Below are positions 1-64,000 of a stretch of 64,000 bases of DNA, one piece after another. Both the position numbers and the translations under genes were made by a program. Position 1 is the stretch's first letter. Every line of letters begins with the position of its first letter. Source of the stretch: Corynebacterium aquatimens (GTDB taxonomy: Bacteria > Actinomycetota > Actinomycetes > Mycobacteriales > Mycobacteriaceae); contig NZ_CP046980.1 in assembly GCF_030408395.1 (NCBI RefSeq), positions 868,001 to 932,000 of the forward strand, read 5' to 3'. The notes under the pieces were generated by a model that worked only from the letters and a program-made list of their open reading frames with translations, had not been told where the DNA came from and did not search any database.

Positions 1-211
1 CCGTGATCGGTGGGGTGATGATCGTGCCCGCGGTGGGGGAGAGTTCCCCCGCAATCAGCGACAGCAGCGTGGATTTGCCCGAACCGTTCTCCCCGATCAA
101 ACCCGTGACGGCCCCGGACGGAACCGCGAAAGAAATATCGGTGAGCACGCGGTGGCCATCTGGGTACGAAAAACTGACTCCGTCGAGGCCAATGTGCAAA
201 GGTGCAACCAT
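1..211 (-). CDS. ABC transporter-type ATPase, N-terminal part (runs off window)
   Basis: Only the first 70 residues are visible; the gene reads leftward and leaves the window at base 1. The start is an ATG at 211. The peptide opens with a strand-rich ABC N-terminus and reaches a Walker A motif (GENGSGKST) near residues 40-48, followed by LLSLIAGELSP, which is the usual ABC nucleotide-binding fold. The wording of this Walker A and the very short lead-in suit ABC-F type duplicated ATPases as well as importer/exporter ATPases, so the subclass is open. It diverges from lspA, with about 80 bp between starts. Confidence 0.8.
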   Translation of the reverse strand, partial: MVAPLHIGLDGVSFSYPDGHRVLTDISFAVPSGAVTGLIGENGSGKSTLLSLIAGELSPTAGTIITPPIT

Positions 212-276
212 GGTTTTTCAACCTACCGCAGCGCGACGTGCGCTGGGTGATCGTCGTGGTTGATGGGCGCTGCGAC

Positions 277-282
277 TACTAT
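277..282 (+). promoter_or_regulatory. candidate -10 box of the lspA operon
   Basis: TACTAT ends 9 nt before the lspA ATG. A weak purine tract (caggggt) lies between them, so a very short leader is possible. Confidence 0.3.
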
Positions 283-291
283 CAGGGGTCG

Positions 292-843
292 ATGACTACG
301 CGGAACACTCCCCCCACCAGACTCACCCGACTTTCCGTCGTCGCGGGCATTATGGTGGCGGTTGCTGCCGTTGACCAGCTGATCAAGCAGATCATGGTGT
401 CCTGGCTTGCGCCCGGCGAAGCGTACCCCGTGATCGGGGACTGGGCGCGATTCAAACTGGTCTTCAATCCAGGGGCCGCGTTTTCCATGGGGGCGAACTC
501 AACCTGGCTGTTCACCACCATCCAACTCGCCTTCGTGGTGGGGGCGTTGGTCTTCGCTCCGCGAATGAACGGACGGTGGGAGCGCATCGGCCTAGCGTTG
601 ATCGCCGGTGGGGCACTGGGTAACCTAATCGACCGCTTAGCCCGCGAACCGGGCTTTTGGTTCGGCCACGTGGTGGACTACATCTCCATCGGTAGCTTTG
701 CCATCTTCAACCTTGCCGACGTCGCGATCAACATAGGCGTGGCCGTTTTCATCGCCGCGATGCTGTTTGAGAACGCCGCCGCGACGGACGATGCCGTCGC
801 AGCGGACGGAGCCGCAGCGACGAAGGGAAAGGGAGCGGCATGA
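292..843 (+). CDS. lspA: Lipoprotein signal peptidase (signal peptidase II)
   Basis: Inner-membrane aspartyl protease that removes the signal peptide from prolipoproteins after Lgt has added diacylglycerol. The 183-residue product has four hydrophobic segments and the family motifs in order: [14 protein letters not shown] with the first catalytic Asp, VVDYI, and FNLADVAIN with the second catalytic Asp. The ATG at 292 gives a normal family length; an in-frame upstream start would add 30 unrelated residues that overlap the divergent gene. The C-terminus is a short Ala/Asp-rich tail. The stop overlaps the rluD start (ATGA), so the two are probably translated together. Its partner lgt lies about 35 kb downstream. 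Confidence 0.93.
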
Positions 844-1766
844 CGCAGGGCTACCGATCCCTCCCCGTGCCGGAGGCGTGCGAAGGCATGCGCGTGGACG
901 CCGCGGTGGCGAAGATCTTTGGTGTCTCACGCACGGTGGCGGCGGAGATGGCAGCGGGCGGGGACGTGGCTGTCAACGGTGCCGCGGTGAACAAGTCCGA
1001 GCGCGTCGCCGCGGGTCAGTCGCTGGAGGTCACCCTTCCAGCGCCGAAAACGACGCCGATGCCGAAGGCGGAGCTCGTTGAGGGCCTCGAGGTCCTGTAC
1101 CACGACGAGGACGTGATCGTGGTGGATAAACCCGTGGGCGTCGCCGCGCACCCGACCTTGGGGTGGGAGGGTCCAACGGTGGTTGGTGGATTGACCGCTG
1201 CCGGTTTCACGCTGCCGGACGCGGGGCCGCCGGAGCGCAAGGGCATTGTCCAACGGCTCGACGTTGGCACGTCGGGGGTCATGGTGGTTGCGCAATCTAT
1301 CCCGGGGTATTCGGTCCTCAAGCGCGCTTTCAAAGAGCGCACGGTGGATAAGACCTACCACGCGGTGGTCCAGGGGCTGCCGGATCCGATCGTCGGAACG
1401 ATTGATGCGCCGATCGGTCGCCACCCAAGTTCCGGGTGGAAGTTCGCTGTGACTTCCGACGGGCGCCAATCAGTGACGCACTACGAGGTCGTCGAGGCCT
1501 TCCGCGAGGCCAGTTTGCTCGACATTCACCTTGAAACGGGCCGCACGCACCAGATCCGCGTCCACATGTCCTCGGTTGGTCACCCGTGCGTGGGCGACCC
1601 CATGTACGGCGCAAATCCAAAGCTCAGCGCCCGCGTTGGTCTGGACCGTCAGTGGCTCCACGCCGTGAGCCTCGGCTTTGTTCACCCCGGCACGGGGAAG
1701 TGGATGGAGGTAACCTCTCCCTACCCGGCCGATTTGCGCCACGCGTTGGACGTTCTGCGGGCATGA
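840..1766 (+). CDS. rluD: RluD/RluA-family 23S rRNA pseudouridine synthase
   Basis: Converts specific uridines of large-subunit rRNA to pseudouridine. The 308-residue protein has an N-terminal S4 RNA-binding domain (about residues 15-70) and a pseudouridine synthase domain from about residue 85. The catalytic loop reads QRLDVGTSG, with the essential Asp, followed by [16 protein letters not shown] and the GD(P)MYG segment are also family hallmarks. The usual first residue of the HRLD motif is Gln here. It overlaps lspA by 4 nt upstream and the next gene by 4 nt downstream, an order common in corynebacteria. Confidence 0.93.
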
Positions 1767-2317
1767 GGAAGCAATTGCGGGCGCTCGCCGTCGTCATCAT
1801 CGTCCTTGTTATCCCGCTCGGAATCTGGGTACTCGGCGAACGCGCCCAAAAAACGCCTCCCATCCAGGGCGATCAGCTCGGCATGGAGGCTGGCGAAAGC
1901 TTCGACGACTACACCCAGCGTGCGAAAGCAACGCATGAATTGCTTGACGACGACACCTCATTCTTCGCGTTGGTCACCTTCCGTCATCCGCTGGATACTG
2001 CCCGGGCATCGGAGGTGCTCGACCACATCAAGCGCGTGGATGCCATCGTCGTCGACGGTGTTGCGCCGATCCCCGTCGGTGAGCCGCGGGAGCGGGCGCA
2101 ACGCGCCTTGGTGTTCGATATCGCGCTTCGTCGGATTGGTGGTGGGGGAGCCGTCGATAAGCAATTGCTCGGCGTAGTGGTTCATGATTCTGGTGCGGCG
2201 CTCACATCGCTTAACGACGACCAAGTTGTCGCCGCCGTCGAAGCCCTCCCAGCGGACGCGGTGTGGGGCAATTTCGGGATTCGCACGGGTGGGGAGGAAA
2301 CCGCGGCGGGGCGATAG
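1763..2317 (+). CDS. Membrane-anchored hypothetical protein
   Basis: A 184-residue protein of unknown function. One N-terminal hydrophobic helix (about residues 7-24) follows basic residues, and the rest is a predicted extracytoplasmic soluble domain with no cysteines and no motif I recognise. The position between rluD and dnaE, with a 4-nt overlap with rluD, suggests co-transcription. The tail contains two copies, in opposite orientations, of the dispersed CGTCGWTAAGC word (2152 and 2209). Its TAG stop is part of the candidate dnaE -10 box. Confidence 0.75.
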
Positions 2318-2320
2318 ACT
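2315..2320 (+). promoter_or_regulatory. candidate -10 box of dnaE (leaderless)
   Basis: TAGACT ends 7 nt before the dnaE ATG and includes the stop codon of the preceding gene. No Shine-Dalgarno sequence lies between, so transcription would begin at or next to the start codon. Confidence 0.5.
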
Positions 2321-2327
2321 TGCCCGC

Positions 2328-5300
2328 ATGGCCAAAAAATCCTCCTTTGTTCACCTGCATAACCACACAGAGTTTTCGATGCTCGATGGCATGGCGAAGG
2401 TGGACCTGCTGGCGGAGGAAGTTAACCGGCTGGGCATGCCCGCGGTGGGCATGACGGACCACGGCAACATGTTCGGTTCAAACGCGTTTTATCGGCGCAT
2501 GACGGCGGCGGGGATTAAACCCATCATCGGGATTGAGGCGTACATGGCGCCGGATTCCCGGTTCAACAAAAAACGCGTGTTGTGGGGGACGCCGGACCAA
2601 AAGTCGGACGACGTGTCGGCCTCGGGTGCGTACCTGCACCAAACGATGCTGGCGGAGAACGCCGATGGCCTGCGGAATCTGTTCAAGCTGTCGTCGTTGG
2701 CGTCGTACGAAGGGCAGCTGGGGAAGTGGCCGCGCATGGACGCGGAACTCATCGCGGAACACGCGACGGGCATTATTGCGACGACCGGGTGCCCGTCGGG
2801 GGACGTACAAACCAGGCTGCGGCTGGGGCAATTCGACGCAGCGCTTGAGGCCGCCGCGATGTGGCAGGACATTTACGGGAAGGACAACTACTTCCTGGAG
2901 TTGATGGACCACGGCCTGCACATCGAGCGGCGCGTGCGCGATGACCTGCTGCGCATCGGCGAGATGCTGGAGCTGCCGCCGCTGGTGACCAACGACTGCC
3001 ACTACGTGCTGGAATCGCAGGCGCCGGCGCACGAGGCGATGCTGTGCGTGCAGACGGGAAAGACCCTGCTGGATCCGGACCGCTTCAAGTTCGACGGCAC
3101 CGGGTACTACATCAAATCCGCCGAGCAGATGCGCGACCTGTGGGATTCGACCGTGCCCGACGGGTGCGACAACACCTTGTGGATCGCCGAGCGCGTCGGG
3201 GACTACGGGGAGCTGTGGGAGGAGCACCCACACGACCGCATGCCGATCGCGACGGTGCCAGAGGGGGAGACGCCAACGACGTGGCTGCGCAAAGAGGTCC
3301 ACAGGGGTCTCGCCGAGCGTTTCGACGGCTCCTTTGAATCCGTGCCGCGCGAATACGTGGAACGGGCGGACTACGAGATCGACGTCATTGATATGAAGGG
3401 CTACCCGTCCTACTTCTTGATCGTTGCGGAGCTGATTAAGCACGCGCGTTCCGTGGGCATTCGGGTGGGGCCGGGCCGTGGTTCAGCCGCGGGGTCGTTG
3501 GTGGCGTACGCGCTGACGATTACGAACATTGACCCGATGGAGCACGGCCTGCTGTTCGAGCGATTCTTGAACCCCGAGCGCCCGTCAGCGCCGGATATCG
3601 ATATCGACTTTGACGACCGTCGTCGCGGCGAAATGCTCACCTACGCGGCAGAGAACTGGGGCGAAGACAAGATCGCGCAGGTGATCACCTTCGGCACGGT
3701 GAAGACCAAGCAGGCGATCAAGGACTCCGCGAAGGTGAACTTTGGTCAGCCGGGCTTCCAGATGGCTGACCGGATCAACGCTGCGCTGCCGCCAGCGATC
3801 ATGGCGAAGGACATTCCGCTGTCCGGCATTACTGATCCGGAGCATGCGCGGTACTCGGAGGCGACCGAGGTGCGTTCCATGATTGAAACGGACCCGGACG
3901 TTGCGAAGATTTATGAGACCGCGCGGGGGCTGGAGGGCGTCGTTAGGCAAGCGGGCGTCCACGCGTGTGCCGTGATTATGGCGTCGGTGCCGTTGATTGA
4001 GCACATCCCCATGTGGAAGCGCCCGGCGGACGGGGCGTACATCACCGGCTGGGACTACCCGGCGTGTGAGGCCATTGGCCTGTTGAAGATGGACTTCCTG
4101 GGGCTGCGCAACCTCACGGTGATCGGCGACGCGATTGAAAACATTCAGAAAAACCGCGGCGAGACCGTCGACCTGGAGGGCCTCGACGTGGATGACCCGG
4201 CGGTGTATGAGCTGCTCTCGCGCGGCGACACGCTCGGCGTGTTCCAGCTCGACGGCGGCGGTATGCAAGAGCTGCTCAAACGCATGAAACCGACGGGCTT
4301 TAACGATATCGTCGCGTCGCTGGCGCTCTACCGTCCCGGCCCGATGGGTGTGAACGCCCACTGGGACTACGCCGACCGCAAGAATGGCCGCAAGCCAATC
4401 ACTCCGATCCACCCTGAGCTCGAAGAGCCGCTGCGCGAGATTCTCGACGAAACCTACGGCCTCATCGTGTACCAGGAGCAGATCATGCGTATCTCGCAGA
4501 AGCTGGCCAACTACACCGCCGGTGAGGCCGACAGCTTCCGCAAGGCAATGGGTAAAAAGAACGAAGCCGTGCTGGCTGCACAGTACGAGAAGTTCGCCGG
4601 CGGCATGGTGGACAACGGTTACTCGCGCGAGGCGATTGACACCCTGTGGGAGACGATCAAGCCGTTCGCGTCCTACGCGTTCAACAAATCCCACGCTGCC
4701 GGGTACGCGCTGGTGTCCTACTGGACCGCTTACCTCAAGGCGAACTACACGGCGGAATACATGGCGGCGCTGCTCACGTCCGTCGGCGATAAGAAAGATA
4801 AATCCGCGATCTATCTTGCCGATTGCCGCCACCTGGGCATCCCTGTGCTCCCGCCGGACATCAACGAATCCGAGCAGAACTTCATGGCTGTGGGCACCGA
4901 CATCCGCTATGGCTTGGCCGCGATCCGCAACGTTGGCGCGGAAGTCGTGGAATCGATCATGGAGACGCGACGGACGAAGGGCACGTTCGCATCCTTTTCC
5001 GACTACTTGGACAAAATCGACCTCCTGCCGTGCAACAAGCGCATCACCGAGTCACTGATCAAGGCCGGTGCCTTCGACTCTTTGGGGCACGCCCGCAAGG
5101 GACTCATGCTGGTGTTTGAGGACGCCGTCGATTCCGTCCTGACCACGAAGAAAGCTGCGGACAAGGGGCAGTTCGACCTGTTTGCGGGGTTCGGGGGCGA
5201 CTCCGATGAGGCCGCCGTGAACGCGTTCACCATCGACATTCCTGACGACGAGTGGGAAAAGAAACACAAGCTTGCCCTCGAACGCGACATGCTCGGCTTG

Positions 5301-5897
5301 TATGTATCTGGTCACCCACTCGACGGCTACGAAGAAGCCATCGAAGCTCAGACCGACACGCCACTGACCAAAGTGCTGAGCGACGAACTGAAAAACAAAG
5401 AAGAAGTGACCATCGGCGGCATCATCGCCGGCGTTGACCGTCGTTTCAGCAAAAAGGACGGGTCGCCGTGGGCGATCGTCACCCTGGAAGACCACAACGG
5501 TGCCCAGGTGGAAGTGCTGTTGTTCAACAAGGTCTACGCGTTGGTTGCGCCGCAGATCGTGGAAGACAACATCATTTTGGTCAATGCCCACGTGTCCATC
5601 CGCGACGACCGACGCAGCCTGTTTGGCAACGACGTCAAGGTCCCTGAACTCGGCCCCGGTAACGGTGCTGGCCTGCCGCTGCGACTGACCATGCGCACCG
5701 AGCAATGCACGTTGGATAACATCCGCAAACTCAAGCAGGTACTTGCCAACAACCCGGGTGATTCGGATGTTTACCTCACCCTCGTCCACGGCGATGAATC
5801 GCAGCTGATGATCCTTGGCGACCACCTTCGTGTCGAGCGCTCCGGCAGCCTCATGGGCGACCTCAAGGCCGCGCTGGGAACGGGGATCTTGGGCTAG
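2328..5897 (+). CDS. dnaE: DNA polymerase III subunit alpha (replicative)
   Basis: Catalytic subunit of the chromosomal replicase. The 1189-residue protein begins with a PHP domain ([15 protein letters not shown], then MTDHGNM), which in actinobacterial DnaE1 can provide proofreading. The polymerase palm follows: [10 protein letters not shown] at about residue 383 and the catalytic carboxylates in PDIDIDFDD at about residue 424. Then come fingers, a tandem helix-hairpin-helix region, and an OB fold near residues 1000-1080. The length is typical of DnaE1 rather than the shorter mutasome DnaE2. The ATG at 2328 is chosen because the sequence becomes family-like exactly there. Confidence 0.96.
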
Positions 5898-5937
5898 CCC
5901 GCCGCCTGCGCCGCCCGCGCCGCCCGCGCAGCTATCC

Positions 5938-5968
5938 GCCGCCCGCGCCGGCGCGCTGCGCGGGCGGC
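5938..5968 (+). terminator. GC-rich hairpin after dnaE
   Basis: A perfect 11-bp inverted repeat (GCCGCCCGCGC and its complement) with a 9-nt loop begins 40 bp after the dnaE stop. No T tract follows, so it may be a pause or 3'-end stabiliser rather than a complete intrinsic terminator. Confidence 0.45.
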
Positions 5969-6025
5969 CTGTGGATTTCCCACCCACACCGCTTGACCTC
6001 GCGTTTCTTCCCGCGCCGCTCGGTA

Positions 6026-6060
6026 CCTGTGGAATTTTCACGGAGAATTCCACAGGTTTT
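6026..6060 (+). terminator. Hairpin with T tract between dnaE and the first HNH gene
   Basis: Perfect 11-bp inverted repeat (CCTGTGGAATT / AATTCCACAGG) with a 9-nt loop, followed directly by TTTT. It fits a rho-independent terminator for dnaE. The arms also resemble the dyad before the second HNH gene. Confidence 0.5.
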
Positions 6061-6190
6061 CGGCGCTCCAAAATTGCGCCTGTGTTTTTGTGCTTAACTT
6101 TTGTTCACGGGGGAACCCGCACGCAGATGCTTGAGCCACACGCTTGAACCATCAGGCAGAAAACACACCACAACATCACATGGGGGGACC

Positions 6191-7384
6191 ATGAGGACAA
6201 CGTATGAAAATCCGCCGGACGTGGGCGCGCCACCAACGGCTGATCCGGAATTCGGGTCGTCGTCAAGCTTCGCGGCCTACTACAACGCGATTACGAACAA
6301 CGCGCTAGACATCATCGCCACGTTCGACCGCGATCTCGCGCGCAGCGGCGCGCTGGAGGGGACGCACGCTCGCGACTTGGAGGACCTTCACGACGCGTAT
6401 TTCGGACCGACCAAATTCACAGCGAAGCAGCGCGCAGCGCGCGACAAGGCACGCGCGGGCAGATTCTCCTTGGACAGGCTCGTCGCCATTGAACGTCGGT
6501 TGCGGAAAATCACAGACGCTTCCGAGCGCTGGGAGCTCCGACTGCGACTGCTTGGCATCAGGGGCTCGCTCGCGCGCCTCAAGGCCGAAGCCAAAAAGAT
6601 CGTGCCCGCAGACGACACGCCGCCAAGCCCCGGGGTGCGGTTCACGCGCTCGCGCCACCAGATGCGCACGATGACGGTCACCGCCAACGAGCGTGATCTC
6701 GCGGACCTCGAACGTGAACTGGCCAACGCCATCGACACCACAAAGCCACGGGGCCCTCAGCTTGCCGACGCATTCCTTTCCCTCATCCGCAGTGATTCGG
6801 ATGCGGCGGGCGGGATTCATCGCGCGGTCCCGGAACCGCTCATTCTCGTGCCGCTTCACGCGCACACGCGCATCATCGACGGCGGGGGAGAGGAAGTCAC
6901 GCTCGTGCTTACCGACGGCACCCGCATCAGCGGCGCCGATTACCTCAACCAGTTCATTGCCGGCCAACTCGGCCCGTTGAAGGCGGCTTTGTTCCACCCG
7001 TCGGAAGGCGCTGTGAATCTCTACGATGCAGACCGGTTTGCCAACGACAAACAACGCACACTTCTGCGGGCCACATCTCCCATGTGCCCGGTGCCGGACT
7101 GCAGGCGCAGCGCTGACCATTGTCAGTACCACCACATCACAGCCTGGAAACACGGTGGGCACACGAACATGAACAACTTGAGCGTGTTGTGCCCGTATCA
7201 CAACCAAGTCAACGATGATGACCCTGGTTTTTCCTACCGCGGCTCAATTCATCATGATCAAGGGGACAAGGTGTGGGTGTCGCCCGGAGGGTACCCCGTG
7301 CAACATGACTTCAACGCCGAGTGGGGGGCGATGAGCCAACTGTTCGGCCCCAGGAGCTACGACGGGGGTGTGCTGCCCGGCTAG
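6191..7384 (+). CDS. DUF222/HNH endonuclease family protein ('13E12' type), copy 1
   Basis: A 397-residue protein with an N-terminal DUF222-like helical region and a C-terminal HNH nuclease domain. The HNH part (about residues 295-345) shows a Cys-x4-Cys pair (CPVPDC), the HH of QYHHITAW, GGHTNMNNL and a final CPYHN, so both zinc-binding and catalytic positions appear intact. These genes are multicopy in actinobacteria; no physiological role is firmly known, and a mobile or self-splicing-associated origin is often assumed. A purine-rich GGGGGGA precedes the ATG. A paralogue lies at 38038. Confidence 0.85.
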   Translation: MRTTYENPPDVGAPPTADPEFGSSSSFAAYYNAITNNALDIIATFDRDLARSGALEGTHARDLEDLHDAYFGPTKFTAKQRAARDKARAGRFSLDRLVAIERRLRKITDASERWELRLRLLGIRGSLARLKAEAKKIVPADDTPPSPGVRFTRSRHQMRTMTVTANERDLADLERELANAIDTTKPRGPQLADAFLSLIRSDSDAAGGIHRAVPEPLILVPLHAHTRIIDGGGEEVTLVLTDGTRISGADYLNQFIAGQLGPLKAALFHPSEGAVNLYDADRFANDKQRTLLRATSPMCPVPDCRRSADHCQYHHITAWKHGGHTNMNNLSVLCPYHNQVNDDDPGFSYRGSIHHDQGDKVWVSPGGYPVQHDFNAEWGAMSQLFGPRSYDGGVLPG

Positions 7385-7399
7385 CCGCCCGCCCGCACC

Positions 7400-7455
7400 G
7401 GCCCGCCTGCCCGCCCGCCCGCGGCTGCGACTCGGCCCGCCTGCCCGCCCGCCCG
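7400..7455. repeat. Direct 22-bp repeat in the HNH-ilvA spacer
   Basis: Two identical 22-bp copies at 7400-7421 and 7434-7455 (period 34), built on CCCGCC, follow the HNH stop. They resemble the last codons of that gene (CTGCCCGGCTAG). Confidence 0.75.
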
Positions 7456-7456
7456 A

Positions 7457-7484
7457 CCCGTTGAAACGGAAACCGCTCAACGGG
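7457..7484 (+). other. Small hairpin upstream of ilvA
   Basis: An 8-bp perfect inverted repeat (CCCGTTGA / TCAACGGG, 12-nt loop) sits 63 bp before the ilvA start. It could end the HNH transcript. I see no leader peptide rich in branched-chain amino acids beside it. Confidence 0.3.
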
Positions 7485-7532
7485 CATATCGGCATGCCCG
7501 CAGCCACATGCGAGGTATTTCGAAAGCAGGGT

Positions 7533-7538
7533 TAAGAT
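7533..7538 (+). promoter_or_regulatory. candidate -10 box of ilvA
   Basis: TAAGAT ends 8 nt before ATG 7547. This supports that ATG over the in-frame ATG at 7508. Confidence 0.4.
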
Positions 7539-7546
7539 TGCGTTCT

Positions 7547-8938
7547 ATGACATCCGCCCCGGAACACGATTCTGAACGCGAGAACGACAGCACGGCGCAC
7601 GGCGCGGCGCGCAGCGGCGCGTCGCAACCCGGCGCGGCGCCGGACACTTCTGCGCAGCACAACGCCGCGGGGAGCATCGCCCCGATCCGCGCTGCGGATA
7701 TTCAGGTCGCGCAGGCAGATATTTCGTCGATAATTGAGCCCACGCCCCTGCAGTATTGCCCGCGGCTGTCGCAGCAATACGGGGTCGAGGTGTACCTGAA
7801 ACGCGAAGACCTCCAAGACGTGCGCTCGTACAAGATCCGCGGGGCGTACTACACGATCGTCAACCTCACCGAAGAGCAGCGCAATGCGGGCGTCGTCGCC
7901 GCGAGCGCGGGCAACCATGCGCAAGGCGTGGCGTACGCGTGCCGCGCGCTGGGTATCGACGGCACCATCTACGTCCCCGCCCCCACCCCTAAACAGAAAC
8001 GCGACCGCATCAAGGTCCACGGCGGGGACCGCATCAACCTCGTGGTCACCGGCCGCAACTTCGATGAAGCGGCCGAAGCAGCGCGTGCCGACGCGGCCGA
8101 GCGCGGCGCGACCCTCGTCGAACCGTTCAACGCCCGCGACACGATCATTGGTCAAGGCACTGTCGCAGCCGAGATCATCACGCAGATCACCGGATTCGGA
8201 AAATCATTGGACACGATCATGGTTCCCGTCGGCGGCGGCGGCCTGATTTCCGGTGTGACTTCCTACCTCGCAGACATTTCGCCCCGCACGGCGGTGGTGG
8301 GGATTGAGCCGGCGGGGGCGCCGTCGTTAAGCGCTGCGATGAAAGCTGGGGGACCTGTGACCTTAGAGTCAATCGACCCCTTCGTTGATGGCGCGGCCGT
8401 GAAGCGCATTGGCGACGCGAATTACCACGTCATCGAAGAAAACCAAGGCCGCATTCACCTCATCGAAGTCGACGAAGGCGCCGTGTGCACTGAGATGCTG
8501 TCGCTGTACCAAAACGAAGGCATCATCGCCGAACCTGCCGGCGCACTGTCCGTGACCGGGTTGGCGGAGGTTAGCCACCGCCCCAACGCGACCGTTGTGT
8601 GCATCATTTCTGGCGGCAACAACGACGTCCTGCGCTACGCCGAGATCATGGAGCGATCGCTGGTCCACCGCGGACTGAAGCACTACTTCCTCGTCGATTT
8701 CACGCAGGAGCCCGGCCAGCTGAGGCGCTTTCTTAACGACGTCCTCGGCCCCGACGACGACATCGTCTTGTTCGAATACCTGAAGAAGAACAACCGCGAA
8801 ACCGGCACCGCGTTAGTCGGCGTTGAGCTTGCGCGGCCCACGGATTTGCAGCCGCTGCTCGAGCGCCTCGAAACCGCCGACTTCCAGACCCGCCGCCTCC
8901 AGCCCGGGACGCAGGAATATGAGTACATCGTGAACTAG
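7547..8938 (+). CDS. ilvA: Threonine ammonia-lyase (threonine dehydratase)
   Basis: PLP enzyme that deaminates threonine to 2-oxobutanoate, the first committed step to isoleucine. The 463-residue product has the PLP lysine in VRSYKIRGA, the phosphate loop VPVGGGGLISG and SAGNHAQGVAYA. A C-terminal ACT-like regulatory region contains HYFLVDF, PGQLRRFLNDVLGPDDDI and NRETGTALVG, as in C. glutamicum IlvA, which is inhibited by isoleucine. The N-terminus carries roughly 40 low-complexity residues (Ala/Ser/Glu rich) before the conserved part, making it longer than the C. glutamicum enzyme. A CGTCGTTAAGC word at 8322 uses a rare TTA codon. Confidence 0.95.
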   Translation: MTSAPEHDSERENDSTAHGAARSGASQPGAAPDTSAQHNAAGSIAPIRAADIQVAQADISSIIEPTPLQYCPRLSQQYGVEVYLKREDLQDVRSYKIRGAYYTIVNLTEEQRNAGVVAASAGNHAQGVAYACRALGIDGTIYVPAPTPKQKRDRIKVHGGDRINLVVTGRNFDEAAEAARADAAERGATLVEPFNARDTIIGQGTVAAEIITQITGFGKSLDTIMVPVGGGGLISGVTSYLADISPRTAVVGIEPAGAPSLSAAMKAGGPVTLESIDPFVDGAAVKRIGDANYHVIEENQGRIHLIEVDEGAVCTEMLSLYQNEGIIAEPAGALSVTGLAEVSHRPNATVVCIISGGNNDVLRYAEIMERSLVHRGLKHYFLVDFTQEPGQLRRFLNDVLGPDDDIVLFEYLKKNNRETGTALVGVELARPTDLQPLLERLETADFQTRRLQPGTQEYEYIVN

Positions 8939-8947
8939 ACGGCCGCC

Positions 8948-9042
8948 GTGAAACGACCACCCGTGCAACACGCCCCGTGAAACGGCCACCGTGTAACTCG
9001 CCCCTCGCACGCGGGTTGGCGTGAAACGACCACCCGTGCAAC
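8948..9042. repeat. Three copies of a ~22-bp repeat after ilvA
   Basis: GTGAAACGACCACCCGTGC-type units start at 8948, 8977 (diverged) and 9021. They are followed at 9051 by a 12-bp tandem (AGCGTTTTCCG) x2 and a G-rich tract up to treZ. This 242-bp convergent spacer holds no visible gene. Confidence 0.7.
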
Positions 9043-9180
9043 CCCACCAAAGCGTTTTCCGTAGCGTTTTCCGACGTTTCCAGCGCACAATTCAGGCAGA
9101 GCGGGGAGAGGCAGCGCGGCGCGGGCAGTGAGGGCCGCCGGGGCAGCGGGGGCGCGGGGCGCCGGGGCGGAGGGTGCGGG

Positions 9181-10947
9181 TTAGCGACGGATTATCGCGA
9201 AGCCCCAGGGGTCCAACTTGGTTTCAGTGGCTCCGACTTCTGGGTTGGTGTAGGAGTAGAGAAGCTCGCCGCCCACGGGTGCGGTCACGGGTTCGTTGGA
9301 GAAGTTGGCGGCGAGGATAACCTCGTCGTAGCCCATGGTGAGCCAGCTGCCTGGGTAGCCGTCGCGGGGTTCGGGGGTGGTGCCGTGGTCGACGTGCAGC
9401 TCGCGCAAGTCGTCGCGCGCGAGGCCCAGCTGGCGGCGAAGGGTGAGCAGGACCTTGTAGGTTTCGTACATGTCAACCGCGGCGTCGTCGAAATTCCAGT
9501 CGATTTTGGCCGATTCGAAGGTGGCGGGGTCGGCGGGGTCGGGAACAGTTGACATGTTCCAGCCGTAGCGGGCGAACTCGTGGGCGCGGCCTTCGCGGGT
9601 GAGTTTGTTTAGGTTCTCGTCGTCGTGGCTGACAAAGAACGGGAACGGCGTCTGTGCGTAGGATTCTTCGCCCATGAAGATCATCGGCGTGAACGGGCTG
9701 AAGAAAATCACAGCAGCTTTCAGCGCGTGTTGCGCTGGCGTCAGGTTCATCGACGGCCTGTCACCGGCAGCGCGGTTGCCTACCTGGTCGTGCGTGGTGG
9801 TGTAGGTGATCAGTTTCCACGGCGCGATCTCGGCTAGGTTCAGAGCGCGGCCGTGGGTGCGGCCGCGGTAGTTCGACCAGTCGTGGCGGAAACGGTAGCC
9901 GTGGCGCAGGGTGTCGGCCAGGATCTCAATCGTCCCGAAGTCCTCGTAATACGCCATCGTTTCCCCGCTGACGACGGAATGGAGTGCATGGTGGACGTCG
10001 TCAAGCCATTGCGCGTCCAGCCCATAGCCGCCGCGGGAATAGTCGGCGATGATCCGCGGGTCATTCAAGTCACTTTCGGCGATGATGATCGGGTTCGGTC
10101 CGTTCTTTACCTCAATCGCATCGGCCACCAGGTTGATTTCCTCCATGATGGAGTACGCCGCCCGGTCGTCGTAGGAGTGCACGGCGTCCAGGCGCAGGCC
10201 GTCGATGTGGAACTCGTCCAGCCACTGCCGCACCGCATCCAGTACGTACGCGCGCACTTCATCGGAGGCCGCCCCGGACAGGTTCACTACGTCGCCCCAC
10301 CCCGTCGTCCCGGCGGTGGTATAAGGCCCGAACAACCCGTTGTAGTTCCCGTCCGGCCCGAAGTGGTTGAACACTACGTCCAAGAACACGCCGACGCCTT
10401 TGTGGTGCGCCGCGTCGACAAGCTTTTTCAGCCCCTCCGGCCCGCCGTAGGACTCTTGGACGGCGAACCATTCCACCCCGTCGTAGCCCCAGTTCCGGGT
10501 CCCGCCGAAGGGTTGTACAGGCATGAGCTCAATCGTCGTCACGCCAAGCTCAACGAGGTAGTCAAGCTTTTCAATGATCCCTTCAAACGTTCCAGACGGT
10601 GTGAAGGTGCCTACGTGGAGCTCGTAGATGACCTGGCCTTGAAGCTCGTAGTTCGTCCAGTGGTCATCGGTCCATTCGAACGCCGAATCGACGACCTCAG
10701 ACAGCCCGTGGATCCCGTCTGGCTGCCGCCGTGAGCGCGGGTCGGGGAAGGGGCCGTGCCATGAGGAGCCGTCGTTAAGCGAAAAGCCGTACCTTTGTCC
10801 GGCGACCTTGACCACGTCGCACGTCCACCACCCAGAGCGACCGTCTGCGCGCCTCATGTCGTGCGTCGTGCCGTCGACGACCACTCGCACGTCGTGCGCG
10901 AGCGGCGCCCACACCTCAAAAACTGCGCCTGAATCCACTGAATCCAT
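9181..10947 (-). CDS. treZ: Malto-oligosyltrehalose trehalohydrolase
   Basis: Cytosolic GH13 enzyme that releases trehalose from maltooligosyl-trehalose made by TreY. The 588-residue protein has an N-terminal beta-sandwich ending near GRSGWWTCDV and then a (beta/alpha)8 barrel: YELHVGTFTPSGTFEG, the nucleophile in GLRLDAVHS, the acid/base in IIAESDLNDPR, and TTHDQVGNRA. The start is the ATG at 10947. It diverges from the yigZ-like gene with only 24 bp between starts. TreY lies 1.4 kb away on the same strand, so the two pathway steps are clustered but not in one operon. Confidence 0.95.
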   Translation of the reverse strand: MDSVDSGAVFEVWAPLAHDVRVVVDGTTHDMRRADGRSGWWTCDVVKVAGQRYGFSLNDGSSWHGPFPDPRSRRQPDGIHGLSEVVDSAFEWTDDHWTNYELQGQVIYELHVGTFTPSGTFEGIIEKLDYLVELGVTTIELMPVQPFGGTRNWGYDGVEWFAVQESYGGPEGLKKLVDAAHHKGVGVFLDVVFNHFGPDGNYNGLFGPYTTAGTTGWGDVVNLSGAASDEVRAYVLDAVRQWLDEFHIDGLRLDAVHSYDDRAAYSIMEEINLVADAIEVKNGPNPIIIAESDLNDPRIIADYSRGGYGLDAQWLDDVHHALHSVVSGETMAYYEDFGTIEILADTLRHGYRFRHDWSNYRGRTHGRALNLAEIAPWKLITYTTTHDQVGNRAAGDRPSMNLTPAQHALKAAVIFFSPFTPMIFMGEESYAQTPFPFFVSHDDENLNKLTREGRAHEFARYGWNMSTVPDPADPATFESAKIDWNFDDAAVDMYETYKVLLTLRRQLGLARDDLRELHVDHGTTPEPRDGYPGSWLTMGYDEVILAANFSNEPVTAPVGGELLYSYTNPEVGATETKLDPWGFAIIRR

Positions 10948-10955
10948 AGTGCCAA

Positions 10956-10963
10956 CTACGCTA
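10956..10963. promoter_or_regulatory. Shared -10 region between treZ and the yigZ-like gene
   Basis: CTACGCTA in the 24-bp divergent gap reads as TACGCT toward yigZ (9 nt before ATG) and as TAGCGT toward treZ (10 nt before ATG). The two -10 boxes would physically overlap, so the genes may compete for polymerase. Confidence 0.35.
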
Positions 10964-10971
10964 CATAAGAA

Positions 10972-11628
10972 ATGGAATCTTTCGAACTACCCCGCCTCGC
11001 CGCGCCGCTTGAGCGCGAGCTGACCATCAAGCGTTCGCGCTTCATCACGTGGATCGCGCGCGCCGAGAGCGAGGAGGACGCGCGCGAGGTGATCGCCGCC
11101 GCGAAGCACGCCTACCCGGACGCGCGGCACCACTGCACTGCGTTCATCATCCACGCGGAAGGCGCGATGCCGATTGAACGCTCTAGCGACGACGGCGAAC
11201 CCGCGGGTACCGCTGGGATGCCCATGCTTGACGTACTGCGGGGGTCGGGCTTGGAGCACGTCGTCGCGGTGGTCGCGCGGTATTTCGGCGGGATCAAGCT
11301 CGGCACGGGCGGGCTGGTCCACGCTTACGGGGAGTCGGTGTCGCAGGCGTTGGCAGAGGTACCGCGCGCTAAAAGGGAGCTCCTTGAGGTGGCGGAAGTC
11401 GATTTGGCTTACGCGGAGGGGCCTCGCATCGAAGCAGCTTTACGACGATCGTCTACACGCATCGTCGACACCTCCTACGGCGAATCGGTCACGTACACAC
11501 TGGGGTATGAACCCGGGACCTTGGATGCTGTGAACGCGATTGTGGCCGAATACACCGCCGGGGCCGCCGTTGCTTCGCGAACGTCGGCGGCGTGGTTTGA
11601 AGACGGGGAGCGGGTGGGAGGCCTGTGA
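10972..11628 (+). CDS. YigZ/IMPACT-family protein (UPF0029)
   Basis: A 218-residue protein of the YigZ/IMPACT family. The N-terminal fold shows KRSRFITWIARAESEEDA, DARHHCTAFII, SDDGEPAGTAGMPML and ARYFGGIKLGTGGLVHAY, all strongly conserved in the family. A short C-terminal ferredoxin-like domain follows. Biochemical function in bacteria is not established; eukaryotic IMPACT binds the translation regulator Gcn1. A TTA-CGA-CGA codon run coincides with a CGTCGTAAAGC word at 11437-11447. Confidence 0.9.
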   Translation: MESFELPRLAAPLERELTIKRSRFITWIARAESEEDAREVIAAAKHAYPDARHHCTAFIIHAEGAMPIERSSDDGEPAGTAGMPMLDVLRGSGLEHVVAVVARYFGGIKLGTGGLVHAYGESVSQALAEVPRAKRELLEVAEVDLAYAEGPRIEAALRRSSTRIVDTSYGESVTYTLGYEPGTLDAVNAIVAEYTAGAAVASRTSAAWFEDGERVGGL

Positions 11629-11663
11629 CGGTGCGGTCTTTCGTGACTAAGCGGGTGAGCGGA

Positions 11664-11669
11664 TAGACT
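11664..11669 (+). promoter_or_regulatory. candidate -10 box (leaderless) for the membrane/S4 gene pair
   Basis: TAGACT ends 7 nt before ATG 11677, with no ribosome binding site between. Confidence 0.55.
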
Positions 11670-11676
11670 GGCGGGC

Positions 11677-11916
11677 ATGACTTTGCAGCCCCGACCAGGC
11701 AACCCGATCGAAGCCCGTAAACAAGCCGTGCGTAAGTACTCCCGCAACGCCGTTTTGTGGGCGGGCGGCGGCATCCTTGGTGGCGTGGCGGTGGGGCTGC
11801 TCACCTCCGTGGGATTGGTCACGGCGCTGGTGCTGGGGCTCATCGTTGCTGTTGTCGGTGGTGGCTACAACTACAACAAGGTTCAGCAGATCATCAACCA
11901 CCAGGATCCGCAGTAG
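11677..11916 (+). CDS. Small two-helix membrane protein
   Basis: A 79-residue protein with a basic N-terminus and two closely spaced hydrophobic helices rich in Gly/Val (about residues 26-44 and 46-63), then a short polar tail. No family recognised. The stop codon is immediately followed by the start of the S4-domain gene, so the two are an operon. Confidence 0.7.
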   Translation: MTLQPRPGNPIEARKQAVRKYSRNAVLWAGGGILGGVAVGLLTSVGLVTALVLGLIVAVVGGGYNYNKVQQIINHQDPQ

Positions 11917-12300
11917 ATGACCAACACCGAAGTGGGGTCAGGCCCCGTTCGTATCGACCAGTGGGTGTGGGCCGTGCGGCTGTACAAGACTCGTTCAGAG
12001 GCCGCGAAAGCCGTTCGCGCGGGGCACGTGAAACTCAATGGCTTATCGACGAAACCTTCGGCCCCCGTCGCCCCCGGCGACCGCGTGCGTGCCTGGAAGG
12101 ACTTCCGTGACTACGACTATGAGGTCACTGCGACGTTAAAAAAGCGCGTCGGGGCGCCAATCGCCCGGACGTGTTACATCGATCATTCCCCGGAGCTACC
12201 TCCGCGCGAGATCTGGTTTTCGATGCCACGGCGCGACCCCGGCGCCGGCCGCCCGACAAAACGCGACCGCCGCGAGCTGGATCGTCTCCGCGGCCGCTAA
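11917..12300 (+). CDS. S4-domain RNA-binding protein (Hsp15/YrfH-like)
   Basis: A 127-residue protein with an S4 fold at residues 10-70: RIDQWVWAVRLYKTRSEA, then AGHVKLNG and APGDRVRA. It resembles heat-shock protein 15, which in E. coli binds free 50S subunits carrying a nascent chain and helps recycle stalled ribosomes. The C-terminal basic tail (RPTKRDRRELDRLRGR) would favour RNA binding. A CGTCGATAAGC word on the opposite strand (12041) forces a TTA codon. The stop codon lies inside a 37-bp tandem duplication. Confidence 0.85.
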   Translation: MTNTEVGSGPVRIDQWVWAVRLYKTRSEAAKAVRAGHVKLNGLSTKPSAPVAPGDRVRAWKDFRDYDYEVTATLKKRVGAPIARTCYIDHSPELPPREIWFSMPRRDPGAGRPTKRDRRELDRLRGR

Positions 12301-12341
12301 CCCGCGCCGCGAGCTGGATCGCCTCCGCGGCCGCTAACCCG
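12268..12341. repeat. 37-bp tandem duplication across the S4 gene stop
   Basis: 12268-12304 and 12305-12341 differ by one base (T/C). The first copy encodes the last residues and TAA stop; the second is an untranslated echo containing a second TAA. Confidence 0.9.
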
Positions 12342-12395
12342 CAGCCCGGGCCGCCCCTTTCGCGCGGGCGAAGCGCGAGGGCAGCGCGGAGGCGG

Positions 12396-15035
12396 TTAGA
12401 TGCCAGCGCGGGAAGTTTCCAAGTGTTGGCTGACGAGGAGGGCGGTGGGGAGGACGTCGAGAAGCGATGCGACCTCTACCGTGCCCGAGAAGGTGCGGCC
12501 GGTGAGGCGGTCAGTCCAATCGCCCTCGGGGAGTGTGACGGTGGTGTCGCCCCAGCCGCCGCGGTCCTCGAGCATGAGGGGGCGGCGGACGCAGAGCGCG
12601 ATGACGGACAGCCCGGCGTCGCCGCGGGTGTCGGCGTCGCCGCGCGCTATGCCCACCAGGTGAGACTCCGCCTCGCCGACACCAAACACGGCCTGGTAAT
12701 TGCCGCCGATGAAGATGTCGGGGTACTGCCTGCGTAACGTGGCGGCTTCGTGGACCACAGCCTGCTTGACCGTGTCAGCCATCGACACGAGGTGCGGGTA
12801 GGTGGCGTGCGCGGCGGCGGTGGCTGCGGCAGCGGGGTCGGCCGCGGGGGCGGTGTTGGCGGCGTTGGCTGCGGCGGCGGGGTCGGCCGCGGCTGCGGTG
12901 GCTGGGTCGGCTGCGGCGACGGTGGCAGTGCCGGCGGCGGCGTCGCGCGCGGCGACGAGCACCTCGTACTGGCGGCCCTCCGCGGCCTGCTCTTTGTACT
13001 GCTCGAGAGCCTGTGACCGGTGCATGTAATCCACGAATCGGCGGTTGTCCGGGTCCACGAGAGATAGATCGATGAACTCTTGGCCTTGGTAGGTGTCGGC
13101 GATTCCCGGTCCGACCAGTTGTAGCAGCTTGCGGCCCATGGAAATTTGTACGGCGCCGCGGTGCATGTGTGCTACGAAGTCGGAGATCATCGATTGCGCG
13201 GGCCCGTCGAGCACGGCGTCGATCCAGTCCACCACGGCGTCTTCGAAGCTCGAGTCCGGGTCAAACCAGGACGTGTGCAGGCCCGCCTCACGCGTGGCCT
13301 TGACCGCGTACGCGTGGAGGCGTTCGCGGAGCGCGTCAGTGATCTCCCCGTCGGCGGGCCACACGCCAATGATGTTCTGGAACAAGAAGTGGGCGGTCGC
13401 CTGGTCGGGGGCGGGTACGAGGGCGGAGACCTGCCGCACGAGTTCGCTGAAGGTCTTTGGCCATTCGGTCAGCTCGATGATGCGGGCGCGGGTGTCTTCG
13501 CTGCGTTTCGTGTCGTGTGTGGTCAGCGCCGTCATCGCCTGCGGCCACAGGGTGCAACGCTCCTGCTGCAGCAGGTGGAACTCCGCGGCCGAGACCCCGA
13601 AACGGCCCGGCGCGCCGCCGACTTCCTGCAGCGCCACCAAACGGCACGCGCGGTAAAACAGCGTGTCTTCCACACCCTTCGCCATCACGGCACCGCAGAC
13701 TTGCGCGAAGCGCGTCTTAGCCTCGCCGTTCGCCAATAGCGCTGCGGAAATCAGGTCGAGCGCTGCGCGTCTCGACGGAAACCTTCTCACCATATCCGCC
13801 ACCACCGTGGACGTTGTACGGGACAGCGAAATGTAGTCCGCGCGGTAGACCGGCATCGCCGCGACGAGTTCAATCACCGTGGCGGTGAGGTCTTCGTCGG
13901 AGACGGTGGAACCTGCCGTCGAGAAGTTATCGCGGCGAATGGCGCGGGTGAGCCTGCGGATTTCCGCGGCGAGCTCGGAGCGGGCGACGTCGGCTTTGAG
14001 CTGGTGTTCCGCTGCCTCGATGGCGTGCTCATCCCATGTGGAACCCGACTGCTGGAGTGACAGCATGCTCATGGAGTCTTCTGCCTCGCGGGAGACGAAC
14101 ACCCCGTCGAGCTCGCGCATCGCGTCGTAGCCCGTCGTGCCGTCGACCGCCAAGCGCGGATCCAGTGGCTCGGTGACGCCGAGGATCTTTTCCGCGACTA
14201 GCCAGCGATCCGGCCCGATCAGATCGCGCAGGCGGTTCAAGTATCCGAACGGATCGGCCAAACCATCGGGGTGGTCCACACGCACGCCGTCGATAAGATC
14301 TTCGGCGATGAGCTGGCGCAGCACGCGGTGCGTGTGCTCAAAGACCAGCGGATCCTCCTGCCGGATGCCCGCCAGTCCATTTACGGAGAAGAACCGGCGG
14401 TAGGAAATTACCCCGTCGCGCCAGTACATGAGGCGGTAGTGCTGGCGGGAGTAGACCTCCAGGGGGTCGTCGTCAAGCGAGGCGAAGCTTCCTGGCGCCA
14501 GCGGAAAATAATGCTCGTAGTACGCCAGCACAGGCTCATCGATTTCGTCGAGGTGAATGAGGCGAAACGCCTCCTCGTCGCCCTCCTTGCCCAAAACGGG
14601 GAGGCCGAGTTTGCCGTCGGCGCCGTTGTCGGAGTGCCAGTCGATGTCGAAGTAGGACTCGTACTCGCTGCCCTGGCCGTTTTTGAGCACGTCCCACCAC
14701 CACTTGTTCAGCTGCGGTGTTTCTACGCCCAGGTGGTTGGGCACGATGTCGATGATGAGCCCCAGCCCCGCCTCGTGCGCGGCGGCCGCGAGTTCGCGCA
14801 GGCCCTCGATGCCCCCGATTTCCTCGTTGACAAGCGTGGGGTCCGTGACGTCATAGTTGTGGTTGGAATCCGGGTAAGACGTGAAGATGGGGGACAGGTA
14901 AAGGTGCGACATGCCCAGCGACTTCAGGTACGGCACCAGCGCGGCCGCATCCGTAAAACCAAACCCCCGGCCGGACGGGTCCGCCCCCGGCCCGCGAAGC
15001 TGGAGGCGGTAGGTGGAGGTAATCGGGCGGTGCAT
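12396..15035 (-). CDS. treY: Malto-oligosyltrehalose synthase
   Basis: GH13 enzyme that isomerises the reducing-end alpha-1,4 bond of maltodextrins to alpha,alpha-1,1, making the TreZ substrate. The 879-residue protein begins ITSTYRLQL, then LYLSPIFTS, GLIIDIVPNHLG, the nucleophile region DGVRVDHPDGLADP and LTTHDTKRSEDTRARI. About residues 690-745 form an Ala/Asp/Thr-rich low-complexity insertion (DNA about 12795-12960, GC-rich near-repeats) in an otherwise conserved C-terminal region, explaining the excess length. The start ATG has a good GAGGAG 5 nt upstream. A hypothetical gene lies 49 nt upstream on the same strand. Confidence 0.94.
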   Translation of the reverse strand: MHRPITSTYRLQLRGPGADPSGRGFGFTDAAALVPYLKSLGMSHLYLSPIFTSYPDSNHNYDVTDPTLVNEEIGGIEGLRELAAAAHEAGLGLIIDIVPNHLGVETPQLNKWWWDVLKNGQGSEYESYFDIDWHSDNGADGKLGLPVLGKEGDEEAFRLIHLDEIDEPVLAYYEHYFPLAPGSFASLDDDPLEVYSRQHYRLMYWRDGVISYRRFFSVNGLAGIRQEDPLVFEHTHRVLRQLIAEDLIDGVRVDHPDGLADPFGYLNRLRDLIGPDRWLVAEKILGVTEPLDPRLAVDGTTGYDAMRELDGVFVSREAEDSMSMLSLQQSGSTWDEHAIEAAEHQLKADVARSELAAEIRRLTRAIRRDNFSTAGSTVSDEDLTATVIELVAAMPVYRADYISLSRTTSTVVADMVRRFPSRRAALDLISAALLANGEAKTRFAQVCGAVMAKGVEDTLFYRACRLVALQEVGGAPGRFGVSAAEFHLLQQERCTLWPQAMTALTTHDTKRSEDTRARIIELTEWPKTFSELVRQVSALVPAPDQATAHFLFQNIIGVWPADGEITDALRERLHAYAVKATREAGLHTSWFDPDSSFEDAVVDWIDAVLDGPAQSMISDFVAHMHRGAVQISMGRKLLQLVGPGIADTYQGQEFIDLSLVDPDNRRFVDYMHRSQALEQYKEQAAEGRQYEVLVAARDAAAGTATVAAADPATAAAADPAAAANAANTAPAADPAAAATAAAHATYPHLVSMADTVKQAVVHEAATLRRQYPDIFIGGNYQAVFGVGEAESHLVGIARGDADTRGDAGLSVIALCVRRPLMLEDRGGWGDTTVTLPEGDWTDRLTGRTFSGTVEVASLLDVLPTALLVSQHLETSRAGI

Positions 15036-15084
15036 TAAAACTCCTCTGGGTATCGCGTATTAAGCCTTCCCCAGAGTAGCTGCA

Positions 15085-15738
15085 TCAGGCCGGCACACGC
15101 GCGAGCGCAACCGTGAGCGGGAAACCGTACGAATACTCCAGCGGGTCCGTCGGGCAGTTCAGCGGAGCGATTTCCAGCGGGTGGGCGTCGAACACGAAGA
15201 GCTCGCAGTAGTCGCGAGTTACGTAGAACAGCTCCTTTTTCGGCTCCAGCACGGTAGTGAAGTGGTTGTGCAGCAACTGGAACGTCTTCGGGTGCGCCAT
15301 CCACGATGCCGCGGGCCCCTGCGGTGCTCTCACCTCGAAGCCGCGCGGACTCTCCGGCCCGAACTCGAAGGAGGCGTTGCGCACCATGAACTCCGCCACC
15401 GACGCGGTCTTTTGGGTTTGCAGCAGATTCACGGCCGCGTGGTTCCACAGGTGGTGCGTGCTCAATCCGGTCCGCCCGACCTCTTGGTGGTTCAGGATCG
15501 AGCCGTCGCGCCGCCCGATCACGCTCACGAGGTCACGCGAGAGGCTAATGAACGCCACATCCGCCGTGTACGGCACCCCGTTTCGTCCGCCCGCATGCTT
15601 GACGACGGCCTCCCTCCTCGCCATCACCGGCACCACCGCGGCCAGTTCCTCATCGCGTGACAGGCGCCTCGTGCGCTCCGTGCGTCCCGTCAGTTCCCCC
15701 GTGGCCAGATTTTCTGGCTGCGCTACGACTGGTTTCAT
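15085..15738 (-). CDS. Hypothetical protein upstream of treY
   Basis: A 217-residue soluble protein of unknown function with no signal peptide or membrane helix. It has an Arg/Glu-rich N-terminus, a central segment with several His (THHLWNHAAVN), and a hydrophobic beta-rich C-terminal half (KELFYVTRDYCELFVFD). A GGGGAA ribosome site precedes the ATG at 15738. The 49-nt distance suggests co-transcription with treY, but nothing in the sequence ties it to trehalose. Confidence 0.7.
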   Translation of the reverse strand: MKPVVAQPENLATGELTGRTERTRRLSRDEELAAVVPVMARREAVVKHAGGRNGVPYTADVAFISLSRDLVSVIGRRDGSILNHQEVGRTGLSTHHLWNHAAVNLLQTQKTASVAEFMVRNASFEFGPESPRGFEVRAPQGPAASWMAHPKTFQLLHNHFTTVLEPKKELFYVTRDYCELFVFDAHPLEIAPLNCPTDPLEYSYGFPLTVALARVPA

Positions 15739-16046
15739 TGTTCCCCCTGTGTGTTGTTGTGGTCTTCGCGCGGATCCCCGTTAGAAGTAGCCCCGAATCT
15801 TTCGGTTCTTATCCGTTAGACTCCGCACACCCCGTCCAGGTTCCCTCCGGTGCGAAAAAAGTTTTCCCGCACCGGAGAAAACCCGGTCCCTGCGGCACCC
15901 ACCCAGTGCCGCGGGGTTTCCCCTCTGCGTGAACCCCTCGGGTGAATTTTAACCCGAAAAGCTGAACCGGGGCGCCTTAAACGGTGTTCAATTAAGGCGC
16001 TAGACTAATCCGCAACCCAGGAACAGACCCCACCCAAGGAGACACC
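15739..16046. promoter_or_regulatory. Structured 308-bp divergent spacer between the treY operon and bioB
   Basis: Contains three successive inverted repeats: a 10-bp perfect stem 15845-15854/15868-15877; a compound stem in 15879-15919 (AAACCC/GGGTTT outside, GCGGCAC/GTGCCGC inside); and CGGGT/ACCCG at 15939-15956. A TAGACT -10-like box lies at about 15815 upstream of the hairpins and a second one at 16001 downstream. The arrangement could be a structured bioB leader or a small RNA; I recognise no known riboswitch. Confidence 0.45.
15972..16006 (+). promoter_or_regulatory. bioB promoter with 9-bp palindrome (candidate operator)
   Basis: GCGCCTTAA (15972-15980) and TTAAGGCGC (15992-16000) form a perfect inverted repeat abutting a TAGACT -10 box (16001-16006), 40 nt before the bioB start. 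Corynebacterial biotin genes are known to be repressed by the TetR-type BioQ. The sequence is not an obvious match to the published BioQ box, so the regulator is uncertain. Confidence 0.5.
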
Positions 16047-17186
16047 GTGAGCACCATCTTGGAGATCGCACAGGAAAAAGCCCTCGTCCAAGGGATCGGG
16101 TTGAACCAACAGGAGGTCTACGAGCTCCTCACCATTGATGATGATCACCTTCAGGATCTTTTAGACCTCGCCCACCAAACGCGCATCGCGCACTGCGGTG
16201 TGGACGTGAGCCTGGAAGGAATCATCTCGCTGAAAACAGGTGGCTGCCCGGAGGATTGCTCGTTTTGCTCCCAGTCCGGCCTGTTTGAGTCACCGGTTCG
16301 CGCGGTCACGCTCAATATCGGTGAGCTCGTGGAAGCCGCCAAGCAATCGGAAAAAATGGGCGCGAGCGAATTCTGCATCGTCGCTGCGGTCAAAGGTCCG
16401 GATCAAAAGCTCCTCGACCAGGTTGCGGACGCCGTCGTGGCGATCACCAACGAGGTGGACATTTCCATCTCCGCATCCTTGGGCATTTTGAACGAAGACC
16501 AGGCGGCACAGCTCAAGGGCATGGGTGTGAGTAGGTACAACCACAACTTGGAATCGTCGAGAAGCTTCTTTCCGCACGTGGTGAGCACGCACACCTGGGA
16601 GGAGCGAAAGAACACCCTTGATCTCGTGCGCGCGAACGGCATGGAGGTCTGCAGCGGCGGCATCATCGGCATGGGGGAGACGATTGAGCAGCGCGCGGAG
16701 TTCGCCGTCCAGCTCGCCAGCGTCGAGCCCGACGAGGTGCCGCTGAACTTCCTCGACCCGCGCCCGGGCACGCCGTTCGCCGACCGCCCCCTGGTTCCGC
16801 AGGGTGAGGCGCTGCGCACTGTCGCTGCCTTTCGCCTCGCCATGCCGCGCACCCAGTTGCGGTTTGCGGGTGGCACGGAGCTCGCGCTTGGCGACGATGG
16901 GACCGAAGCCGGCCTCCTCGGCGGCGCCAACGCCATCATCGGCGGCAACTACCTGACCACCTTCGGCCGCCCCATGGAGCGCGACCGTGACGCCGTTGAT
17001 CGCGCAATGCACGCATCCGCGGGCCCCTCGTGCTGCTCTGCGGGCGCTTCTGCTGGCGCTACTGCGAACCCCACTGCAGCCGAAGACACGGCGGCCAACT
17101 CGCGCCTAAACCTGGGAATTACCCCCGTCGGCGAGCGGAAGAACACAGGACACGGCCCGCTGTACGACACCCTGACCTCGCTGTAG
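16047..17186 (+). CDS. bioB: Biotin synthase
   Basis: Radical-SAM enzyme that inserts sulfur into dethiobiotin in the last step of biotin synthesis. The 379-residue protein has the [4Fe-4S] motif CPEDCSFC (Cys-x3-Cys-x2-Cys) near residue 70, [22 protein letters not shown] and a C-terminal [13 protein letters not shown]. The start is GTG at 16047 with AAGGAG 6 nt upstream. The last ~50 residues are an Ala/Ser/Cys-rich extension that most BioB proteins lack; it contains a CC pair. The bsaP-like gene follows after 43 nt. The earlier biotin genes bioA/bioD are not in this window. Confidence 0.95.
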
Positions 17187-17229
17187 GCAACACCTGCGTG
17201 TGTGCCTACCGCCTTGAGGAAGAGCAGCG

Positions 17230-17433
17230 ATGAAAATCCCCGACAGCACTGAACTCGCCGACGCCGTCCTAGCCGGCGACGTAGACCTGCCCCGCGACCC
17301 CGCGCGCCCCTACGACGCCCCGCGCATCTGCCCCCTGTGCCAACGGCGCATGATCGTGAAAGTCAGCCCCATGAGCTGGGAAGCAGCCTGCTCCCGCCAC
17401 GGCATCCTGCGTTCGGAGTGGCTCGAGCTTTAG
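17230..17433 (+). CDS. bsaP: Biotin synthase auxiliary protein
   Basis: A 67-residue protein directly after bioB. It has a Cys-x2-Cys pair (CPLCQRRM, residues 34-37) and a third Cys (ACSRHG, residue 54), enough to ligate an Fe-S cluster. This matches small actinobacterial BsaP proteins, which are known to support a class of biotin synthase. A GGAAGAG ribosome site lies just before the ATG. Assignment rests on size, cysteine pattern and position. Confidence 0.8.
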   Translation: MKIPDSTELADAVLAGDVDLPRDPARPYDAPRICPLCQRRMIVKVSPMSWEAACSRHGILRSEWLEL

Positions 17434-17441
17434 CTGTTGGG

Positions 17442-18947
17442 TTACGCGGGCAGGTCGAGGACGTCGATAAGCTGCTGCGCCGTCCAGATCTGGATCTCCT
17501 GGCCTTTGTCGATGAGCTCGCGAGCACGCTTCTCCTTCGACGTCATTGAGCCCCATTCGCCGACAACAAGCACGGTGGTCTTCTTGGTGACGTTCTTGCC
17601 AATCTTCCCGCCTTGTGCCGCGATGCCGTCCCACAGGGTGCCTTTGTCGTAGGGCTCGAACTCGCCCGTTAAGGTCACGTTGTGGCCGAACAAAGGCGAA
17701 TTGGGATTCGCGTCCGGCGAGGGCTCGGGGATAGTGTCCGGCGTGGCCACAGCCTGCCACGGTGCGGGCCCGCGGCGGCTTTTCTTCTCGCCAGCGCCAG
17801 CACCGGCACCAGCACCGGTGTTGGACGTGGGGGTGTGTGAGGCTTCCGCAGGGTTCTCACTTGCGTCGTCGACGTCGGTTGCGGGAAGTGCTCCCGCCCA
17901 ACCGGTCGCCTGCGTCTGCGCGGCGCGAGCTTGCAGCGCGATCGTGGCGCCTGAGCGGTCCAGCAAGCTGGGGGTGACGCGGTCGTCGCCGATGGATCCA
18001 AGCGCAAACCCTGTCGCGTGGATGAACTCGATCAGCGTGCCCGTGTGCTTCGCGCGCCGGGCAAGGGCCACCATGAGTTCCGCGCAGGCCCTAGCGTCGT
18101 CGGCGGCGTCGTGGTGGTTGTCCAAGGTCACGCCGACCGCGTCGCACACCGTGGGCAGGCGGTGGTTGGCCACGCCCAAGTCCGTCGCGCGCGATTGCGC
18201 CAAGGTGCAGCCAAATGAGAACCTCGGTGCGGGAACGTTCGAATAAATGGCCGCGGTGCGTAAGGCACTGGCGTCGAAGTACGCGTTGTGCGCTACCACG
18301 GGGAGGTCGCCCACGAACGCGGCGAGCTCTTCAAGACGCTTAGCGACGGTCGGTTCCCCCGCAACCTTCTCCGGCGCGATGCCGTGGATAGTGACGTTGG
18401 CATCGTCGAACTGTGCGATCGGCTCCGGTGGCTGACAGAGCCATGAGGCGGTTTCGGTGATCTCGCCGTCTGTGACTTTCGCCAGGCCGATTTGGCACAC
18501 CGATCCCCAGTTCTGGTTAGCGGTTTCTACATCCAATGCCACGAAATCAAAGCCGGGGAGGGCTGCGGCGGCGGCTGGATCGTTGGACAGCGCCTCAGCG
18601 TCGCCGCTGATCGCCGCGCGGATAAGCCCGGCCAGGTGCGACGGGCCGTCGGTGTCACCCGGTGCGAAGCGGATCACGACGGCGTCCGGGTCGCCGCCTT
18701 TTTTATCGCCAGAAGGTGCGAGCGTCAGCGAGACCGCGCCTCCATCCCAGGCGTCGCCCTCGTGGACAGTGACGTCACCGATGGTGGTGATGTCAATGGC
18801 GTCCGTTCCCACCACACCGCAAAGCGCCGCGGCGAGGGGATCGGGGTGGATCTCCACCGCGGTGGTGGTAACTGCGACGTGCGCGCCGTGGGTTTTGATC
18901 ACCGTGAACCTTTCCGTCGGTGCCGTGTGTGGGTCCGGCCCGCACAC
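17442..18947 (-). CDS. DEDDh 3'-5' exonuclease with C-terminal BRCT domain (DnaQ-like)
   Basis: A 501-residue protein. The N-terminal ~140 residues are a separate domain; the exonuclease spans about residues 150-320: FVALDVETANQNWGS (first Asp/Glu), VVAHNAYFDASAL (second Asp) and NHHDAADDARAC (His/Asp). After a low-complexity linker with a Gly-Ala run, a BRCT domain occupies the last ~85 residues (NVTLTGEFEPYDKG, GGKIGKNVTKKTTVLVVG). It resembles DNA polymerase III epsilon but could be a repair exonuclease. The GTG start overlaps the glgX stop by one nucleotide. A later in-frame GTG would shorten the N-terminus by about 15 residues. Confidence 0.85.
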   Translation of the reverse strand: MCGPDPHTAPTERFTVIKTHGAHVAVTTTAVEIHPDPLAAALCGVVGTDAIDITTIGDVTVHEGDAWDGGAVSLTLAPSGDKKGGDPDAVVIRFAPGDTDGPSHLAGLIRAAISGDAEALSNDPAAAAALPGFDFVALDVETANQNWGSVCQIGLAKVTDGEITETASWLCQPPEPIAQFDDANVTIHGIAPEKVAGEPTVAKRLEELAAFVGDLPVVAHNAYFDASALRTAAIYSNVPAPRFSFGCTLAQSRATDLGVANHRLPTVCDAVGVTLDNHHDAADDARACAELMVALARRAKHTGTLIEFIHATGFALGSIGDDRVTPSLLDRSGATIALQARAAQTQATGWAGALPATDVDDASENPAEASHTPTSNTGAGAGAGAGEKKSRRGPAPWQAVATPDTIPEPSPDANPNSPLFGHNVTLTGEFEPYDKGTLWDGIAAQGGKIGKNVTKKTTVLVVGEWGSMTSKEKRARELIDKGQEIQIWTAQQLIDVLDLPA

Positions 18948-21439
18948 TAGTTTCTGGGGATGATCCGCTGGGTGGTGGCGGTGCCTTCGTCGGCTGGGTT
19001 TTCCCCTTCCTTAGCGATGATCGTGGTTTTCACCCCGGTATCGATTTCGGCTTCGGGGGCTTCAGAGTCCTCTGCGGCAGCGTCCTCTGCGTTAGCGCCA
19101 GCGTCAGCCTCGGCGGCCTCCCTCTTGGCGCGCACCTTCGCCATCGCGGCGCCCTCGGCAGAAAGAGATGGTTGGCCCTCGGCGGCTGCGTCGGCGTCGG
19201 CCGCGTCGGCAGCGGCGGCGTCGGCAGCGGCTGCGTCGGCGGTCTCGGTGTCCTCGGGGGTTTCGTCGTAAATCGGGGGCTCGATCTGCCGCAAAACGAG
19301 CGTGGAGCGCGCGGCAACGTTCTTGGTGGCGCGGGCGTCGAGCTCCTCGGTTTCGGCGGGGTAGCCCAAAGGCTCGGTGGTGTCGATGATCACTTCCCAC
19401 TTCGCGCCAAGGTGTGCCGGGGGAAGGGTGAACTCGATGTCCTCGTGGTAGGCGTTGAACATCAACAGGAACGAGTCGTCGGTGATCTGCTGGCCGCGGG
19501 CGTCGGGCTCGGAGATCGCGTTGCCGTTGAGGTACACGCCCAAGGACTTACCGAAGGCGAAGTCCCAGTCGCCTTGGGTCATGAGCTCACCAGACGGAAC
19601 GAGCCATGCGATGTCGCGCTCGCGCTCGTCGGCGCCGAGCGGACCACCGGCAAGGAAGCGGCGGCGGCGGAAGACCGGGTGGTCTTTGCGGATCTGGATC
19701 AGCCGTCGCGTGAAATCGTGCAACTCATCGGCGTATTCCAAGTGGTCCCAGTTCATCCACGAGATCTCATTGTCCTGGCAGTACACGTTGTTGTTGCCGC
19801 CCTGGGTGCGCGCGAACTCGTCGCCGTGGCTGAGCATCGGCGTGCCAACGGACAGCAGCAACGTTGTCAGGAAGTTCCTGCGCTGCTGGGAACGCAGCTG
19901 GTGGATTGCCGGATCATCGGTGGGGCCTTCAACGCCGCAGTTCCAGGATCGGTTGTGGGATTCGCCGTCGCGGTTGTCCTCACCGTTTTCCTCATTGTGC
20001 TTCTCGTTGTAGCTCACCAAATCGTTGAGCGTGAAGCCGTCGTGCGCCGTGACAAAGTTGATCGAGTGCGTCGGGCGGCGGCCGTTGTGCTGGTACAGGT
20101 CGGAGCTACCGGTCAGGCGGGACGCGAACTCACCCAAGGTGGAGGGCTCACCGCGCCAGAAGTCACGAACCGTGTCGCGGTATTTACCGTTCCACTCGCT
20201 CCACAGCGGCGGGAAGTTGCCCACCTGGTAGCCGCCTTCGCCGACGTCCCACGGCTCAGCGATCAGCTTGACCTGGGACACCACCGGATCCTGCTGGCAC
20301 AGGTCGAAGAACGTAGCCAGACGGTCCACGTCGGAGAACTCACGCGCCAGAGTCGACGCCAAGTCGAAACGGAACCCGTCGACGTGCATCTCGGAGACCC
20401 AGTAGCGCAGCGAATCCATGATCAGCTGCAGCGAGTGCGGGTCGCGCACGTTGAGAGAGTTACCGGTACCGGTGTAGTCCATGTAGTGGGTCTTGTCCCC
20501 ATCGACCAAGCGGTAGTAGGCCTCATTGTCAATACCGCGGAATGCGATGGTCGGGCCCAAGTGGTTTCCCTCAGCCGTGTGGTTGTACACCACGTCCAGG
20601 ATCACTTCCATGCCGGCCTCGTGGTACGCGCGGACCATACCTTTGAACTCAGCAACGGCATCGCCGGGTTTTTGGCTCGCCGCGTAATCCTGCTGCGGGG
20701 CGAAGAAGCCAAACGTGTTGTATCCCCAGTAGTTGCGCAGACCCAAATCGCGCAGGCGGTCGTCCTGAAGGAACTGGTGCACCGGCATGAGCTCGATCGA
20801 CGTCACGCCCAAGTCCTGCAGGTAGTCAATCACGGACGGGTGCGCCAGGCCCGCGTAGGTGCCGCGCAGGTTCTCCGGGACGTCTGGGTGCGTCTGCGTC
20901 ATGCCCTTGACGTGGGTTTCGTAGATCACCATGTCTTTGCCCGGGATGTTCGGCGAGCGGTCATCGCCCCAGTCGAAGAACGGGTTGATCACCACGGACT
21001 TCATCGTGTGGCCCAGCGAGTCTTCTTCGTTGCGGCCGGAACCAGCCGGTTCCGCGTGAATGTCGTAGGAAAACAGAGACGAATGCCCGTCAAATTCGCC
21101 GTCGAAGGCGCGCGCGTACGGGTCCACCAACAGCTTGGAGGCGTCACACCGCTTGCCGTTCGCGGGGTCCCACGGGCCGTGAACGCGGTAGCCGTAACGC
21201 TGCCCAGGTAGCACTCCTGGCAGGTACGCGTGCCACACGTGGTTGTCTACCTCGGTTAATTCAACGCGCTGCTCATTATCGTCGCGGTCGATCAGGCATA
21301 GTTCCACCTTCTCCGCAACGTTGGAGAAGATGGCAAAGTTTGTTCCCGCGCCGTCATAGGTGGATCCGAGCGGGTAGGCCGATCCCGGCCACACCTGGAT
21401 CTCAGGGGTGGTGGGAGTTTCAGTTGTCTCTGAGGTCAT
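18947..21439 (-). CDS. glgX: Glycogen debranching enzyme
   Basis: GH13 isoamylase-type enzyme that removes alpha-1,6 branches from glycogen trimmed by phosphorylase. The 830-residue product has an N-terminal carbohydrate-binding fold (PLGSTYDGAGTNFAIFS) and barrel motifs VIYETHVKGMT, VILDVVYNHTAEG, DGFRFDLASTL (nucleophile), LIAEPWDVG (acid/base) and FVTAHDGFTLNDLV. ATG 21439 is chosen because conserved sequence begins there. The last ~115 residues are an acidic, Ala-rich extension absent from typical GlgX. glgP is 20 kb away. Confidence 0.94.
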   Translation of the reverse strand: MTSETTETPTTPEIQVWPGSAYPLGSTYDGAGTNFAIFSNVAEKVELCLIDRDDNEQRVELTEVDNHVWHAYLPGVLPGQRYGYRVHGPWDPANGKRCDASKLLVDPYARAFDGEFDGHSSLFSYDIHAEPAGSGRNEEDSLGHTMKSVVINPFFDWGDDRSPNIPGKDMVIYETHVKGMTQTHPDVPENLRGTYAGLAHPSVIDYLQDLGVTSIELMPVHQFLQDDRLRDLGLRNYWGYNTFGFFAPQQDYAASQKPGDAVAEFKGMVRAYHEAGMEVILDVVYNHTAEGNHLGPTIAFRGIDNEAYYRLVDGDKTHYMDYTGTGNSLNVRDPHSLQLIMDSLRYWVSEMHVDGFRFDLASTLAREFSDVDRLATFFDLCQQDPVVSQVKLIAEPWDVGEGGYQVGNFPPLWSEWNGKYRDTVRDFWRGEPSTLGEFASRLTGSSDLYQHNGRRPTHSINFVTAHDGFTLNDLVSYNEKHNEENGEDNRDGESHNRSWNCGVEGPTDDPAIHQLRSQQRRNFLTTLLLSVGTPMLSHGDEFARTQGGNNNVYCQDNEISWMNWDHLEYADELHDFTRRLIQIRKDHPVFRRRRFLAGGPLGADERERDIAWLVPSGELMTQGDWDFAFGKSLGVYLNGNAISEPDARGQQITDDSFLLMFNAYHEDIEFTLPPAHLGAKWEVIIDTTEPLGYPAETEELDARATKNVAARSTLVLRQIEPPIYDETPEDTETADAAAADAAAADAADADAAAEGQPSLSAEGAAMAKVRAKREAAEADAGANAEDAAAEDSEAPEAEIDTGVKTTIIAKEGENPADEGTATTQRIIPRN

Positions 21440-21503
21440 GGCTTTCGATCGTATATCACTTGGTCTGCTTCTTCCGCGCCTCCCGGCACCAGTTGGCGCC
21501 GAC

Positions 21504-22085
21504 TCAGCGTGGAGTGTGTTCAAGACCGTTCAGTAAAAGATCAATGCCCTGCAGCGCCTCCCGCTCGTTGGCAGTTTCATCGTCACAGTGATCGCCACAG
21601 TGCCCGTCTAAAGAGCCCCCGTCTGACGTCGCTTCACGCAGCTGCAGCGTCGACTGGTGCACGGCCGCGGCCCCCAAAGTCAGATACACGACCCCAGCGG
21701 CGGCGGCATCGCGGATTGCTGTATTCGCGTCTGTGCCCGAGCCCAGCGACGCGCGCACCGCGTTCATCAGGTCCTCGCGCACGCGTGAGTTCGGTTGGGA
21801 CACCGCGGACATCACTACTTCGGCGCCGTCGCGGTGCGCGAGCACCGCTCGTCGTAAAGCATGCGCTAGCTCACGCGGATCCTCGTGCGCGTGCGACAAC
21901 GTGGGGGAGATGATCAGTTGCGCCATCAGCGCGATCAGCTCCTGCTTACTCTTGACGTGCCAGTACAGCGCGCCGGGCGCGACATCAAGCGTTGCTGCCA
22001 CGCGCCGCATGGTCACGTCCGCTAGGCCGTAGGCGTCGCAAATACGCAGAGCACTTTCGCTTATCGACGAAGAGGACAGCCGCAT
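21504..22085 (-). CDS. TetR-family transcriptional regulator
   Basis: A 193-residue regulator. The helix-turn-helix is residues ~20-50 (ADVTMRRVAATLDVAPGALYWHVKSKQEL), and the ligand-binding half includes GAEVVMSA, as in TetR proper. A His/Cys/Asp cluster near the C-terminus (GHCGDHCDDE) could bind a metal. ATG 22085 is preferred over ATG 22091 because a TAGGGT -10 box ends 6 nt before it. It reads toward glgX (64-nt gap) and may regulate itself, glgX or the divergent lipoprotein. Confidence 0.88.
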   Translation of the reverse strand: MRLSSSSISESALRICDAYGLADVTMRRVAATLDVAPGALYWHVKSKQELIALMAQLIISPTLSHAHEDPRELAHALRRAVLAHRDGAEVVMSAVSQPNSRVREDLMNAVRASLGSGTDANTAIRDAAAAGVVYLTLGAAAVHQSTLQLREATSDGGSLDGHCGDHCDDETANEREALQGIDLLLNGLEHTPR

Positions 22086-22091
22086 ACGCAT

Positions 22092-22097
22092 ACCCTA
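22092..22097 (-). promoter_or_regulatory. candidate -10 box of the tetR-type gene (leaderless)
   Basis: TAGGGT on the minus strand is separated by 6 nt from ATG 22085 and abuts the alternative ATG 22091. Confidence 0.45.
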
Positions 22098-22285
22098 CAA
22101 CCAGCGATCGCGGTCAGGGTTTACACAGAAAGCTCTAAAGCACTTCACCGCCGCATACGTGATGGGTTCAAGGACTGCGTTGATACACTCCCGATTTGTA
22201 CAACCGTCTGACCCGTTCGACATTTCTAGTTGGACACAGCCTGGACGGCGCAGATGCCGGACAGTATTGAGGAGAGATTTCTACC

Positions 22286-23026
22286 ATGACCCGGATGACT
22301 ACCCGTATGCGCGTTGGCGCGAGCGTAATGTCTGCAGCGCTTATCATGCCGCTGGCGCTGACTGCCTGCAGCAAGGACGACGCAGAAAACGCTGCGGAAG
22401 GCGCAAAGGAAACGGTGTCTCAGGCATCCTCTTCCGTAGCACCGTCTTCGTCGAAGGCTTCTGAGTCCGAAACCACGTCTTCCAAGGCGAAGGACGACAA
22501 GAAGGATGAGAAGAAGGACGACAAGAAGGAAGAGAAGAAGAAAGAGTCCAAGGAAAAGAAGCCTAAGGAGGCGGCTCCGCAGATCGACGATCCGTTTGCA
22601 AACGGCAACATCCCGTCCAACACCGCTAAGCCGATTGCGAACGGCAAGCCTGGCTCTGAGGCTGACAAGAAAGCCATGACCGCGGCAGTACACGCGATTT
22701 TGAACCCGCCGAGCCTGGGCGCATGGACCCGCGTTATCTTGGACAACTCCTGCAAGCCGATCCGCGACATGACGAATGAGAAGCTGGCTGCGCAGGGCAT
22801 GACTCTGGAGCAGACCGAGCAGCAGTTCAAGCTTGCTGAGCAAGCTGCAAAGGCGCAGGGCCAGCCGCTGCCGCCTCCGCCGACCGCTAGCGTGAAGCTG
22901 TCTGACGTCCGCGTTGACGGCAACAAGGCGTCTGCGAACGCAACCATTACGTCTAACGGTCAGACTGAGACCGGCGTTCAGCGCTTCGAGCGTGAGAACG
23001 GCAAGTGGAAGGTCTGCAACTCCTAG
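22286..23026 (+). CDS. Secreted lipoprotein of unknown function
   Basis: A 246-residue lipoprotein. A basic N-terminus and hydrophobic stretch end in the lipobox LTAC, placing the lipidated Cys near residue 28; this makes it a client of Lgt and LspA encoded in the window. A ~70-residue Lys/Glu/Ser-rich charged linker follows and then a compact C-terminal domain with two cysteines (NSCKPI and WKVCNS) likely to form a disulfide. The fold resembles low-molecular-weight antigen/Mce-associated or NTF2-like lipoproteins, but I cannot assign one. GGAGAG precedes the ATG. Confidence 0.85.
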
Positions 23027-23029
23027 TCC

Positions 23030-23035
23030 TAGACT
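23030..23035 (+). promoter_or_regulatory. candidate -10 box of hisD (leaderless), inside an inverted repeat
   Basis: TAGACT ends 7 nt before ATG 23043. It lies within CTAGTC-cta-GACTAG (23023-23037), a 6-bp inverted repeat that could be an operator or part of a short hairpin after the lipoprotein stop. Confidence 0.5.
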
Positions 23036-23042
23036 AGGGAGC

Positions 23043-24395
23043 ATGCTCCACACCATTGATCTGCGCGGCCGCACATGCTCGGCCGCGCAGCTTTTTTCTG
23101 TCCTACCCCGCGGCGGAGTGGATGTCACCAGCGTGACGCCCACCGTGATGCCGATCATTGAGGATGTAAAGAACCGCGGTGCTGCCGCTGCGTTGGACTA
23201 CGGAGAGAAGTTCGATCGCGTGCGTCCGGCATCCGTGCGCGTGCCCGCTGACGTGATTGCGGATGCGCTGGAAACGATCTCTGATGAGGTGCGCCTGGCG
23301 CTGGAAGAAGCGATCCGCCGCATCCGTTTGGTCCACTTCGACCAGGTTCCAAAGCCGCATACGACCACGCTCGCGCACGGCGCAACGGTCACTGAAGTGT
23401 TCAAACCGGTCGGGCGCGTGGGTTTGTACGTGCCGGGAGGCAAGGCCGTGTACCCGTCGAGCGTTTTAATGAACGTGATCCCCGCCCAAGAAGCGGGAGT
23501 GGGATCCATGGTGGTGTGCTCCCCGCCGCAGGAATCCGGCTGGCCGCACCCGACGATCCTGGCTGCGTGCGCCCTGCTGGGCGTCGACGAAGTCTTGGCG
23601 GTCGGCGGTGCGCAGGCTATCGCGCTGATGGCGTTCGGCGACGATGCGCAAGGAACTGATGCGCGAGGAACTGATGCTGACGGCATCGACCCGGTCGACA
23701 TGATCACCGGCCCCGGAAACATTTTCGTCGCCGCGGCTAAATCTCTGGTCAGCAGCGTGGTGGGAATTGATGCGGAAGCCGGGCCGTCGGAAATTGCGGT
23801 GCTTGCTGATGATTCCGCGGATCCCGTCTACGTGGCACTGGACCTGATTTCCCAGGCGGAGCACGATGAGAACGCGGCGAGCGTCCTGATCACGGACAGC
23901 GAGGAATTTGCCACTCGCGTCAACGAAGAAATTGCCGCGCGCGCTGGCCAAACCTTGAATGCCGAGCGTGCCAGCAGCGCGTTGTCGGGTGAGCAGTCGG
24001 GCATCGTGTTGGTCGACGATGTGGACCACGGAATTCGCGTCGCTGACGCCTACGCCGCGGAACACTTGGAGATCCACACTCGTGATGCACGGTCGGTGGC
24101 GGAGCGGATCTCCCACGCCGGCGCGATTTTCGTGGGCCCGCACTCCCCGGTGCCGCTCGGCGACTACGCCGCTGGGTCCAACCACGTGCTGCCCACGTCC
24201 GGAACCGCGCGGTACAGCGCGGGTTTGAGCACGCACACCTTCCTCAAGCCCACCAACATCATTGAGTACAGCGACTCCGCTTTGGAAGAGATCGCGCCGC
24301 ACATCCTTGTTCTGGCCGACGACGAAAAGCTGCCGGCTCACGGGGAAGCCATTTCCGCCCGGCTCGGTTCCTCCGATGCCGCTGAGACCCAATAG
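23043..24395 (+). CDS. hisD: Histidinol dehydrogenase
   Basis: NAD-dependent enzyme that oxidises histidinol to histidine in two steps. The 450-residue protein shows [20 protein letters not shown], the family segments [15 protein letters not shown] and [15 protein letters not shown], the zinc and base region SQAEHDENA, and [10 protein letters not shown] with the catalytic Glu-His. Compared with typical HisD there is a short insertion near residue 205 rich in Asp/Ala/Gly. It heads the hisD-hisC-hisB run, with an 11-nt gap to hisC. Confidence 0.96.
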
Positions 24396-24406
24396 AAAAG
24401 ACCCGT

Positions 24407-25549
24407 ATGACTAAACACGAATTTCAACCGGGCACGATCTGCGCCGACGTCGAATTGGGTGCTTTGCCCCTGCGCGAGGAGCTGCGCGGCCAGCATGCCT
24501 ACGGCGCACCGCAGCTTCAAGTGCCGGTCACGCTGAACACGAATGAGAACCCGTACGCGCCTTCGCAGGAGCTTATCGACGACCTGGTGGAGCAGATCGT
24601 CAAAGTAGCCCCCACCTTGAACCGCTACCCGGAGCGTGACTCCGTGGAGCTGCGCGACGAGCTCGCCGCCTATGTGAGCCGCCAAACCGGTGTCACCGTC
24701 ACGCGGGACAACGTGTGGGCAGCCAACGGTTCCAACGAAGTGTTGCAACAGCTCTTGCAGGCTTTCGGCGGCCCCGGCCGCACCGCCATGGGGTTCACCC
24801 CAAGCTATTCCATGCACCCGATTCTGTCCGCCGGGACGCAAACTGAGTTCATTGCCGTGCCACGCGGTGCGGACTTCCGCATCAACATGGATGCAGCGTT
24901 GGATGCGATCGCACGGAAGTCTCCCGACGTCGTCTTCGTCACCACCCCGAACAACCCGACGGGTGACGTCACCAGCATCGATGATCTGCGCAGGATCCTT
25001 GATGCCGCGCCGGGCATCGTCATCGTCGACGAGGCTTACGCGGAGTTCTCGCCCTCGCCGTCGGCCACGACACTCATCGACGCCTACCCGACCAAGCTCG
25101 TCGTGTCACGCACAATGAGCAAGGCGTTCGATTTCGCTGGCGGACGTTTGGGCTACTTCGTTGCTGCCCCAGCGTTCATCGAGGCAGTCATGCTGGTTCG
25201 TTTGCCGTATCACCTTTCCGCGTTGTCCCAAGCAGCAGCGATCGTCGCGCTGAGGCATGCGGAGGAGACGCTGGGGGGCGTCGATAAGCTTGCGCGCGAA
25301 CGCGTGCGTGTCGACGCTGAGCTGACCGCGATGGGCTACGATGTCGTGCCGAGCGAATCCAACTTTGTGTTCTTTGGCCACTTCGACGACGCGCACGCCG
25401 CGTGGCAGAAATTCCTTGACCGTGGAGTCTTAATCCGCGACGTGGGAGTGCCCGGGCACCTCCGGGTGACAATCGGGTTGGATAGTGAAAACAATGCGTT
25501 TTTGGCAGCGGCGAAGGAGATAATCAATGACACAATCGCGCATCGGTAA
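24407..25549 (+). CDS. hisC: Histidinol-phosphate aminotransferase
   Basis: PLP aminotransferase making histidinol phosphate from imidazole-acetol phosphate. The 380-residue fold-type I protein has [40 protein letters not shown] and the PLP lysine in [17 protein letters not shown]. The C-terminus includes [16 protein letters not shown]. Its end overlaps hisB by 23 nt, implying coupled translation. A CGTCGATAAGC word at 25279 and its reverse at 24571 both lie inside the gene. Confidence 0.96.
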
Positions 25550-26132
25550 AGCCACCCGGACCACGAGTGAGTCCGACATCACCGTTGAGATCAACCTCGA
25601 CGGGACCGGCAAGGTGGACGTTGACACCGGGCTGCCGTTCTTTGACCACATGCTCACGGCGTTTGGTACCCACGGCGCATTTGACTTGACGGTCCATGCC
25701 AAGGGCGATATCCACATCGAGGCACACCACACGGTGGAAGACACCGCCATCACGCTGGGTTGGGCACTCGCTGAGGCGGTGGGGGACAAGAAAGGCATCC
25801 GCCGCTTCGGCTCCATGCTGTTGCCCATGGATGAAACCCTGGTGGAATCCGTCGTGGACATTTCTGGACGTCCGTACTTTGTCATGAACGGCGAGCCGGA
25901 AAACATGGAGTGGCAGATCATCGGCGGCCACTACGCCACCGTGATCAACCGGCATTTCTTTGAGACCCTGGCCTACAACGCCCGGATCACGCTCCACGTC
26001 AACGTCAAATATGGGCGCGACCCGCACCACATCACTGAGGCCGAGTACAAGGCCGTCGCGCGTGCGCTGCGCCAGGCGTATGAGATGGATGCCCGCATCA
26101 CCGGCGTTCCGTCAACGAAGGGCGCGCTATAG
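25527..26132 (+). CDS. hisB: Imidazoleglycerol-phosphate dehydratase
   Basis: Manganese enzyme that dehydrates IGP to imidazole-acetol phosphate. At 201 residues it is the monofunctional form. The duplicated metal-binding half-domains show [25 protein letters not shown] and then HFFETLA and [17 protein letters not shown]. The ATG lies inside the end of hisC. Confidence 0.96.
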
Positions 26133-26245
26133 CTTCCGCGTCAGACCCGCAACCGGGCACCCAGCAACCACGCGAGCAGGCAGCTACTACTAGCAGCAGC
26201 ACTACCGGCGCTTCTGCCAGCGGCTCTAGCAGCACCTACACCAGC

Positions 26246-27421
26246 GTGTGGCGGGTGCCCGGTTTCATCGCTGCCATGGTGGCAATTGCCACGTCGTTTG
26301 GCTCATGGGGCTTGCTCTTGCCCGTCGTTCCGGTTGCCGTGATGGACAAGGGTGGCACCGCTGCGCTTGCCGGTGCGACGACGGGCGTGTTCATGACCGC
26401 CACGGTGCTCGTGCAAGTGATCACGCCGTGGCTACTTCGGCGCGTGAGCTATCCGCTAGTGATCGCCGTGTCCGGCCTGCTCATGGGCGTACCAGCCCTA
26501 GCCTATGAGCTTCCGCTGAGCGCGAGCGGGATCTTGCTGGTCAGCGCCATTCGCGGCGTGGGCTTCGGGCTGATGACGGTGTCTGAATCGGCCGTTATCG
26601 CAGAACTTGTCCCGCGCCGCTGGCTGGGCAAGGCCACCGGGGTCTTCGGCGCTGCGGCCGGCCTCATGCAGATGCTCACGCTGCCGGTGGGCCTGTGGAT
26701 TGCGGAGCGCGCCGGGTACATGCCGGTGTGGGTGATGGGACTGGTCATCTACCTCATTGGTGCCGCGGCGTGCATCTGGATCCCGCGGGTGAAGGCCTCC
26801 GCTCAGGAGATTGATGCCCACGCGATCCCGGCCCCGCCGACGTGGAAGCTGGTGCTGGTGCCCGCCCTGTGCCTGACACTCGCCGCGGTTGCCTACAGCA
26901 TCCTGACCAACTTCCTGCCCGCCAGCATCCGCGATGCGGGGATTTCCTCGTCCACCGCGATTGGTGGTCTGATCTTGGCGGTGGTCAACTTGGCCGTCAT
27001 GTTCGCCCGTTACGGTGCGGGCGTCATCGCTGATAAACGCGGTATTCCCGGCACCATGATGATCCCTGGGCAGATCATTGGAGCATTCGGCTTCGCGGGA
27101 TTCGCCATCGCGATGGCAACGAACGCCCATCAAGCCTGGTTCCTGGTTGCCGCGTTCTTCTTTGGCGTGAGTTTTGGTGTCGTCCAAAACGAGTCGCTGT
27201 TGTCCATGTTCCACCGCCTGCCGCGCAGCAAGATTGGCCACGCGTCTGCGGTGTGGAACGTTGCCTTCGACGGTGGCCAGGCCATTTCTTCGTTCTTCTT
27301 CGGCGCTATTATCGCTGGGGTAGGCATTACCAGTTCCTTGTGGATCGCCACCGCCGTACTGGTTAGCGGCATTGTGATGTCAGTCGCGGATTGGCTGATC
27401 GGTCGGGCTAGAGCAGCCTGA
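26246..27421 (+). CDS. MFS permease
   Basis: A 391-residue 12-helix major facilitator protein with the usual cytoplasmic loop after helix 2 and a basic loop (ARYGAGVIADKRG) between helices 8 and 9. Substrate unknown. A permease between hisB and hisH also occurs in C. glutamicum. The first conventional start is GTG 26246. However, the same frame is open back to about 26095 and encodes a Ser/Thr-rich stretch with no ATG/GTG/TTG, so the true N-terminus is uncertain. The 3' end overlaps the convergent YdcZ-type gene by 14 bp. Confidence 0.85.
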   Translation: MWRVPGFIAAMVAIATSFGSWGLLLPVVPVAVMDKGGTAALAGATTGVFMTATVLVQVITPWLLRRVSYPLVIAVSGLLMGVPALAYELPLSASGILLVSAIRGVGFGLMTVSESAVIAELVPRRWLGKATGVFGAAAGLMQMLTLPVGLWIAERAGYMPVWVMGLVIYLIGAAACIWIPRVKASAQEIDAHAIPAPPTWKLVLVPALCLTLAAVAYSILTNFLPASIRDAGISSSTAIGGLILAVVNLAVMFARYGAGVIADKRGIPGTMMIPGQIIGAFGFAGFAIAMATNAHQAWFLVAAFFFGVSFGVVQNESLLSMFHRLPRSKIGHASAVWNVAFDGGQAISSFFFGAIIAGVGITSSLWIATAVLVSGIVMSVADWLIGRARAA

Positions 27422-28316
27422 CCGCTAAGATTCCCGCGAAGATTAGGACCAGCCCGGCGACGCGGCGGGCATTAAGCGGTGATTTCCGCGCGCCGAAGGC
27501 GCCCACCGTTTCCAGCAGCTGGCCCCCGGCGATCGTGCCCGCGTTGAACGCGATGACCGTCGTTGCCGTGCCCAGGATGGGGGACAGGCTCGCCCCCGCG
27601 ACGACGAAGATAGCGCCGGTAATGCCGCCGAGCCACATCCACCACGGCCCGGGCTCCGGCCGCCGTGTAAGTTGCCGCGGGCTAGTCACCAGTACCGCGA
27701 TGAGCAGCAACGCCACACCGACAGTGAGGTTGATTTCGGAAGCGTAGTACGCCGAGCCGGTGATGATCCCCAAATGCCCATTGATGGCGGTTTGCGCGGC
27801 AGACCCCATGCCGATGACCACGCCCACGGCGCGGTAGATCCACACGGACGGTCCGCCGGCGCTCGAGCCGAAGACGTCTGCTCCACCGCGAAGCGTCACG
27901 ACGATTCCCACGAACACCACTGCCGCGCCAATCAATCGCAGGACGGACACATCCATCAAAGGGGAGTGGAACAGCCCGAACCGGTCGATGAGCAAACCCA
28001 TCGCCACCTGCCCAAGGATGGGCAACACAACCGTTTCCACGGCCCCAAGCACCGGAAATAACATGATGTTGCCCATGACGAAGCACGCGCCCAACACTCC
28101 GCCGAGCCACACCCACCACGGCGCGCCACCGGGGACGTGCGGCACGGGGTCGCCCACGAGCGCAAGCGTCGCAAGAACGGCGCACGCCAAGGCAACCGAG
28201 AAAGAAATCAACGCCGAGACAATCGGCCGGTTCCCAACAGACAAACGCAGTCGCGAGTTCGCAGCCGTTTGAACCGGCACGATGCCGCCGACCGCGAGCG
28301 CAATAAGAAGCAGCAT
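27408..28316 (-). CDS. DMT-superfamily permease, YdcZ/DUF606 type (fused duplicate)
   Basis: A 302-residue protein with about ten hydrophobic helices. Two homologous halves each carry the DUF606 signature: [26 protein letters not shown] in the first half and [21 protein letters not shown] in the second. Many DUF606 proteins are single-domain, so this is a fused pair. Likely an exporter or uptake carrier of small metabolites, with unknown substrate. It lies opposite to the his genes and separates the hisDCB-permease block from hisH. Confidence 0.88.
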
Positions 28317-28395
28317 TAGCTAATTTTCGCACACCGCGCGGGTCCAGCCTGACCCCACGAGGGAACCCGCCCTCCACCGCATCAGCAGCGGGTTA

Positions 28396-28401
28396 TAAAA
28401 T
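28396..28401 (+). promoter_or_regulatory. candidate -10 box of hisH (leaderless)
   Basis: TAAAAT within TTATAAAAT ends 7 nt before the hisH ATG, in otherwise GC-rich sequence. Confidence 0.5.
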
Positions 28402-28408
28402 CACCGGC

Positions 28409-29059
28409 ATGACTACACCCAGTGGGCAGCCCACCGTCGCTTTGTTGGACTACGGTGCGGGCAACCTTCGTTCCGCAGCTCGCGCGCTGGAACACGTTGG
28501 GGCGGACGTGATTGTCACCCAAGACGCGCTCACCTGCATTGAGGCTGACGGCCTCGTTGTCCCCGGCGTCGGCGCGTACGACGCCTGCATGAAAGGCCTG
28601 CGCGCCGTCCAAGGCCCCCGGATCATCGGCCAACGACTCGCCGGCGCGCGCCCCGTCTTGGGGATCTGCGTGGGGCTGCAGGTGATGTTCGATCGCGGTG
28701 TTGAACACGGAATCAATACACAAGGGTGCGGGGAGTGGCCTGGGACCGTCGATAAGCTTGTTGCCCCCGTGCTCCCGCACATGGGTTGGAACACCGTCGA
28801 TGTCGCCGCGGGCTCTGACATGTTCGCGGGCCTTGACGCGGACACGCGGTTCTACTTCGTCCACTCCTACGGGGTGCGCGAATGGACGCTCCAGGACGAC
28901 GAGTTCATCGCGCCCCCGAAAGTCTCCTGGTCCAGCCACGGCGCATCGCGCTTTGTCGCCGCCGTGGAAAACGGCCCGCTGTGGGCCACGCAGTTCCACC
29001 CGGAGAAATCCGGCGATGCTGGCCTGCAGCTTCTGACCAACTGGGTTGGTACCTTCTAA
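28409..29059 (+). CDS. hisH: Imidazole glycerol phosphate synthase, glutamine amidotransferase subunit
   Basis: Class I glutaminase that feeds ammonia to HisF. The 216-residue protein has the nucleophile Cys in [11 protein letters not shown], the oxyanion region [11 protein letters not shown], and the catalytic His-Glu in QFHPEKSG. hisF is 3.4 kb downstream, separated by unrelated genes. A CGTCGATAAGC word (28747) encodes Val-Asp-Lys here. Confidence 0.96.
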
Positions 29060-29127
29060 TTCCGGCTCCGCGCTGCCCGCCTCATTTTCACCAACTACCT
29101 GAACCCGCAGCCACGCTGCACACTTTC

Positions 29128-29676
29128 GTGAAACGACTTTTCGCTGCCCTCACTCCGCCCGACAACGTCCGTGAGCACCTGGTTACGGCGCTGCGTCCGA
29201 TCCGCGACCTGGGCACCGGCCCACAACTGCGCTGGACCGACCCCGATAACTGGCACGTCACGCTCGCGTTTTACGGCAGCCAGCCCAACGATGTTGGCCT
29301 GGTCACCGATGTCCTCGCCCAGGCGACCGCCTTCGCTGCACCGCTTAACCTTCAACTCCGCGGCGCTGGCTGCTTTGATTCCCGGACCCTGTGGATCGGC
29401 GTCGGCGGCGACGCGCATGCCCTGAAGAACCTCATGGCGGACTGCCTCATTGACCCGAACGAACGCCACCGCCAGCGCTCCCACCTCACCGTCGCGCGTA
29501 CCAGCACGCGCACCCGCGACGCCTGGCTTCTCGACGACCACGCTCACGCCCTTTCCGTCTACCAAGGGCCAGAATTCGTAGCCGACGAGGTACACCTACT
29601 TGAATCCCACCTCGGTAAGGGCCGTTCCGGCGGACCTCGCTACGAGGTCATCGACACGTTCTACCTCCGCAGCTAA
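29128..29676 (+). CDS. thpR: RNA 2',3'-cyclic phosphodiesterase (2'-5' RNA ligase family)
   Basis: A 182-residue 2H-phosphoesterase. The two catalytic HxT motifs are in NWHVTLAFYG and RSHLTVARTS. It opens with RLFAALTPPDNVREHL, the typical ThpR beginning, which supports GTG 29128. Such enzymes open 2',3'-cyclic phosphates at RNA ends; the physiological substrate in actinobacteria is not settled. It follows hisH after 68 nt and precedes the mntA-like gene by 9 nt. Confidence 0.88.
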   Translation: MKRLFAALTPPDNVREHLVTALRPIRDLGTGPQLRWTDPDNWHVTLAFYGSQPNDVGLVTDVLAQATAFAAPLNLQLRGAGCFDSRTLWIGVGGDAHALKNLMADCLIDPNERHRQRSHLTVARTSTRTRDAWLLDDHAHALSVYQGPEFVADEVHLLESHLGKGRSGGPRYEVIDTFYLRS

Positions 29677-29685
29677 CCTGAAGCT

Positions 29686-30009
29686 ATGACCCCAGTCAAC
29701 GCAACACCCGAATCCGTTGCTCTTCGCGAGCTCGTACAGGCGCGACGTGCTGATTTCTATGAGCTACTTGGTCGCTACTGCGCGACGAATCCTCGACTAT
29801 TCGGGTCTGTCGCAACAGGAACGGCAGGTGAAAACTCGGACATCGATATCCTCGTGGACATGGATCCCGTGGACGGTAACATTTTGATGAGAGCGGCGGG
29901 CCTTATGGAAGAGACCCGCGAACTTTTCCGATCCGAATCGATTGATATTTTCCCAGCCCAACTCCTCAAGTTCCCGATCTCGGAGCTGGAGGAAACGATC
30001 TTGATATGA
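29686..30009 (+). CDS. mntA: MntA-type nucleotidyltransferase (HepT antitoxin)
   Basis: A 107-residue minimal nucleotidyltransferase with the signature LFGSVATGTAGENSDIDILVD (GS-x9-D-x-D), so both metal-binding Asp are present. MntA proteins are known to AMPylate and silence HepT, a HEPN-domain RNase encoded next door. Here the downstream partner starts at the expected ATGA overlap but is destroyed, so this is an orphan antitoxin. A TAACCT -10-like box lies 6 nt before the ATG. G+C is lower than in the flanking his genes. Confidence 0.85.
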   Translation: MTPVNATPESVALRELVQARRADFYELLGRYCATNPRLFGSVATGTAGENSDIDILVDMDPVDGNILMRAAGLMEETRELFRSESIDIFPAQLLKFPISELEETILI

Positions 30010-30147
30010 CCAGATCAGTTAAGCGACGAGTCGAAGACGCTTTGGAAGCGATTGAGCGGTGCCAACGTTACTGGCCAGCGATGCAAGCAGGAGGCAGTCG
30101 AGAATCAGCTCCCCCCTCAAATCCGCGCTGAGCGAGATTATCAATAG
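30006..30147 (+). pseudogene. hepT remnant (toxin partner of mntA)
   Basis: An ATG overlapping the mntA stop opens 41 codons. The first ~26 residues (RSVKRRVEDALEAIERCQRYW) match HepT/DUF86 N-termini. The frame then runs into unrelated residues and stops at 30131. A shifted frame (30106-30147) reads LPPQIRAERDYQ, resembling a later HepT segment. The bulk of the domain, including the HEPN RX4HXY catalytic motif, is gone, so the RNase must be inactive. Deletion plus frameshift is inferred. Confidence 0.65.
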
Positions 30148-30668
30148 CTTCGATCAGGATGACTAGTTTCCCTTAAACCTGGAATGCTCTGAATCGCGTC
30201 GAACGTTGTACTTTTTTCGTCGGGGCCGAGTGGTTCGAGGGTGTCGAGCTGGCTTCGCAGGAGCTCCGGGGGCATAAAGTGGCCAGTGCGCTGCTCTAAA
30301 CGTGTGCGCAGGACGTCTTCGGGGACGTCGAGGTGGATGAACACTGCGTCGGGGGCGTGGGTGCGGATGATGTCGCGGTAGCTGCGTTTCAAGGCGCTGC
30401 AGGCAACAACCACGCCGTCAGCCTGATCATCTGCGGTGCTGCGCGCGAGGGCCTGGCCGATGAGGTGGAGCCAGGGGACGCGGTCATCGTCGTTAAGCGG
30501 GGTGCCGCGGGCCATCTTGGCGATGTTCGCGGCAGGGTGGAGGTCATCGCCGTCAATGAACGGCAGACCCAGAGCGTCCGCGAGTACCCTACCCACGGTG
30601 CTTTTACCGCAACCGGAAACACCCATGACCACGATGCGTCGCGGATGGCGTGGCGGCGGCAGTGGCAT
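30141..30668 (-). CDS. gntK: Gluconokinase
   Basis: Phosphorylates gluconate to 6-phosphogluconate for the pentose phosphate pathway. The 175-residue P-loop kinase shows MGVSGCGKSTVG (Walker A), FIDGDDLHPAANIAKMARGTPLNDDDR, VVACSALKRSYRD and TGHFMPPELLRSQLDTLE. It is transcribed against the his genes. A CGTCGTTAAGC word at 30488 lies in the PLNDDDR codons. Confidence 0.95.
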   Translation of the reverse strand: MPLPPPRHPRRIVVMGVSGCGKSTVGRVLADALGLPFIDGDDLHPAANIAKMARGTPLNDDDRVPWLHLIGQALARSTADDQADGVVVACSALKRSYRDIIRTHAPDAVFIHLDVPEDVLRTRLEQRTGHFMPPELLRSQLDTLEPLGPDEKSTTFDAIQSIPGLRETSHPDRSY

Positions 30669-30751
30669 AGTTCCATTGTGGAATAACGGCGGCTGGGGTC
30701 ACAAAATGTGGGATTCGGGGGTACCGCGGCAGCCACGCGGGCACAGGGACA

Positions 30752-30757
30752 TAAGAT
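30752..30757 (+). promoter_or_regulatory. candidate -10 box of hisA (leaderless)
   Basis: TAAGAT ends 7 nt before ATG 30765. It supports this start over an in-frame upstream ATG at 30708 and indicates a separate promoter for hisA-impA. Confidence 0.5.
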
Positions 30758-30764
30758 AAACCAC

Positions 30765-31565
30765 ATGAGTTTCACGCTGCTTCCTGCTGTTGACGTAGTA
30801 GACGGACACGCCGTTCGACTTGACCAGGGGGAGGCGGGCACCGAGAAGCACTACGGTTCCCCGCTCGACGCGGCGCTGCAGTGGCAAGAACAGGGCGCGC
30901 AGTGGCTGCACTTCGTGGACCTCGACGCGGCGTTCGGGCGCGGGTCGAACCACGAGCTCATGGCAGAAATCACCCGCACGCTGGACATCAACGTGGAACT
31001 CACCGGCGGTATCCGCGACGATGAAACCCTTGAGCGTGCGCTGGCGACCGGCGCGAAGCGCGTCAACATCGGTACCGCTGCGCTGAACAACCCGGAGTGG
31101 GCGATCGACGCGATCCACCGACACGGGGATGCGATCGCAGTCGACATCGCCGTGCGCGAAGAAAACGGCGAGTGGCGCACCAAAGGCAAAGGCTGGACCG
31201 AAGACGGCGGAGACCTCTGGGAAGTCCTCGAGCGTTTCGACGCCGCCGGTTGCACCCGCTTCGTCGTCACCGACGTGAGCAAAGACGGCACGCTCGCCGG
31301 GCCGAACATCGACCTACTGCGCGACGTCGCCGCCGCCACCGACGCAGCCATCACAGCCTCCGGTGGTGTATCCACCCTCGACGACATCAAAACAATCGCC
31401 TCCTACGCCCACGAAGGCATCGACTCCGTCATCATCGGCAAGGCGCTCTACGAAAAGCGCTTCACGCTTAACGACGCGTTGGTGCTTGCACAGCAAGCAC
31501 CAACGGAGGGGGAGTCAGGGGCGTCAGGGCCGCAAGCACCAACGGAGGGTGGCGGGACCGCATGA
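30765..31565 (+). CDS. hisA: Phosphoribosyl isomerase HisA (ProFAR isomerase)
   Basis: TIM-barrel enzyme of histidine synthesis. In actinobacteria lacking trpF it can be the bifunctional PriA. The 266-residue protein begins [17 protein letters not shown] with the catalytic Asp, and has [27 protein letters not shown] (second Asp) and [11 protein letters not shown]. The last ~25 residues carry two copies of QAPTEG, an extra tail. No trpF was seen in the window, so a PriA role cannot be excluded. The stop overlaps impA by 4 nt. Confidence 0.94.
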
Positions 31566-32380
31566 TGGACCTGCACCACCACCTTGCGATCGCCGAAGAA
31601 GCCGCCGATAGCGCCCGTCGGGTCTTCATCGAAGGGCTGGGAAGCGCCCCGGCTCTATTCAAATCCAGCAGCGATTTCGCCACCGACGTTGACATCGAAC
31701 TAGAAGACTTGATCCGCGAGCACCTCCGGGAAGCCTCCGGGATCCCAGTCTTCGGCGAGGAAGAAGGCGGAATCCTGCGCGGCGACGCGACCTGGGTCGT
31801 CGATCCAATTGACGGCACCGCCAACTACTCCTCTGGGAGTCCGAACTGTGCGATTTTGATCTCGTTGGTCGTCGATAAGCAGCCTGTGGTTGCCGTGACT
31901 GACATCCCGCTGCTGGGCATGCGGCTGACGGCGATTGATGGGGCGCCGGTGACTCTAAATGGGCGAGTGCTGCCGTCAGTGAATTCAATCGAGGCCTTTA
32001 GTCGCCAAGTGGGGTTGGGGGCCGTGGGCTCTGACGAATCCCACAAGATCCCGCCAGACATGCGTCTGCAGCTGCTGCGCCGGCTGGAACAGACCAACAT
32101 GCGACCGCGGATCTCGGGGTCCGTGGGCATAGACCTCGCATTCGTCGCCCAAGGCATCTATGAGGCCGCGGTGAGCTTCTCACCACATCCGTGGGACAAC
32201 ACCGCGGGCGTGCTGCTTGCGCGAAGCGCTGGCGCGGTCGTGACCGACTGGGAGGGCGAGCCGTGGAACCTCGAATCCGTGGGCGTCGTCGCTGGCTGTC
32301 CAACAGCCCACGCGAAAGTACTGGACAGCATCCGTGAGATCGAACGGCTCTCGCGCGGGGCGGGGACGCCGCCGCGGTGA
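31562..32380 (+). CDS. impA: Inositol monophosphatase family protein (ImpA-like)
   Basis: A 272-residue lithium-sensitive-type phosphatase. Metal ligands are visible in [18 protein letters not shown] and HPWDNTAGV. In corynebacteria a gene of this family sits between hisA and hisF; the dedicated histidinol phosphatase HisN is a separate family member elsewhere. The substrate here may be inositol-1-phosphate or histidinol phosphate, and the context alone does not decide it. Confidence 0.88.
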
Positions 32381-32444
32381 CGGACTCATAACGGGTCAGC
32401 ACTGACCCACCACAACACACAAAAAGTAGTAGGAAGGACCCACC

Positions 32445-33230
32445 ATGGCTGTTGCCGTACGTGTAATCCCGTGCTTAGACGTGGACAATGGGCGCGTGGT
32501 CAAGGGCGTGAACTTTGACAACCTCCGCGATGCCGGCGACCCGGTTGAACTGGCCAAGCGCTACGGCGAAGAAGGCGCCGATGAACTGACGTTTCTAGAC
32601 GTCACCGCCTCCAAACAGGGACGCGGCACGATGCTTGATGTCGTGCGGCGCACGGCCGACGAAGTCTTCATTCCACTCACCGTGGGCGGGGGAGTGCGCA
32701 GCGCCGACGACGTCCGGGAGCTGCTGCGCGCCGGTGCCGACAAAGTGAGCGTGAACACATCCGCCATTGCACGACCAGAACTACTCGGAGAGCTATCGCG
32801 GCAGTTCGGTGCCCAGTGCATCGTGTTGTCTGTGGACGCCCGACGTGTCGGCGCGCAGGGGACCGACACACCAAACACGCCGTCCGGCTTCGAGGTGACC
32901 ACCCACGGTGGCACGCGCTCAGCGGGCATCGACGCCATCGAGTGGGCGCGCACCGGTGAACGCCTGGGCGTGGGGGAAATCCTGCTGAACTCCATGGACG
33001 GTGACGGAACGAAGAACGGATTCGACATCGAGCTGATCGAGCGCGTGCGCGAGGCAGTGTCGATTCCGGTCATCGCCTCCGGCGGCGCGGGCGCGGCGGC
33101 GCACTTCCCACCGGCCGTCGATGCGGGCGCGGATGCCGTCTTGGCTGCGTCCATCTTCCACTACGGCGAGGTCTCTATCCGTGAGGTCAAGGAAGAACTC
33201 GCCCGCGCTGGCCACGAGGTGCGCCTGTGA
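32445..33230 (+). CDS. hisF: Imidazole glycerol phosphate synthase, cyclase subunit
   Basis: Barrel partner of HisH producing IGP and AICAR. The 261-residue protein shows [17 protein letters not shown] (catalytic Asp), [20 protein letters not shown] and [13 protein letters not shown] (second Asp), then [19 protein letters not shown] lies upstream of the ATG. The TGA overlaps the hisI GTG. Confidence 0.96.
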
Positions 33231-33634
33231 GCAATGTCAGCGGCGTAAGCGATAACCCCGCCGAGTACGAGCTCGACCCGGCGATCGCCGCGCGTCTGAA
33301 GCGGAATGATGCCGGGCTCGTCCCCACGATTGTGCAGGCGGCCGGAACGGGAGAGGTCCTCATGATGGCCTGGATGGATGACCACGCGTTGGCCTACTCG
33401 CTGGCCACGCGGCGAGGCACGTACTACTCTCGCTCGCGTCAGGAGTATTGGATCAAAGGCCTCACGTCCGGCCATACGCAGGAAGTGGTTGGGGCCCGCA
33501 TTGATTGCGACGGGGACACGATCCTGCTCACCGTCAACCAGGTCGACGGTGCTTGCCACACCGGTGACCGCACCTGCTTTGACGAGGGGGATCTGTTCGC
33601 GATTGCCCCAGCCAACGCACAGGAGAAAGGGTAA
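33227..33634 (+). CDS. hisI: Phosphoribosyl-AMP cyclohydrolase
   Basis: Zinc enzyme opening the purine ring of PR-AMP. The 135-residue monofunctional HisI has [24 protein letters not shown] and the zinc/magnesium ligands in [10 protein letters not shown] and [11 protein letters not shown]. The GTG start at 33227 overlaps hisF by 4 nt. The next gene follows after 12 nt. Confidence 0.95.
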
Positions 33635-33646
33635 GAGGAATAACCA

Positions 33647-34324
33647 GTGACTGACCAGCACGTCCAACCAGTGCCAGATAAGCGGCGCGCGCGCATCGGG
33701 GCGGCGCTGATCGGCGTGGGCGCAGTGATTATCTGGATCGCGCTGCAGTTCACGTGGATTACCGTCGGTACGCTCGATGAGCGCACGGGTGCCGCGGTCA
33801 CGGAGATTGCAGGCTCCATGTGGTCAAGTGAACTCCAGGCCATCGCGTTGCTGCTGCTTGCGGCCATGGTCGCAGGCTTCGCTTTACGACGATCGGGCCG
33901 ACGCGCCGTGGGAACCATCGCCGCGGTGTTCGCCGGGGCGGGGCTGTATTGGCCCGCGAAGCTGTTGATCGTCGACCCCAGTCCGGAGCGGATCGAGTCG
34001 GTGCTGCAATTCGCCGCAGAATCGACCTCCGGTGGGGCGGCTCCGATTGGACAAGTGAACCAGGTTGATGTGTCCGTGGCGTATCCGCTGCTGGCGGTCG
34101 TCGGCACGCTTGTTGCTCTAGCGGGCGCGAGCATGCTGTCCTCACAGCCGGGCGAGGACGCGGCGACCGCGAGCAAATACGAAACCACCGCATCCCGCCG
34201 CCAAAAGATCGAGGATGACTTGGCCGAGGACCCCGATTCCGGGCGGGTCATGTGGGACGCGCTTGATGCGGACATCGACCCCACGGATCGGGCCGATTTT
34301 CCTCAATCCGATCCCGGCCGATAA
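33647..34324 (+). CDS. Trp-associated membrane protein (TIGR02234 family)
   Basis: A 225-residue protein with four hydrophobic helices (two near residues 18-75, one near 85-105 and one near 145-165) and a charged cytoplasmic C-terminus. Position and topology match the actinobacterial trp-operon-associated membrane protein found between his and trpC genes. Function unknown. GTG start. A TTA-CGA-CGA run carries a reversed CGTCGTAAAGC word (33881). Confidence 0.82.
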   Translation: MTDQHVQPVPDKRRARIGAALIGVGAVIIWIALQFTWITVGTLDERTGAAVTEIAGSMWSSELQAIALLLLAAMVAGFALRRSGRRAVGTIAAVFAGAGLYWPAKLLIVDPSPERIESVLQFAAESTSGGAAPIGQVNQVDVSVAYPLLAVVGTLVALAGASMLSSQPGEDAATASKYETTASRRQKIEDDLAEDPDSGRVMWDALDADIDPTDRADFPQSDPGR

Positions 34325-34327
34325 TCT
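34322..34327 (+). promoter_or_regulatory. candidate -10 box of the trpC-like gene
   Basis: TAATCT lies 6 nt before ATG 34334 and overlaps the TAA stop of the preceding gene. Confidence 0.35.
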
Positions 34328-34333
34328 AAGACC

Positions 34334-35242
34334 ATGCACGCGCCGAGCACGTCCACGGGCACACCCCAGTCAGGGGGCGTGGATTCTGCGGGCGTGTCCA
34401 TCCCGGGGGTCTACCCGGACACGCTGAAGGGCTTGAGCGGCCTGAATCCTGTTGTGGCGCGGATCGTGGAAGAGGTCGCGCAACGTGAGGCCGTCGTTCC
34501 GTTCAAGGAAATCAAGGCCCGCTCGCGGAATATGCCGCCCACCCGCGATGCCCGCGCGGCGCTGCTGCGGCAAGGGTGCAGCGTGATCGTGGAGATCAAA
34601 CGCACATCGCCCGTCGGTGGGCCCAATGAAGTCGTCGAGTCCATCGAGGACGTCGCCCGCGCCATTGAAGACGCCGGGGCGGACCTCATCGCGTGCCAAA
34701 CGGAGCGATTGCGTTTCGACGGATCGCTGACCGACATGCTGCTCGCCCGGCGAGCCACGAGCCTGCCCATAGTGTGCCGCGACGTGATCGTCGACCCGTA
34801 CCAAATCCACGAAGCCCGCTGCTTCGGCGCCGACATGGTGCCGCTGCAAGTCGGGCTTTTAGAACAAGCGCGCTTTGAAAGCCTGCTCGACCGCATCGAG
34901 TCCCTAGGCATGGTCGCTGCAGCGGAGGTGCGCACGCCGGAAGAAGCCGACCGCGCGATCACTGCCGGGGCCAGCGTGATCGCTGTGAACTCGTGGACGT
35001 TTGATACCAACGACCTCAACCGCGGGGCATTCCAAGAAATCGTTCCCGGCCTGCCCGAAAGCGTGATCCGCATCAGCCTGGGCGGCGTGCGCTGCTCCAA
35101 GGACTTGGTGGAAGCGGCGTCCGTCGGTGCCGACGCGGTCATCGCCGGTGAGGCCGTGATGTCCAGCGACGACGTGGGTGCCGCCACCCGACGACTCGTA
35201 TGCGCCGGCCACCACCCGGCCTGCCCCTCCCGAAAATCCTGA
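34334..35242 (+). CDS. Indole-3-glycerol-phosphate synthase-like protein with altered active site
   Basis: A 302-residue TIM barrel clearly homologous to TrpC along its length (VIVEIKRTSP, RFDGSLTDM, PYQIHEARCFGADM, LGMVAAAEV). The Lys of VEIK, the Glu of AAEV and the Asn of AVNS are kept. By alignment with my recollection of Mycobacterium TrpC, however, the lysine of the RKDF motif is Arg (CRDV), the Arg of NARD is Trp, and the Glu-Ser of AESGV is Leu-Gly (SLGGV). Actinobacteria often keep trpC next to trpB/trpA/lgt; here trpB and trpA are absent. It may have a new function or be a decaying enzyme. Confidence 0.85.
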   Translation: MHAPSTSTGTPQSGGVDSAGVSIPGVYPDTLKGLSGLNPVVARIVEEVAQREAVVPFKEIKARSRNMPPTRDARAALLRQGCSVIVEIKRTSPVGGPNEVVESIEDVARAIEDAGADLIACQTERLRFDGSLTDMLLARRATSLPIVCRDVIVDPYQIHEARCFGADMVPLQVGLLEQARFESLLDRIESLGMVAAAEVRTPEEADRAITAGASVIAVNSWTFDTNDLNRGAFQEIVPGLPESVIRISLGGVRCSKDLVEAASVGADAVIAGEAVMSSDDVGAATRRLVCAGHHPACPSRKS

Positions 35243-35253
35243 TGGCGCCGGCA

Positions 35254-35346
35254 CGGTGAGGGCCCTGGCGCCCTCACTGTGAGGGCCAGGGTGCCCTCAC
35301 CATGAGGGTGCGCGCCTGCCACCGTGAGGGCGTGTGAAGCACGCCC
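35254..35346. repeat. GTGAGGGC inverted and direct repeats before lgt
   Basis: The trpC-lgt spacer contains at least four GTGAGGGC or CATGAGGG units and their complements GCCCTCAC, able to form nested hairpins (for example 35255 with 35271, and 35279 with 35293). One possible upstream lgt start codon (35334) lies in this repeat. Confidence 0.7.
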
Positions 35347-35372
35347 TCACCACGTCGGGCACACTAGGGTGC

Positions 35373-36314
35373 GTGCAAACTCAGATCCTGGCTAACATCC
35401 CATCGCCGCCGCAGGGCGTGTGGCACCTAGGTCCGATCCCGATCCGCGCGTATGCGATGTGCATCTTGACCGGCATCGCCGTCGCGCTCTGGCTCACGTT
35501 ACGGCGCTACAAGCGCCTCGGCGGGGACCCAGACGTGGTGTGGGACGCCGCTATCGTCGCGATCCCCGCCGGCATCATCGGCGGGCGCGCCTACCACGTC
35601 ATCACGGACTGGGATAAATATTTCGGGCCGGGCAAGGACCCGTGGCAGATCTTCAACTTCGCCGGCGGTGGCCTAGGAATCTGGGGCGCGATCGCGCTGG
35701 GCGGGTTAGCGGTGTGCGCGCTGCTGAAGTACAAGGGCGTCTCTATCGGGACGTTCGCGGACGCGGCGGCGCCAGGCGTCGTCCTCGCCCAAGCCATCGG
35801 GCGGTTGGGTAACTGGTTCAACCAAGAAATCTACGGCCGTCCCACGGACGTGCCCTGGGCGCTGGATATCTACTACCGCGTCGACGAAAACGGCAATTAC
35901 GCCCCGCTCACCGGCCACTCCACCGGTGACATCGTCACCAGCGTCCACCCCACGTTCCTCTACGAGCTGCTGTGGAACCTTCTAGTTTTCGCGCTGTTGC
36001 TGTGGGCCGAGCGCCGCTTCCGCCTCCGCGGCGGCTGCGTCTTCGCGCTCTACGTCATGGGGTACAGCTTCGGGCGGTTCTTCATCGAGCTCATGCGCGA
36101 CGACCACGCCAACCTCATCCTCGGCTTCCGCGTCAACAGCTGGGTCTCCGGCATCGTCTTCCTCGCGGCCGTAGCCACATTCATCTACCTGCGGCGCACA
36201 CAACGCCAAGCCCCCGCCAAGACGCTTATCGACGACAGGGATGCGCAAGCGGACAGTCACGCGCGCGAGGAGTCGTCGACAAGCGAAAAGCTCACACCAA
36301 GCGAAGGTGAATAG
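35373..36314 (+). CDS. lgt: Prolipoprotein diacylglyceryl transferase
   Basis: Integral membrane enzyme that transfers diacylglycerol to the lipobox Cys; LspA then cleaves. The 313-residue protein has seven hydrophobic helices, [32 protein letters not shown], the signature [16 protein letters not shown] and the C-terminal [18 protein letters not shown]. The signature commonly written HGGG reads FAGGG here. GTG 35373 is chosen because family sequence begins there and a TAGGGT box precedes it by 2-3 nt; a further start at 35334 would lie in repeats. A charged tail follows the last helix. Confidence 0.93.
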
Positions 36315-36335
36315 TAGAGGGTAGCCTGGGGCCTC

Positions 36336-37772
36336 GTGGAAAGAAGAACAAAGATCGTTTGTACTCTTGGTCCCGCCGTCGCGAGCAAAGAAGCCATTCT
36401 AGGACTTGTGAACGAGGGCATGGACGTGGCCCGCCTCAACTTTTCCCACGGCGATTACGCCGACCACGAGCAAAACTACCGCTGGGTGCGTGAAGCCACG
36501 GATGAATCCGGCCGCGCAATCGGCATTCTCGCGGACCTCCAGGGCCCGAAGATTCGCCTCGGGCGTTTCAAAGACGGCCCCACCTACTGGGAAACCGGGG
36601 AGACCATTCGCATTACCGTCGATGACGTCGAGGGCACGCACGATCGCGTCTCCACCACCTACAAGCAGCTGGCGGAAGACGCGGAGGTCGGCGATCGCCT
36701 GCTTGTCGACGATGGGAAGGTCGGCCTCGTCTGCACCGCCGTCGAAGGCAACGATGTGGTGTGCGAGGTCACCGAGGGCGGCCCGGTGTCCAACAACAAG
36801 GGCGTGTCCCTACCGGGCATGAACATCTCTGTTCCCGCGCTGAGCGAAAAGGACAAAGAAGACCTGCGCTTTGCCCTGAACTTGGGCGTGGACTTCATTG
36901 CGCTGTCCTTCGTGCGCTCGCCGTCTGACGTGGACCTGGTCCACGAGATCATGGACGAAGTCGGCCGCCGCGTACCGGTGATCGCCAAAATGGAAAAGCC
37001 GGAAGCCGTGGACCACCTCGAGTCCATCGTGCTGGCGTTCGACGCGATCATGGTCGCCCGTGGTGACCTGGGCGTGGAGATCCCGCTCGAGCAGGTGCCG
37101 CTGGTGCAAAAGCGCGTCATCCAGATCGCGCGCGAGAACGCGAAGCCGGTGATCGTGGCAACGCAGATGCTGGATTCGATGATGGAGAACTCGCGCCCCA
37201 CGCGCGCGGAGGCCTCCGACGTGGCCAACGCTGTTCTCGACGGCACCGATGCCGTCATGCTGTCCGGCGAGACCTCCATCGGCGTGGACCCGCACAACGT
37301 CGTGCGCACCATGGACCGCATCGTGCGCGTGGCCGAATCCATGGGGACCATCCCGCCTCTGAACCACATCCCGCGTACCAAGCGCGGCGTGCTGTCCTAC
37401 TCCGCGCGCGACATCGCCGAGCGCATCAACTCCCGCGCCCTGGTGACGTTCACCACCTCCGGTGAGACCGCCCGCCGCCTGGCGCGTCTGCACCCGTCGA
37501 TGCCACTTTTGGTGTTCACGCCGCGGCAAGAGGTGCGCTCCCAGCTCGCGCTGACCTGGGGTGCGGAGACCTTCCTGTGCCCCACCGTGGACACCACCGA
37601 TGAGATGCTTGCCATCCTGGACGAGTACCTGCTGTCCATCGACCGCTTTGAAGAGGGCGACACGATGGTGGTCCTCGCCGGCACCCCTCCGGGGCCTGCC
37701 GGCACCACGAACATGATCCACGTCCACCAGCTGGCCAAGGAAGTCAACCGCATCCACTTCTTCAACAACTAG
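36336..37772 (+). CDS. pyk: Pyruvate kinase
   Basis: Glycolytic enzyme making ATP and pyruvate from PEP. The 478-residue protein has TKIVCTLGPA, MDVARLNFSHG, DLQGPKIRLG, the lysine signature VIAKMEKPEAV, MVARGDLGVE, TQMLDSMMENSRPTRAEASDVANAVLDG and an effector domain. GTG start at 36336; a TAGCCT box lies about 10 nt upstream. It is followed by a strong terminator. Confidence 0.96.
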   Translation: MERRTKIVCTLGPAVASKEAILGLVNEGMDVARLNFSHGDYADHEQNYRWVREATDESGRAIGILADLQGPKIRLGRFKDGPTYWETGETIRITVDDVEGTHDRVSTTYKQLAEDAEVGDRLLVDDGKVGLVCTAVEGNDVVCEVTEGGPVSNNKGVSLPGMNISVPALSEKDKEDLRFALNLGVDFIALSFVRSPSDVDLVHEIMDEVGRRVPVIAKMEKPEAVDHLESIVLAFDAIMVARGDLGVEIPLEQVPLVQKRVIQIARENAKPVIVATQMLDSMMENSRPTRAEASDVANAVLDGTDAVMLSGETSIGVDPHNVVRTMDRIVRVAESMGTIPPLNHIPRTKRGVLSYSARDIAERINSRALVTFTTSGETARRLARLHPSMPLLVFTPRQEVRSQLALTWGAETFLCPTVDTTDEMLAILDEYLLSIDRFEEGDTMVVLAGTPPGPAGTTNMIHVHQLAKEVNRIHFFNN

Positions 37773-37786
37773 GCCGCCAGCCCCCA

Positions 37787-37817
37787 GGCGCCCGGGTGTT
37801 CGTCCCGGGCGCCTTTT
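37787..37817 (+). terminator. Rho-independent terminator of pyk
   Basis: Perfect 10-bp stem GGCGCCCGGG / CCCGGGCGCC with a 7-nt loop, followed at once by TTTT, 14 bp after the pyk stop. Confidence 0.85.
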
Positions 37818-37936
37818 CGCGCCCGCGCCTGCGCCCACGCCCGCGCCCGCACCGCGCGCCACCCCCACCCGCGCCGCGCCGCGAGGGCAAAGCAGTATAG
37901 CCCACTCCTGCACGCCCCCCGTGGGGGTCCGGTTTT

Positions 37937-37987
37937 TCTGTGGATAACCGCGCTTTCGTGTAACTAAACCCGCGAGTTATCCACAGA
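37937..37987. promoter_or_regulatory. Two perfect DnaA boxes in inverted orientation (12-bp dyad)
   Basis: TCTGTGGATAAC (37937-37948) and GTTATCCACAGA (37976-37987) are exact complements separated by 27 bp. Each contains the consensus DnaA box TTATCCACA (37977-37985 on plus, 37939-37947 on minus). They sit 50 bp upstream of the second HNH gene. Confidence 0.6.
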
Positions 37988-38024
37988 TTTCGCCAGGCCC
38001 CTAGACAGCCCTTGCGTTTGCGTT

Positions 38025-38030
38025 TAGCGT
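38025..38030 (+). promoter_or_regulatory. candidate -10 box of the second HNH gene
   Basis: TAGCGT ends 7 nt before ATG 38038, favouring that start over GTG 38029. Confidence 0.35.
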
Positions 38031-38037
38031 GCGAAGC

Positions 38038-39594
38038 ATGTCCTTTAACACGCTGCTCACGACGGTCGCTTCGACCGGCCTCGCCGACTTGGCGGGCTTC
38101 GACCGTGACGCAGCCGTGTCCGCAGGACTGTCCCCAAATACGGTGTCCAACTGGGAAAAACTACACAAGGTCTACTACGCGCCGTGCACGTGCCCAAAGC
38201 AGCAGGAACTGACCCGCCAGCTCGCGATCAGCAAGGCTTTTAGCATCGATCAGCTTCTTCTGGTTGAGCGTCGCGTGGCGCAGTTTGCATCGAGTGAGGA
38301 GGCAATGCTTGACGACGGGTCGTCGATAAGCATGCGCGAATGGAAACTACGCCAAGAACTTCTGGCGACGCCGTGCACCTACGCGACGCTGGAAAAGAAG
38401 GCCAAGGAACTGATTACCGTCACCCCGCCGCCTCCCGTCGACCGGATCAGCTTTTCGCGCTCGAAGGGCCGCAAGCGAACCTTTTCGGTCACCACCGACG
38501 AGCGCGACATCGCGGACCTGGAACACGCCCTGCGCGCGGACCTGGATCTGGACGCGCCAGCTGGGCCGCAGATGCTGGCGAAGTTCGCCGCTCTGCTACG
38601 CGAAGGGGAGTTCGGCATCCCCGCGGCCCGCCCGCGGCCACAGCTTCTCATTCCTTTGTCCGAGCACCTCAAGATCCTTCAGCAGGACGGCGACGACACG
38701 CTCTTAGGACTTACCGACGGCACCACCATGCTCGCTTCCGACTACCTGACCAAGTACTTCGCCAATGCCGATTACGGGTTAGAAGCGGCAGTGTTTCATC
38801 CCACTGAAGGTCCCGTGAACCTGTTCCGTCTCGAGCGCCACGCAAGTGACAAGCAACGCAGCCTGATCAAAGCCGCGATGCCGGTGTGCGTCGTACCGGG
38901 GTGTCGGCAACCCGCCGACAATTGCCAAATGCACCACATGACAGCGTGGAAGAACGGCGGGTACACCAACCTGGACAACCTCGCGCCGGTGTGTTCGTAC
39001 CACAACGCGACGAACGACGACGATGCCGTTCCGCACCCCCACGGCCCGCACCCCGCGGGCACACACGCCGGCGGCGCAAAGCCCGCTGGCCCCGCAAACA
39101 CAGACGCCGGCGGCGCAAACCACGCCGGCGGCGCAAACCACGCCGGCGGCGCAAACCACGCCGCGTCTGGTTCGGGACGGGCGGCGGGCGCTCGTCGAAA
39201 GAAGGCGCGCGGCCGTTACGCAGGCACGGATGTGCCCGTTGGGCCCATGCAGATGTGGTGCTCGCCGCGCGGTTACGTCGTGCCTAACGACGCCCACCCG
39301 AACTACCAATACGGCGCCATGGTTTCCCTCTTCCCAGAGGACATACCTGCAGCTTCAAGGCCGGGTGCTCCACCGACGCAGTATGAAAGCGCGTGGAGCG
39401 AGAGCCGCAATCGGCACCGCCCACACAAACGAGACGAAAGAGATGAAAGAGGCGGTCGATATGGGGGCGGCAGCCCAGGCGGAATAGATGGGGGCGACGG
39501 CCGAGGCGGACGGCATCGGCACGGGCACGAGCACACCCAGTGGCCGCGCGGCCCCGTGGACATCGAGCCGATGGATGGCCGGCCGCCGCCTTAG
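38038..39594 (+). CDS. DUF222/HNH endonuclease family protein, copy 2
   Basis: A 518-residue relative of the gene at 6191. A helical DUF222-like N-terminal region is followed by an HNH domain: CVVPGC, NCQMHHMTAW, GGYTNLDNL and CSYHN, with metal and catalytic residues present. Behind it lies a low-complexity insert with three tandem AGGANH hexapeptides (39106-39159). The family's short C-terminal piece (MWCSPRGYVV, YQYGAMVSLF) comes next, then a ~90-residue His/Arg/Gly-rich tail missing from copy 1. Nucleic-acid binding by the tail is inferred. Confidence 0.82.
   Translation: MSFNTLLTTVASTGLADLAGFDRDAAVSAGLSPNTVSNWEKLHKVYYAPCTCPKQQELTRQLAISKAFSIDQLLLVERRVAQFASSEEAMLDDGSSISMREWKLRQELLATPCTYATLEKKAKELITVTPPPPVDRISFSRSKGRKRTFSVTTDERDIADLEHALRADLDLDAPAGPQMLAKFAALLREGEFGIPAARPRPQLLIPLSEHLKILQQDGDDTLLGLTDGTTMLASDYLTKYFANADYGLEAAVFHPTEGPVNLFRLERHASDKQRSLIKAAMPVCVVPGCRQPADNCQMHHMTAWKNGGYTNLDNLAPVCSYHNATNDDDAVPHPHGPHPAGTHAGGAKPAGPANTDAGGANHAGGANHAGGANHAASGSGRAAGARRKKARGRYAGTDVPVGPMQMWCSPRGYVVPNDAHPNYQYGAMVSLFPEDIPAASRPGAPPTQYESAWSESRNRHRPHKRDERDERGGRYGGGSPGGIDGGDGRGGRHRHGHEHTQWPRGPVDIEPMDGRPPP
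39106..39159 (+). repeat. 18-bp coding tandem repeat x3
   Basis: GCCGGCGGCGCAAACCAC at 39106, 39124 and 39142, with a degenerate copy near 39067. It encodes AGGANH in the HNH gene. Confidence 0.9.
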
Positions 39595-39631
39595 CAAAGG
39601 TCGGCGGAATGTCGGTCCGGGAATGGGAACC

Positions 39632-39705
39632 GAGGGGAGCACCGGGGGAGCACCGGGGAGACCCGAGGGCACCGGGGGAGCACCGGGGAGACCCGAGGGG
39701 GCGCC
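39632..39705. repeat. 30-bp tandem repeat upstream of the multicopper oxidase gene
   Basis: CACCGGGGAGACCCGAGGG recurs with a 30-bp period (39651 and 39681), with partial units on both sides. This 185-bp spacer holds no convincing gene. Confidence 0.8.
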
Positions 39706-39766
39706 GGAGGGCAAGCGCTGAGGGGGAAGCGCCGAGGGGATCGGGGCTGCGCGAACGGGGGCGACG

Positions 39767-39772
39767 TATCGT
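39767..39772 (+). promoter_or_regulatory. candidate -10 box of the multicopper oxidase gene
   Basis: TATCGT ends 7 nt before ATG 39780. Confidence 0.3.
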
Positions 39773-39779
39773 GGAGCCT

Positions 39780-41375
39780 ATGGCTACGCGACCATCCACC
39801 GATTCAGGGCGCTTCGGGCGCCGGACGTTTTTCAAAAGTATGCTGTTCGTCGCCGGGGCGGCGGCGGTTGGGGGAGTATCGGCGTGCTCGCAGAATGAGG
39901 GAGGCACACGGCGCGGACAGCCCGAGCCGCGCGGGGCGACGGCACAGCCGCGCCCGCTTCCGATCCCGCCGCTGTACACCGGCGAGCTGAAGGGGTCGAC
40001 GCGCAGCTTCGAGCTCACCGCTCAACGGGGTGAGTTTGAGATCGTGGAGGGCACGAAAACTGCCACCTGGGGCTTCAACGGGGCGTGGCTTGGGCCGACG
40101 CTGTACATGCGCCGGGGCGAAACCATCGACATGACGGTCACAAACAACGTCGGCGAACCGACGGTCGTCCACTGGCACGGGCTCCATTTGCCGGCGGCGG
40201 CGGATGGCGGCCCCGCGCTGATCTTCGCGCCGGGCGAACAGTGGCGCCCCACCTGGAAAATCGAGCAGCCCGCCGCCACGTGCTGGTACCACCCGCACCC
40301 CCACGAGATTTCGGCGCTGCACGCGTACCGGGGGCTCGCGGGCGGGCTCATTATCGCCGACGACGAATCGGATGCGCTTGACTTACCGCGCGACTACGGT
40401 GTCGACGACATCCCCGTCATCATCACCGACGCCAAGTTCACCGACGACGGCCAACTCGACGAAACCATCGACCCCACCTACGGCCTGCTGGGCACGACGC
40501 CGCTGATCAACGGCATCACTAAGCCACGGCTGACCGCCACCACGCGGCGCCTACGCCTCCGTCTGCTCAACGGCGCCACGATGCGCTTCCACCACCTCGA
40601 GCTGGGCACGCCGTTCCACGTCATCGCGACGGACCAAGGCCTGCTGGAACGACCGATCGAAGCAGACGCGATCCTGCTCAGCCCTGGTGAGCGCGCGGAG
40701 ATCATCGTCGACCTCGAACCCGGCAAAGACCTCACGCTGCGCTCCACCGGCGTGCCCAACGGCGGCGGCCTGCCCAAAGAGGAGACCACCGACGGCTTCG
40801 GGCTCCGCGACACGTTTGACCTGCTCGACATCGTCGCTCCGGCACAGGACGCCCCGGCACAGGACGCCCCGGCATCAAGGGAGGAGCCGGGTGCGTTGCC
40901 GACGAAGCTCGTCGATAAGCATGATGCGAACGCCGATGCCGCGCCGACGCGCGAGTTCCGACTCAACGGCTTCCAGATCAACGAGCAGTCCATGGACATG
41001 GCCCGCGTCGACTTCGCCATCGACCACGAGGGCCCCGAGATCTGGAAGGTCACCAACGAAAACGCCGACTGGCCCCACAACTTCCACATCCACAATGCGC
41101 GCTTCGCGGTGCGCGCCGTCGAGCCGCTGGGGGGCAACGCGGAGGCGTCGATCGACTTCACGCACGGCTGGCACGACACGATCAACATTCCGCCGCTTTC
41201 GACGGTGACGCTACTCGTCGAGGTCGGCTACTACCCGGACCCCACGTTGGCCTACATGTACCACTGTCACATGCTCTTCCACGAGGACCAGGGCATGATG
41301 GGCCAGTACGTGGTCACCCGCCCCAATGAGGAGCCCGCGTTGGGTCCCGCGGGGCATGATCATCACGCAGTTTAA
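39780..41375 (+). CDS. Tat-exported multicopper oxidase (CueO/CotA-like)
   Basis: A 531-residue copper enzyme. The N-terminus has a twin-arginine signal (RFGRRTFFKSM) with a hydrophobic stretch ending in a lipobox-like GVSAC, so it is exported folded and may be lipid-anchored. Copper motifs are complete: HWHGLHLPA, CWYHPHPHE, HNFHIHN and HCHMLFHEDQGMMG, the last giving type 1 and type 3 ligands. The likely role is copper resistance or metal oxidation. The ATG at 39780 immediately precedes the Tat signal. No copper chaperone or pump is seen nearby. Confidence 0.92.
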   Translation: MATRPSTDSGRFGRRTFFKSMLFVAGAAAVGGVSACSQNEGGTRRGQPEPRGATAQPRPLPIPPLYTGELKGSTRSFELTAQRGEFEIVEGTKTATWGFNGAWLGPTLYMRRGETIDMTVTNNVGEPTVVHWHGLHLPAAADGGPALIFAPGEQWRPTWKIEQPAATCWYHPHPHEISALHAYRGLAGGLIIADDESDALDLPRDYGVDDIPVIITDAKFTDDGQLDETIDPTYGLLGTTPLINGITKPRLTATTRRLRLRLLNGATMRFHHLELGTPFHVIATDQGLLERPIEADAILLSPGERAEIIVDLEPGKDLTLRSTGVPNGGGLPKEETTDGFGLRDTFDLLDIVAPAQDAPAQDAPASREEPGALPTKLVDKHDANADAAPTREFRLNGFQINEQSMDMARVDFAIDHEGPEIWKVTNENADWPHNFHIHNARFAVRAVEPLGGNAEASIDFTHGWHDTINIPPLSTVTLLVEVGYYPDPTLAYMYHCHMLFHEDQGMMGQYVVTRPNEEPALGPAGHDHHAV

Positions 41376-41419
41376 GCTCTCGCTTAACGACGGAAGGTCC
41401 CCGCGGCTGACGCAGCGAG

Positions 41420-43810
41420 CTAGCGGATCGGTGTTGGGTTGATGTGCCAGACTTCTTCGGCGTAGTTGCGGATCGTGCGGTCGGAGGAGAAGCGGCCCGA
41501 CTCGCAGATGTTCACCCAGCACATGCGTGCCCAGGCGAGTGGGTCGGCGTAGTAGTCGGCGGCCATGCGGTCGCGGGTGGCCTTGTAGTCCTCGAAGTCG
41601 CCCAGGACGTAGTACACGTCAGGGGTGTTCCAGCCGCCGTCTTCCAGAAGGGAAGTGCGGATGTCGTAGAAGAGGCCGGTCTGACCGTCGTCAAGCGTGC
41701 CGTCGATAAGAGCGTCGAGCGCGCGCTTGAGAGCAGGGGTTGACTCGTAGACCTCGCGGGGGACGTAGGAAGCGCGCAGCTCCGGCAGCTCCTCCTCGCG
41801 GGCGCCGAAGATGTAGGCGTTGTCCTCGCCCACGGAGTCGACGATCTCTACGTTGGCGCCGTCCATCGTGCCCAGGGTGAGCGCGCCGTTCATCATGAAC
41901 TTCATGTTGGACGTGCCGGAGGCTTCCTTGCCGGCGGTGGAGATCTGCTCGGAGACGTCCGTGGCCGGGATGATCTGCTCGGCGGGGGAGACGTTGTAGT
42001 TCTCCACGAACACCACGCGCAGGTACTCGGAGGCGACAGGATCGTTGTTGATCAGCTCGCCGATGGCGTTGATCAGCTTGATGATGCCCTTCGCGCGCGT
42101 GTAGCCCGGCGCGGCCTTGGCGCCGAAGATGAAGGTGCGCTTGGGCACATCGCGCTCGCCGTCGCGGGTGATGCGGAAGTAGAGGTCCAGGATGTAGAGC
42201 GCGTTGAGCAGCTGGCGCTTGTACTCGTGGAGGCGCTTGACCTGGGTGTCAAAGATTGACTCTGGGTCGATCTCCACGTTCTCGTGGATGCGCACCCAGT
42301 CGGCGAAGGAGCGCTTGTTGGCGGCCTTGATGTCGGCGAGCTCGCGCATCACGTCGTCGTTGTCTGCGTAGTGGCGCAGCTCCTTGAGCTTGTCCATGTC
42401 GGTGACCCACGCATCGGAGCCCACCAGGCGGTCGAGCAGCTCCGACAGACGCGGGTTGCACATGCGCAGCCAGCGGCGCGGGGTGACACCGTTGGTCTTG
42501 TTGTTGAACTTCTGCGGCGCGAGGTCGAACCAGTACTTCAGGGTGTCGCGCTTGAGGATCTCCGTGTGCAGCGCGGCCACACCGTTGATGGAGTAGGCGC
42601 CGTAGCAGGCGATCCAGGCCATGTGGACCTTGCCGTCGTGGACTGGGGAGTAGCGGTGGATGTCGTCCGGGTTGAGGCCGCGGCGCTCCATGTCGATGCG
42701 GTAGCGGCGGTCGATCTCCAGCACGATCTCCCAGATGCGCCAGAACAGCTGCTGGAAGATGGATACGTCCCACGTCTCCAGTGCTTCTTGGAGCACGGTG
42801 TGGTTGGTGTAGGCGAAGGTCTTGGTGGTGATGTCCCAGGCTTCTTCCCAGCCCATGTCGTGTTCGTCGAGAAGAATGCGCATGAGCTCAGGGATTCCCA
42901 GCACCGGGTGGGTGTCGTTGAGCTGCACGGAGTTGTACTTGGCAAAGTCGCGCATGTCGTCGCCGTGGTGCTCGATGTACTGGTCCACCATTTCCTGCAG
43001 CGAGGCGGAGACGAAGAAGTACTGCTGGCGCACGCGCAGCACCTTGCCGCCGTGGGTGGTGTCGTTGGGGTAGAGCACGCGCGTGATGTCGTGGACGGCC
43101 TCGCGTTCCAGGATGGCGTCGGAGAAGCGCTGGGAGTTGAACGCGTCGTAGTCGAAGTCGCTCATCGGCGCGGCGTCCCAGAGGCGCAAGGTGCCGACGT
43201 TGTCGGTGCCGTAGCCCGTGATCGGCATGTCGTGGGGGATGGCGCGGACTGTCAGGTCGTCGAATTTGACGATGCGCGTCTGCGTACCGTGGCGCACGAG
43301 GAACGGGTAGAAGGATTCCTTCCACGCGTCCGGGTGCTCTTTCTGGAAGCCGTCGACGAACTCTTGGCGGAACAGGCCGTAGCGGTAGAGCAGGCCGTAG
43401 CCGGTCACGGGGTAGTCCTGCGTCACGGCGGAGTCAAGGAAGCACGCGGCGAGGCGGCCCAGGCCACCGTTGCCCAGTGCGGCGTCGTGCTCGGCTTCGA
43501 GGGAGTCGTAGAAATCGTGGTTGTTGTCCGCGGCGGCTTTCTTCGCGTCGTCGATAAGGCCGAGGTTCGTGAGGTTGTTCAAAAGCGCGCGGCCCATGAG
43601 GAATTCCGCGGAGAAATACGCTTGACGACGAGTCGTCTCATACGCATGCTTCGTTTCCTCCCAGTTGTCGCCGATTTGTTCCATGACGGCGAGCGAGAGG
43701 CCGGTCCAGAATTTCTTGCGGGTTGCTGATTCCGGGGTGGAGCCGGATACGGAGCGGACGTGGCCACTGACGGTGTTGATGAACTCAGGGATTTCTGCAG
43801 GCTTGTTCAT
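41420..43810 (-). CDS. glgP: Glycogen/maltodextrin phosphorylase
   Basis: PLP-dependent GT35 enzyme that releases glucose-1-phosphate from alpha-glucans. The 796-residue protein has AYFSAEFLMGRAL, NGGLGRLAACFLDS, GYGLLYRYG, FNNKTNGVTPRRWL and the PLP-lysine region EASGTSNMKFMMNGALTLGTMDGANVEI. ATG 43810 is preferred to GTG 43819 because a TACAGT box ends 7 nt before it. With GlgX it forms the degradative pair that supplies short dextrins also usable by TreY. Confidence 0.95.
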   Translation of the reverse strand: MNKPAEIPEFINTVSGHVRSVSGSTPESATRKKFWTGLSLAVMEQIGDNWEETKHAYETTRRQAYFSAEFLMGRALLNNLTNLGLIDDAKKAAADNNHDFYDSLEAEHDAALGNGGLGRLAACFLDSAVTQDYPVTGYGLLYRYGLFRQEFVDGFQKEHPDAWKESFYPFLVRHGTQTRIVKFDDLTVRAIPHDMPITGYGTDNVGTLRLWDAAPMSDFDYDAFNSQRFSDAILEREAVHDITRVLYPNDTTHGGKVLRVRQQYFFVSASLQEMVDQYIEHHGDDMRDFAKYNSVQLNDTHPVLGIPELMRILLDEHDMGWEEAWDITTKTFAYTNHTVLQEALETWDVSIFQQLFWRIWEIVLEIDRRYRIDMERRGLNPDDIHRYSPVHDGKVHMAWIACYGAYSINGVAALHTEILKRDTLKYWFDLAPQKFNNKTNGVTPRRWLRMCNPRLSELLDRLVGSDAWVTDMDKLKELRHYADNDDVMRELADIKAANKRSFADWVRIHENVEIDPESIFDTQVKRLHEYKRQLLNALYILDLYFRITRDGERDVPKRTFIFGAKAAPGYTRAKGIIKLINAIGELINNDPVASEYLRVVFVENYNVSPAEQIIPATDVSEQISTAGKEASGTSNMKFMMNGALTLGTMDGANVEIVDSVGEDNAYIFGAREEELPELRASYVPREVYESTPALKRALDALIDGTLDDGQTGLFYDIRTSLLEDGGWNTPDVYYVLGDFEDYKATRDRMAADYYADPLAWARMCWVNICESGRFSSDRTIRNYAEEVWHINPTPIR

Positions 43811-43817
43811 GCTCGCC

Positions 43818-43823
43818 ACTGTA
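43818..43823 (-). promoter_or_regulatory. candidate -10 box of glgP (leaderless)
   Basis: TACAGT on the minus strand is separated from ATG 43810 by 7 nt (the box itself overlaps the alternative GTG). Confidence 0.45.
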
Positions 43824-43873
43824 CCGAGGATGCTGTGAGCCTTCAGGCCATGTTCGGCCAGCGGCCGCAGATC

Positions 43874-44061
43874 GTTGCAGTAGTGAGCGAAGGCCGACTG
43901 GGCCCGCAGCGGGGGCCGTTGCAGTGGCGAGCGACAGCCGGCGGGGCGCGCAGCGGGGGATCGTTGCAGTGGTGAGCGAAGGCCGACTGGGGACGTTGCA
44001 GTGGTGAGCGAAGGCCGACTGGGGACGTTGCAGTAGTGAGCGCCAGCGAACTACTGCAACG
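43874..44061. repeat. Five ~32-bp repeats plus terminal hairpin between the GalT-like gene and glgP
   Basis: GTTGCAGTAGTGAGCGAAGG-type units begin at 43874, 43918, 43963, 43995 and 44027. The core equals the last codons of the GalT-like gene (GCG TTG CAG TAG). CGTTGCAGTAG (44026-44036) and CTACTGCAACG (44051-44061) form a perfect 11-bp stem holding that gene's stop codon. Confidence 0.85.
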
Positions 44062-45400
44062 CTGGGTTGTACTTCAGCGCGTTGCGCGGCGGGGCGCACT
44101 CGGTGGCGATGCGGATGTTGCCGGCGACTTTTCCTTCGGCGCGGAGGCGGTAGAGGTTGGACACGACGCGGTCGCGGATGTCGTAGGGGGACAGCGTGTT
44201 GACGTAGACCTTGGTGCCGCCTTCGAAACCGGCCAGGGTGGAGACACGCCATTTGACGTTGATGCGCCAGGGCATGGGTACGTCAAGGTCGATGGGTTTG
44301 TAGTGCCATTCCTCGTTGCCGGGTACTTCGCTGCCGGATGCGGCGTGGACGGCGTGCAGTAGATCGGACATGCCGCGTACTTCGTCGGGGCTTTGCAGCC
44401 AGGGTTCCGGCGTGGGGGACTTGGAGTAGACGTTGATGGTGGGGTAGCGGTGGCCGATGCCGGCGCACACGATGGCATGGTCGTTTTCGGCAACGATCAG
44501 GGAGCGGTAGCTGGCGTAGTTGATGCCCCATTCGTTATACATGTTGGGGTTGCGGCGCAGTTTGTCGATTTCGAGTTCGGATTGGACGCCGCGCTCGTCG
44601 ATAGCTACGAGCTGCTTGTGCAGGTGCTCAAACGACGCGCCGGCGGGCGCCAGCCAGTTCTGGAACACGACGACGTACGGGCTGAATCTGTTGCGCTGGT
44701 ACAAGTCGCGCATGGAGTCGATGGTGAAGGCGATGAACCCGTAGTGTTCTTCGGGCGTCATGGTGCCGGATGATGCCAGCTGGGTGGAGTCGGTTGCCCC
44801 GTCGATGAAGTGCTTGCGTGAGACGATCACGTCGTGGCCGCCGCCGAAATATGCGGGCGCGAGCTCGAGGAGTTCTTGCTCGGACACTTCGGGGTCGCGT
44901 CCAGCGGCTGCAAGGCGGGTGCGCACGATATCAAAGGTGTGGCGCCGCCCTTCGTCGTCGGCGAGGTAGCGGTCCATGTGGGCGCGTCGGTCGTCGTCCA
45001 TCTGGAAGCCGTAGTTTTTCACCCAGTAGTCGTAGGAGACGATTTCAAAGAGGTTGGGTACCCGCCGGAATTCCGCCTGGGTGTCGTGCAGTTGGTGCGG
45101 CAGTTGATCGCGCAGTATCTCCCAGTTGCCGTCGAAGCCGCCGCCGGCGGACACCCCGTGGTTGATGATGCGGGATTTTTCCGGCGGCGTTTTCAGGTAG
45201 TTGTCTTGGCAGAACGCGCACGAGTTGGTGAAGTCCGTGTCACTGAGCTCGCGCGCGTGGCGCTCCGGGATGGACAGCGGACGGTTGCCGCGCCCGGGGA
45301 CCGTCCACACTTGGGTTCCGGAGAACGGGTTGATCTGTTTGATCGTCCCGTCGGCCATGGTGAGGATTGCGTCGCGGTAGGAGTGCACAGGAAACGTCAT
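44051..45400 (-). CDS. GalT/HIT-fold nucleotidyltransferase-like protein (DUF4921 type)
   Basis: A 449-residue protein with the look of a galactose-1-phosphate uridylyltransferase relative. A Cys-x2-Cys pair (SCAFCQDN) in the N-terminal third recalls a structural metal site, and GASFEHLHKQLVA supplies a HIT-like His-x-His-x-Gln nucleophile region. FSPYVVVFQNW and the C-terminal INVKWRVSTLAGFEG are also visible. The substrate is uncertain: no galK/galE lies beside it, while glgP (sugar-1-phosphate producer) is directly downstream, so another sugar-1-phosphate is possible. Divergent from the gene at 45432 by 31 bp. Confidence 0.78.
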   Translation of the reverse strand: MTFPVHSYRDAILTMADGTIKQINPFSGTQVWTVPGRGNRPLSIPERHARELSDTDFTNSCAFCQDNYLKTPPEKSRIINHGVSAGGGFDGNWEILRDQLPHQLHDTQAEFRRVPNLFEIVSYDYWVKNYGFQMDDDRRAHMDRYLADDEGRRHTFDIVRTRLAAAGRDPEVSEQELLELAPAYFGGGHDVIVSRKHFIDGATDSTQLASSGTMTPEEHYGFIAFTIDSMRDLYQRNRFSPYVVVFQNWLAPAGASFEHLHKQLVAIDERGVQSELEIDKLRRNPNMYNEWGINYASYRSLIVAENDHAIVCAGIGHRYPTINVYSKSPTPEPWLQSPDEVRGMSDLLHAVHAASGSEVPGNEEWHYKPIDLDVPMPWRINVKWRVSTLAGFEGGTKVYVNTLSPYDIRDRVVSNLYRLRAEGKVAGNIRIATECAPPRNALKYNPALQ

Positions 45401-45419
45401 GTCTCCCCAGGCTATTAGC

Positions 45420-45425
45420 TAGGCT
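45420..45425 (+). promoter_or_regulatory. candidate -10 box (leaderless) of the 131-residue gene
   Basis: TAGGCT ends 6 nt before ATG 45432 in the short divergent gap. Confidence 0.45.
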
Positions 45426-45431
45426 CGTATC

Positions 45432-45827
45432 ATGCCGATTATTCAGTTTGACGTGCTTGTTTCTGACGATGCCGCGGGGAGGCAGGTCGAGGAGGCGTTC
45501 GCCCGGGCGGTAGGAATTCTCGTCGAGAAGCAAATGCTTATCGACGGCCGGGTCACCCGCGATTCTTCCCCCACCGTTGAGGCGGACGTGGTGGCGCAGC
45601 TGCGCGAGGTGTATGAGCGCGACCGTGGCGAAGATCCGGATAACGCGCGGGTCCACCGCTATCTGATTGAGGCCGATGGGGCGAGTTCCTACAACCAGCT
45701 GGCGATGGGGCTGTCGCGGATTTTGACGCCGAAGGCCGAATTGCCGAACGATCCCGTGCAGCTTGAGCGGCAGGAGACGTTTGAGCAGCCGTCGATCTTT
45801 CCGTGGACCGTGGAGATTATCCGCTAA
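45432..45827 (+). CDS. Conserved small protein of unknown function
   Basis: A 131-residue acidic soluble protein with no cysteine and no signal or membrane segment. Mixed alpha/beta, ending in PSIFPWTVEIIR. No family assigned. It carries a reversed CGTCGATAAGC word at 45536. Confidence 0.7.
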   Translation: MPIIQFDVLVSDDAAGRQVEEAFARAVGILVEKQMLIDGRVTRDSSPTVEADVVAQLREVYERDRGEDPDNARVHRYLIEADGASSYNQLAMGLSRILTPKAELPNDPVQLERQETFEQPSIFPWTVEIIR

Positions 45828-45900
45828 GCGCCGGGCCGGGGCCCTGCCGCTTAGCGTGAGCGCGTGGCGCCGCGCTGCCCGGGGTTGACGTCCCCCTCTT

Positions 45901-45920
45901 CGGCGGGCCGGTGCCCGCCG
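45901..45920. terminator. Bidirectional GC-rich hairpin between convergent genes
   Basis: CGGCGGGC-cggt-GCCCGCCG, a perfect 8-bp stem with a 4-nt loop, between the 131-residue gene and glycerate kinase. There is no T tract. Confidence 0.5.
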
Positions 45921-45921
45921 C

Positions 45922-47124
45922 CTAAGGGCGCTGGAGATAGTCGAGAGCGACCTGGGCGCCGGCGTCGACGAGTTTTTCGCGGACCTGTTCGTTGAAGTCG
46001 GGGGCGTTGGGATCGGGGGCGTCGCCGAGTTCTACGGTGAGGACGTCGGGGTCGAGCTTCGCATCGATCGCGCCCGCGATGACCGCAGCGGCGGTGCCGG
46101 CGTCCTTGGCCAGGTCGAGCACGGTGGAGACCACCTTGCCCCCGGCGGATTGATCGTCGTAGTTGCCCTCGCCCGTGATGACGAGGTGGGCGTCGGCGAT
46201 TTTCTCGGGCAGTCCTTGGGCCTGGGCTACCGTCTTGGACCCGGAGACAACGGTGACGTGGTCGGCCGTGCCGTGCAGAAGAGTGGAAATCCAGGTCAGG
46301 CCAATTGAGATTCCGCCGGCAGCGCCGTAGCCGGGTTGGTCGGGGTCGACGCCGGTGACCTCGCACAGGCGCGCCAGGGCGCGGTCTGCCAGCTCGACCT
46401 CGTCCTCACTAGCGCCCTTTTGGGGGCCGAACACGCGGGCGGCGCCGCGCTCACCGGTGGCGGGGAACGCGGAATCTGCCAGGAGAATCCAGTCCACGGA
46501 CGCCGCTGGAATGTTCATCTTGGCAGTGTCGAAGTCTGCAAGATCCACGAGTGCGCCGCCGCCGTGGCGCAGCGCGTGGCCGTCTTTATCTAAAGCGTTG
46601 ATCCCCAACGCGGCCAGGATCCCTGTGCCGCCGTCGATCGTCGCGGAACCGCCCAGTCCGAGAACAATGGTGCGGGCACCGCGGCTCACCGCGTCGGCGA
46701 CGAGCACCCCCGTGCCATATGTGTCACCGGTCAGCGGCACCGGGTTGTCCTTCACCGCGGGCAAGCCCGAGGCGGCCGCGACGTCAATGTACGCGCGTGC
46801 CTCGGTAGCGTTGAACACGTACGTGGCCTCGGTAAGACGCCCGGCGGCGTCGGTGGTCGGAAGGGTGATCTCCTCTCCGTCGAAAAGCGAAGCCGTGCCC
46901 TCACCTCCATCCGCCATGGGAACGCAATCAATTTTGGCGTCACGAATGACGGATTGAACGCCCTCGCTTATCCATTCAGACGATTTATATGCAGGCGCCG
47001 TTCCTTTGAAAGAATCGGGCGCAACGACGATCTTCAGTGATGACGCATTTCCCCCGTTAAAATCCTCTGACCAGCTGTCAAAGGACTCGTCGAGTGCGGC
47101 GTCGAGGTGATGTGAATGGCTCAT
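45922..47124 (-). CDS. Glycerate kinase (GlxK/GarK family)
   Basis: Phosphorylates glycerate to 2- or 3-phosphoglycerate, feeding lower glycolysis. The 400-residue protein shows VVAPDSFKGTAPAYKSSEWI, MADGGEGTASLF, GLGGSATIDGGTGILAALG, ADSAFPATGERGAARVFGPQKGA and TGEGNYDDQSAGGKV. ATG 47124 is used because an in-frame upstream extension would run into the AT-rich spacer. It diverges from gdhA. Confidence 0.9.
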   Translation of the reverse strand: MSHSHHLDAALDESFDSWSEDFNGGNASSLKIVVAPDSFKGTAPAYKSSEWISEGVQSVIRDAKIDCVPMADGGEGTASLFDGEEITLPTTDAAGRLTEATYVFNATEARAYIDVAAASGLPAVKDNPVPLTGDTYGTGVLVADAVSRGARTIVLGLGGSATIDGGTGILAALGINALDKDGHALRHGGGALVDLADFDTAKMNIPAASVDWILLADSAFPATGERGAARVFGPQKGASEDEVELADRALARLCEVTGVDPDQPGYGAAGGISIGLTWISTLLHGTADHVTVVSGSKTVAQAQGLPEKIADAHLVITGEGNYDDQSAGGKVVSTVLDLAKDAGTAAAVIAGAIDAKLDPDVLTVELGDAPDPNAPDFNEQVREKLVDAGAQVALDYLQRP

Positions 47125-48680
<1,556 letters not shown>

Positions 48681-48692
<12 letters not shown>

Positions 48693-48797
48693 GGGACGCC
48701 GGACGTAGATCACGAGGGAGGGCCGACCTAGATCACGGGAAGCGGCCTTCCGGGAGGGCCGCCTTCGATCACGAGAGAGGGCGGCCCAAGATCACGA
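48681..48797. repeat. Five GATCACG-centred repeats after gdhA
   Basis: GATCACG recurs at about 48687, 48708, 48731, 48767 and 48790, spaced 21-36 bp and mixed with GGGAGGGCCG-like text. The word is the complement of the last gdhA codons (GTG ATC). Confidence 0.8.
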
Positions 48798-48806
48798 AAA
48801 AGACAG

Positions 48807-48840
48807 ACACACCGCCTCGTCCTCACGGGGCGGTGTGTTT
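48807..48840 (+). terminator. Terminator between gdhA and sepIVA
   Basis: ACACACCGCC / GGCGGTGTGT, a perfect 10-bp stem with a 12-nt loop, followed by TT. It ends 23 bp before the sepIVA start. Confidence 0.65.
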
Positions 48841-48848
48841 GTGCGCAC

Positions 48849-48854
48849 TACGCT
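48849..48854 (+). promoter_or_regulatory. candidate -10 box of sepIVA
   Basis: TACGCT ends 8 nt before ATG 48863, just after the gdhA terminator. Confidence 0.4.
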
Positions 48855-48862
48855 GGAAAACC

Positions 48863-49699
48863 ATGTACCGCGTTTTTGAGTCCCTCGATGAGATCGTGCA
48901 AATTGTCGAGCAGGCCTACGGCATGCCGATGACCGCTAACTGCCTGGTTCCCCGCAATGACGTGCTCGCGCTTCTCGACGATCTGCGCAACGCGTTGCCA
49001 GAAGAACTCGATGATGCACAAGACGTCCTGGACAAGCAGGACGAAATCCTCCGCGGTGCCGAAGAACGCGCCGACGCCGTTATCCAGGAAGCTGACGACC
49101 AAGCGCAGCGTCTGGTAACCGAGGCGCACAACGAATCGGAATCCATGCTCAACGACGCTCAGCAGCGCGCAGTCGTGATGGTCTCCAAGGCGGAAGAAGA
49201 GGCCGATAACCTGGTTCGCTCCGCGCGCGAGGAGGCCGACGACACCGTCACGCGCGCACGCAAGGAATCCGACCGCCTCATTGCGGAAGGCAACGAGTCC
49301 TACGACCGCAGCGTCGCCGAAGGCCTTGAGGAGCAGCAGCGCCTGATCAGCGAGGCCGAGGTCACTCGCCGCGCCGATGAGGAAGCTCACCGCATCGTCG
49401 AATCCGCCCACGCGGAATCCAACCGCCTGCGCACGGAGTGCGATGACTACGTGGACAGCAAGCTCGCCAACTTTGAAGAAACCCTCACGTCCGTTCTCCG
49501 GACCGTGTCTTCGGACCGTTCCGCTCTACGGCACGGTGCTGGCGTGTCCGGCCGTGAATCCTGGACCGACACCCGCGGCAGCGATCGCGCAGACCGCGCA
49601 GAGCGCACCGACCGCGGCGAGCGCACCGACCGCACCGACCGTGACAGCTTCACGCGCTACAACCGCGGGGACAACCGCCCCCGCCGCTCGCGCTCCTAA
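48863..49699 (+). CDS. sepIVA: SepIVA-like DivIVA-domain septation protein
   Basis: A 278-residue coiled-coil protein. The start MYRVFESLDEIVQIVEQA and MTANCLVPRNDVLALLDDL closely follow mycobacterial SepIVA (Rv2927c), which works in cell division and polar growth. Residues ~55-215 are a long Glu/Ala/Arg coiled coil, including the conserved segments CDRLIxxGNxSYD (here SDRLIAEGNESYD) and SAHAESNRLRTECDDYVD. The C-terminal ~40 residues are Arg/Asp repeats (DRADRAERTDRGERTDR) not found in the mycobacterial protein. Same position before DUF177-rnc as in Mycobacterium. Confidence 0.9.
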   Translation: MYRVFESLDEIVQIVEQAYGMPMTANCLVPRNDVLALLDDLRNALPEELDDAQDVLDKQDEILRGAEERADAVIQEADDQAQRLVTEAHNESESMLNDAQQRAVVMVSKAEEEADNLVRSAREEADDTVTRARKESDRLIAEGNESYDRSVAEGLEEQQRLISEAEVTRRADEEAHRIVESAHAESNRLRTECDDYVDSKLANFEETLTSVLRTVSSDRSALRHGAGVSGRESWTDTRGSDRADRAERTDRGERTDRTDRDSFTRYNRGDNRPRRSRS

Positions 49700-49712
49700 A
49701 GGCCCGCACGCG

Positions 49713-49718
49713 TAGGCT
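49713..49718 (+). promoter_or_regulatory. candidate -10 box of the DUF177-rnc-mutM operon
   Basis: TAGGCT ends 9 nt before ATG 49728. Confidence 0.35.
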
Positions 49719-49727
49719 GGTGCCGTT

Positions 49728-50303
49728 ATGTCTAGCAATACTGTGCCCTCGCAATCCCAGGCCTCACAATCCCGCAACCCGCTCATCTTCGACGTCGCTG
49801 ACGTGATGCGTGGCGACGGACTCCCCGTGACCGTCACGCAGACCGGTCCGTCGCCGACGCGCATTGGTCCGCACATGATCGCGTTCCCGGAAGGGGAGCA
49901 GGTCACGGTGGAGGCCACGTTGACTCCGCTGGGCTCGGGGGTATTGGTGGACGCGACGCTGGAAGGCCAGCTCCGCGGTCAATGCTCGCGCTGCTTGCGT
50001 GAGCTCACGCCCCAGGAATCCGTGGCGATTAGCCAGGTCTTTTCGGCCTCAGACGATTTCATCACCGGTGACGCGGAGGAAGCAGAAGACATCGGCTCGG
50101 GCGATGAGGTCCCGCTGATCTCCGACGACAAGGTCGACCTTGAGCAGGCGTTTATCGACGAAGCGGGTCTCACCCTCCCGTTCAACCCCACCTGCCAGCC
50201 GGAGTGCCCGGAAGATACGGACGTTCCTCGTCCCGACGGTGTGGCGGGTGAAGACAATGATCTTCCGGACCCGCGCTGGGCTGGACTGGAGAAATTCCTC
50301 TAA
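49728..50303 (+). CDS. YceD family protein (DUF177)
   Basis: A 191-residue DUF177 protein. The family core VDATLEGQLRGQCSRCL holds a Cys-x2-Cys pair, and a second cluster (CQPECPED) lies near the C-terminus, suggesting metal binding. YceD proteins are linked with 23S rRNA and ribosome assembly in other bacteria and plastids. The stop and rnc start overlap (TAATG), so the RNase III is probably translated in tandem. Confidence 0.9.
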   Translation: MSSNTVPSQSQASQSRNPLIFDVADVMRGDGLPVTVTQTGPSPTRIGPHMIAFPEGEQVTVEATLTPLGSGVLVDATLEGQLRGQCSRCLRELTPQESVAISQVFSASDDFITGDAEEAEDIGSGDEVPLISDDKVDLEQAFIDEAGLTLPFNPTCQPECPEDTDVPRPDGVAGEDNDLPDPRWAGLEKFL

Positions 50304-51073
50304 TGGGCCGCAGCAAAAACAAGAATAAAATCCCAGGTGAGCAGGTCTGGGAAGAAGCATTTGAAGCCATCGACCATGCTCCGTTGCTGGAGAGGCTGGG
50401 GGTGGTCGTCGATAAGCAATGGCTCAAACTTGCATTGACCCACCGCTCTTTCGCAAACGAGCACGGCCACCTGCCTAACAACGAGCGCCTGGAGTTCGTC
50501 GGCGATGCCGTGCTGGGATTGTCCGTGGCAGGCAGGTTGTACGACGACCACCCGTCGCGGCCCGAGTCCGACATTTCGAAGATGCGCGCTTCGATCGTGT
50601 CGCGTTACGGGCTTGCGGAAGTCGCGCATGAGATACACCTGGGCGACTACATCTTGCTGGGCAAGGGTGAAACGGCCACCGGCGGGCGCGAAAAAGACTC
50701 GATTCTCGCGGACACGATGGAGGCGGTCTTCGGCGCGATCTACATGCAGTACGGCTTTGAACCCACGCGCGACGTGATTTTGAACCTCTTCGCTGACAAG
50801 CTCGCGGTGGTTACCGCGACGGGACTCCACAGCGACTGGAAGACCGCGCTGCAAGAACGCCTCGCGGAGTTGAAGGCACCAACCGCTGTCTACAGCGCGA
50901 CAGCGGAAGGCGTTGACCACGACCCGACGTTTACCGCCAGCGTCACCGTCGGCGAGGTTCAGCTCGGCCAGGGCATCGCCTCGAACAAGAAGAAGGCGGA
51001 GCAAATGGCCGCGCTGGAAGCAGTCAAGCTCCTGCACGACAACCCCGGCGTGGTCGCTCGCATCGATGCCTGA
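50303..51073 (+). CDS. rnc: Ribonuclease III
   Basis: Cuts double-stranded RNA, mainly rRNA precursors and regulatory duplexes. The 256-residue protein has an RNase III domain with the signature NERLEFVGDAVLGL and the second acidic site LADTMEAVFGAIY, and a C-terminal dsRNA-binding domain ending SNKKKAEQMAALEAVKLL. A CGTCGATAAGC word (50407) encodes Val-Asp-Lys. The end overlaps mutM by 8 nt. Confidence 0.96.
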   Translation: MGRSKNKNKIPGEQVWEEAFEAIDHAPLLERLGVVVDKQWLKLALTHRSFANEHGHLPNNERLEFVGDAVLGLSVAGRLYDDHPSRPESDISKMRASIVSRYGLAEVAHEIHLGDYILLGKGETATGGREKDSILADTMEAVFGAIYMQYGFEPTRDVILNLFADKLAVVTATGLHSDWKTALQERLAELKAPTAVYSATAEGVDHDPTFTASVTVGEVQLGQGIASNKKKAEQMAALEAVKLLHDNPGVVARIDA

Positions 51074-52028
51074 ACTCCCCGAAGTCGAGGTCGTCCGCCG
51101 CGGCCTTGACAGCCACGTCACCGGCGCAACGTTCACCCGCGTCGAAGCCCTCCACCCGCGCGCCGTCCGCGGCAACGACGTCGACCTCGCCGACGTCCTT
51201 CCCGGCCGCACCATCACCGGCACCGGGAGGCGCGGGAAGTTCCTGTGGCTTTTGCTTAACGACGAAGGGTTGGAGCGCTCTTACGAGCGCCCCAACGAGA
51301 GCCAAGACGAGCGCCCCAACGAGGGCCAAGACGAGCGCCCCAACGAGAACCGGGCCGGGCACGGCCTGCTCGTGCACCTTCGGATGAGCGGGCAGATGCT
51401 CGTTGGCCCAATCGGGGGAGTAACGGGCCTGCACGTGCGCATCCGTGCGGAGATGATCAGTAGTACAGGCGAACCCTTTGAGCTTGTGTTTGTGGATCAA
51501 CGCACGTTCGGCTCATGGCAGTACGTACCGCTCATTGCGGAGGAGGGTCAGCTGGTTCCGGCGACGATCGGGCACATCGCCCCCGACCCGTTTGAGAGTA
51601 CTTTTGACCCCGTTGCCACGGCGCGAGCGATCCGCACGAAGAATTCCGCTATCAAGACGGTGTTGCTCAACCAAGGGGTGGTCAGCGGCATCGGCTCGAT
51701 TTACGCGGATGAGGCCCTGTGGGCCGCCGGCATCAAACCAACCCGCAAAGCACGCACGTTGCGGCAGCGTGATGCCGTGCTGCTCTTAAGCGAATCCCGC
51801 GACGTGATGGCGCGCGCCCTTGAGCAAGGCGGGACCAGTTTTGATTCGCTGTACGTCAACGTCAATGGGGCGAGTGGATATTTTTCGCGTTCATTGAACG
51901 CCTATGGCCAGGCGGGAAAACCCTGCGCACGGTGCGGAACAGCGATTGCGCGGACGGTGGTCAACGGGCGTTCGAGCTACTACTGCCCGGTATGCCAGGC
52001 GGGATCGGTGTCACAGCAGCGACGCTAA
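51066..52028 (+). CDS. mutM: Formamidopyrimidine-DNA glycosylase with a repeat insertion
   Basis: Base-excision repair enzyme removing 8-oxoguanine and cleaving the abasic site. The 320-residue protein begins with the catalytic MPELPEVEVVRRGL and ends with a zinc finger (CARCGTAIARTVVNGRSSYYCPVC). Between RRGKFLWLLL and HLRMSGQML, where the family has a short loop, there is a ~25-residue insert made of DERPNEGQ-like repeats (51285-51350), explaining the excess over the usual ~270-290 residues. Confidence 0.93.
   Translation: MPELPEVEVVRRGLDSHVTGATFTRVEALHPRAVRGNDVDLADVLPGRTITGTGRRGKFLWLLLNDEGLERSYERPNESQDERPNEGQDERPNENRAGHGLLVHLRMSGQMLVGPIGGVTGLHVRIRAEMISSTGEPFELVFVDQRTFGSWQYVPLIAEEGQLVPATIGHIAPDPFESTFDPVATARAIRTKNSAIKTVLLNQGVVSGIGSIYADEALWAAGIKPTRKARTLRQRDAVLLLSESRDVMARALEQGGTSFDSLYVNVNGASGYFSRSLNAYGQAGKPCARCGTAIARTVVNGRSSYYCPVCQAGSVSQQRR
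51285..51350 (+). repeat. 24-bp tandem repeat inside mutM
   Basis: Units at 51285-51308 and 51309-51332 plus a partial third. The length is a multiple of three, so the frame is kept. Confidence 0.9.
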
Positions 52029-52032
52029 CGGT

Positions 52033-52038
52033 TACACT
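52033..52038 (+). promoter_or_regulatory. candidate -10 box of the AGCS symporter gene (leaderless)
   Basis: TACACT ends 6 nt before ATG 52045. Confidence 0.45.
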
Positions 52039-52044
52039 TCCAGC

Positions 52045-53607
52045 ATGGATTCCGCGCTTAGTTTCGTTGACGGCACGCTCAACGACATAATTTGGAAACT
52101 GGTACCGCTCTTCCTCGTGGCGGGAGGCATTTACTTCGGTCTGCGCACCATCTTCGTGCAGATCCGCTTGGTGCCAGAAATGGTCAAGGCGATGTCCGAA
52201 ACCCCGAAGGGCAAGGACCACGATGGCCGCGACTTGGACGAAGAGTACGGCGGCATTTCCGCCTTCAAATCCTTCACTATTTCTGCCGCATCCCGCGTGG
52301 GTACCGGTAACGTCGCTGGCGTTGCGCTGGCGATCTCCGTGGGTGGCCCCGGCGCAGTGTTCTGGATGTGGATGTTGGCCCTCATCGGTGGTGCGACCTC
52401 CTTTGTGGAGTCCACGTTGGCGCAGCTGTGGAAGACCAAGGACGCGGACGGTAACTACCACGGTGGCCCCGCGTACTACATGACGCGTGGATTGGGCTGG
52501 GCCCCGCTGGCCGCTGTGTTCTCCGTCTTCCTGGCCATCACCTACGGCTTTGTCTACAACGCCATTCAGTCCAATTCCATCGTTGAGGCCGTGGGCGGAT
52601 CACTGGGCACCGATTCGGTGACCGTCAAGGCCGTTGTCGCTGTCGTGCTGTCCGTTTTGACCGCGACCGTGATCTTCGGCGGCGTGACCCGCATTGCCAA
52701 CTGGACGCAGATCATCGTTCCGTTCATGGCCGGTGCCTACATCCTCATTGGCGTGTGGGTTCTTATTGTCAACGCCAGCGAAATCCCCGGCATGATCTCC
52801 CTGATCGTCGGCCACGCCCTTGGCTTCAAGCAGGTCGCGGGCGCGACCTTCGGTATGGCTTTCATGCATGGCATGCGCCGCGGACTGTTCTCCAATGAGG
52901 CCGGTATGGGTTCCGCCCCGAACGCCGCCGCGACCGCAACCGTCTCCCACCCGGTCAAGCAGGGGCTGGTTCAGACCCTCGGCGTGTACTTTGACACACT
53001 CATCGTCTGTTCCATCACGGCTTTCATTGTGCTGCTCGGCCCTGCAGTCAACTACGGCAAGGACGATATCCAAGGCGCTGCTCTGACCCAGTCTGCGCTG
53101 GCCGACTCTGTGGGTTCTTGGGGCGCCCACTTCATCACCTTCATCCTGTTCTTCCTGGCATTCTCCTCGGTTCTGGGCAACTACTACCTTGCTCAGGCCA
53201 ACATCGAGTACCTCACGGATAACAAGGCTGTGATGACCGGCTTCCGCGTCGTCGTCATCGGATTTGTCATCTTCGGTGCTTTCGGAACCGTTCCGCTCGT
53301 GTGGGCTCTGGGCGACACGATGGCCGGTCTTTTGGCCATGATGAACATCGCGGCGATCATCCCGCTCGGTGGGGTGGCCATCAAACTGCTGAAGAACTTC
53401 AACGAGCAACGTGCACAAGGCATGGACCCGGTCTTCCACCGCGACATGCTCCCTGAACTACAAAACATTGAGTTCTGGGACGGCTCCGATCCCGTTACCC
53501 GCCGCAGCATCGAGGACCGTGTCACCGCTCACCACGCCCGCCGCGCCGGCGAAACTAACGATGAGGGCGGCCTTAGCGGCGGCTTCCTCAAACCCGAGGA
53601 GCGCTAG
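52045..53607 (+). CDS. Alanine/glycine:cation symporter (AGCS family)
   Basis: A 520-residue membrane carrier with about eleven helices. AGCS marks include FKSFTISAASRVGTGNVAGVALAI, GPGAVFWMWMLALIGGATSFVESTLAQLWK, GGPAYYMTRGLG and RRGLFSNEAGMGSAPNAAATA. It probably imports alanine or glycine with sodium. It does not belong to the conserved rnc-mutM-smc block of Mycobacterium, so it was added in this lineage. The next gene starts 2 nt after its stop. Confidence 0.92.
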   Translation: MDSALSFVDGTLNDIIWKLVPLFLVAGGIYFGLRTIFVQIRLVPEMVKAMSETPKGKDHDGRDLDEEYGGISAFKSFTISAASRVGTGNVAGVALAISVGGPGAVFWMWMLALIGGATSFVESTLAQLWKTKDADGNYHGGPAYYMTRGLGWAPLAAVFSVFLAITYGFVYNAIQSNSIVEAVGGSLGTDSVTVKAVVAVVLSVLTATVIFGGVTRIANWTQIIVPFMAGAYILIGVWVLIVNASEIPGMISLIVGHALGFKQVAGATFGMAFMHGMRRGLFSNEAGMGSAPNAAATATVSHPVKQGLVQTLGVYFDTLIVCSITAFIVLLGPAVNYGKDDIQGAALTQSALADSVGSWGAHFITFILFFLAFSSVLGNYYLAQANIEYLTDNKAVMTGFRVVVIGFVIFGAFGTVPLVWALGDTMAGLLAMMNIAAIIPLGGVAIKLLKNFNEQRAQGMDPVFHRDMLPELQNIEFWDGSDPVTRRSIEDRVTAHHARRAGETNDEGGLSGGFLKPEER

Positions 53608-53609
53608 TT

Positions 53610-54875
53610 ATGAAATACCGTGCCGCAGTCGCAGCTATCGCTACTGCTCTTGCCGTTTCACTACATCCGACAAGCGCGGTTGCGGATCCCGCGCCTTACA
53701 CCGGGGTTGAAATCAACCATCCGAGAAACCAGTTTGTTGCCGTGCCTGCGGAATTTCACCCAGAGTTAGATGCAGTCGCCGGTGCGATCGGTTTGATTGA
53801 GCTTCGCCAAGCGATGTGGGACATTAACCCTCCGTTCTCTGCTTCACGTTTCAACCTGAAGACCTTCAGGGATGAGGAGTTTGGCGGAAGGCTCCAAGAC
53901 GTGGCGCGGGCAGTCGGCCTGGACACGAAAGAAAAGTACGCCACTGCTCCACGCATTGATCCCGGGTTGATGCGCATTGCAATCCAGCGAGCAGCGGAAA
54001 TGTCCCCGCGTTCCTATAACCATGTCCGTCCAGCGAATGGCACATGCCAGTTAGGGAGCATTTCCAAGTGCGAGTCGGTGTTCTCTGCGACTTACAACGG
54101 GAAAAACGCTTTCGCTGAAAACTTGGGATTAGATGAAAACGTTTATATCTCAACATTGACCGGATGGGGGCACGACGAACTTGATCAGCTCCGGGCTTCC
54201 GGCGGAACCGGTGATACTGGCGGCCATCTTCACCAGATGATCAACCCTTTAAACACTAATTACGGGTTCGCGCACGCAGCGCTCTTTATCGACGGTGAAA
54301 CACTCCACTACACGGTCTCTGCTGCTTCCCCGTTCGAGCACATTGGCGGTACGCCGTTGCCTAAGGGTGTCTACAGGGGATATGTGTACCGAGCGGCATT
54401 CCCGGGCGAAACTCCAACCGGTATCAAGAACACGTTCATTGATCCGTGGAAGGGGAAGCCGATCAAGGAGCCAAAGCCGACCGCTACTTCGACAACGATG
54501 ACGACAACATCGGAAGTACCTACTTCTGCTCCTGCTGCGTCTCCAACTCCAAGTCGATCCCTCACCACGTCCCAGCTGCCGTCGACGTCCGCAACGCCAT
54601 CAATTACTAACACTCCTGGCCCAGCGCCTAGGCCCACGCGTAAGTTCAGGCCGTTCCCGACGACAAGCCGGACTGCGGAATCGACAACGAGCTCTGCGCC
54701 TACCGTTCCTCAGCAGAGTTCCGAACCGAGCTCTGCGCAAAACCCTGGTGTTCCAGATAGCTCTCAATCGTCCACTGGAAGCATCCTTGGGATCGTATTT
54801 GGTGTGGTAATTGTGCTGGGAGGCATTTTGGGGTGGGCCGTTCAAAACGGGATGGTTCAGATTCCAGGATTCTAG
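53610..54875 (+). CDS. Secreted, membrane-anchored SCP/CAP-like protein
   Basis: A 421-residue protein. A signal peptide (residues 1-25, ending TSAVADPA) leads to a ~250-residue domain with RPANG, NAFAENLG and a His-rich HLHQMINPLNTNYGFAHA. These match in order the NHxR/GEN/N-P-x-x-xxGFG features of cysteine-rich secretory (CAP/SCP) domains, though divergently. A ~110-residue Ser/Thr/Pro-rich stalk and one transmembrane helix (SILGIVFGVVIVLGGILGW) close the protein. It is a cell-surface protein, perhaps glycosylated on the stalk. Base composition is less GC-rich than its neighbours. CAP assignment is by eye. Confidence 0.7.
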   Translation: MKYRAAVAAIATALAVSLHPTSAVADPAPYTGVEINHPRNQFVAVPAEFHPELDAVAGAIGLIELRQAMWDINPPFSASRFNLKTFRDEEFGGRLQDVARAVGLDTKEKYATAPRIDPGLMRIAIQRAAEMSPRSYNHVRPANGTCQLGSISKCESVFSATYNGKNAFAENLGLDENVYISTLTGWGHDELDQLRASGGTGDTGGHLHQMINPLNTNYGFAHAALFIDGETLHYTVSAASPFEHIGGTPLPKGVYRGYVYRAAFPGETPTGIKNTFIDPWKGKPIKEPKPTATSTTMTTTSEVPTSAPAASPTPSRSLTTSQLPSTSATPSITNTPGPAPRPTRKFRPFPTTSRTAESTTSSAPTVPQQSSEPSSAQNPGVPDSSQSSTGSILGIVFGVVIVLGGILGWAVQNGMVQIPGF

Positions 54876-54917
54876 ATTTCACTCGATTACGGCGTTGCCG
54901 CGATATCGTGAAGAAAT

Positions 54918-55202
54918 ATGACACAGAAAAGATTGACTGCCCACGTCCATGGCACCGTCCAGGGCGTGGGTTTCCGTTGGTGGACCAAGTCCCAGGCGAA
55001 GCGCCTTGGTCTTTCCGGCTACGCCAAAAACTTAGACGACGGCCGCGTTGAGGTCGTGGCGGAAGGCGCCGAAGGTGACGTCGATAAGCTAGTTGCTCTA
55101 CTAAAAGAGGAACCGACGACGACCGACCGCCCCGGCGAGGTGACCCACGTTGCCACCCAGTACGGCGAACCGAAGGGCGCGCACGGCTTCGAAGAGCGGT
55201 AA
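54918..55202 (+). CDS. acyP: Acylphosphatase
   Basis: A 94-residue ferredoxin-like enzyme that hydrolyses acyl phosphates. HVHGTVQGVGFRWW contains the catalytic Arg, and SGYAKNLDDGRVEVVAEG contains the catalytic Asn; both are intact. In Mycobacterium acyP directly precedes smc; here the Fic module lies between. A CGTCGATAAGC word (55079) encodes Val-Asp-Lys. Confidence 0.95.
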   Translation: MTQKRLTAHVHGTVQGVGFRWWTKSQAKRLGLSGYAKNLDDGRVEVVAEGAEGDVDKLVALLKEEPTTTDRPGEVTHVATQYGEPKGAHGFEER

Positions 55203-55232
55203 TCGCAGCGCTGCGAGATCGGCGTCGCGAGA

Positions 55233-55859
55233 TTAGCGGACAATCAGCCGGAGCACATCCGCAAGCCGCGAATTATTACCCGTGTCCTGACTATGGAATC
55301 GGGCCTCAATGAATGCGTCGCGGAGGGACTCATCGAGGAACCGTGCGGGTTGCAGTTCGTGACCAGCGTTGCGCGTGAGGTGAGAAAAGAACACGACTTG
55401 CGTGCGGGTGTTTCCCTCCCTGAAGGGGTGGATGACATTGATCTCTCCCCAGATTTCAGCGAGCTCAACGACGAACTGATCAAACGGAAGATCGCGCAGC
55501 AGATTCTTCTGCCGAAGTCTGCGAAACTGCCGTTCGGCTGCTTCCGTAAGAACGTCCCCTGCGGGGTAATACGCGTGACCACCTTTTGTCATCCACCGGT
55601 CAGTAGGCGCCACGCGTTCATGACCAGCCCATTCGTAGATGTCCTGGAAGATGTAGCGGTGGATCGCCTTGAAGTGCGCGTAGTCGAAGTCACCGGGCAG
55701 CGGTGCTTGGTTCAGCTCATCGAGCCGCAAGGCAGTCAGGGAGACTTCGGCTCTAGACAGCTGGTGCGCGTCGACAATTCCTAAATGATTACGCAATACG
55801 GTTGTGCCCGGGATGAAATAGTCATCCCACGACGTGATGTCGCCGCCGCGTTGTGTCAC
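55233..55859 (-). CDS. Fic-domain protein (VbhT/Doc-like AMP transferase toxin)
   Basis: A 208-residue Fic protein. The active loop HPFREGNTRTQ is complete (HPFx[D/E]GNxR), with catalytic His, metal-binding acidic residue and Arg. The flap and N-terminal region LRNHLGIVDAHQLSRAE and YIFQDIYEWAGHERV are typical of single-domain Fic toxins such as VbhT/FicT, which AMPylate DNA gyrase and topoisomerase IV. The GTG start overlaps the stop of the upstream 62-residue gene by 3 nt within GTGA. Somewhat lower G+C than acyP and smc suggests acquisition. Confidence 0.88.
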   Translation of the reverse strand: MTQRGGDITSWDDYFIPGTTVLRNHLGIVDAHQLSRAEVSLTALRLDELNQAPLPGDFDYAHFKAIHRYIFQDIYEWAGHERVAPTDRWMTKGGHAYYPAGDVLTEAAERQFRRLRQKNLLRDLPFDQFVVELAEIWGEINVIHPFREGNTRTQVVFFSHLTRNAGHELQPARFLDESLRDAFIEARFHSQDTGNNSRLADVLRLIVR

Positions 55860-56044
55860 GGCTTCTCAAAGAGCTTCTTGATGCGAGTTACTGCTTCGGC
55901 AGAACTGATGTCTCCAGCCGCAGCGAGTCGACGAATTTCGGTGACGCAGTCATCTTCGGCAGTGTGACCTGCGGCTGCCAAAATGCCGTCCGAATTGCGC
56001 AGAATCCCGGCCACGTCTGCTGCTGAAGCGATAGTTTGGGTCAT
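55856..56044 (-). CDS. VbhA-like antitoxin candidate
   Basis: A 62-residue protein translated directly before and overlapping the Fic gene, the standard position of a VbhA/FicA antitoxin. The C-terminal half (LAAAGDISSAEAVTRIKKLF) resembles the second half of VbhA-type antitoxins (xxAGEISxDExxxRI). The inhibitory helix should carry [S/T]xxxE[G/N]; the aligned site reads SDGILAAAG without the Glu. It may inhibit differently or not at all. A GGGGGC ribosome site precedes the ATG. Confidence 0.65.
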   Translation of the reverse strand: MTQTIASAADVAGILRNSDGILAAAGHTAEDDCVTEIRRLAAAGDISSAEAVTRIKKLFEKP

Positions 56045-56124
56045 CGCAGCCCCCTTTCCGTTGGAGCAAGTATACCGTCAGCTGGTGGCGTGACCAAGGG
56101 TCGAGGGGGAGGGATCGGATGCGT

Positions 56125-56130
56125 TAAACT
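56125..56130 (+). promoter_or_regulatory. candidate -10 box of smc (leaderless)
   Basis: TAAACT ends 6 nt before ATG 56137. Confidence 0.45.
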
Positions 56131-56136
56131 GCTCGA

Positions 56137-59002
56137 ATGCACCTGACATCGCTGACGCTGAAAGGATTCAAGTCCTTCGCGTCTGCGACGACGATGAAGT
56201 TTGAGCGCGGCATCTGCGCGGTGGTGGGGCCGAACGGGTCGGGAAAGTCGAACGTCGTTGACGCGTTGGCGTGGGTGATGGGAGAACAAGGCGCAAAGAA
56301 TTTGCGTGGCGGGAAGATGGAAGACGTCATCTTCGCCGGTGCGGGGGAGCGCGGCAAGCTCGGGCGTGCGGAGGTCACGCTCACCTTTGACAACTCGGAT
56401 CGGCGCCTGCCCATCGAATACACCGAGGTAGCAATCACCCGCCGGATGTTCCGCGACGGTGCCAGTGAGTATGAAATCAACGGCGCCAAGGCGCGCCTCA
56501 TGGACATCCAGGAGCTTTTGTCCGACTCCGGGATTGGCCGGGAGATGCACATCATCGTCGGCCAGGGAAAGCTCGCAGAGATTTTGGAATCGCGCCCGGA
56601 GGATCGGCGCAGCTACATCGAAGAGGCCGCGGGTGTGCTCAAGCACCGGCGGCGTAAGGAAAAGGCGCAGCGCAAGCTCAGCGGAATGCAGGCGGACCTG
56701 GACCGCCTAACGGATCTCACCGAAGAACTGGGAAAGCAGCTCAAACCGCTCGCGCGCCAAGCGGAGGCAGCGCAGCGTGCGCGCAGCGTCCAAGCGGAGC
56801 TTCGCGACGCCAAGTTGAGCCTGGCCGGCCACCAGATCGTGACCTTGAGACACGCGGCACACGCCGCTAAATCGGAGGCAGCGAAACAGGCGGCCCACGC
56901 GGAAGCGGCAGAGCGCGAACTGGCCGAGGCGGTGCAACGCCAGACCGAGATTGAACTCCAGCAAGCAGAACTTGCACCGGAGGCGGAAAAGGCGCAGTCG
57001 TTGTGGTTCGAGTTTTCGTCGTTAAGCGAGCGCGTGTCCGCAACGCAACGTGTGGCGGCGGAGCGGGCGAGCCACGTCGGGGCGATCACGGCGTACGTGG
57101 GGCAGGACCCCGAGGAGCTTGAACAGCGCGCGCGGGAGGCGGACGAGCGCTACCGCAACGCGCGGGATGCAGCGGATGAGTCAGCGACACACCTCGTCCA
57201 GGTGCGGCAGCGTGCCGCGGAGCTCGCCGAGGTTGCCCGGGCCGCGGAGCAAGAGCACCTCGCGCAGGTGCGTGCGCACGCAGACCGCAGGGAAGGCATC
57301 GTGCGGCTGATTGCGCAAGAAGACAGCGTTGCCACAGCGCTGGAAGCGGCGAAAGACACCGCAGAGAAGCAAGCAGTCGCGGCTGAGGAATTGCGCCAGC
57401 GTGCAGCGCAGATGGCCAGCGAAGCCGACGAAATTGCAGAAAAGCTCGAAGGTTTTAGTGCGCAGCGTGAGCCGCTCGCCCATGACGTCGCGCGCGCTAC
57501 CGCTGAGGCCGAGACAGCGGAGCGCCGCCTCGAGGACATCCGCGGCCAACAGCGCGAACGTGAGCGCGCAGTGTTCAGTCTGACCGCGCGTATCGCAACG
57601 CTGGAGGAAACAGCGCCCGTCACGGATGCCGCAGAGATGCTTGGCGACGACTTCCGGCCGCTCGCGGGTTTTGTCACCGCCGCACCGGGCATGGATACTG
57701 CGTTGGCTGCCGCGCTGGGTCCGCATGCGGAAGGGCTCGTGGGAAAACTGCAGGGCGTGGATATCGTGGCCCAGCTGCACGAGGCGAGCCGCACGGTGCT
57801 GTTTGACTTAGGCGGGGCTACTGGGGATCGCGGCGCGGTTACGCAGTGGCGCCTTGATTCCACTCTGCCGGCAGGCACGAGTTGGCTCCTAGACCATGTG
57901 ACAGTTGTTCCGGAAATCACAGAGGCTGTGGTGCGGCTTATCGTCGACGTCGTTGTCGCGGACAGCGTGGAGCATGCGCGGGACGCCGTGCTGGCTGATC
58001 CGCGGCTGCGCGCTGTCACCCGCGAAGGGGTATTAGTCGGCGAAGGCTGGGTCGCCGCCGGCACCGGGTCCACATCCACGGTGGAAGTCGCCGCCGCAGT
58101 GGCCCGTGCGCGTGAAGAACTTGACACGGCGCAGGCAGCGCTGCGTGAGCTCGACGGCACGTTAGAAGGCGCGAAGCTTGCTGCCGATGACGCGCGCATG
58201 GCCGTCGCGGCGCGCCGGGCGGCGCTCAAAGACCATGACGCGAATGCGGAAAGCTGGCGGCGCGACCACGCGCGCTTGCGCCGGATCGCGGAGGACGCGC
58301 AGAAGGAATTTGAGAAGTCGTCGGCTGCCGCGGCCACAGCGGAGAAACGCTCCGTCGAACTCGCCGACGCGTTGGCAGAGATCCGCGATCGCCTCGCCCG
58401 CGTCGGGGACCTCGACAGCATCGATGAGGGGTTCACGCCGGACACTTCTGCCCGCGACAGTGCACAGGAGGAACTTTCCGCCGCCCGCGCCGCGGAAATG
58501 GAAGCAACTCTTGCCGCCCGCACCACGCAACAAACCGCAGAGTCACTCAGCGGGAAAGGCGATGTCTTGCGCCGTCAAGCACGCCATGAGCGTGAAGCCC
58601 GGGCGCGCCACGCCAAGGCCATGGAGAAGCGGAAGGCGCAGGCCGCGCGGGCGGTGACCGTCGAAAAGCATGCGCGTGAGCTCAGCGACCGCATTGCAAC
58701 GGCATTGGCGACAGCGACGACGCGCCGCGACGAGTTAGCCGCTCAACTCGCGGAGCTCAACACTGCGCATGCGGCGGCGCGTACGCACGTGACCACGGTG
58801 CGTGAGCAGCACACGCGCCTGCTCAGTGCCGCGAACAAGACCGCAATCGCGCGTGAGCACGCCGCAGTGCGCCTCAGCGAGGCGGAGTCGAGTGCCGCTG
58901 ACGCGTTGGGCATCGCCATCGATGACTTGCTGGCGGACCACACGCCCAGCGATGACTTCGACGTTGACGCGCAGAAAAAGCGCCTCAAGCGCGCTGAGCG
59001 CG
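56137..59002 (+). pseudogene. smc: Chromosome segregation protein SMC, 5' part (split by IS)
   Basis: SMC is the ATPase arm of the condensin that organises the chromosome. This part encodes the N-terminal head (LTLKGFKSF, Walker A GPNGSGKS at residues 31-38, and the Q-loop region), the first coiled coil, the hinge (about residues 500-640) and most of the returning coil, 955 residues in all. The frame then enters an IS element and stops at 59028 after eight or nine foreign residues. The C-terminal head with Walker B is in the separate piece at 60416-61056. Joining the two at the target duplication restores the frame exactly (1168 residues). Confidence 0.93.
58995..59002. repeat. Target-site duplication of the IS, left copy
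   Basis: TGAGCGCG, repeated at 60408-60415 directly beyond the right end of the element. Confidence 0.88.
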
Positions 59003-60407
59003 GGTTAAGTGACAAAATGTGTGTCTGATTTCCGGTATATCTGCTGATCAGGCTGCATAAATCGGGCTCGAATAGGGTTTTTCGCCTTATTCTGGCTCGT
59101 TTTTCGTTCAATCCACCGGAATGGCACCTTCATGTGCTAGCGGGGTGTTGGTGTGCTTTCCCGGTGACACCAAACAGACCACGATGCCCCTCATGTCATG
59201 GGGAAACAAAGAAAAACGGTCCCACTCCCAAAGGCTCCACTAGGTGGCGGTGCAAAGACTGCGGAGCCACCTTCATACGCCACCGCACCGACCAAACCCA
59301 AGCTCGGGACTTCACAGCGTTTCACGCCTACGTCACTGGCACAGCGTCACTTAACGACGTAGCTGGTACCTTGAACGTCTCCCGCCGCACGCTCGACCGC
59401 CGGTTCGCCCCGTTTTGGCTCATCGATGTTCCCAACACCCCAGACCCACACCGGGTCTACGACCAGATTTTCATCGACGGCACCTACACCGACGCTGGCT
59501 GCCTGCTGGTTGCCGCAAGCCGCGACCACGTCATCGCCTGGCACTGGGCTAAAAGCGAATCAGCCCACGCCTACACTCAACTACTAAGCGGCATCGCCGC
59601 ACCGTTATGCGTCGTCCTCGACGGCGGCCAAGGCGCCTTATCCGCCATCAAAGCCTGCTGGCCCAACACGCTGATCCAGCGCTGTCTCGTCCATGCCCAA
59701 CGCGTTGTCCGCCGCTACACCACAACACGCCCCCGCACCGATGCCGGCAAGGCCATCTATGCACTAGCGCTGAAACTGACCACGATCACCACCGTGGACC
59801 AAGCCCGGGAATGGACGCTGCGTCTACACGACTTCGCAGTGGTCTACAAGGCCTTCCTCAACGAGAAAACACTCCTACCCAAAGAGCGCCGCACCCTCAA
59901 CCACCAATGGGAATGGACCCATATCCGTGTGCGTAGGGCTTACAACTCGCTTGTGCACCTTTCACGCAACAACTGGCTGTTCACCTACCTCCAACCCCCG
60001 ACAGACGCACTCGAACCCGACCGGTGGGCAGCAACCACCAACAGTCTTGAAGGCGGGATCAACGCCCAACTCAAACGCATCGCTGACGCCCACCGCGGCA
60101 GATCAGGAGAGCGGCAACGCAAAATGCTCGAATGGTACCTGCACTCGAAAACGCAACTGCCTGACGCCCCATTACAGATCGCCAGGCAGTGCAGGTTCGG
60201 ACAAGATCAACTCGCCAAAGTTCCCGATCTCGTCACTAAAGACCGAAACGAATCCGACCATCAAACAGGCCGACCAGCCTTCTACGACAACGCTATCCCA
60301 ACCGACTACGAACACTCAGTAGGAATCAGAAAAGGACCCCTCAAATAACAAAAAGCGTGCCCCACCGGCGACACGCCGACCAGACACACTTTTTGTCTAT
60401 TAACCCC
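59003..60407 (+). mobile_element. IS1249-like insertion sequence (IS256 group) inside smc
   Basis: A 1405-bp element with imperfect terminal inverted repeats: the left end reads GGTTAAGTGACAAAATGTGT and the right end, read inward, GGTTAATAGACAAAAAGTGT, with the match continuing through GTCTG (about 22 of 25 identical). The right end carries two extra C. It is flanked by the 8-bp duplication TGAGCGCG, as expected of the IS256/IS1249 group. It contains one transposase gene. The intact repeats, transposase and duplication indicate a recent insertion. Confidence 0.9.
59134..60348 (+). CDS. IS1249-type transposase
   Basis: A 404-residue DDE transposase. An N-terminal zinc ribbon (CPSCHGE...CKDC) and a helix-turn-helix (ASLNDVAGTLNVSRRTLDRRF) bind the ends. 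The catalytic triad is visible as Asp in IFIDGTYTD, Asp in VVLDGGQGAL and Glu in NSLEGGINAQLKRI. It appears complete. The GTG start at 59134 is the first in frame; a slightly later start is possible. Confidence 0.9.
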   Translation: MLAGCWCAFPVTPNRPRCPSCHGETKKNGPTPKGSTRWRCKDCGATFIRHRTDQTQARDFTAFHAYVTGTASLNDVAGTLNVSRRTLDRRFAPFWLIDVPNTPDPHRVYDQIFIDGTYTDAGCLLVAASRDHVIAWHWAKSESAHAYTQLLSGIAAPLCVVLDGGQGALSAIKACWPNTLIQRCLVHAQRVVRRYTTTRPRTDAGKAIYALALKLTTITTVDQAREWTLRLHDFAVVYKAFLNEKTLLPKERRTLNHQWEWTHIRVRRAYNSLVHLSRNNWLFTYLQPPTDALEPDRWAATTNSLEGGINAQLKRIADAHRGRSGERQRKMLEWYLHSKTQLPDAPLQIARQCRFGQDQLAKVPDLVTKDRNESDHQTGRPAFYDNAIPTDYEHSVGIRKGPLK

Positions 60408-60415
60408 TGAGCGCG
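60408..60415. repeat. Target-site duplication of the IS, right copy
   Basis: TGAGCGCG, identical to 58995-59002. Confidence 0.88.
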
Positions 60416-61056
60416 ACCTCGCGTCCTTGGGCAAGGTCAACCCTTTAGCGTTGGAAGAATACAAGGCGCTGGAAGAACGCTACTCCTTCCTGTCGACGCA
60501 GCTAAACGACGTGATTACGGCGCGCAAGGACCTAAGCGGCGTTATCGACGACGTCGACCGGCAAATCCTGCAACTGTTTACCGATGCGTGGCGCGACGTG
60601 GAACGCGAATTCCCCAAAGTCTTTGCCACGCTGTTTCCTGGCGGCGAAGCACGCCTGATCCTCACTGACCCGTCGGACATGCTCACCACCGGAATCGACA
60701 TCGAAGCGCGCCCACCCGGCAAGCGCATCAAACGCCTCTCGCTTCTCTCCGGCGGGGAGAAGTCACTCACTGCGCTGGCACTGCTCGTGGCGATCTTCCG
60801 TGCGCGCCCGAGCCCGTTCTACGTCCTCGACGAGGTCGAAGCAGCACTTGACGACGTCAACCTACGGCGTCTCATCGCTTTGCTCGAAGAACTGAAGCAG
60901 GACTCGCAGCTGATCGTGATCACCCACCAAAAACCCACGATGGATGTTGCGAATGTGCTCTACGGCGTCACCATGCGCGGCGACGGCGTGACCAGGGTGA
61001 TTTCCCAGCGCATGGCGCCGGAGCCTGGCCCGCTGGCGCCACCGGATGCTGACTAG
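60416..61056 (+). pseudogene. smc: SMC, 3' part (C-terminal head)
   Basis: Encodes the end of the coiled coil ([18 protein letters not shown]) and the C-terminal head: ABC signature [20 protein letters not shown], Walker [14 protein letters not shown] and the H-loop VITHQKP. All catalytic residues are present, and no stop interrupts the 213 codons. A TTG at 60427 or a later start could allow separate translation, for instance from outward transcription of the IS. Whether the two halves can assemble is unknown. Confidence 0.9.
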
Positions 61057-61081
61057 CCGCGCGTGTCAGACGCGCGCTGAA

Positions 61082-62206
61082 CTAGGAATGCCGAACGAGT
61101 TTCAGGCCCTTGCCGCGATCCTTGCTGTTGCCGAAGTAGACGGTGTTGGGGTCATCGGGGAGCACCCAGAATGCGCCGCTTTTCTGGTTGAAGGCCTTTG
61201 ACAGCCTATCTTCGTATTCAATCCGGCCGTCTTCACAGCCCATGGCTGTGGTTGGTTGCGTCCTGGCAACCAGAACGGAGTGCGTCATCGCTGCCTCGGG
61301 TGCCGTAGGGTCCAGTCTTTCGAGGTACACGCTTAAACCGTTGCAGAATTCTCCTTCGACGTAATAGACCTTCTTGTTTGGGTCTAGCGGTTCGTCGTTG
61401 GAAGTCATGCGTGGCGGTGCGTCAAAGTCGAACCGGATCGGGGTGTTCTTGTAGCTCGGCTGAGGGATCCACGTCGACTTCAAGATTGCAGAAGTTTCAT
61501 CGCCGTTGGCACGCGTGGCGGAAGCGGGAATGGCTGTGGTCACGGGTTGATCCTTGCGTGGGGGAGTCATGAAGGCTTTGTGTCCTGGCACCGTGAGGCG
61601 CAGTCCTTTACCGGCCCCAGCACCGGCCCCAGCACCGTCAACGGTGCCGTAATAGATGACATTCGAATCCTGCGAGTCAATGTAGAACCCACCGCCTGCA
61701 ACGGTGAATGCCTTGTTGATTCCGTTTTCAAAATCGACGTGATCCCCGGGGCAACCCATCTTTGTCACCGGCAGATCCTTCGGCGAGAACGTGGTGTGCT
61801 CTGCCTGGCCATCGCGGTCGTGTCGGGTGAGGTACACCCCGAACCCATTGCAGACCGTCTCTGGGGACGCTTCCACGTAGTACCCCGGTGCGGGATCTGT
61901 GGACGGGCGGAAAATGATCGCAGTGTTCTTCAGCCCCGGCGTGGGAATCCACTTCTTGCTAAGAATTTCCGTGGTCTCTTTGGGGCTTGCCGCTGTCGCT
62001 CCAGCGGGGATCTCCTGCAGCGGCTTGTCCAAGCCCTTGTCAGGGGCCGACGATGACCCCGTCGTTGGGGGTCTACTGTCCCCGCCCTGGCCGCCGGTAT
62101 GGGTAAGTCCTAGGACAAGACCGATGATTGCAACAATGGCAACCACAACGCCACCAATAACCGGTGCGAGTGCGCGCAGATCCGCGAGGTTGAAGCGTGG
62201 AAACAT
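61082..62206 (-). CDS. Membrane-anchored protein with two META/HslJ-like repeats
   Basis: A 374-residue protein with an N-terminal transmembrane helix (about residues 15-35), a Gly/Ser/Pro linker and two homologous ~130-residue domains. Each domain shows a Trp (KKWIPTP, STWIPQP), a CNGF/CNGL-VYL motif, a TKMGC/TAMGC motif and a closing GLRL/GLKL, which is the pattern of META (HslJ-like) domains. Each has a Cys pair probably joined by a disulfide outside the cell. Function unknown. It lies between smc and ftsY on the opposite strand; corynebacteria keep a membrane-protein gene here. Confidence 0.75.
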   Translation of the reverse strand: MFPRFNLADLRALAPVIGGVVVAIVAIIGLVLGLTHTGGQGGDSRPPTTGSSSAPDKGLDKPLQEIPAGATAASPKETTEILSKKWIPTPGLKNTAIIFRPSTDPAPGYYVEASPETVCNGFGVYLTRHDRDGQAEHTTFSPKDLPVTKMGCPGDHVDFENGINKAFTVAGGGFYIDSQDSNVIYYGTVDGAGAGAGAGKGLRLTVPGHKAFMTPPRKDQPVTTAIPASATRANGDETSAILKSTWIPQPSYKNTPIRFDFDAPPRMTSNDEPLDPNKKVYYVEGEFCNGLSVYLERLDPTAPEAAMTHSVLVARTQPTTAMGCEDGRIEYEDRLSKAFNQKSGAFWVLPDDPNTVYFGNSKDRGKGLKLVRHS

Positions 62207-62212
62207 ACTCTT

Positions 62213-62218
62213 GTTATA
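62213..62218 (-). promoter_or_regulatory. candidate -10 box of the META-domain gene (leaderless)
   Basis: TATAAC on the minus strand is separated from ATG 62206 by 6 nt. Confidence 0.5.
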
Positions 62219-62284
62219 ACAACTTCTGGCACCAACCGCGACTTACTACTCCGCGGATGCGGTGTCGATGGCACTATGGAATCC

Positions 62285-64000
62285 ATGACTAATACCGCGT
62301 GGATCATCATTGGCATCCTGATTGCCCTGTTGTTCATCGTTGGCCTTGTTGTCATCGTGGGCAATAGCCGCAAGAAGTCGAAGACCGTGTCCTTTGAAAA
62401 GAAGGAACCGGAAGCACAAAAAGAACTGACGCAGGAAGAGAAGTCCGGCAACTACCAAGCTAAGGGCGGATTCAACTTCGCCCCAGCTGGCGTACCTACG
62501 ACGAAGGACAAAGAGCCTATCCGAGTAGATGCCCCGCTGAACACGACCGCAGCCGCCCCGAAGGCCAAGGCCGCAGCGGCTGAACAACCACAACAGCCGG
62601 CACCTGCTGAGCCAGAGCCCGCGAAGGATGAGGCCCGCAAGGTTGCCGTAACTCCAGCCGAGAAGCCAAACAAGGACGTTCCCGCCGAAGACGCGTCTGG
62701 TGCGGAGACCGCGGCTGCCGAGAAGAAGACCGCAGAGAAGAAGACTGCAGAGAAAACAGCCCCGGCAAAGAAAGCAGCAGAGGACAAAACCGCCGAAAAG
62801 CCAGATGAAAAAGAGGCAGCCGAGAAAAAGACAGGCGAAAAAGAAGCAGCTGACAAGGCACCGGCGGAGGCTGTAGGGACGCCCGTGGGTAACCCCGTGA
62901 GCGAGCCGGATGCGGACGAAGCTCTGAAGGAGAAACCGGCAGAACCAGCGAATGCAGCGAATGCAGCGAAGGCAGCGACGGCAGCGAAGGCAGCTAAAGA
63001 GGATGCGAAGCCGGCAGCGGCGGTAGAGGACGCGGGTGCAGATGAGCCAGTTGATGCCCCGGCTGAGGCGGCGGCAGAGGCAGACGCAGTAGAGGCTGCG
63101 GATGAAGCTGAGGCGGTAGAAGCTGCGGCTGCAGCGAAGACCGTGGAGGAAGCTGCTGACCAGGCGCTGGAAGAAACTGACGCACCGGCTGATCCAGTAG
63201 TAGAAGAAGAGCTGACGGCGGCGCAGGAGCAGGAGATTGAAGAGATCGCTCCGGCGGCTGGCCGAATTGGTCGACTGCGTGGTCGCCTGTCCCGCTCGCA
63301 GAATGCGATTGGTCAAGGTCTGCTGGGGATTCTCTCCGCGGGTGATCTTGATGAGGACGCGTGGGAGGAGATAGAAGACACTCTGATCCTGGCGGACTTG
63401 GGTGCCGCGTCGACCATGAAGGTCGTCGATCAGCTGCGTGAGAAGATCGCCGAACGCGGCGTGGCCAGCGAAGAAGAAGCACGCGCGATGCTGCGTGAGA
63501 CCCTGATTGAGGTAGGCAAGCCCGAGTTTGATCGCTCCATCAAGGCAATGCCTAACGACGGCAAGCCGGCGGTGATCCTGGTCGTCGGCGTCAACGGCAC
63601 CGGCAAGACCACGACGACGGGCAAGCTCGCCCGCGTGCTTGTCTCCATGGGCCACACTGTGCTGCTGGGTGCGGCGGATACGTTCCGTGCAGCGGCCGCG
63701 GATCAGCTAGAGACTTGGGGTCGTCGCGTGGGTGCGTCCACGGTGCGCGGTGCAGAAGGTGCGGACCCGGCTTCCGTTGCTTTCGACGCCGTGAAGCAGG
63801 GTGTCGATGAGCGCGCGGACGTAGTGCTCATCGATACCGCAGGGCGTCTGCACACTTCGACGGGTCTGATGGACCAGCTTGGCAAGGTCAAGCGCGTCGT
63901 GGAGAAGAAGTCCCAGGTCGATGAAGTTCTGCTCGTGCTTGATGCAACGGTGGGGCAGAACGGCCTCAACCAAGCCCGTGTCTTTAAAGACGTCGTGGAA
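62285..64000 (+). CDS. ftsY: Signal recognition particle receptor FtsY (3' end beyond window)
   Basis: GTPase that docks SRP-ribosome complexes at the membrane. The visible 572 codons start with a transmembrane helix (IIIGILIALLFIVGLVVIVG). Then comes a ~270-residue Ala/Glu/Lys-rich acidic A domain with AEKK-type repeats, and the N domain (LLGILSAGDLDEDAWEEIEDTL). The G domain shows GVNGTGKTTTTGKLA (G1), DTFRAAAADQL and DTAGRLHTSTGLM (G3). The last motifs, including TKxD, lie past base 64000. The A domain is unusually long. Confidence 0.95.
   Translation, partial: MTNTAWIIIGILIALLFIVGLVVIVGNSRKKSKTVSFEKKEPEAQKELTQEEKSGNYQAKGGFNFAPAGVPTTKDKEPIRVDAPLNTTAAAPKAKAAAAEQPQQPAPAEPEPAKDEARKVAVTPAEKPNKDVPAEDASGAETAAAEKKTAEKKTAEKTAPAKKAAEDKTAEKPDEKEAAEKKTGEKEAADKAPAEAVGTPVGNPVSEPDADEALKEKPAEPANAANAAKAATAAKAAKEDAKPAAAVEDAGADEPVDAPAEAAAEADAVEAADEAEAVEAAAAAKTVEEAADQALEETDAPADPVVEEELTAAQEQEIEEIAPAAGRIGRLRGRLSRSQNAIGQGLLGILSAGDLDEDAWEEIEDTLILADLGAASTMKVVDQLREKIAERGVASEEEARAMLRETLIEVGKPEFDRSIKAMPNDGKPAVILVVGVNGTGKTTTTGKLARVLVSMGHTVLLGAADTFRAAAADQLETWGRRVGASTVRGAEGADPASVAFDAVKQGVDERADVVLIDTAGRLHTSTGLMDQLGKVKRVVEKKSQVDEVLLVLDATVGQNGLNQARVFKDVVE

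Follow-up and report, generated by a model that had tools for sequence, protein, structure and literature searches.

A bipartite word re-spelled between sister clades of Corynebacterium is a probable DNA uptake sequence

Results

A bipartite word is over-represented in the window and in the genome

The window, a stretch of 64 kb of a Corynebacterium genome, contains a recurrent short DNA word. The initial annotation had pointed to an over-represented 11-mer, CGTCGWTAAGC, and our recount returned the same figures, namely 22 exact copies between 2152 and 57027 (14 with A and 8 with T), 13 on the forward and 9 on the reverse strand, together with three copies of CGTCGTAAAGC. By comparison, 100 dinucleotide shuffles of the window gave a mean of 0.05 copies and a maximum of 1. 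The first exact form, CGTCGATAAGC, lies at 2152..2162, 17462..17472, 25279..25289, 28747..28757, 31870..31880, 38321..38331, 40910..40920, 50407..50417 and 55079..55089 on the forward strand and at 12041..12051, 22059..22069, 24571..24581, 36224..36234 and 45536..45546 on the reverse strand. The second, CGTCGTTAAGC, lies at 8322..8332, 10770..10780, 30488..30498 and 57017..57027 (forward) and at 2209..2219, 31466..31476, 41382..41392 and 51254..51264 (reverse). The whole genome contains 640 exact copies of CGTCGWTAAGC, 321 forward and 319 reverse, and the reversed-word control gave 0 and 1 copies.

This 11-mer is the core of a wider unit, CGTCG-NN-AAGC (CGTCGNNAAGC), present 49 times in the window (25 forward, 24 reverse) and 1,447 times genome-wide. 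The word search of the window located the further copies as follows. Those with the spacer TC lie at 6258..6268, 9996..10006, 14468..14478 and 41686..41696 on the forward strand and at 1942..1952, 15597..15607, 38307..38317 and 43620..43630 on the reverse strand, the copy at 38307 forming an inverted pair with the exact word at 38321. The spacer AG is found at 12455..12465, 16555..16565 and 45521..45531 (forward; the last in an inverted pair with the word at 45536) and at 29526..29536 and 48970..48980 (reverse), AC at 10413..10423 and 36274..36284 (forward) and 36701..36711 (reverse), and TA at 21850..21860 (forward), 11437..11447 and 33881..33891 (reverse). Both AA copies, at 46878..46888 and 58659..58669, are on the forward strand, while the spacers CC (16886..16896 and 57639..57649), GC (6760..6770), GT (6907..6917), CT (18338..18348) and CG (56799..56809) occur on the reverse strand.

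The 27 one-letter variants of CGTCGNNAAGC average 1.9 copies in the window, with a largest count of 11, against 49 for the word itself, and CATCGNNAAGC is absent from the window. For further analysis we used a 464-kb sample made of the window and 20 other stretches of the same genome. In this sample, altering any CGTCG letter in the exact words left no variant with more than two copies, the two middle letters were loose (A or T preferred first, then T), and the flanks of 123 copies carried little information past about 2 bases. The word is thus non-palindromic and bipartite (5-2-4), with a strict core and a loose spacer, as expected of a site read by a protein. It was found in all 21 stretches at 3-21 copies per 20 kb, and its dispersion in 126 bins of 4 kb was 0.87, that is, slightly even.

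Enrichment is independent of codon choice and strand

Most copies in the 464-kb sample lie within unrelated genes. Coding sequence contains 222 copies of the CGTCGNNAAGC type, 12 times the 18.0 ± 4.2 (largest 30) obtained in 100 synonymous shuffles, and 90 copies of the W-T form against 4.0 ± 1.6 (largest 7). All six reading frames are used, one of them (Leu-x-Asp on the opposite strand) accounting for 119 of the 222. Since synonymous shuffling removes most of the enrichment and six frames are used, the earlier proposal of selection on DNA rather than on protein is supported. Intergenic copies amount to 46 of 270 (17%), close to the proportion of intergenic DNA in the sample (21%).

The little strand bias noted initially extends beyond the window: with the origin assumed at the start of the record, the two chromosome halves of the 464-kb sample hold 82 reverse and 73 forward copies and 57 reverse and 58 forward copies, respectively, and neither half has the orientation bias along the replication direction that is expected of Chi and KOPS words. 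Gaps below 200 bp were not in excess in the same sample (26 of 270, 27.4 expected), unlike in DUS. Eight of the 11 pairs closer than 60 bp are inverted; frequent inverted pairs acting as terminators, a usual but non-defining trait of DUS and USS, were not found.

Dialects of the word across the genus

We assigned 242 Corynebacterium genomes to word classes by eye from count tables: 170 use CGTCGNNAAGC, 18 CATCGNNAAGC, one ATGACNNCGCG (searched in 59 genomes) and six GGCGTCAATA (searched in 58, a set outside which G170 and G178 fall), and no word was found in 47. In 26 genomes from related genera, the first word, CGTCGNNAAGC, stays at background level. A genome rich in one of the two main words generally has few copies of the other, as illustrated by the CGTCGNNAAGC versus CATCGNNAAGC counts in genome samples of G000 (244 vs 7), G001 (3 vs 35) and G004 (2 vs 26); one genome, G023, is mixed, with 352 and 1,337 copies of the two. 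In a tree of 59 genomes built from a helicase, the main words switched at least five times, against at least 10 times in 500 label shuffles. The CRTCGNNAAGC words are therefore dialects which share an inner core and follow phylogeny, as do uptake words. Because ATGACNNCGCG and GGCGTCAATA lack the CRTCG core, we regard them as putative dialects. Samples of 40-80 kb from eight of the 47 word-free genomes (G028, G120, G007, G010, G042, G131, G206 and G232) yielded no other convincing word. A candidate in G053, CGTCGTCAAT, was discarded, its copies being clustered in one stretch.

In order to compare sister clades, we mapped 43 CGTCG words of G219 to G001 (82.7 kb, 80.6% identity). In 27 of them the sole change at the specified letters is G to A at position 2, and 22 of these keep an identical spacer. 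Of the others, two are retained, one carries a different single mismatch, 11 are mismatched at 2-6 letters and two fall in gaps. The same G to A change affects 29 of 42 CGTCG inside words compared with 41 of 280 outside (Fisher, 9e-13), indicating a one-base re-spelling of the words at their existing sites.

The word is scarce in three phages and a CRISPR-Cas region

Three phages of C. glutamicum, a host which we take to be a user of the CGTCG dialect, contain two copies in 136.5 kb, a small sample. A word-free gap of 16.6 kb coincides with a type I-E CRISPR-Cas region, the repeat array itself making up 4.5 kb of it. Rarity in phage and recently acquired DNA is a feature of DUS and USS; scarcity in phages and islands is also expected of other chromosome-maintained words.

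Uptake machinery and candidate receptors

As in hosts of known uptake words, ComEC, ComEA and a type IV filament are encoded in the genus. A ComEC match is present in 241 of 242 genomes and the Tad ATPase family in 239 (232 above the family cut-off); all eight tad-locus proteins were found in 52 of 52 loci, which had been chosen for their Tad ATPase, and ComEA in the 20 com loci examined. In the actinobacterium Micrococcus luteus, transformation is reported to require tad genes and ComEC (PMC4322843). ComEC matches occur in all 47 genomes in which no word was detected and Tad ATPase matches in 46 of them, so that presence of the machinery does not predict the word; as both are nearly universal, we rejected their presence as its cause. 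In 30 genomes the Tad ATPase match is full-length yet weaker (1e-109 to 1e-125), and neither main word is used by any of them. A weak score was likewise rejected as the cause of word absence, since the pattern follows clades, including GGCGTCAATA users, and since in eight CGTCG genomes (G013, G074, G094, G167, G168, G189, G198 and G204) the match is weaker again, partial or missing.

We then looked for residues that follow the dialect. In a first set, residue 178 of a CpaE-like protein (Q in CGTCG genomes, E in CATCG genomes) was the one column among 2,242 in the tad-locus proteins to show the full pattern; a control pair of sister lineages also gave one such column. Of 13 held-out CGTCG genomes, nine carry Q at this residue, three carry E and one carries H, so four of the 13 fail and residue 178 is not the determinant on its own. 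The modelled fold of this protein resembles MinD/ParA proteins and is uninformative on word reading. No column separated the dialects in the eight tad-locus proteins among 42 + 17 genomes, none did so cleanly in ComEA and ComEC of 20 genomes, and the mature Flp pilin had no fixed difference between dialects in the sister clades. Between these clades the largest difference is in the small pilin TadE2, none of whose columns separates the dialects genus-wide. Searching plasmids with TadA was uninformative, and a literature search returned no uptake or transformation assay for Corynebacterium.

Discussion

CGTCG-NN-AAGC probably serves as a DNA uptake sequence, read in natural transformation. A predicted receptor, tied to a machine formed by the Tad pilus and ComEA/ComEC, would bind the word, so that the cell takes in DNA of its own kind first. 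Uptake bias and recombination, acting as a molecular drive, would then keep and spread the copies, and a change in receptor specificity could switch the dialect, after which the drive would re-spell the existing sites. The initial annotation had left three options, an uptake signal, a Chi-like word or a chromosome-organising word. The first fits best because of the dialects, which for the most part exclude one another, the in-place re-spelling and the near-absence from the three phages and the CRISPR-Cas region, while Chi-like words and those marking chromosome polarity fit worse because strands are balanced in each chromosome half.

The strongest competitor, still unlikely, is a chromosome-organising site bound by a nucleoid, condensin-loading or positioning protein whose changes the dialects would track. 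The presence of copies in all sampled stretches with a slightly even spread agrees with it, as did the partial covariation of the MinD/ParA-like Tad protein with dialect; however, that covariation failed in held-out genomes, no strand pattern was seen in the 464 kb, and an in-place change at hundreds of sites would presumably need selection at each of them, which an uptake drive would not. Even less probable is a Chi-like recombination hotspot recognized by the end-resection enzyme of Corynebacterium. Chi and KOPS are over-represented, non-palindromic chromosomal words, like the one described here, which is also rare in phages, and Chi words differ between species. Known Chi words are, however, usually oriented, and the Corynebacterium word has no strand bias relative to the chromosome halves. 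Moreover, to our knowledge the actinobacterial AdnAB does not use Chi, and we know of no precedent for a one-base switch in place of most Chi sites. Codon, dipeptide or mutational bias alone, to which the one preferred frame might point, is refuted by the synonymous shuffles, and also disagrees with the near-proportional intergenic share, the lack of enrichment of most one-letter variants and the largely exclusive use of the dialects. That the word is carried by a mobile element or a family of dispersed repeats, as the many copies per genome might suggest, is refuted by the poorly conserved flanks and the location of most copies inside unrelated genes.

Reading the word as an uptake sequence invites comparison with known systems. 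A literature search short of full texts found no described equivalent, in agreement with the initial remark that it matches no known word. The sources describe uptake words as reported so far from Neisseriaceae and Pasteurellaceae alone (PMC12616744), two families of Proteobacteria and the only ones for which there are reports of them (PMC12616744, PMC5031613). These systems and the present one share a strong genome-wide excess, on both strands, of a short non-palindromic word. DUS of Neisseriaceae are described as having about a thousand or more copies, dialects following phylogeny and a strict core (Frye et al. 2013, PMC3630211), as here; in contrast, the Corynebacterium word is unrelated, bipartite with a loose 2-base spacer, and found in Actinomycetota with a Tad pilus locus. 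The DUS receptor is ComP, and the dialect-column search found no counterpart among the tad-locus proteins, ComEA and ComEC. USS of Pasteurellaceae likewise are described as a genome-wide, discontinuous uptake motif with two dialects and a conserved core, their predicted receptor being the minor pilin PpdA/ComN (PMC12616744), but the word is unrelated, the phylum is another and the pilus type differs.

On the best reading, the word belongs to a third lineage of uptake words, independent of the other two. From sequence comparison, we consider it likely that a self-DNA password evolved independently of Neisseria and Haemophilus and is read in Tad-pilus-dependent transformation, in no fewer than two and probably four dialects, and that whole genomes were re-spelled in place, letter for letter, when the reader changed, so that they preserve traces of molecular drive and of the rise of a sexual barrier between sister species. 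Corynebacterium is Gram-positive, is covered by an outer mycolate layer and has commensals, pathogens and an industrial organism among its species; these would likely be the first Gram-positive bacteria known to use an uptake password. If true, passwords of this kind arise repeatedly and can operate with a further type of pilus. The dialects would predict partners of gene exchange and suggest a route to natural transformation in C. glutamicum, and the one-base switch between sister clades would offer a direct test of how uptake words spread.

Enrichment of the word and selection at the DNA level

The initial annotation had claimed that CGTCGWTAAGC is over-represented in the window, where we counted 22 copies (13 on the plus and 9 on the minus strand) versus 0.05 expected. 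The whole chromosome (2,524,396 bases) bears this out with 640 copies, versus one for the reversed control, the same word written backwards. In a 464-kb sample made of the window and twenty 20-kb stretches of the same genome, the flanks of the 123 exact copies show little conservation past 1-2 bases. Enrichment in this sample was lost with any single change in CGTCG and kept with changes at the two middle letters; owing to this strict CGTCG and these loose middle letters, the unit is therefore CGTCG-NN-AAGC. It occurs 49 times in the window, whereas the 27 variants that differ from it by one letter average 1.9 copies, and 1,447 times genome-wide versus 48 for its reversed control.

Genes predicted with a simple purpose-made gene caller (345 genes, 79% of the 464 kb) contain 222 of the 270 unit copies of the sample, 78 along the gene and 144 against it, the remainder being intergenic (46) or partial (2). 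All six reading frames are occupied, a single one taking 119 of the coding copies. Synonymous-codon shuffling within genes left 18.0 ± 4.2 copies versus the real 222 (n = 100, largest 30), indicating that the enrichment is not due to codon use, as anticipated by the earlier proposal of selection on DNA. The little strand bias first noticed in the window extends to the chromosome, with 321 and 319 exact copies on the two strands. The 270 unit copies of the 464-kb sample are balanced in both chromosome halves, defined with the record start taken as the origin (82 minus/73 plus and 57 minus/58 plus), and the word is not polar along the chromosome. Copy numbers per 4-kb bin vary a little less than at random (dispersion 0.87), and gaps below 200 bp occur at chance frequency (26 versus 27.4 expected). 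Among word pairs closer than 60 bp in a 504-kb sample, 8/11 are inverted; tight inverted pairs with 3- to 4-base gaps lie at 38307-38331 and 45521-45546 of the window.

The word in phage and foreign DNA

Phages BFK20, phi673 and P1201 (136.5 kb of sequence read) carry two CGTCG copies and no CATCG copy; about 49 would be expected at the density of genome G064 (1,183 CGTCG copies), which we take to be C. glutamicum ATCC 13032, an identity on which the host dialect depends. In C. aquatimens, a 16.6-kb segment of L023 (G000:C1:1875001-1895000) is devoid of the word, and this stretch contains a type I-E Cas7 gene and 75 CRISPR-like repeat copies at 11481-15999 (4.5 kb). CRISPR-like repeats of 25-30 bases (about 20 copies in 40 kb, AAATACCTCCGCGTGCGCGGAGAATTG region) were also seen in genome G131 (L053-L054).

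Word dialects across the genus

Among 242 Corynebacterium genomes, CGTCGWTAAGC ranges from 0 to 793 copies. Assumption-free sampling of two low-count genomes, G001 and G004, turned up CATCGNNAAGC, the CATCG word, with 35 CATCG versus 3 CGTCG copies and 26 versus 2, respectively, in 80 kb each. Both words were counted genome-wide in the 242 genomes, and two rarer words obtained by the same kind of sampling were counted in 59 and 58 genomes only: ATGACNNCGCG reaches 684 copies in G011 (control 21) and at most 101 in the other 58, and GGCGTCAATA reaches 140-174 in six genomes, 57 in G011 and at most 19 in all others of the 58. With thresholds set by eye (at least 195 copies for CGTCG; at least 159 for CATCG with CGTCG at background), 170 genomes fall in the CGTCG class, 18 in the CATCG class, one in the ATGACNNCGCG class and six in the GGCGTCAATA class, and 47 have no detected word. 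CATCG copies reach 165 in some CGTCG-class genomes; G023, classed as CATCG, carries both words (352 CGTCG and 1,337 CATCG), and G170 (115 copies) and G178 (127), at about 4x control, were placed among the 47.

CGTCG copies are numerous in C. pilosum (1,891), C. aurimucosum (1,179), C. striatum (1,135), C. minutissimum (1,131), C. silvaticum (1,122) and C. tuberculostearicum (921), reach 195 in C. mastitidis, and are few in C. meridianum (109), C. glyciniphilum (59), C. macginleyi (42; 490 CATCG copies in G101), C. falsenii (24) and C. dentalis (20). In 26 genomes of related genera (Rhodococcus, Gordonia, Dietzia, Mycobacterium, Nocardia and others) from a 50-genome run that covered the CGTCG word only, counts were 0.3-1.3x the reversed control. 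On the helicase tree (59 genomes), the two main dialects require at least 5 changes versus at least 10 in 500 label shuffles. One 20-kb stretch of the CGTCG-dialect genome G053 (L056, G053:C1:1000001-1020000) holds nine CGTCGTCAAT in a longer GCGCG-rich context.

One-base re-spelling between sister clades

The helicase tree places the C. tuberculostearicum group (CGTCG) as sister to the group containing C. macginleyi and KPL1814 (CATCG). Over about 83 kb, mostly near the tad and com loci (80.6% identity), 27 of the 43 CGTCG words in G219 have a CATCG word as their positional counterpart in G001, a difference between clades in which either spelling could be ancestral. Both spacer letters are identical in 22 of these. 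The other words keep CGTCG (2), have another single mismatch (1) or 2-6 mismatches (11), or fall in gaps (2). Conversely, 27/47 CATCG words of G001 are CGTCG words in G219, and five other, non-independent pairings gave 26/38, 21/33, 27/45, 27/46 and 25/39. The CGTCG/CATCG difference affects 29/42 CGTCG sites inside words versus 41/280 outside (Fisher 9e-13), with 4e-17 to 2e-11 in four other pairings.

Predicted uptake machinery and search for a reader of the word

ComEC was found in 241/242 genomes and the Tad ATPase family TIGR03819 in 239/242 (232 above the family cut-off). All 52 tad loci, picked by presence of this ATPase, encode CpaE-like/Ssd, TadA, TadB, TadC, a Flp-like pilin, two small TadE-like pilins and a DECH helicase; the C. 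aquatimens proteins match TIGR03815, TIGR03819, DUF4244, TIGR03816 and TIGR03817. In the com loci examined, the ComEA gene precedes that of ComEC. According to passages of PMC4322843, Micrococcus luteus transformation needs tad genes and ComEC, and tad together with comEA/comEC is common in Actinobacteria; the same passages describe M. luteus as being without TadZ and its tad-2 as having a TadB-TadC fusion. Such a fusion into one reading frame was seen in loci L107, L108, L109, L110, L112 and L113, in a clade that groups the GGCGTCAATA genomes with several that are word-free. In G123, which has few words, the ComEC match (G123:C1:543012-543797) has an internal TGA; competence has perhaps been lost there, with words decaying. 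The TadE2-like protein of L111 (G010) is very His/Thr/Asn-rich and differs from its relatives.

Comparison of the sister clades showed no fixed difference in the Flp pilin past its processing site. The proportion of disjoint columns is highest in TadE2 (25/107, mostly in the C-terminal half), with ComEC, DegV and TadC close to it (20-21%). Residue 178 of the CpaE-like protein (residue 90 of L035:8546-9556), Q or E, tracks dialect in many genomes but not all, a partial covariation. Although it seemed decisive in the initial set of genomes, as a dialect determinant it failed in 4/13 held-out genomes, and therefore no receptor is named.

A proposed route to word accumulation and re-spelling

Among the matches listed in our search of open-access journal papers, none described the word or Corynebacterium uptake words; one of its strings is contained in 13 papers, and none of the 12 listed has a title on this subject. 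Beyond the sequence facts, we infer each step of the mechanism by analogy with the DUS of Neisseriaceae and the USS of Pasteurellaceae. The 47 word-free genomes, eight of which were searched for other words, may lack specificity despite being competent, lack competence altogether, or rely on another, undetected word. A predicted word-preferring receptor would bias which DNA enters the cell, and recombination would swap out word-poor alleles so that copies build up. A one-base move in receptor preference would then lead to re-spelling of the existing sites.
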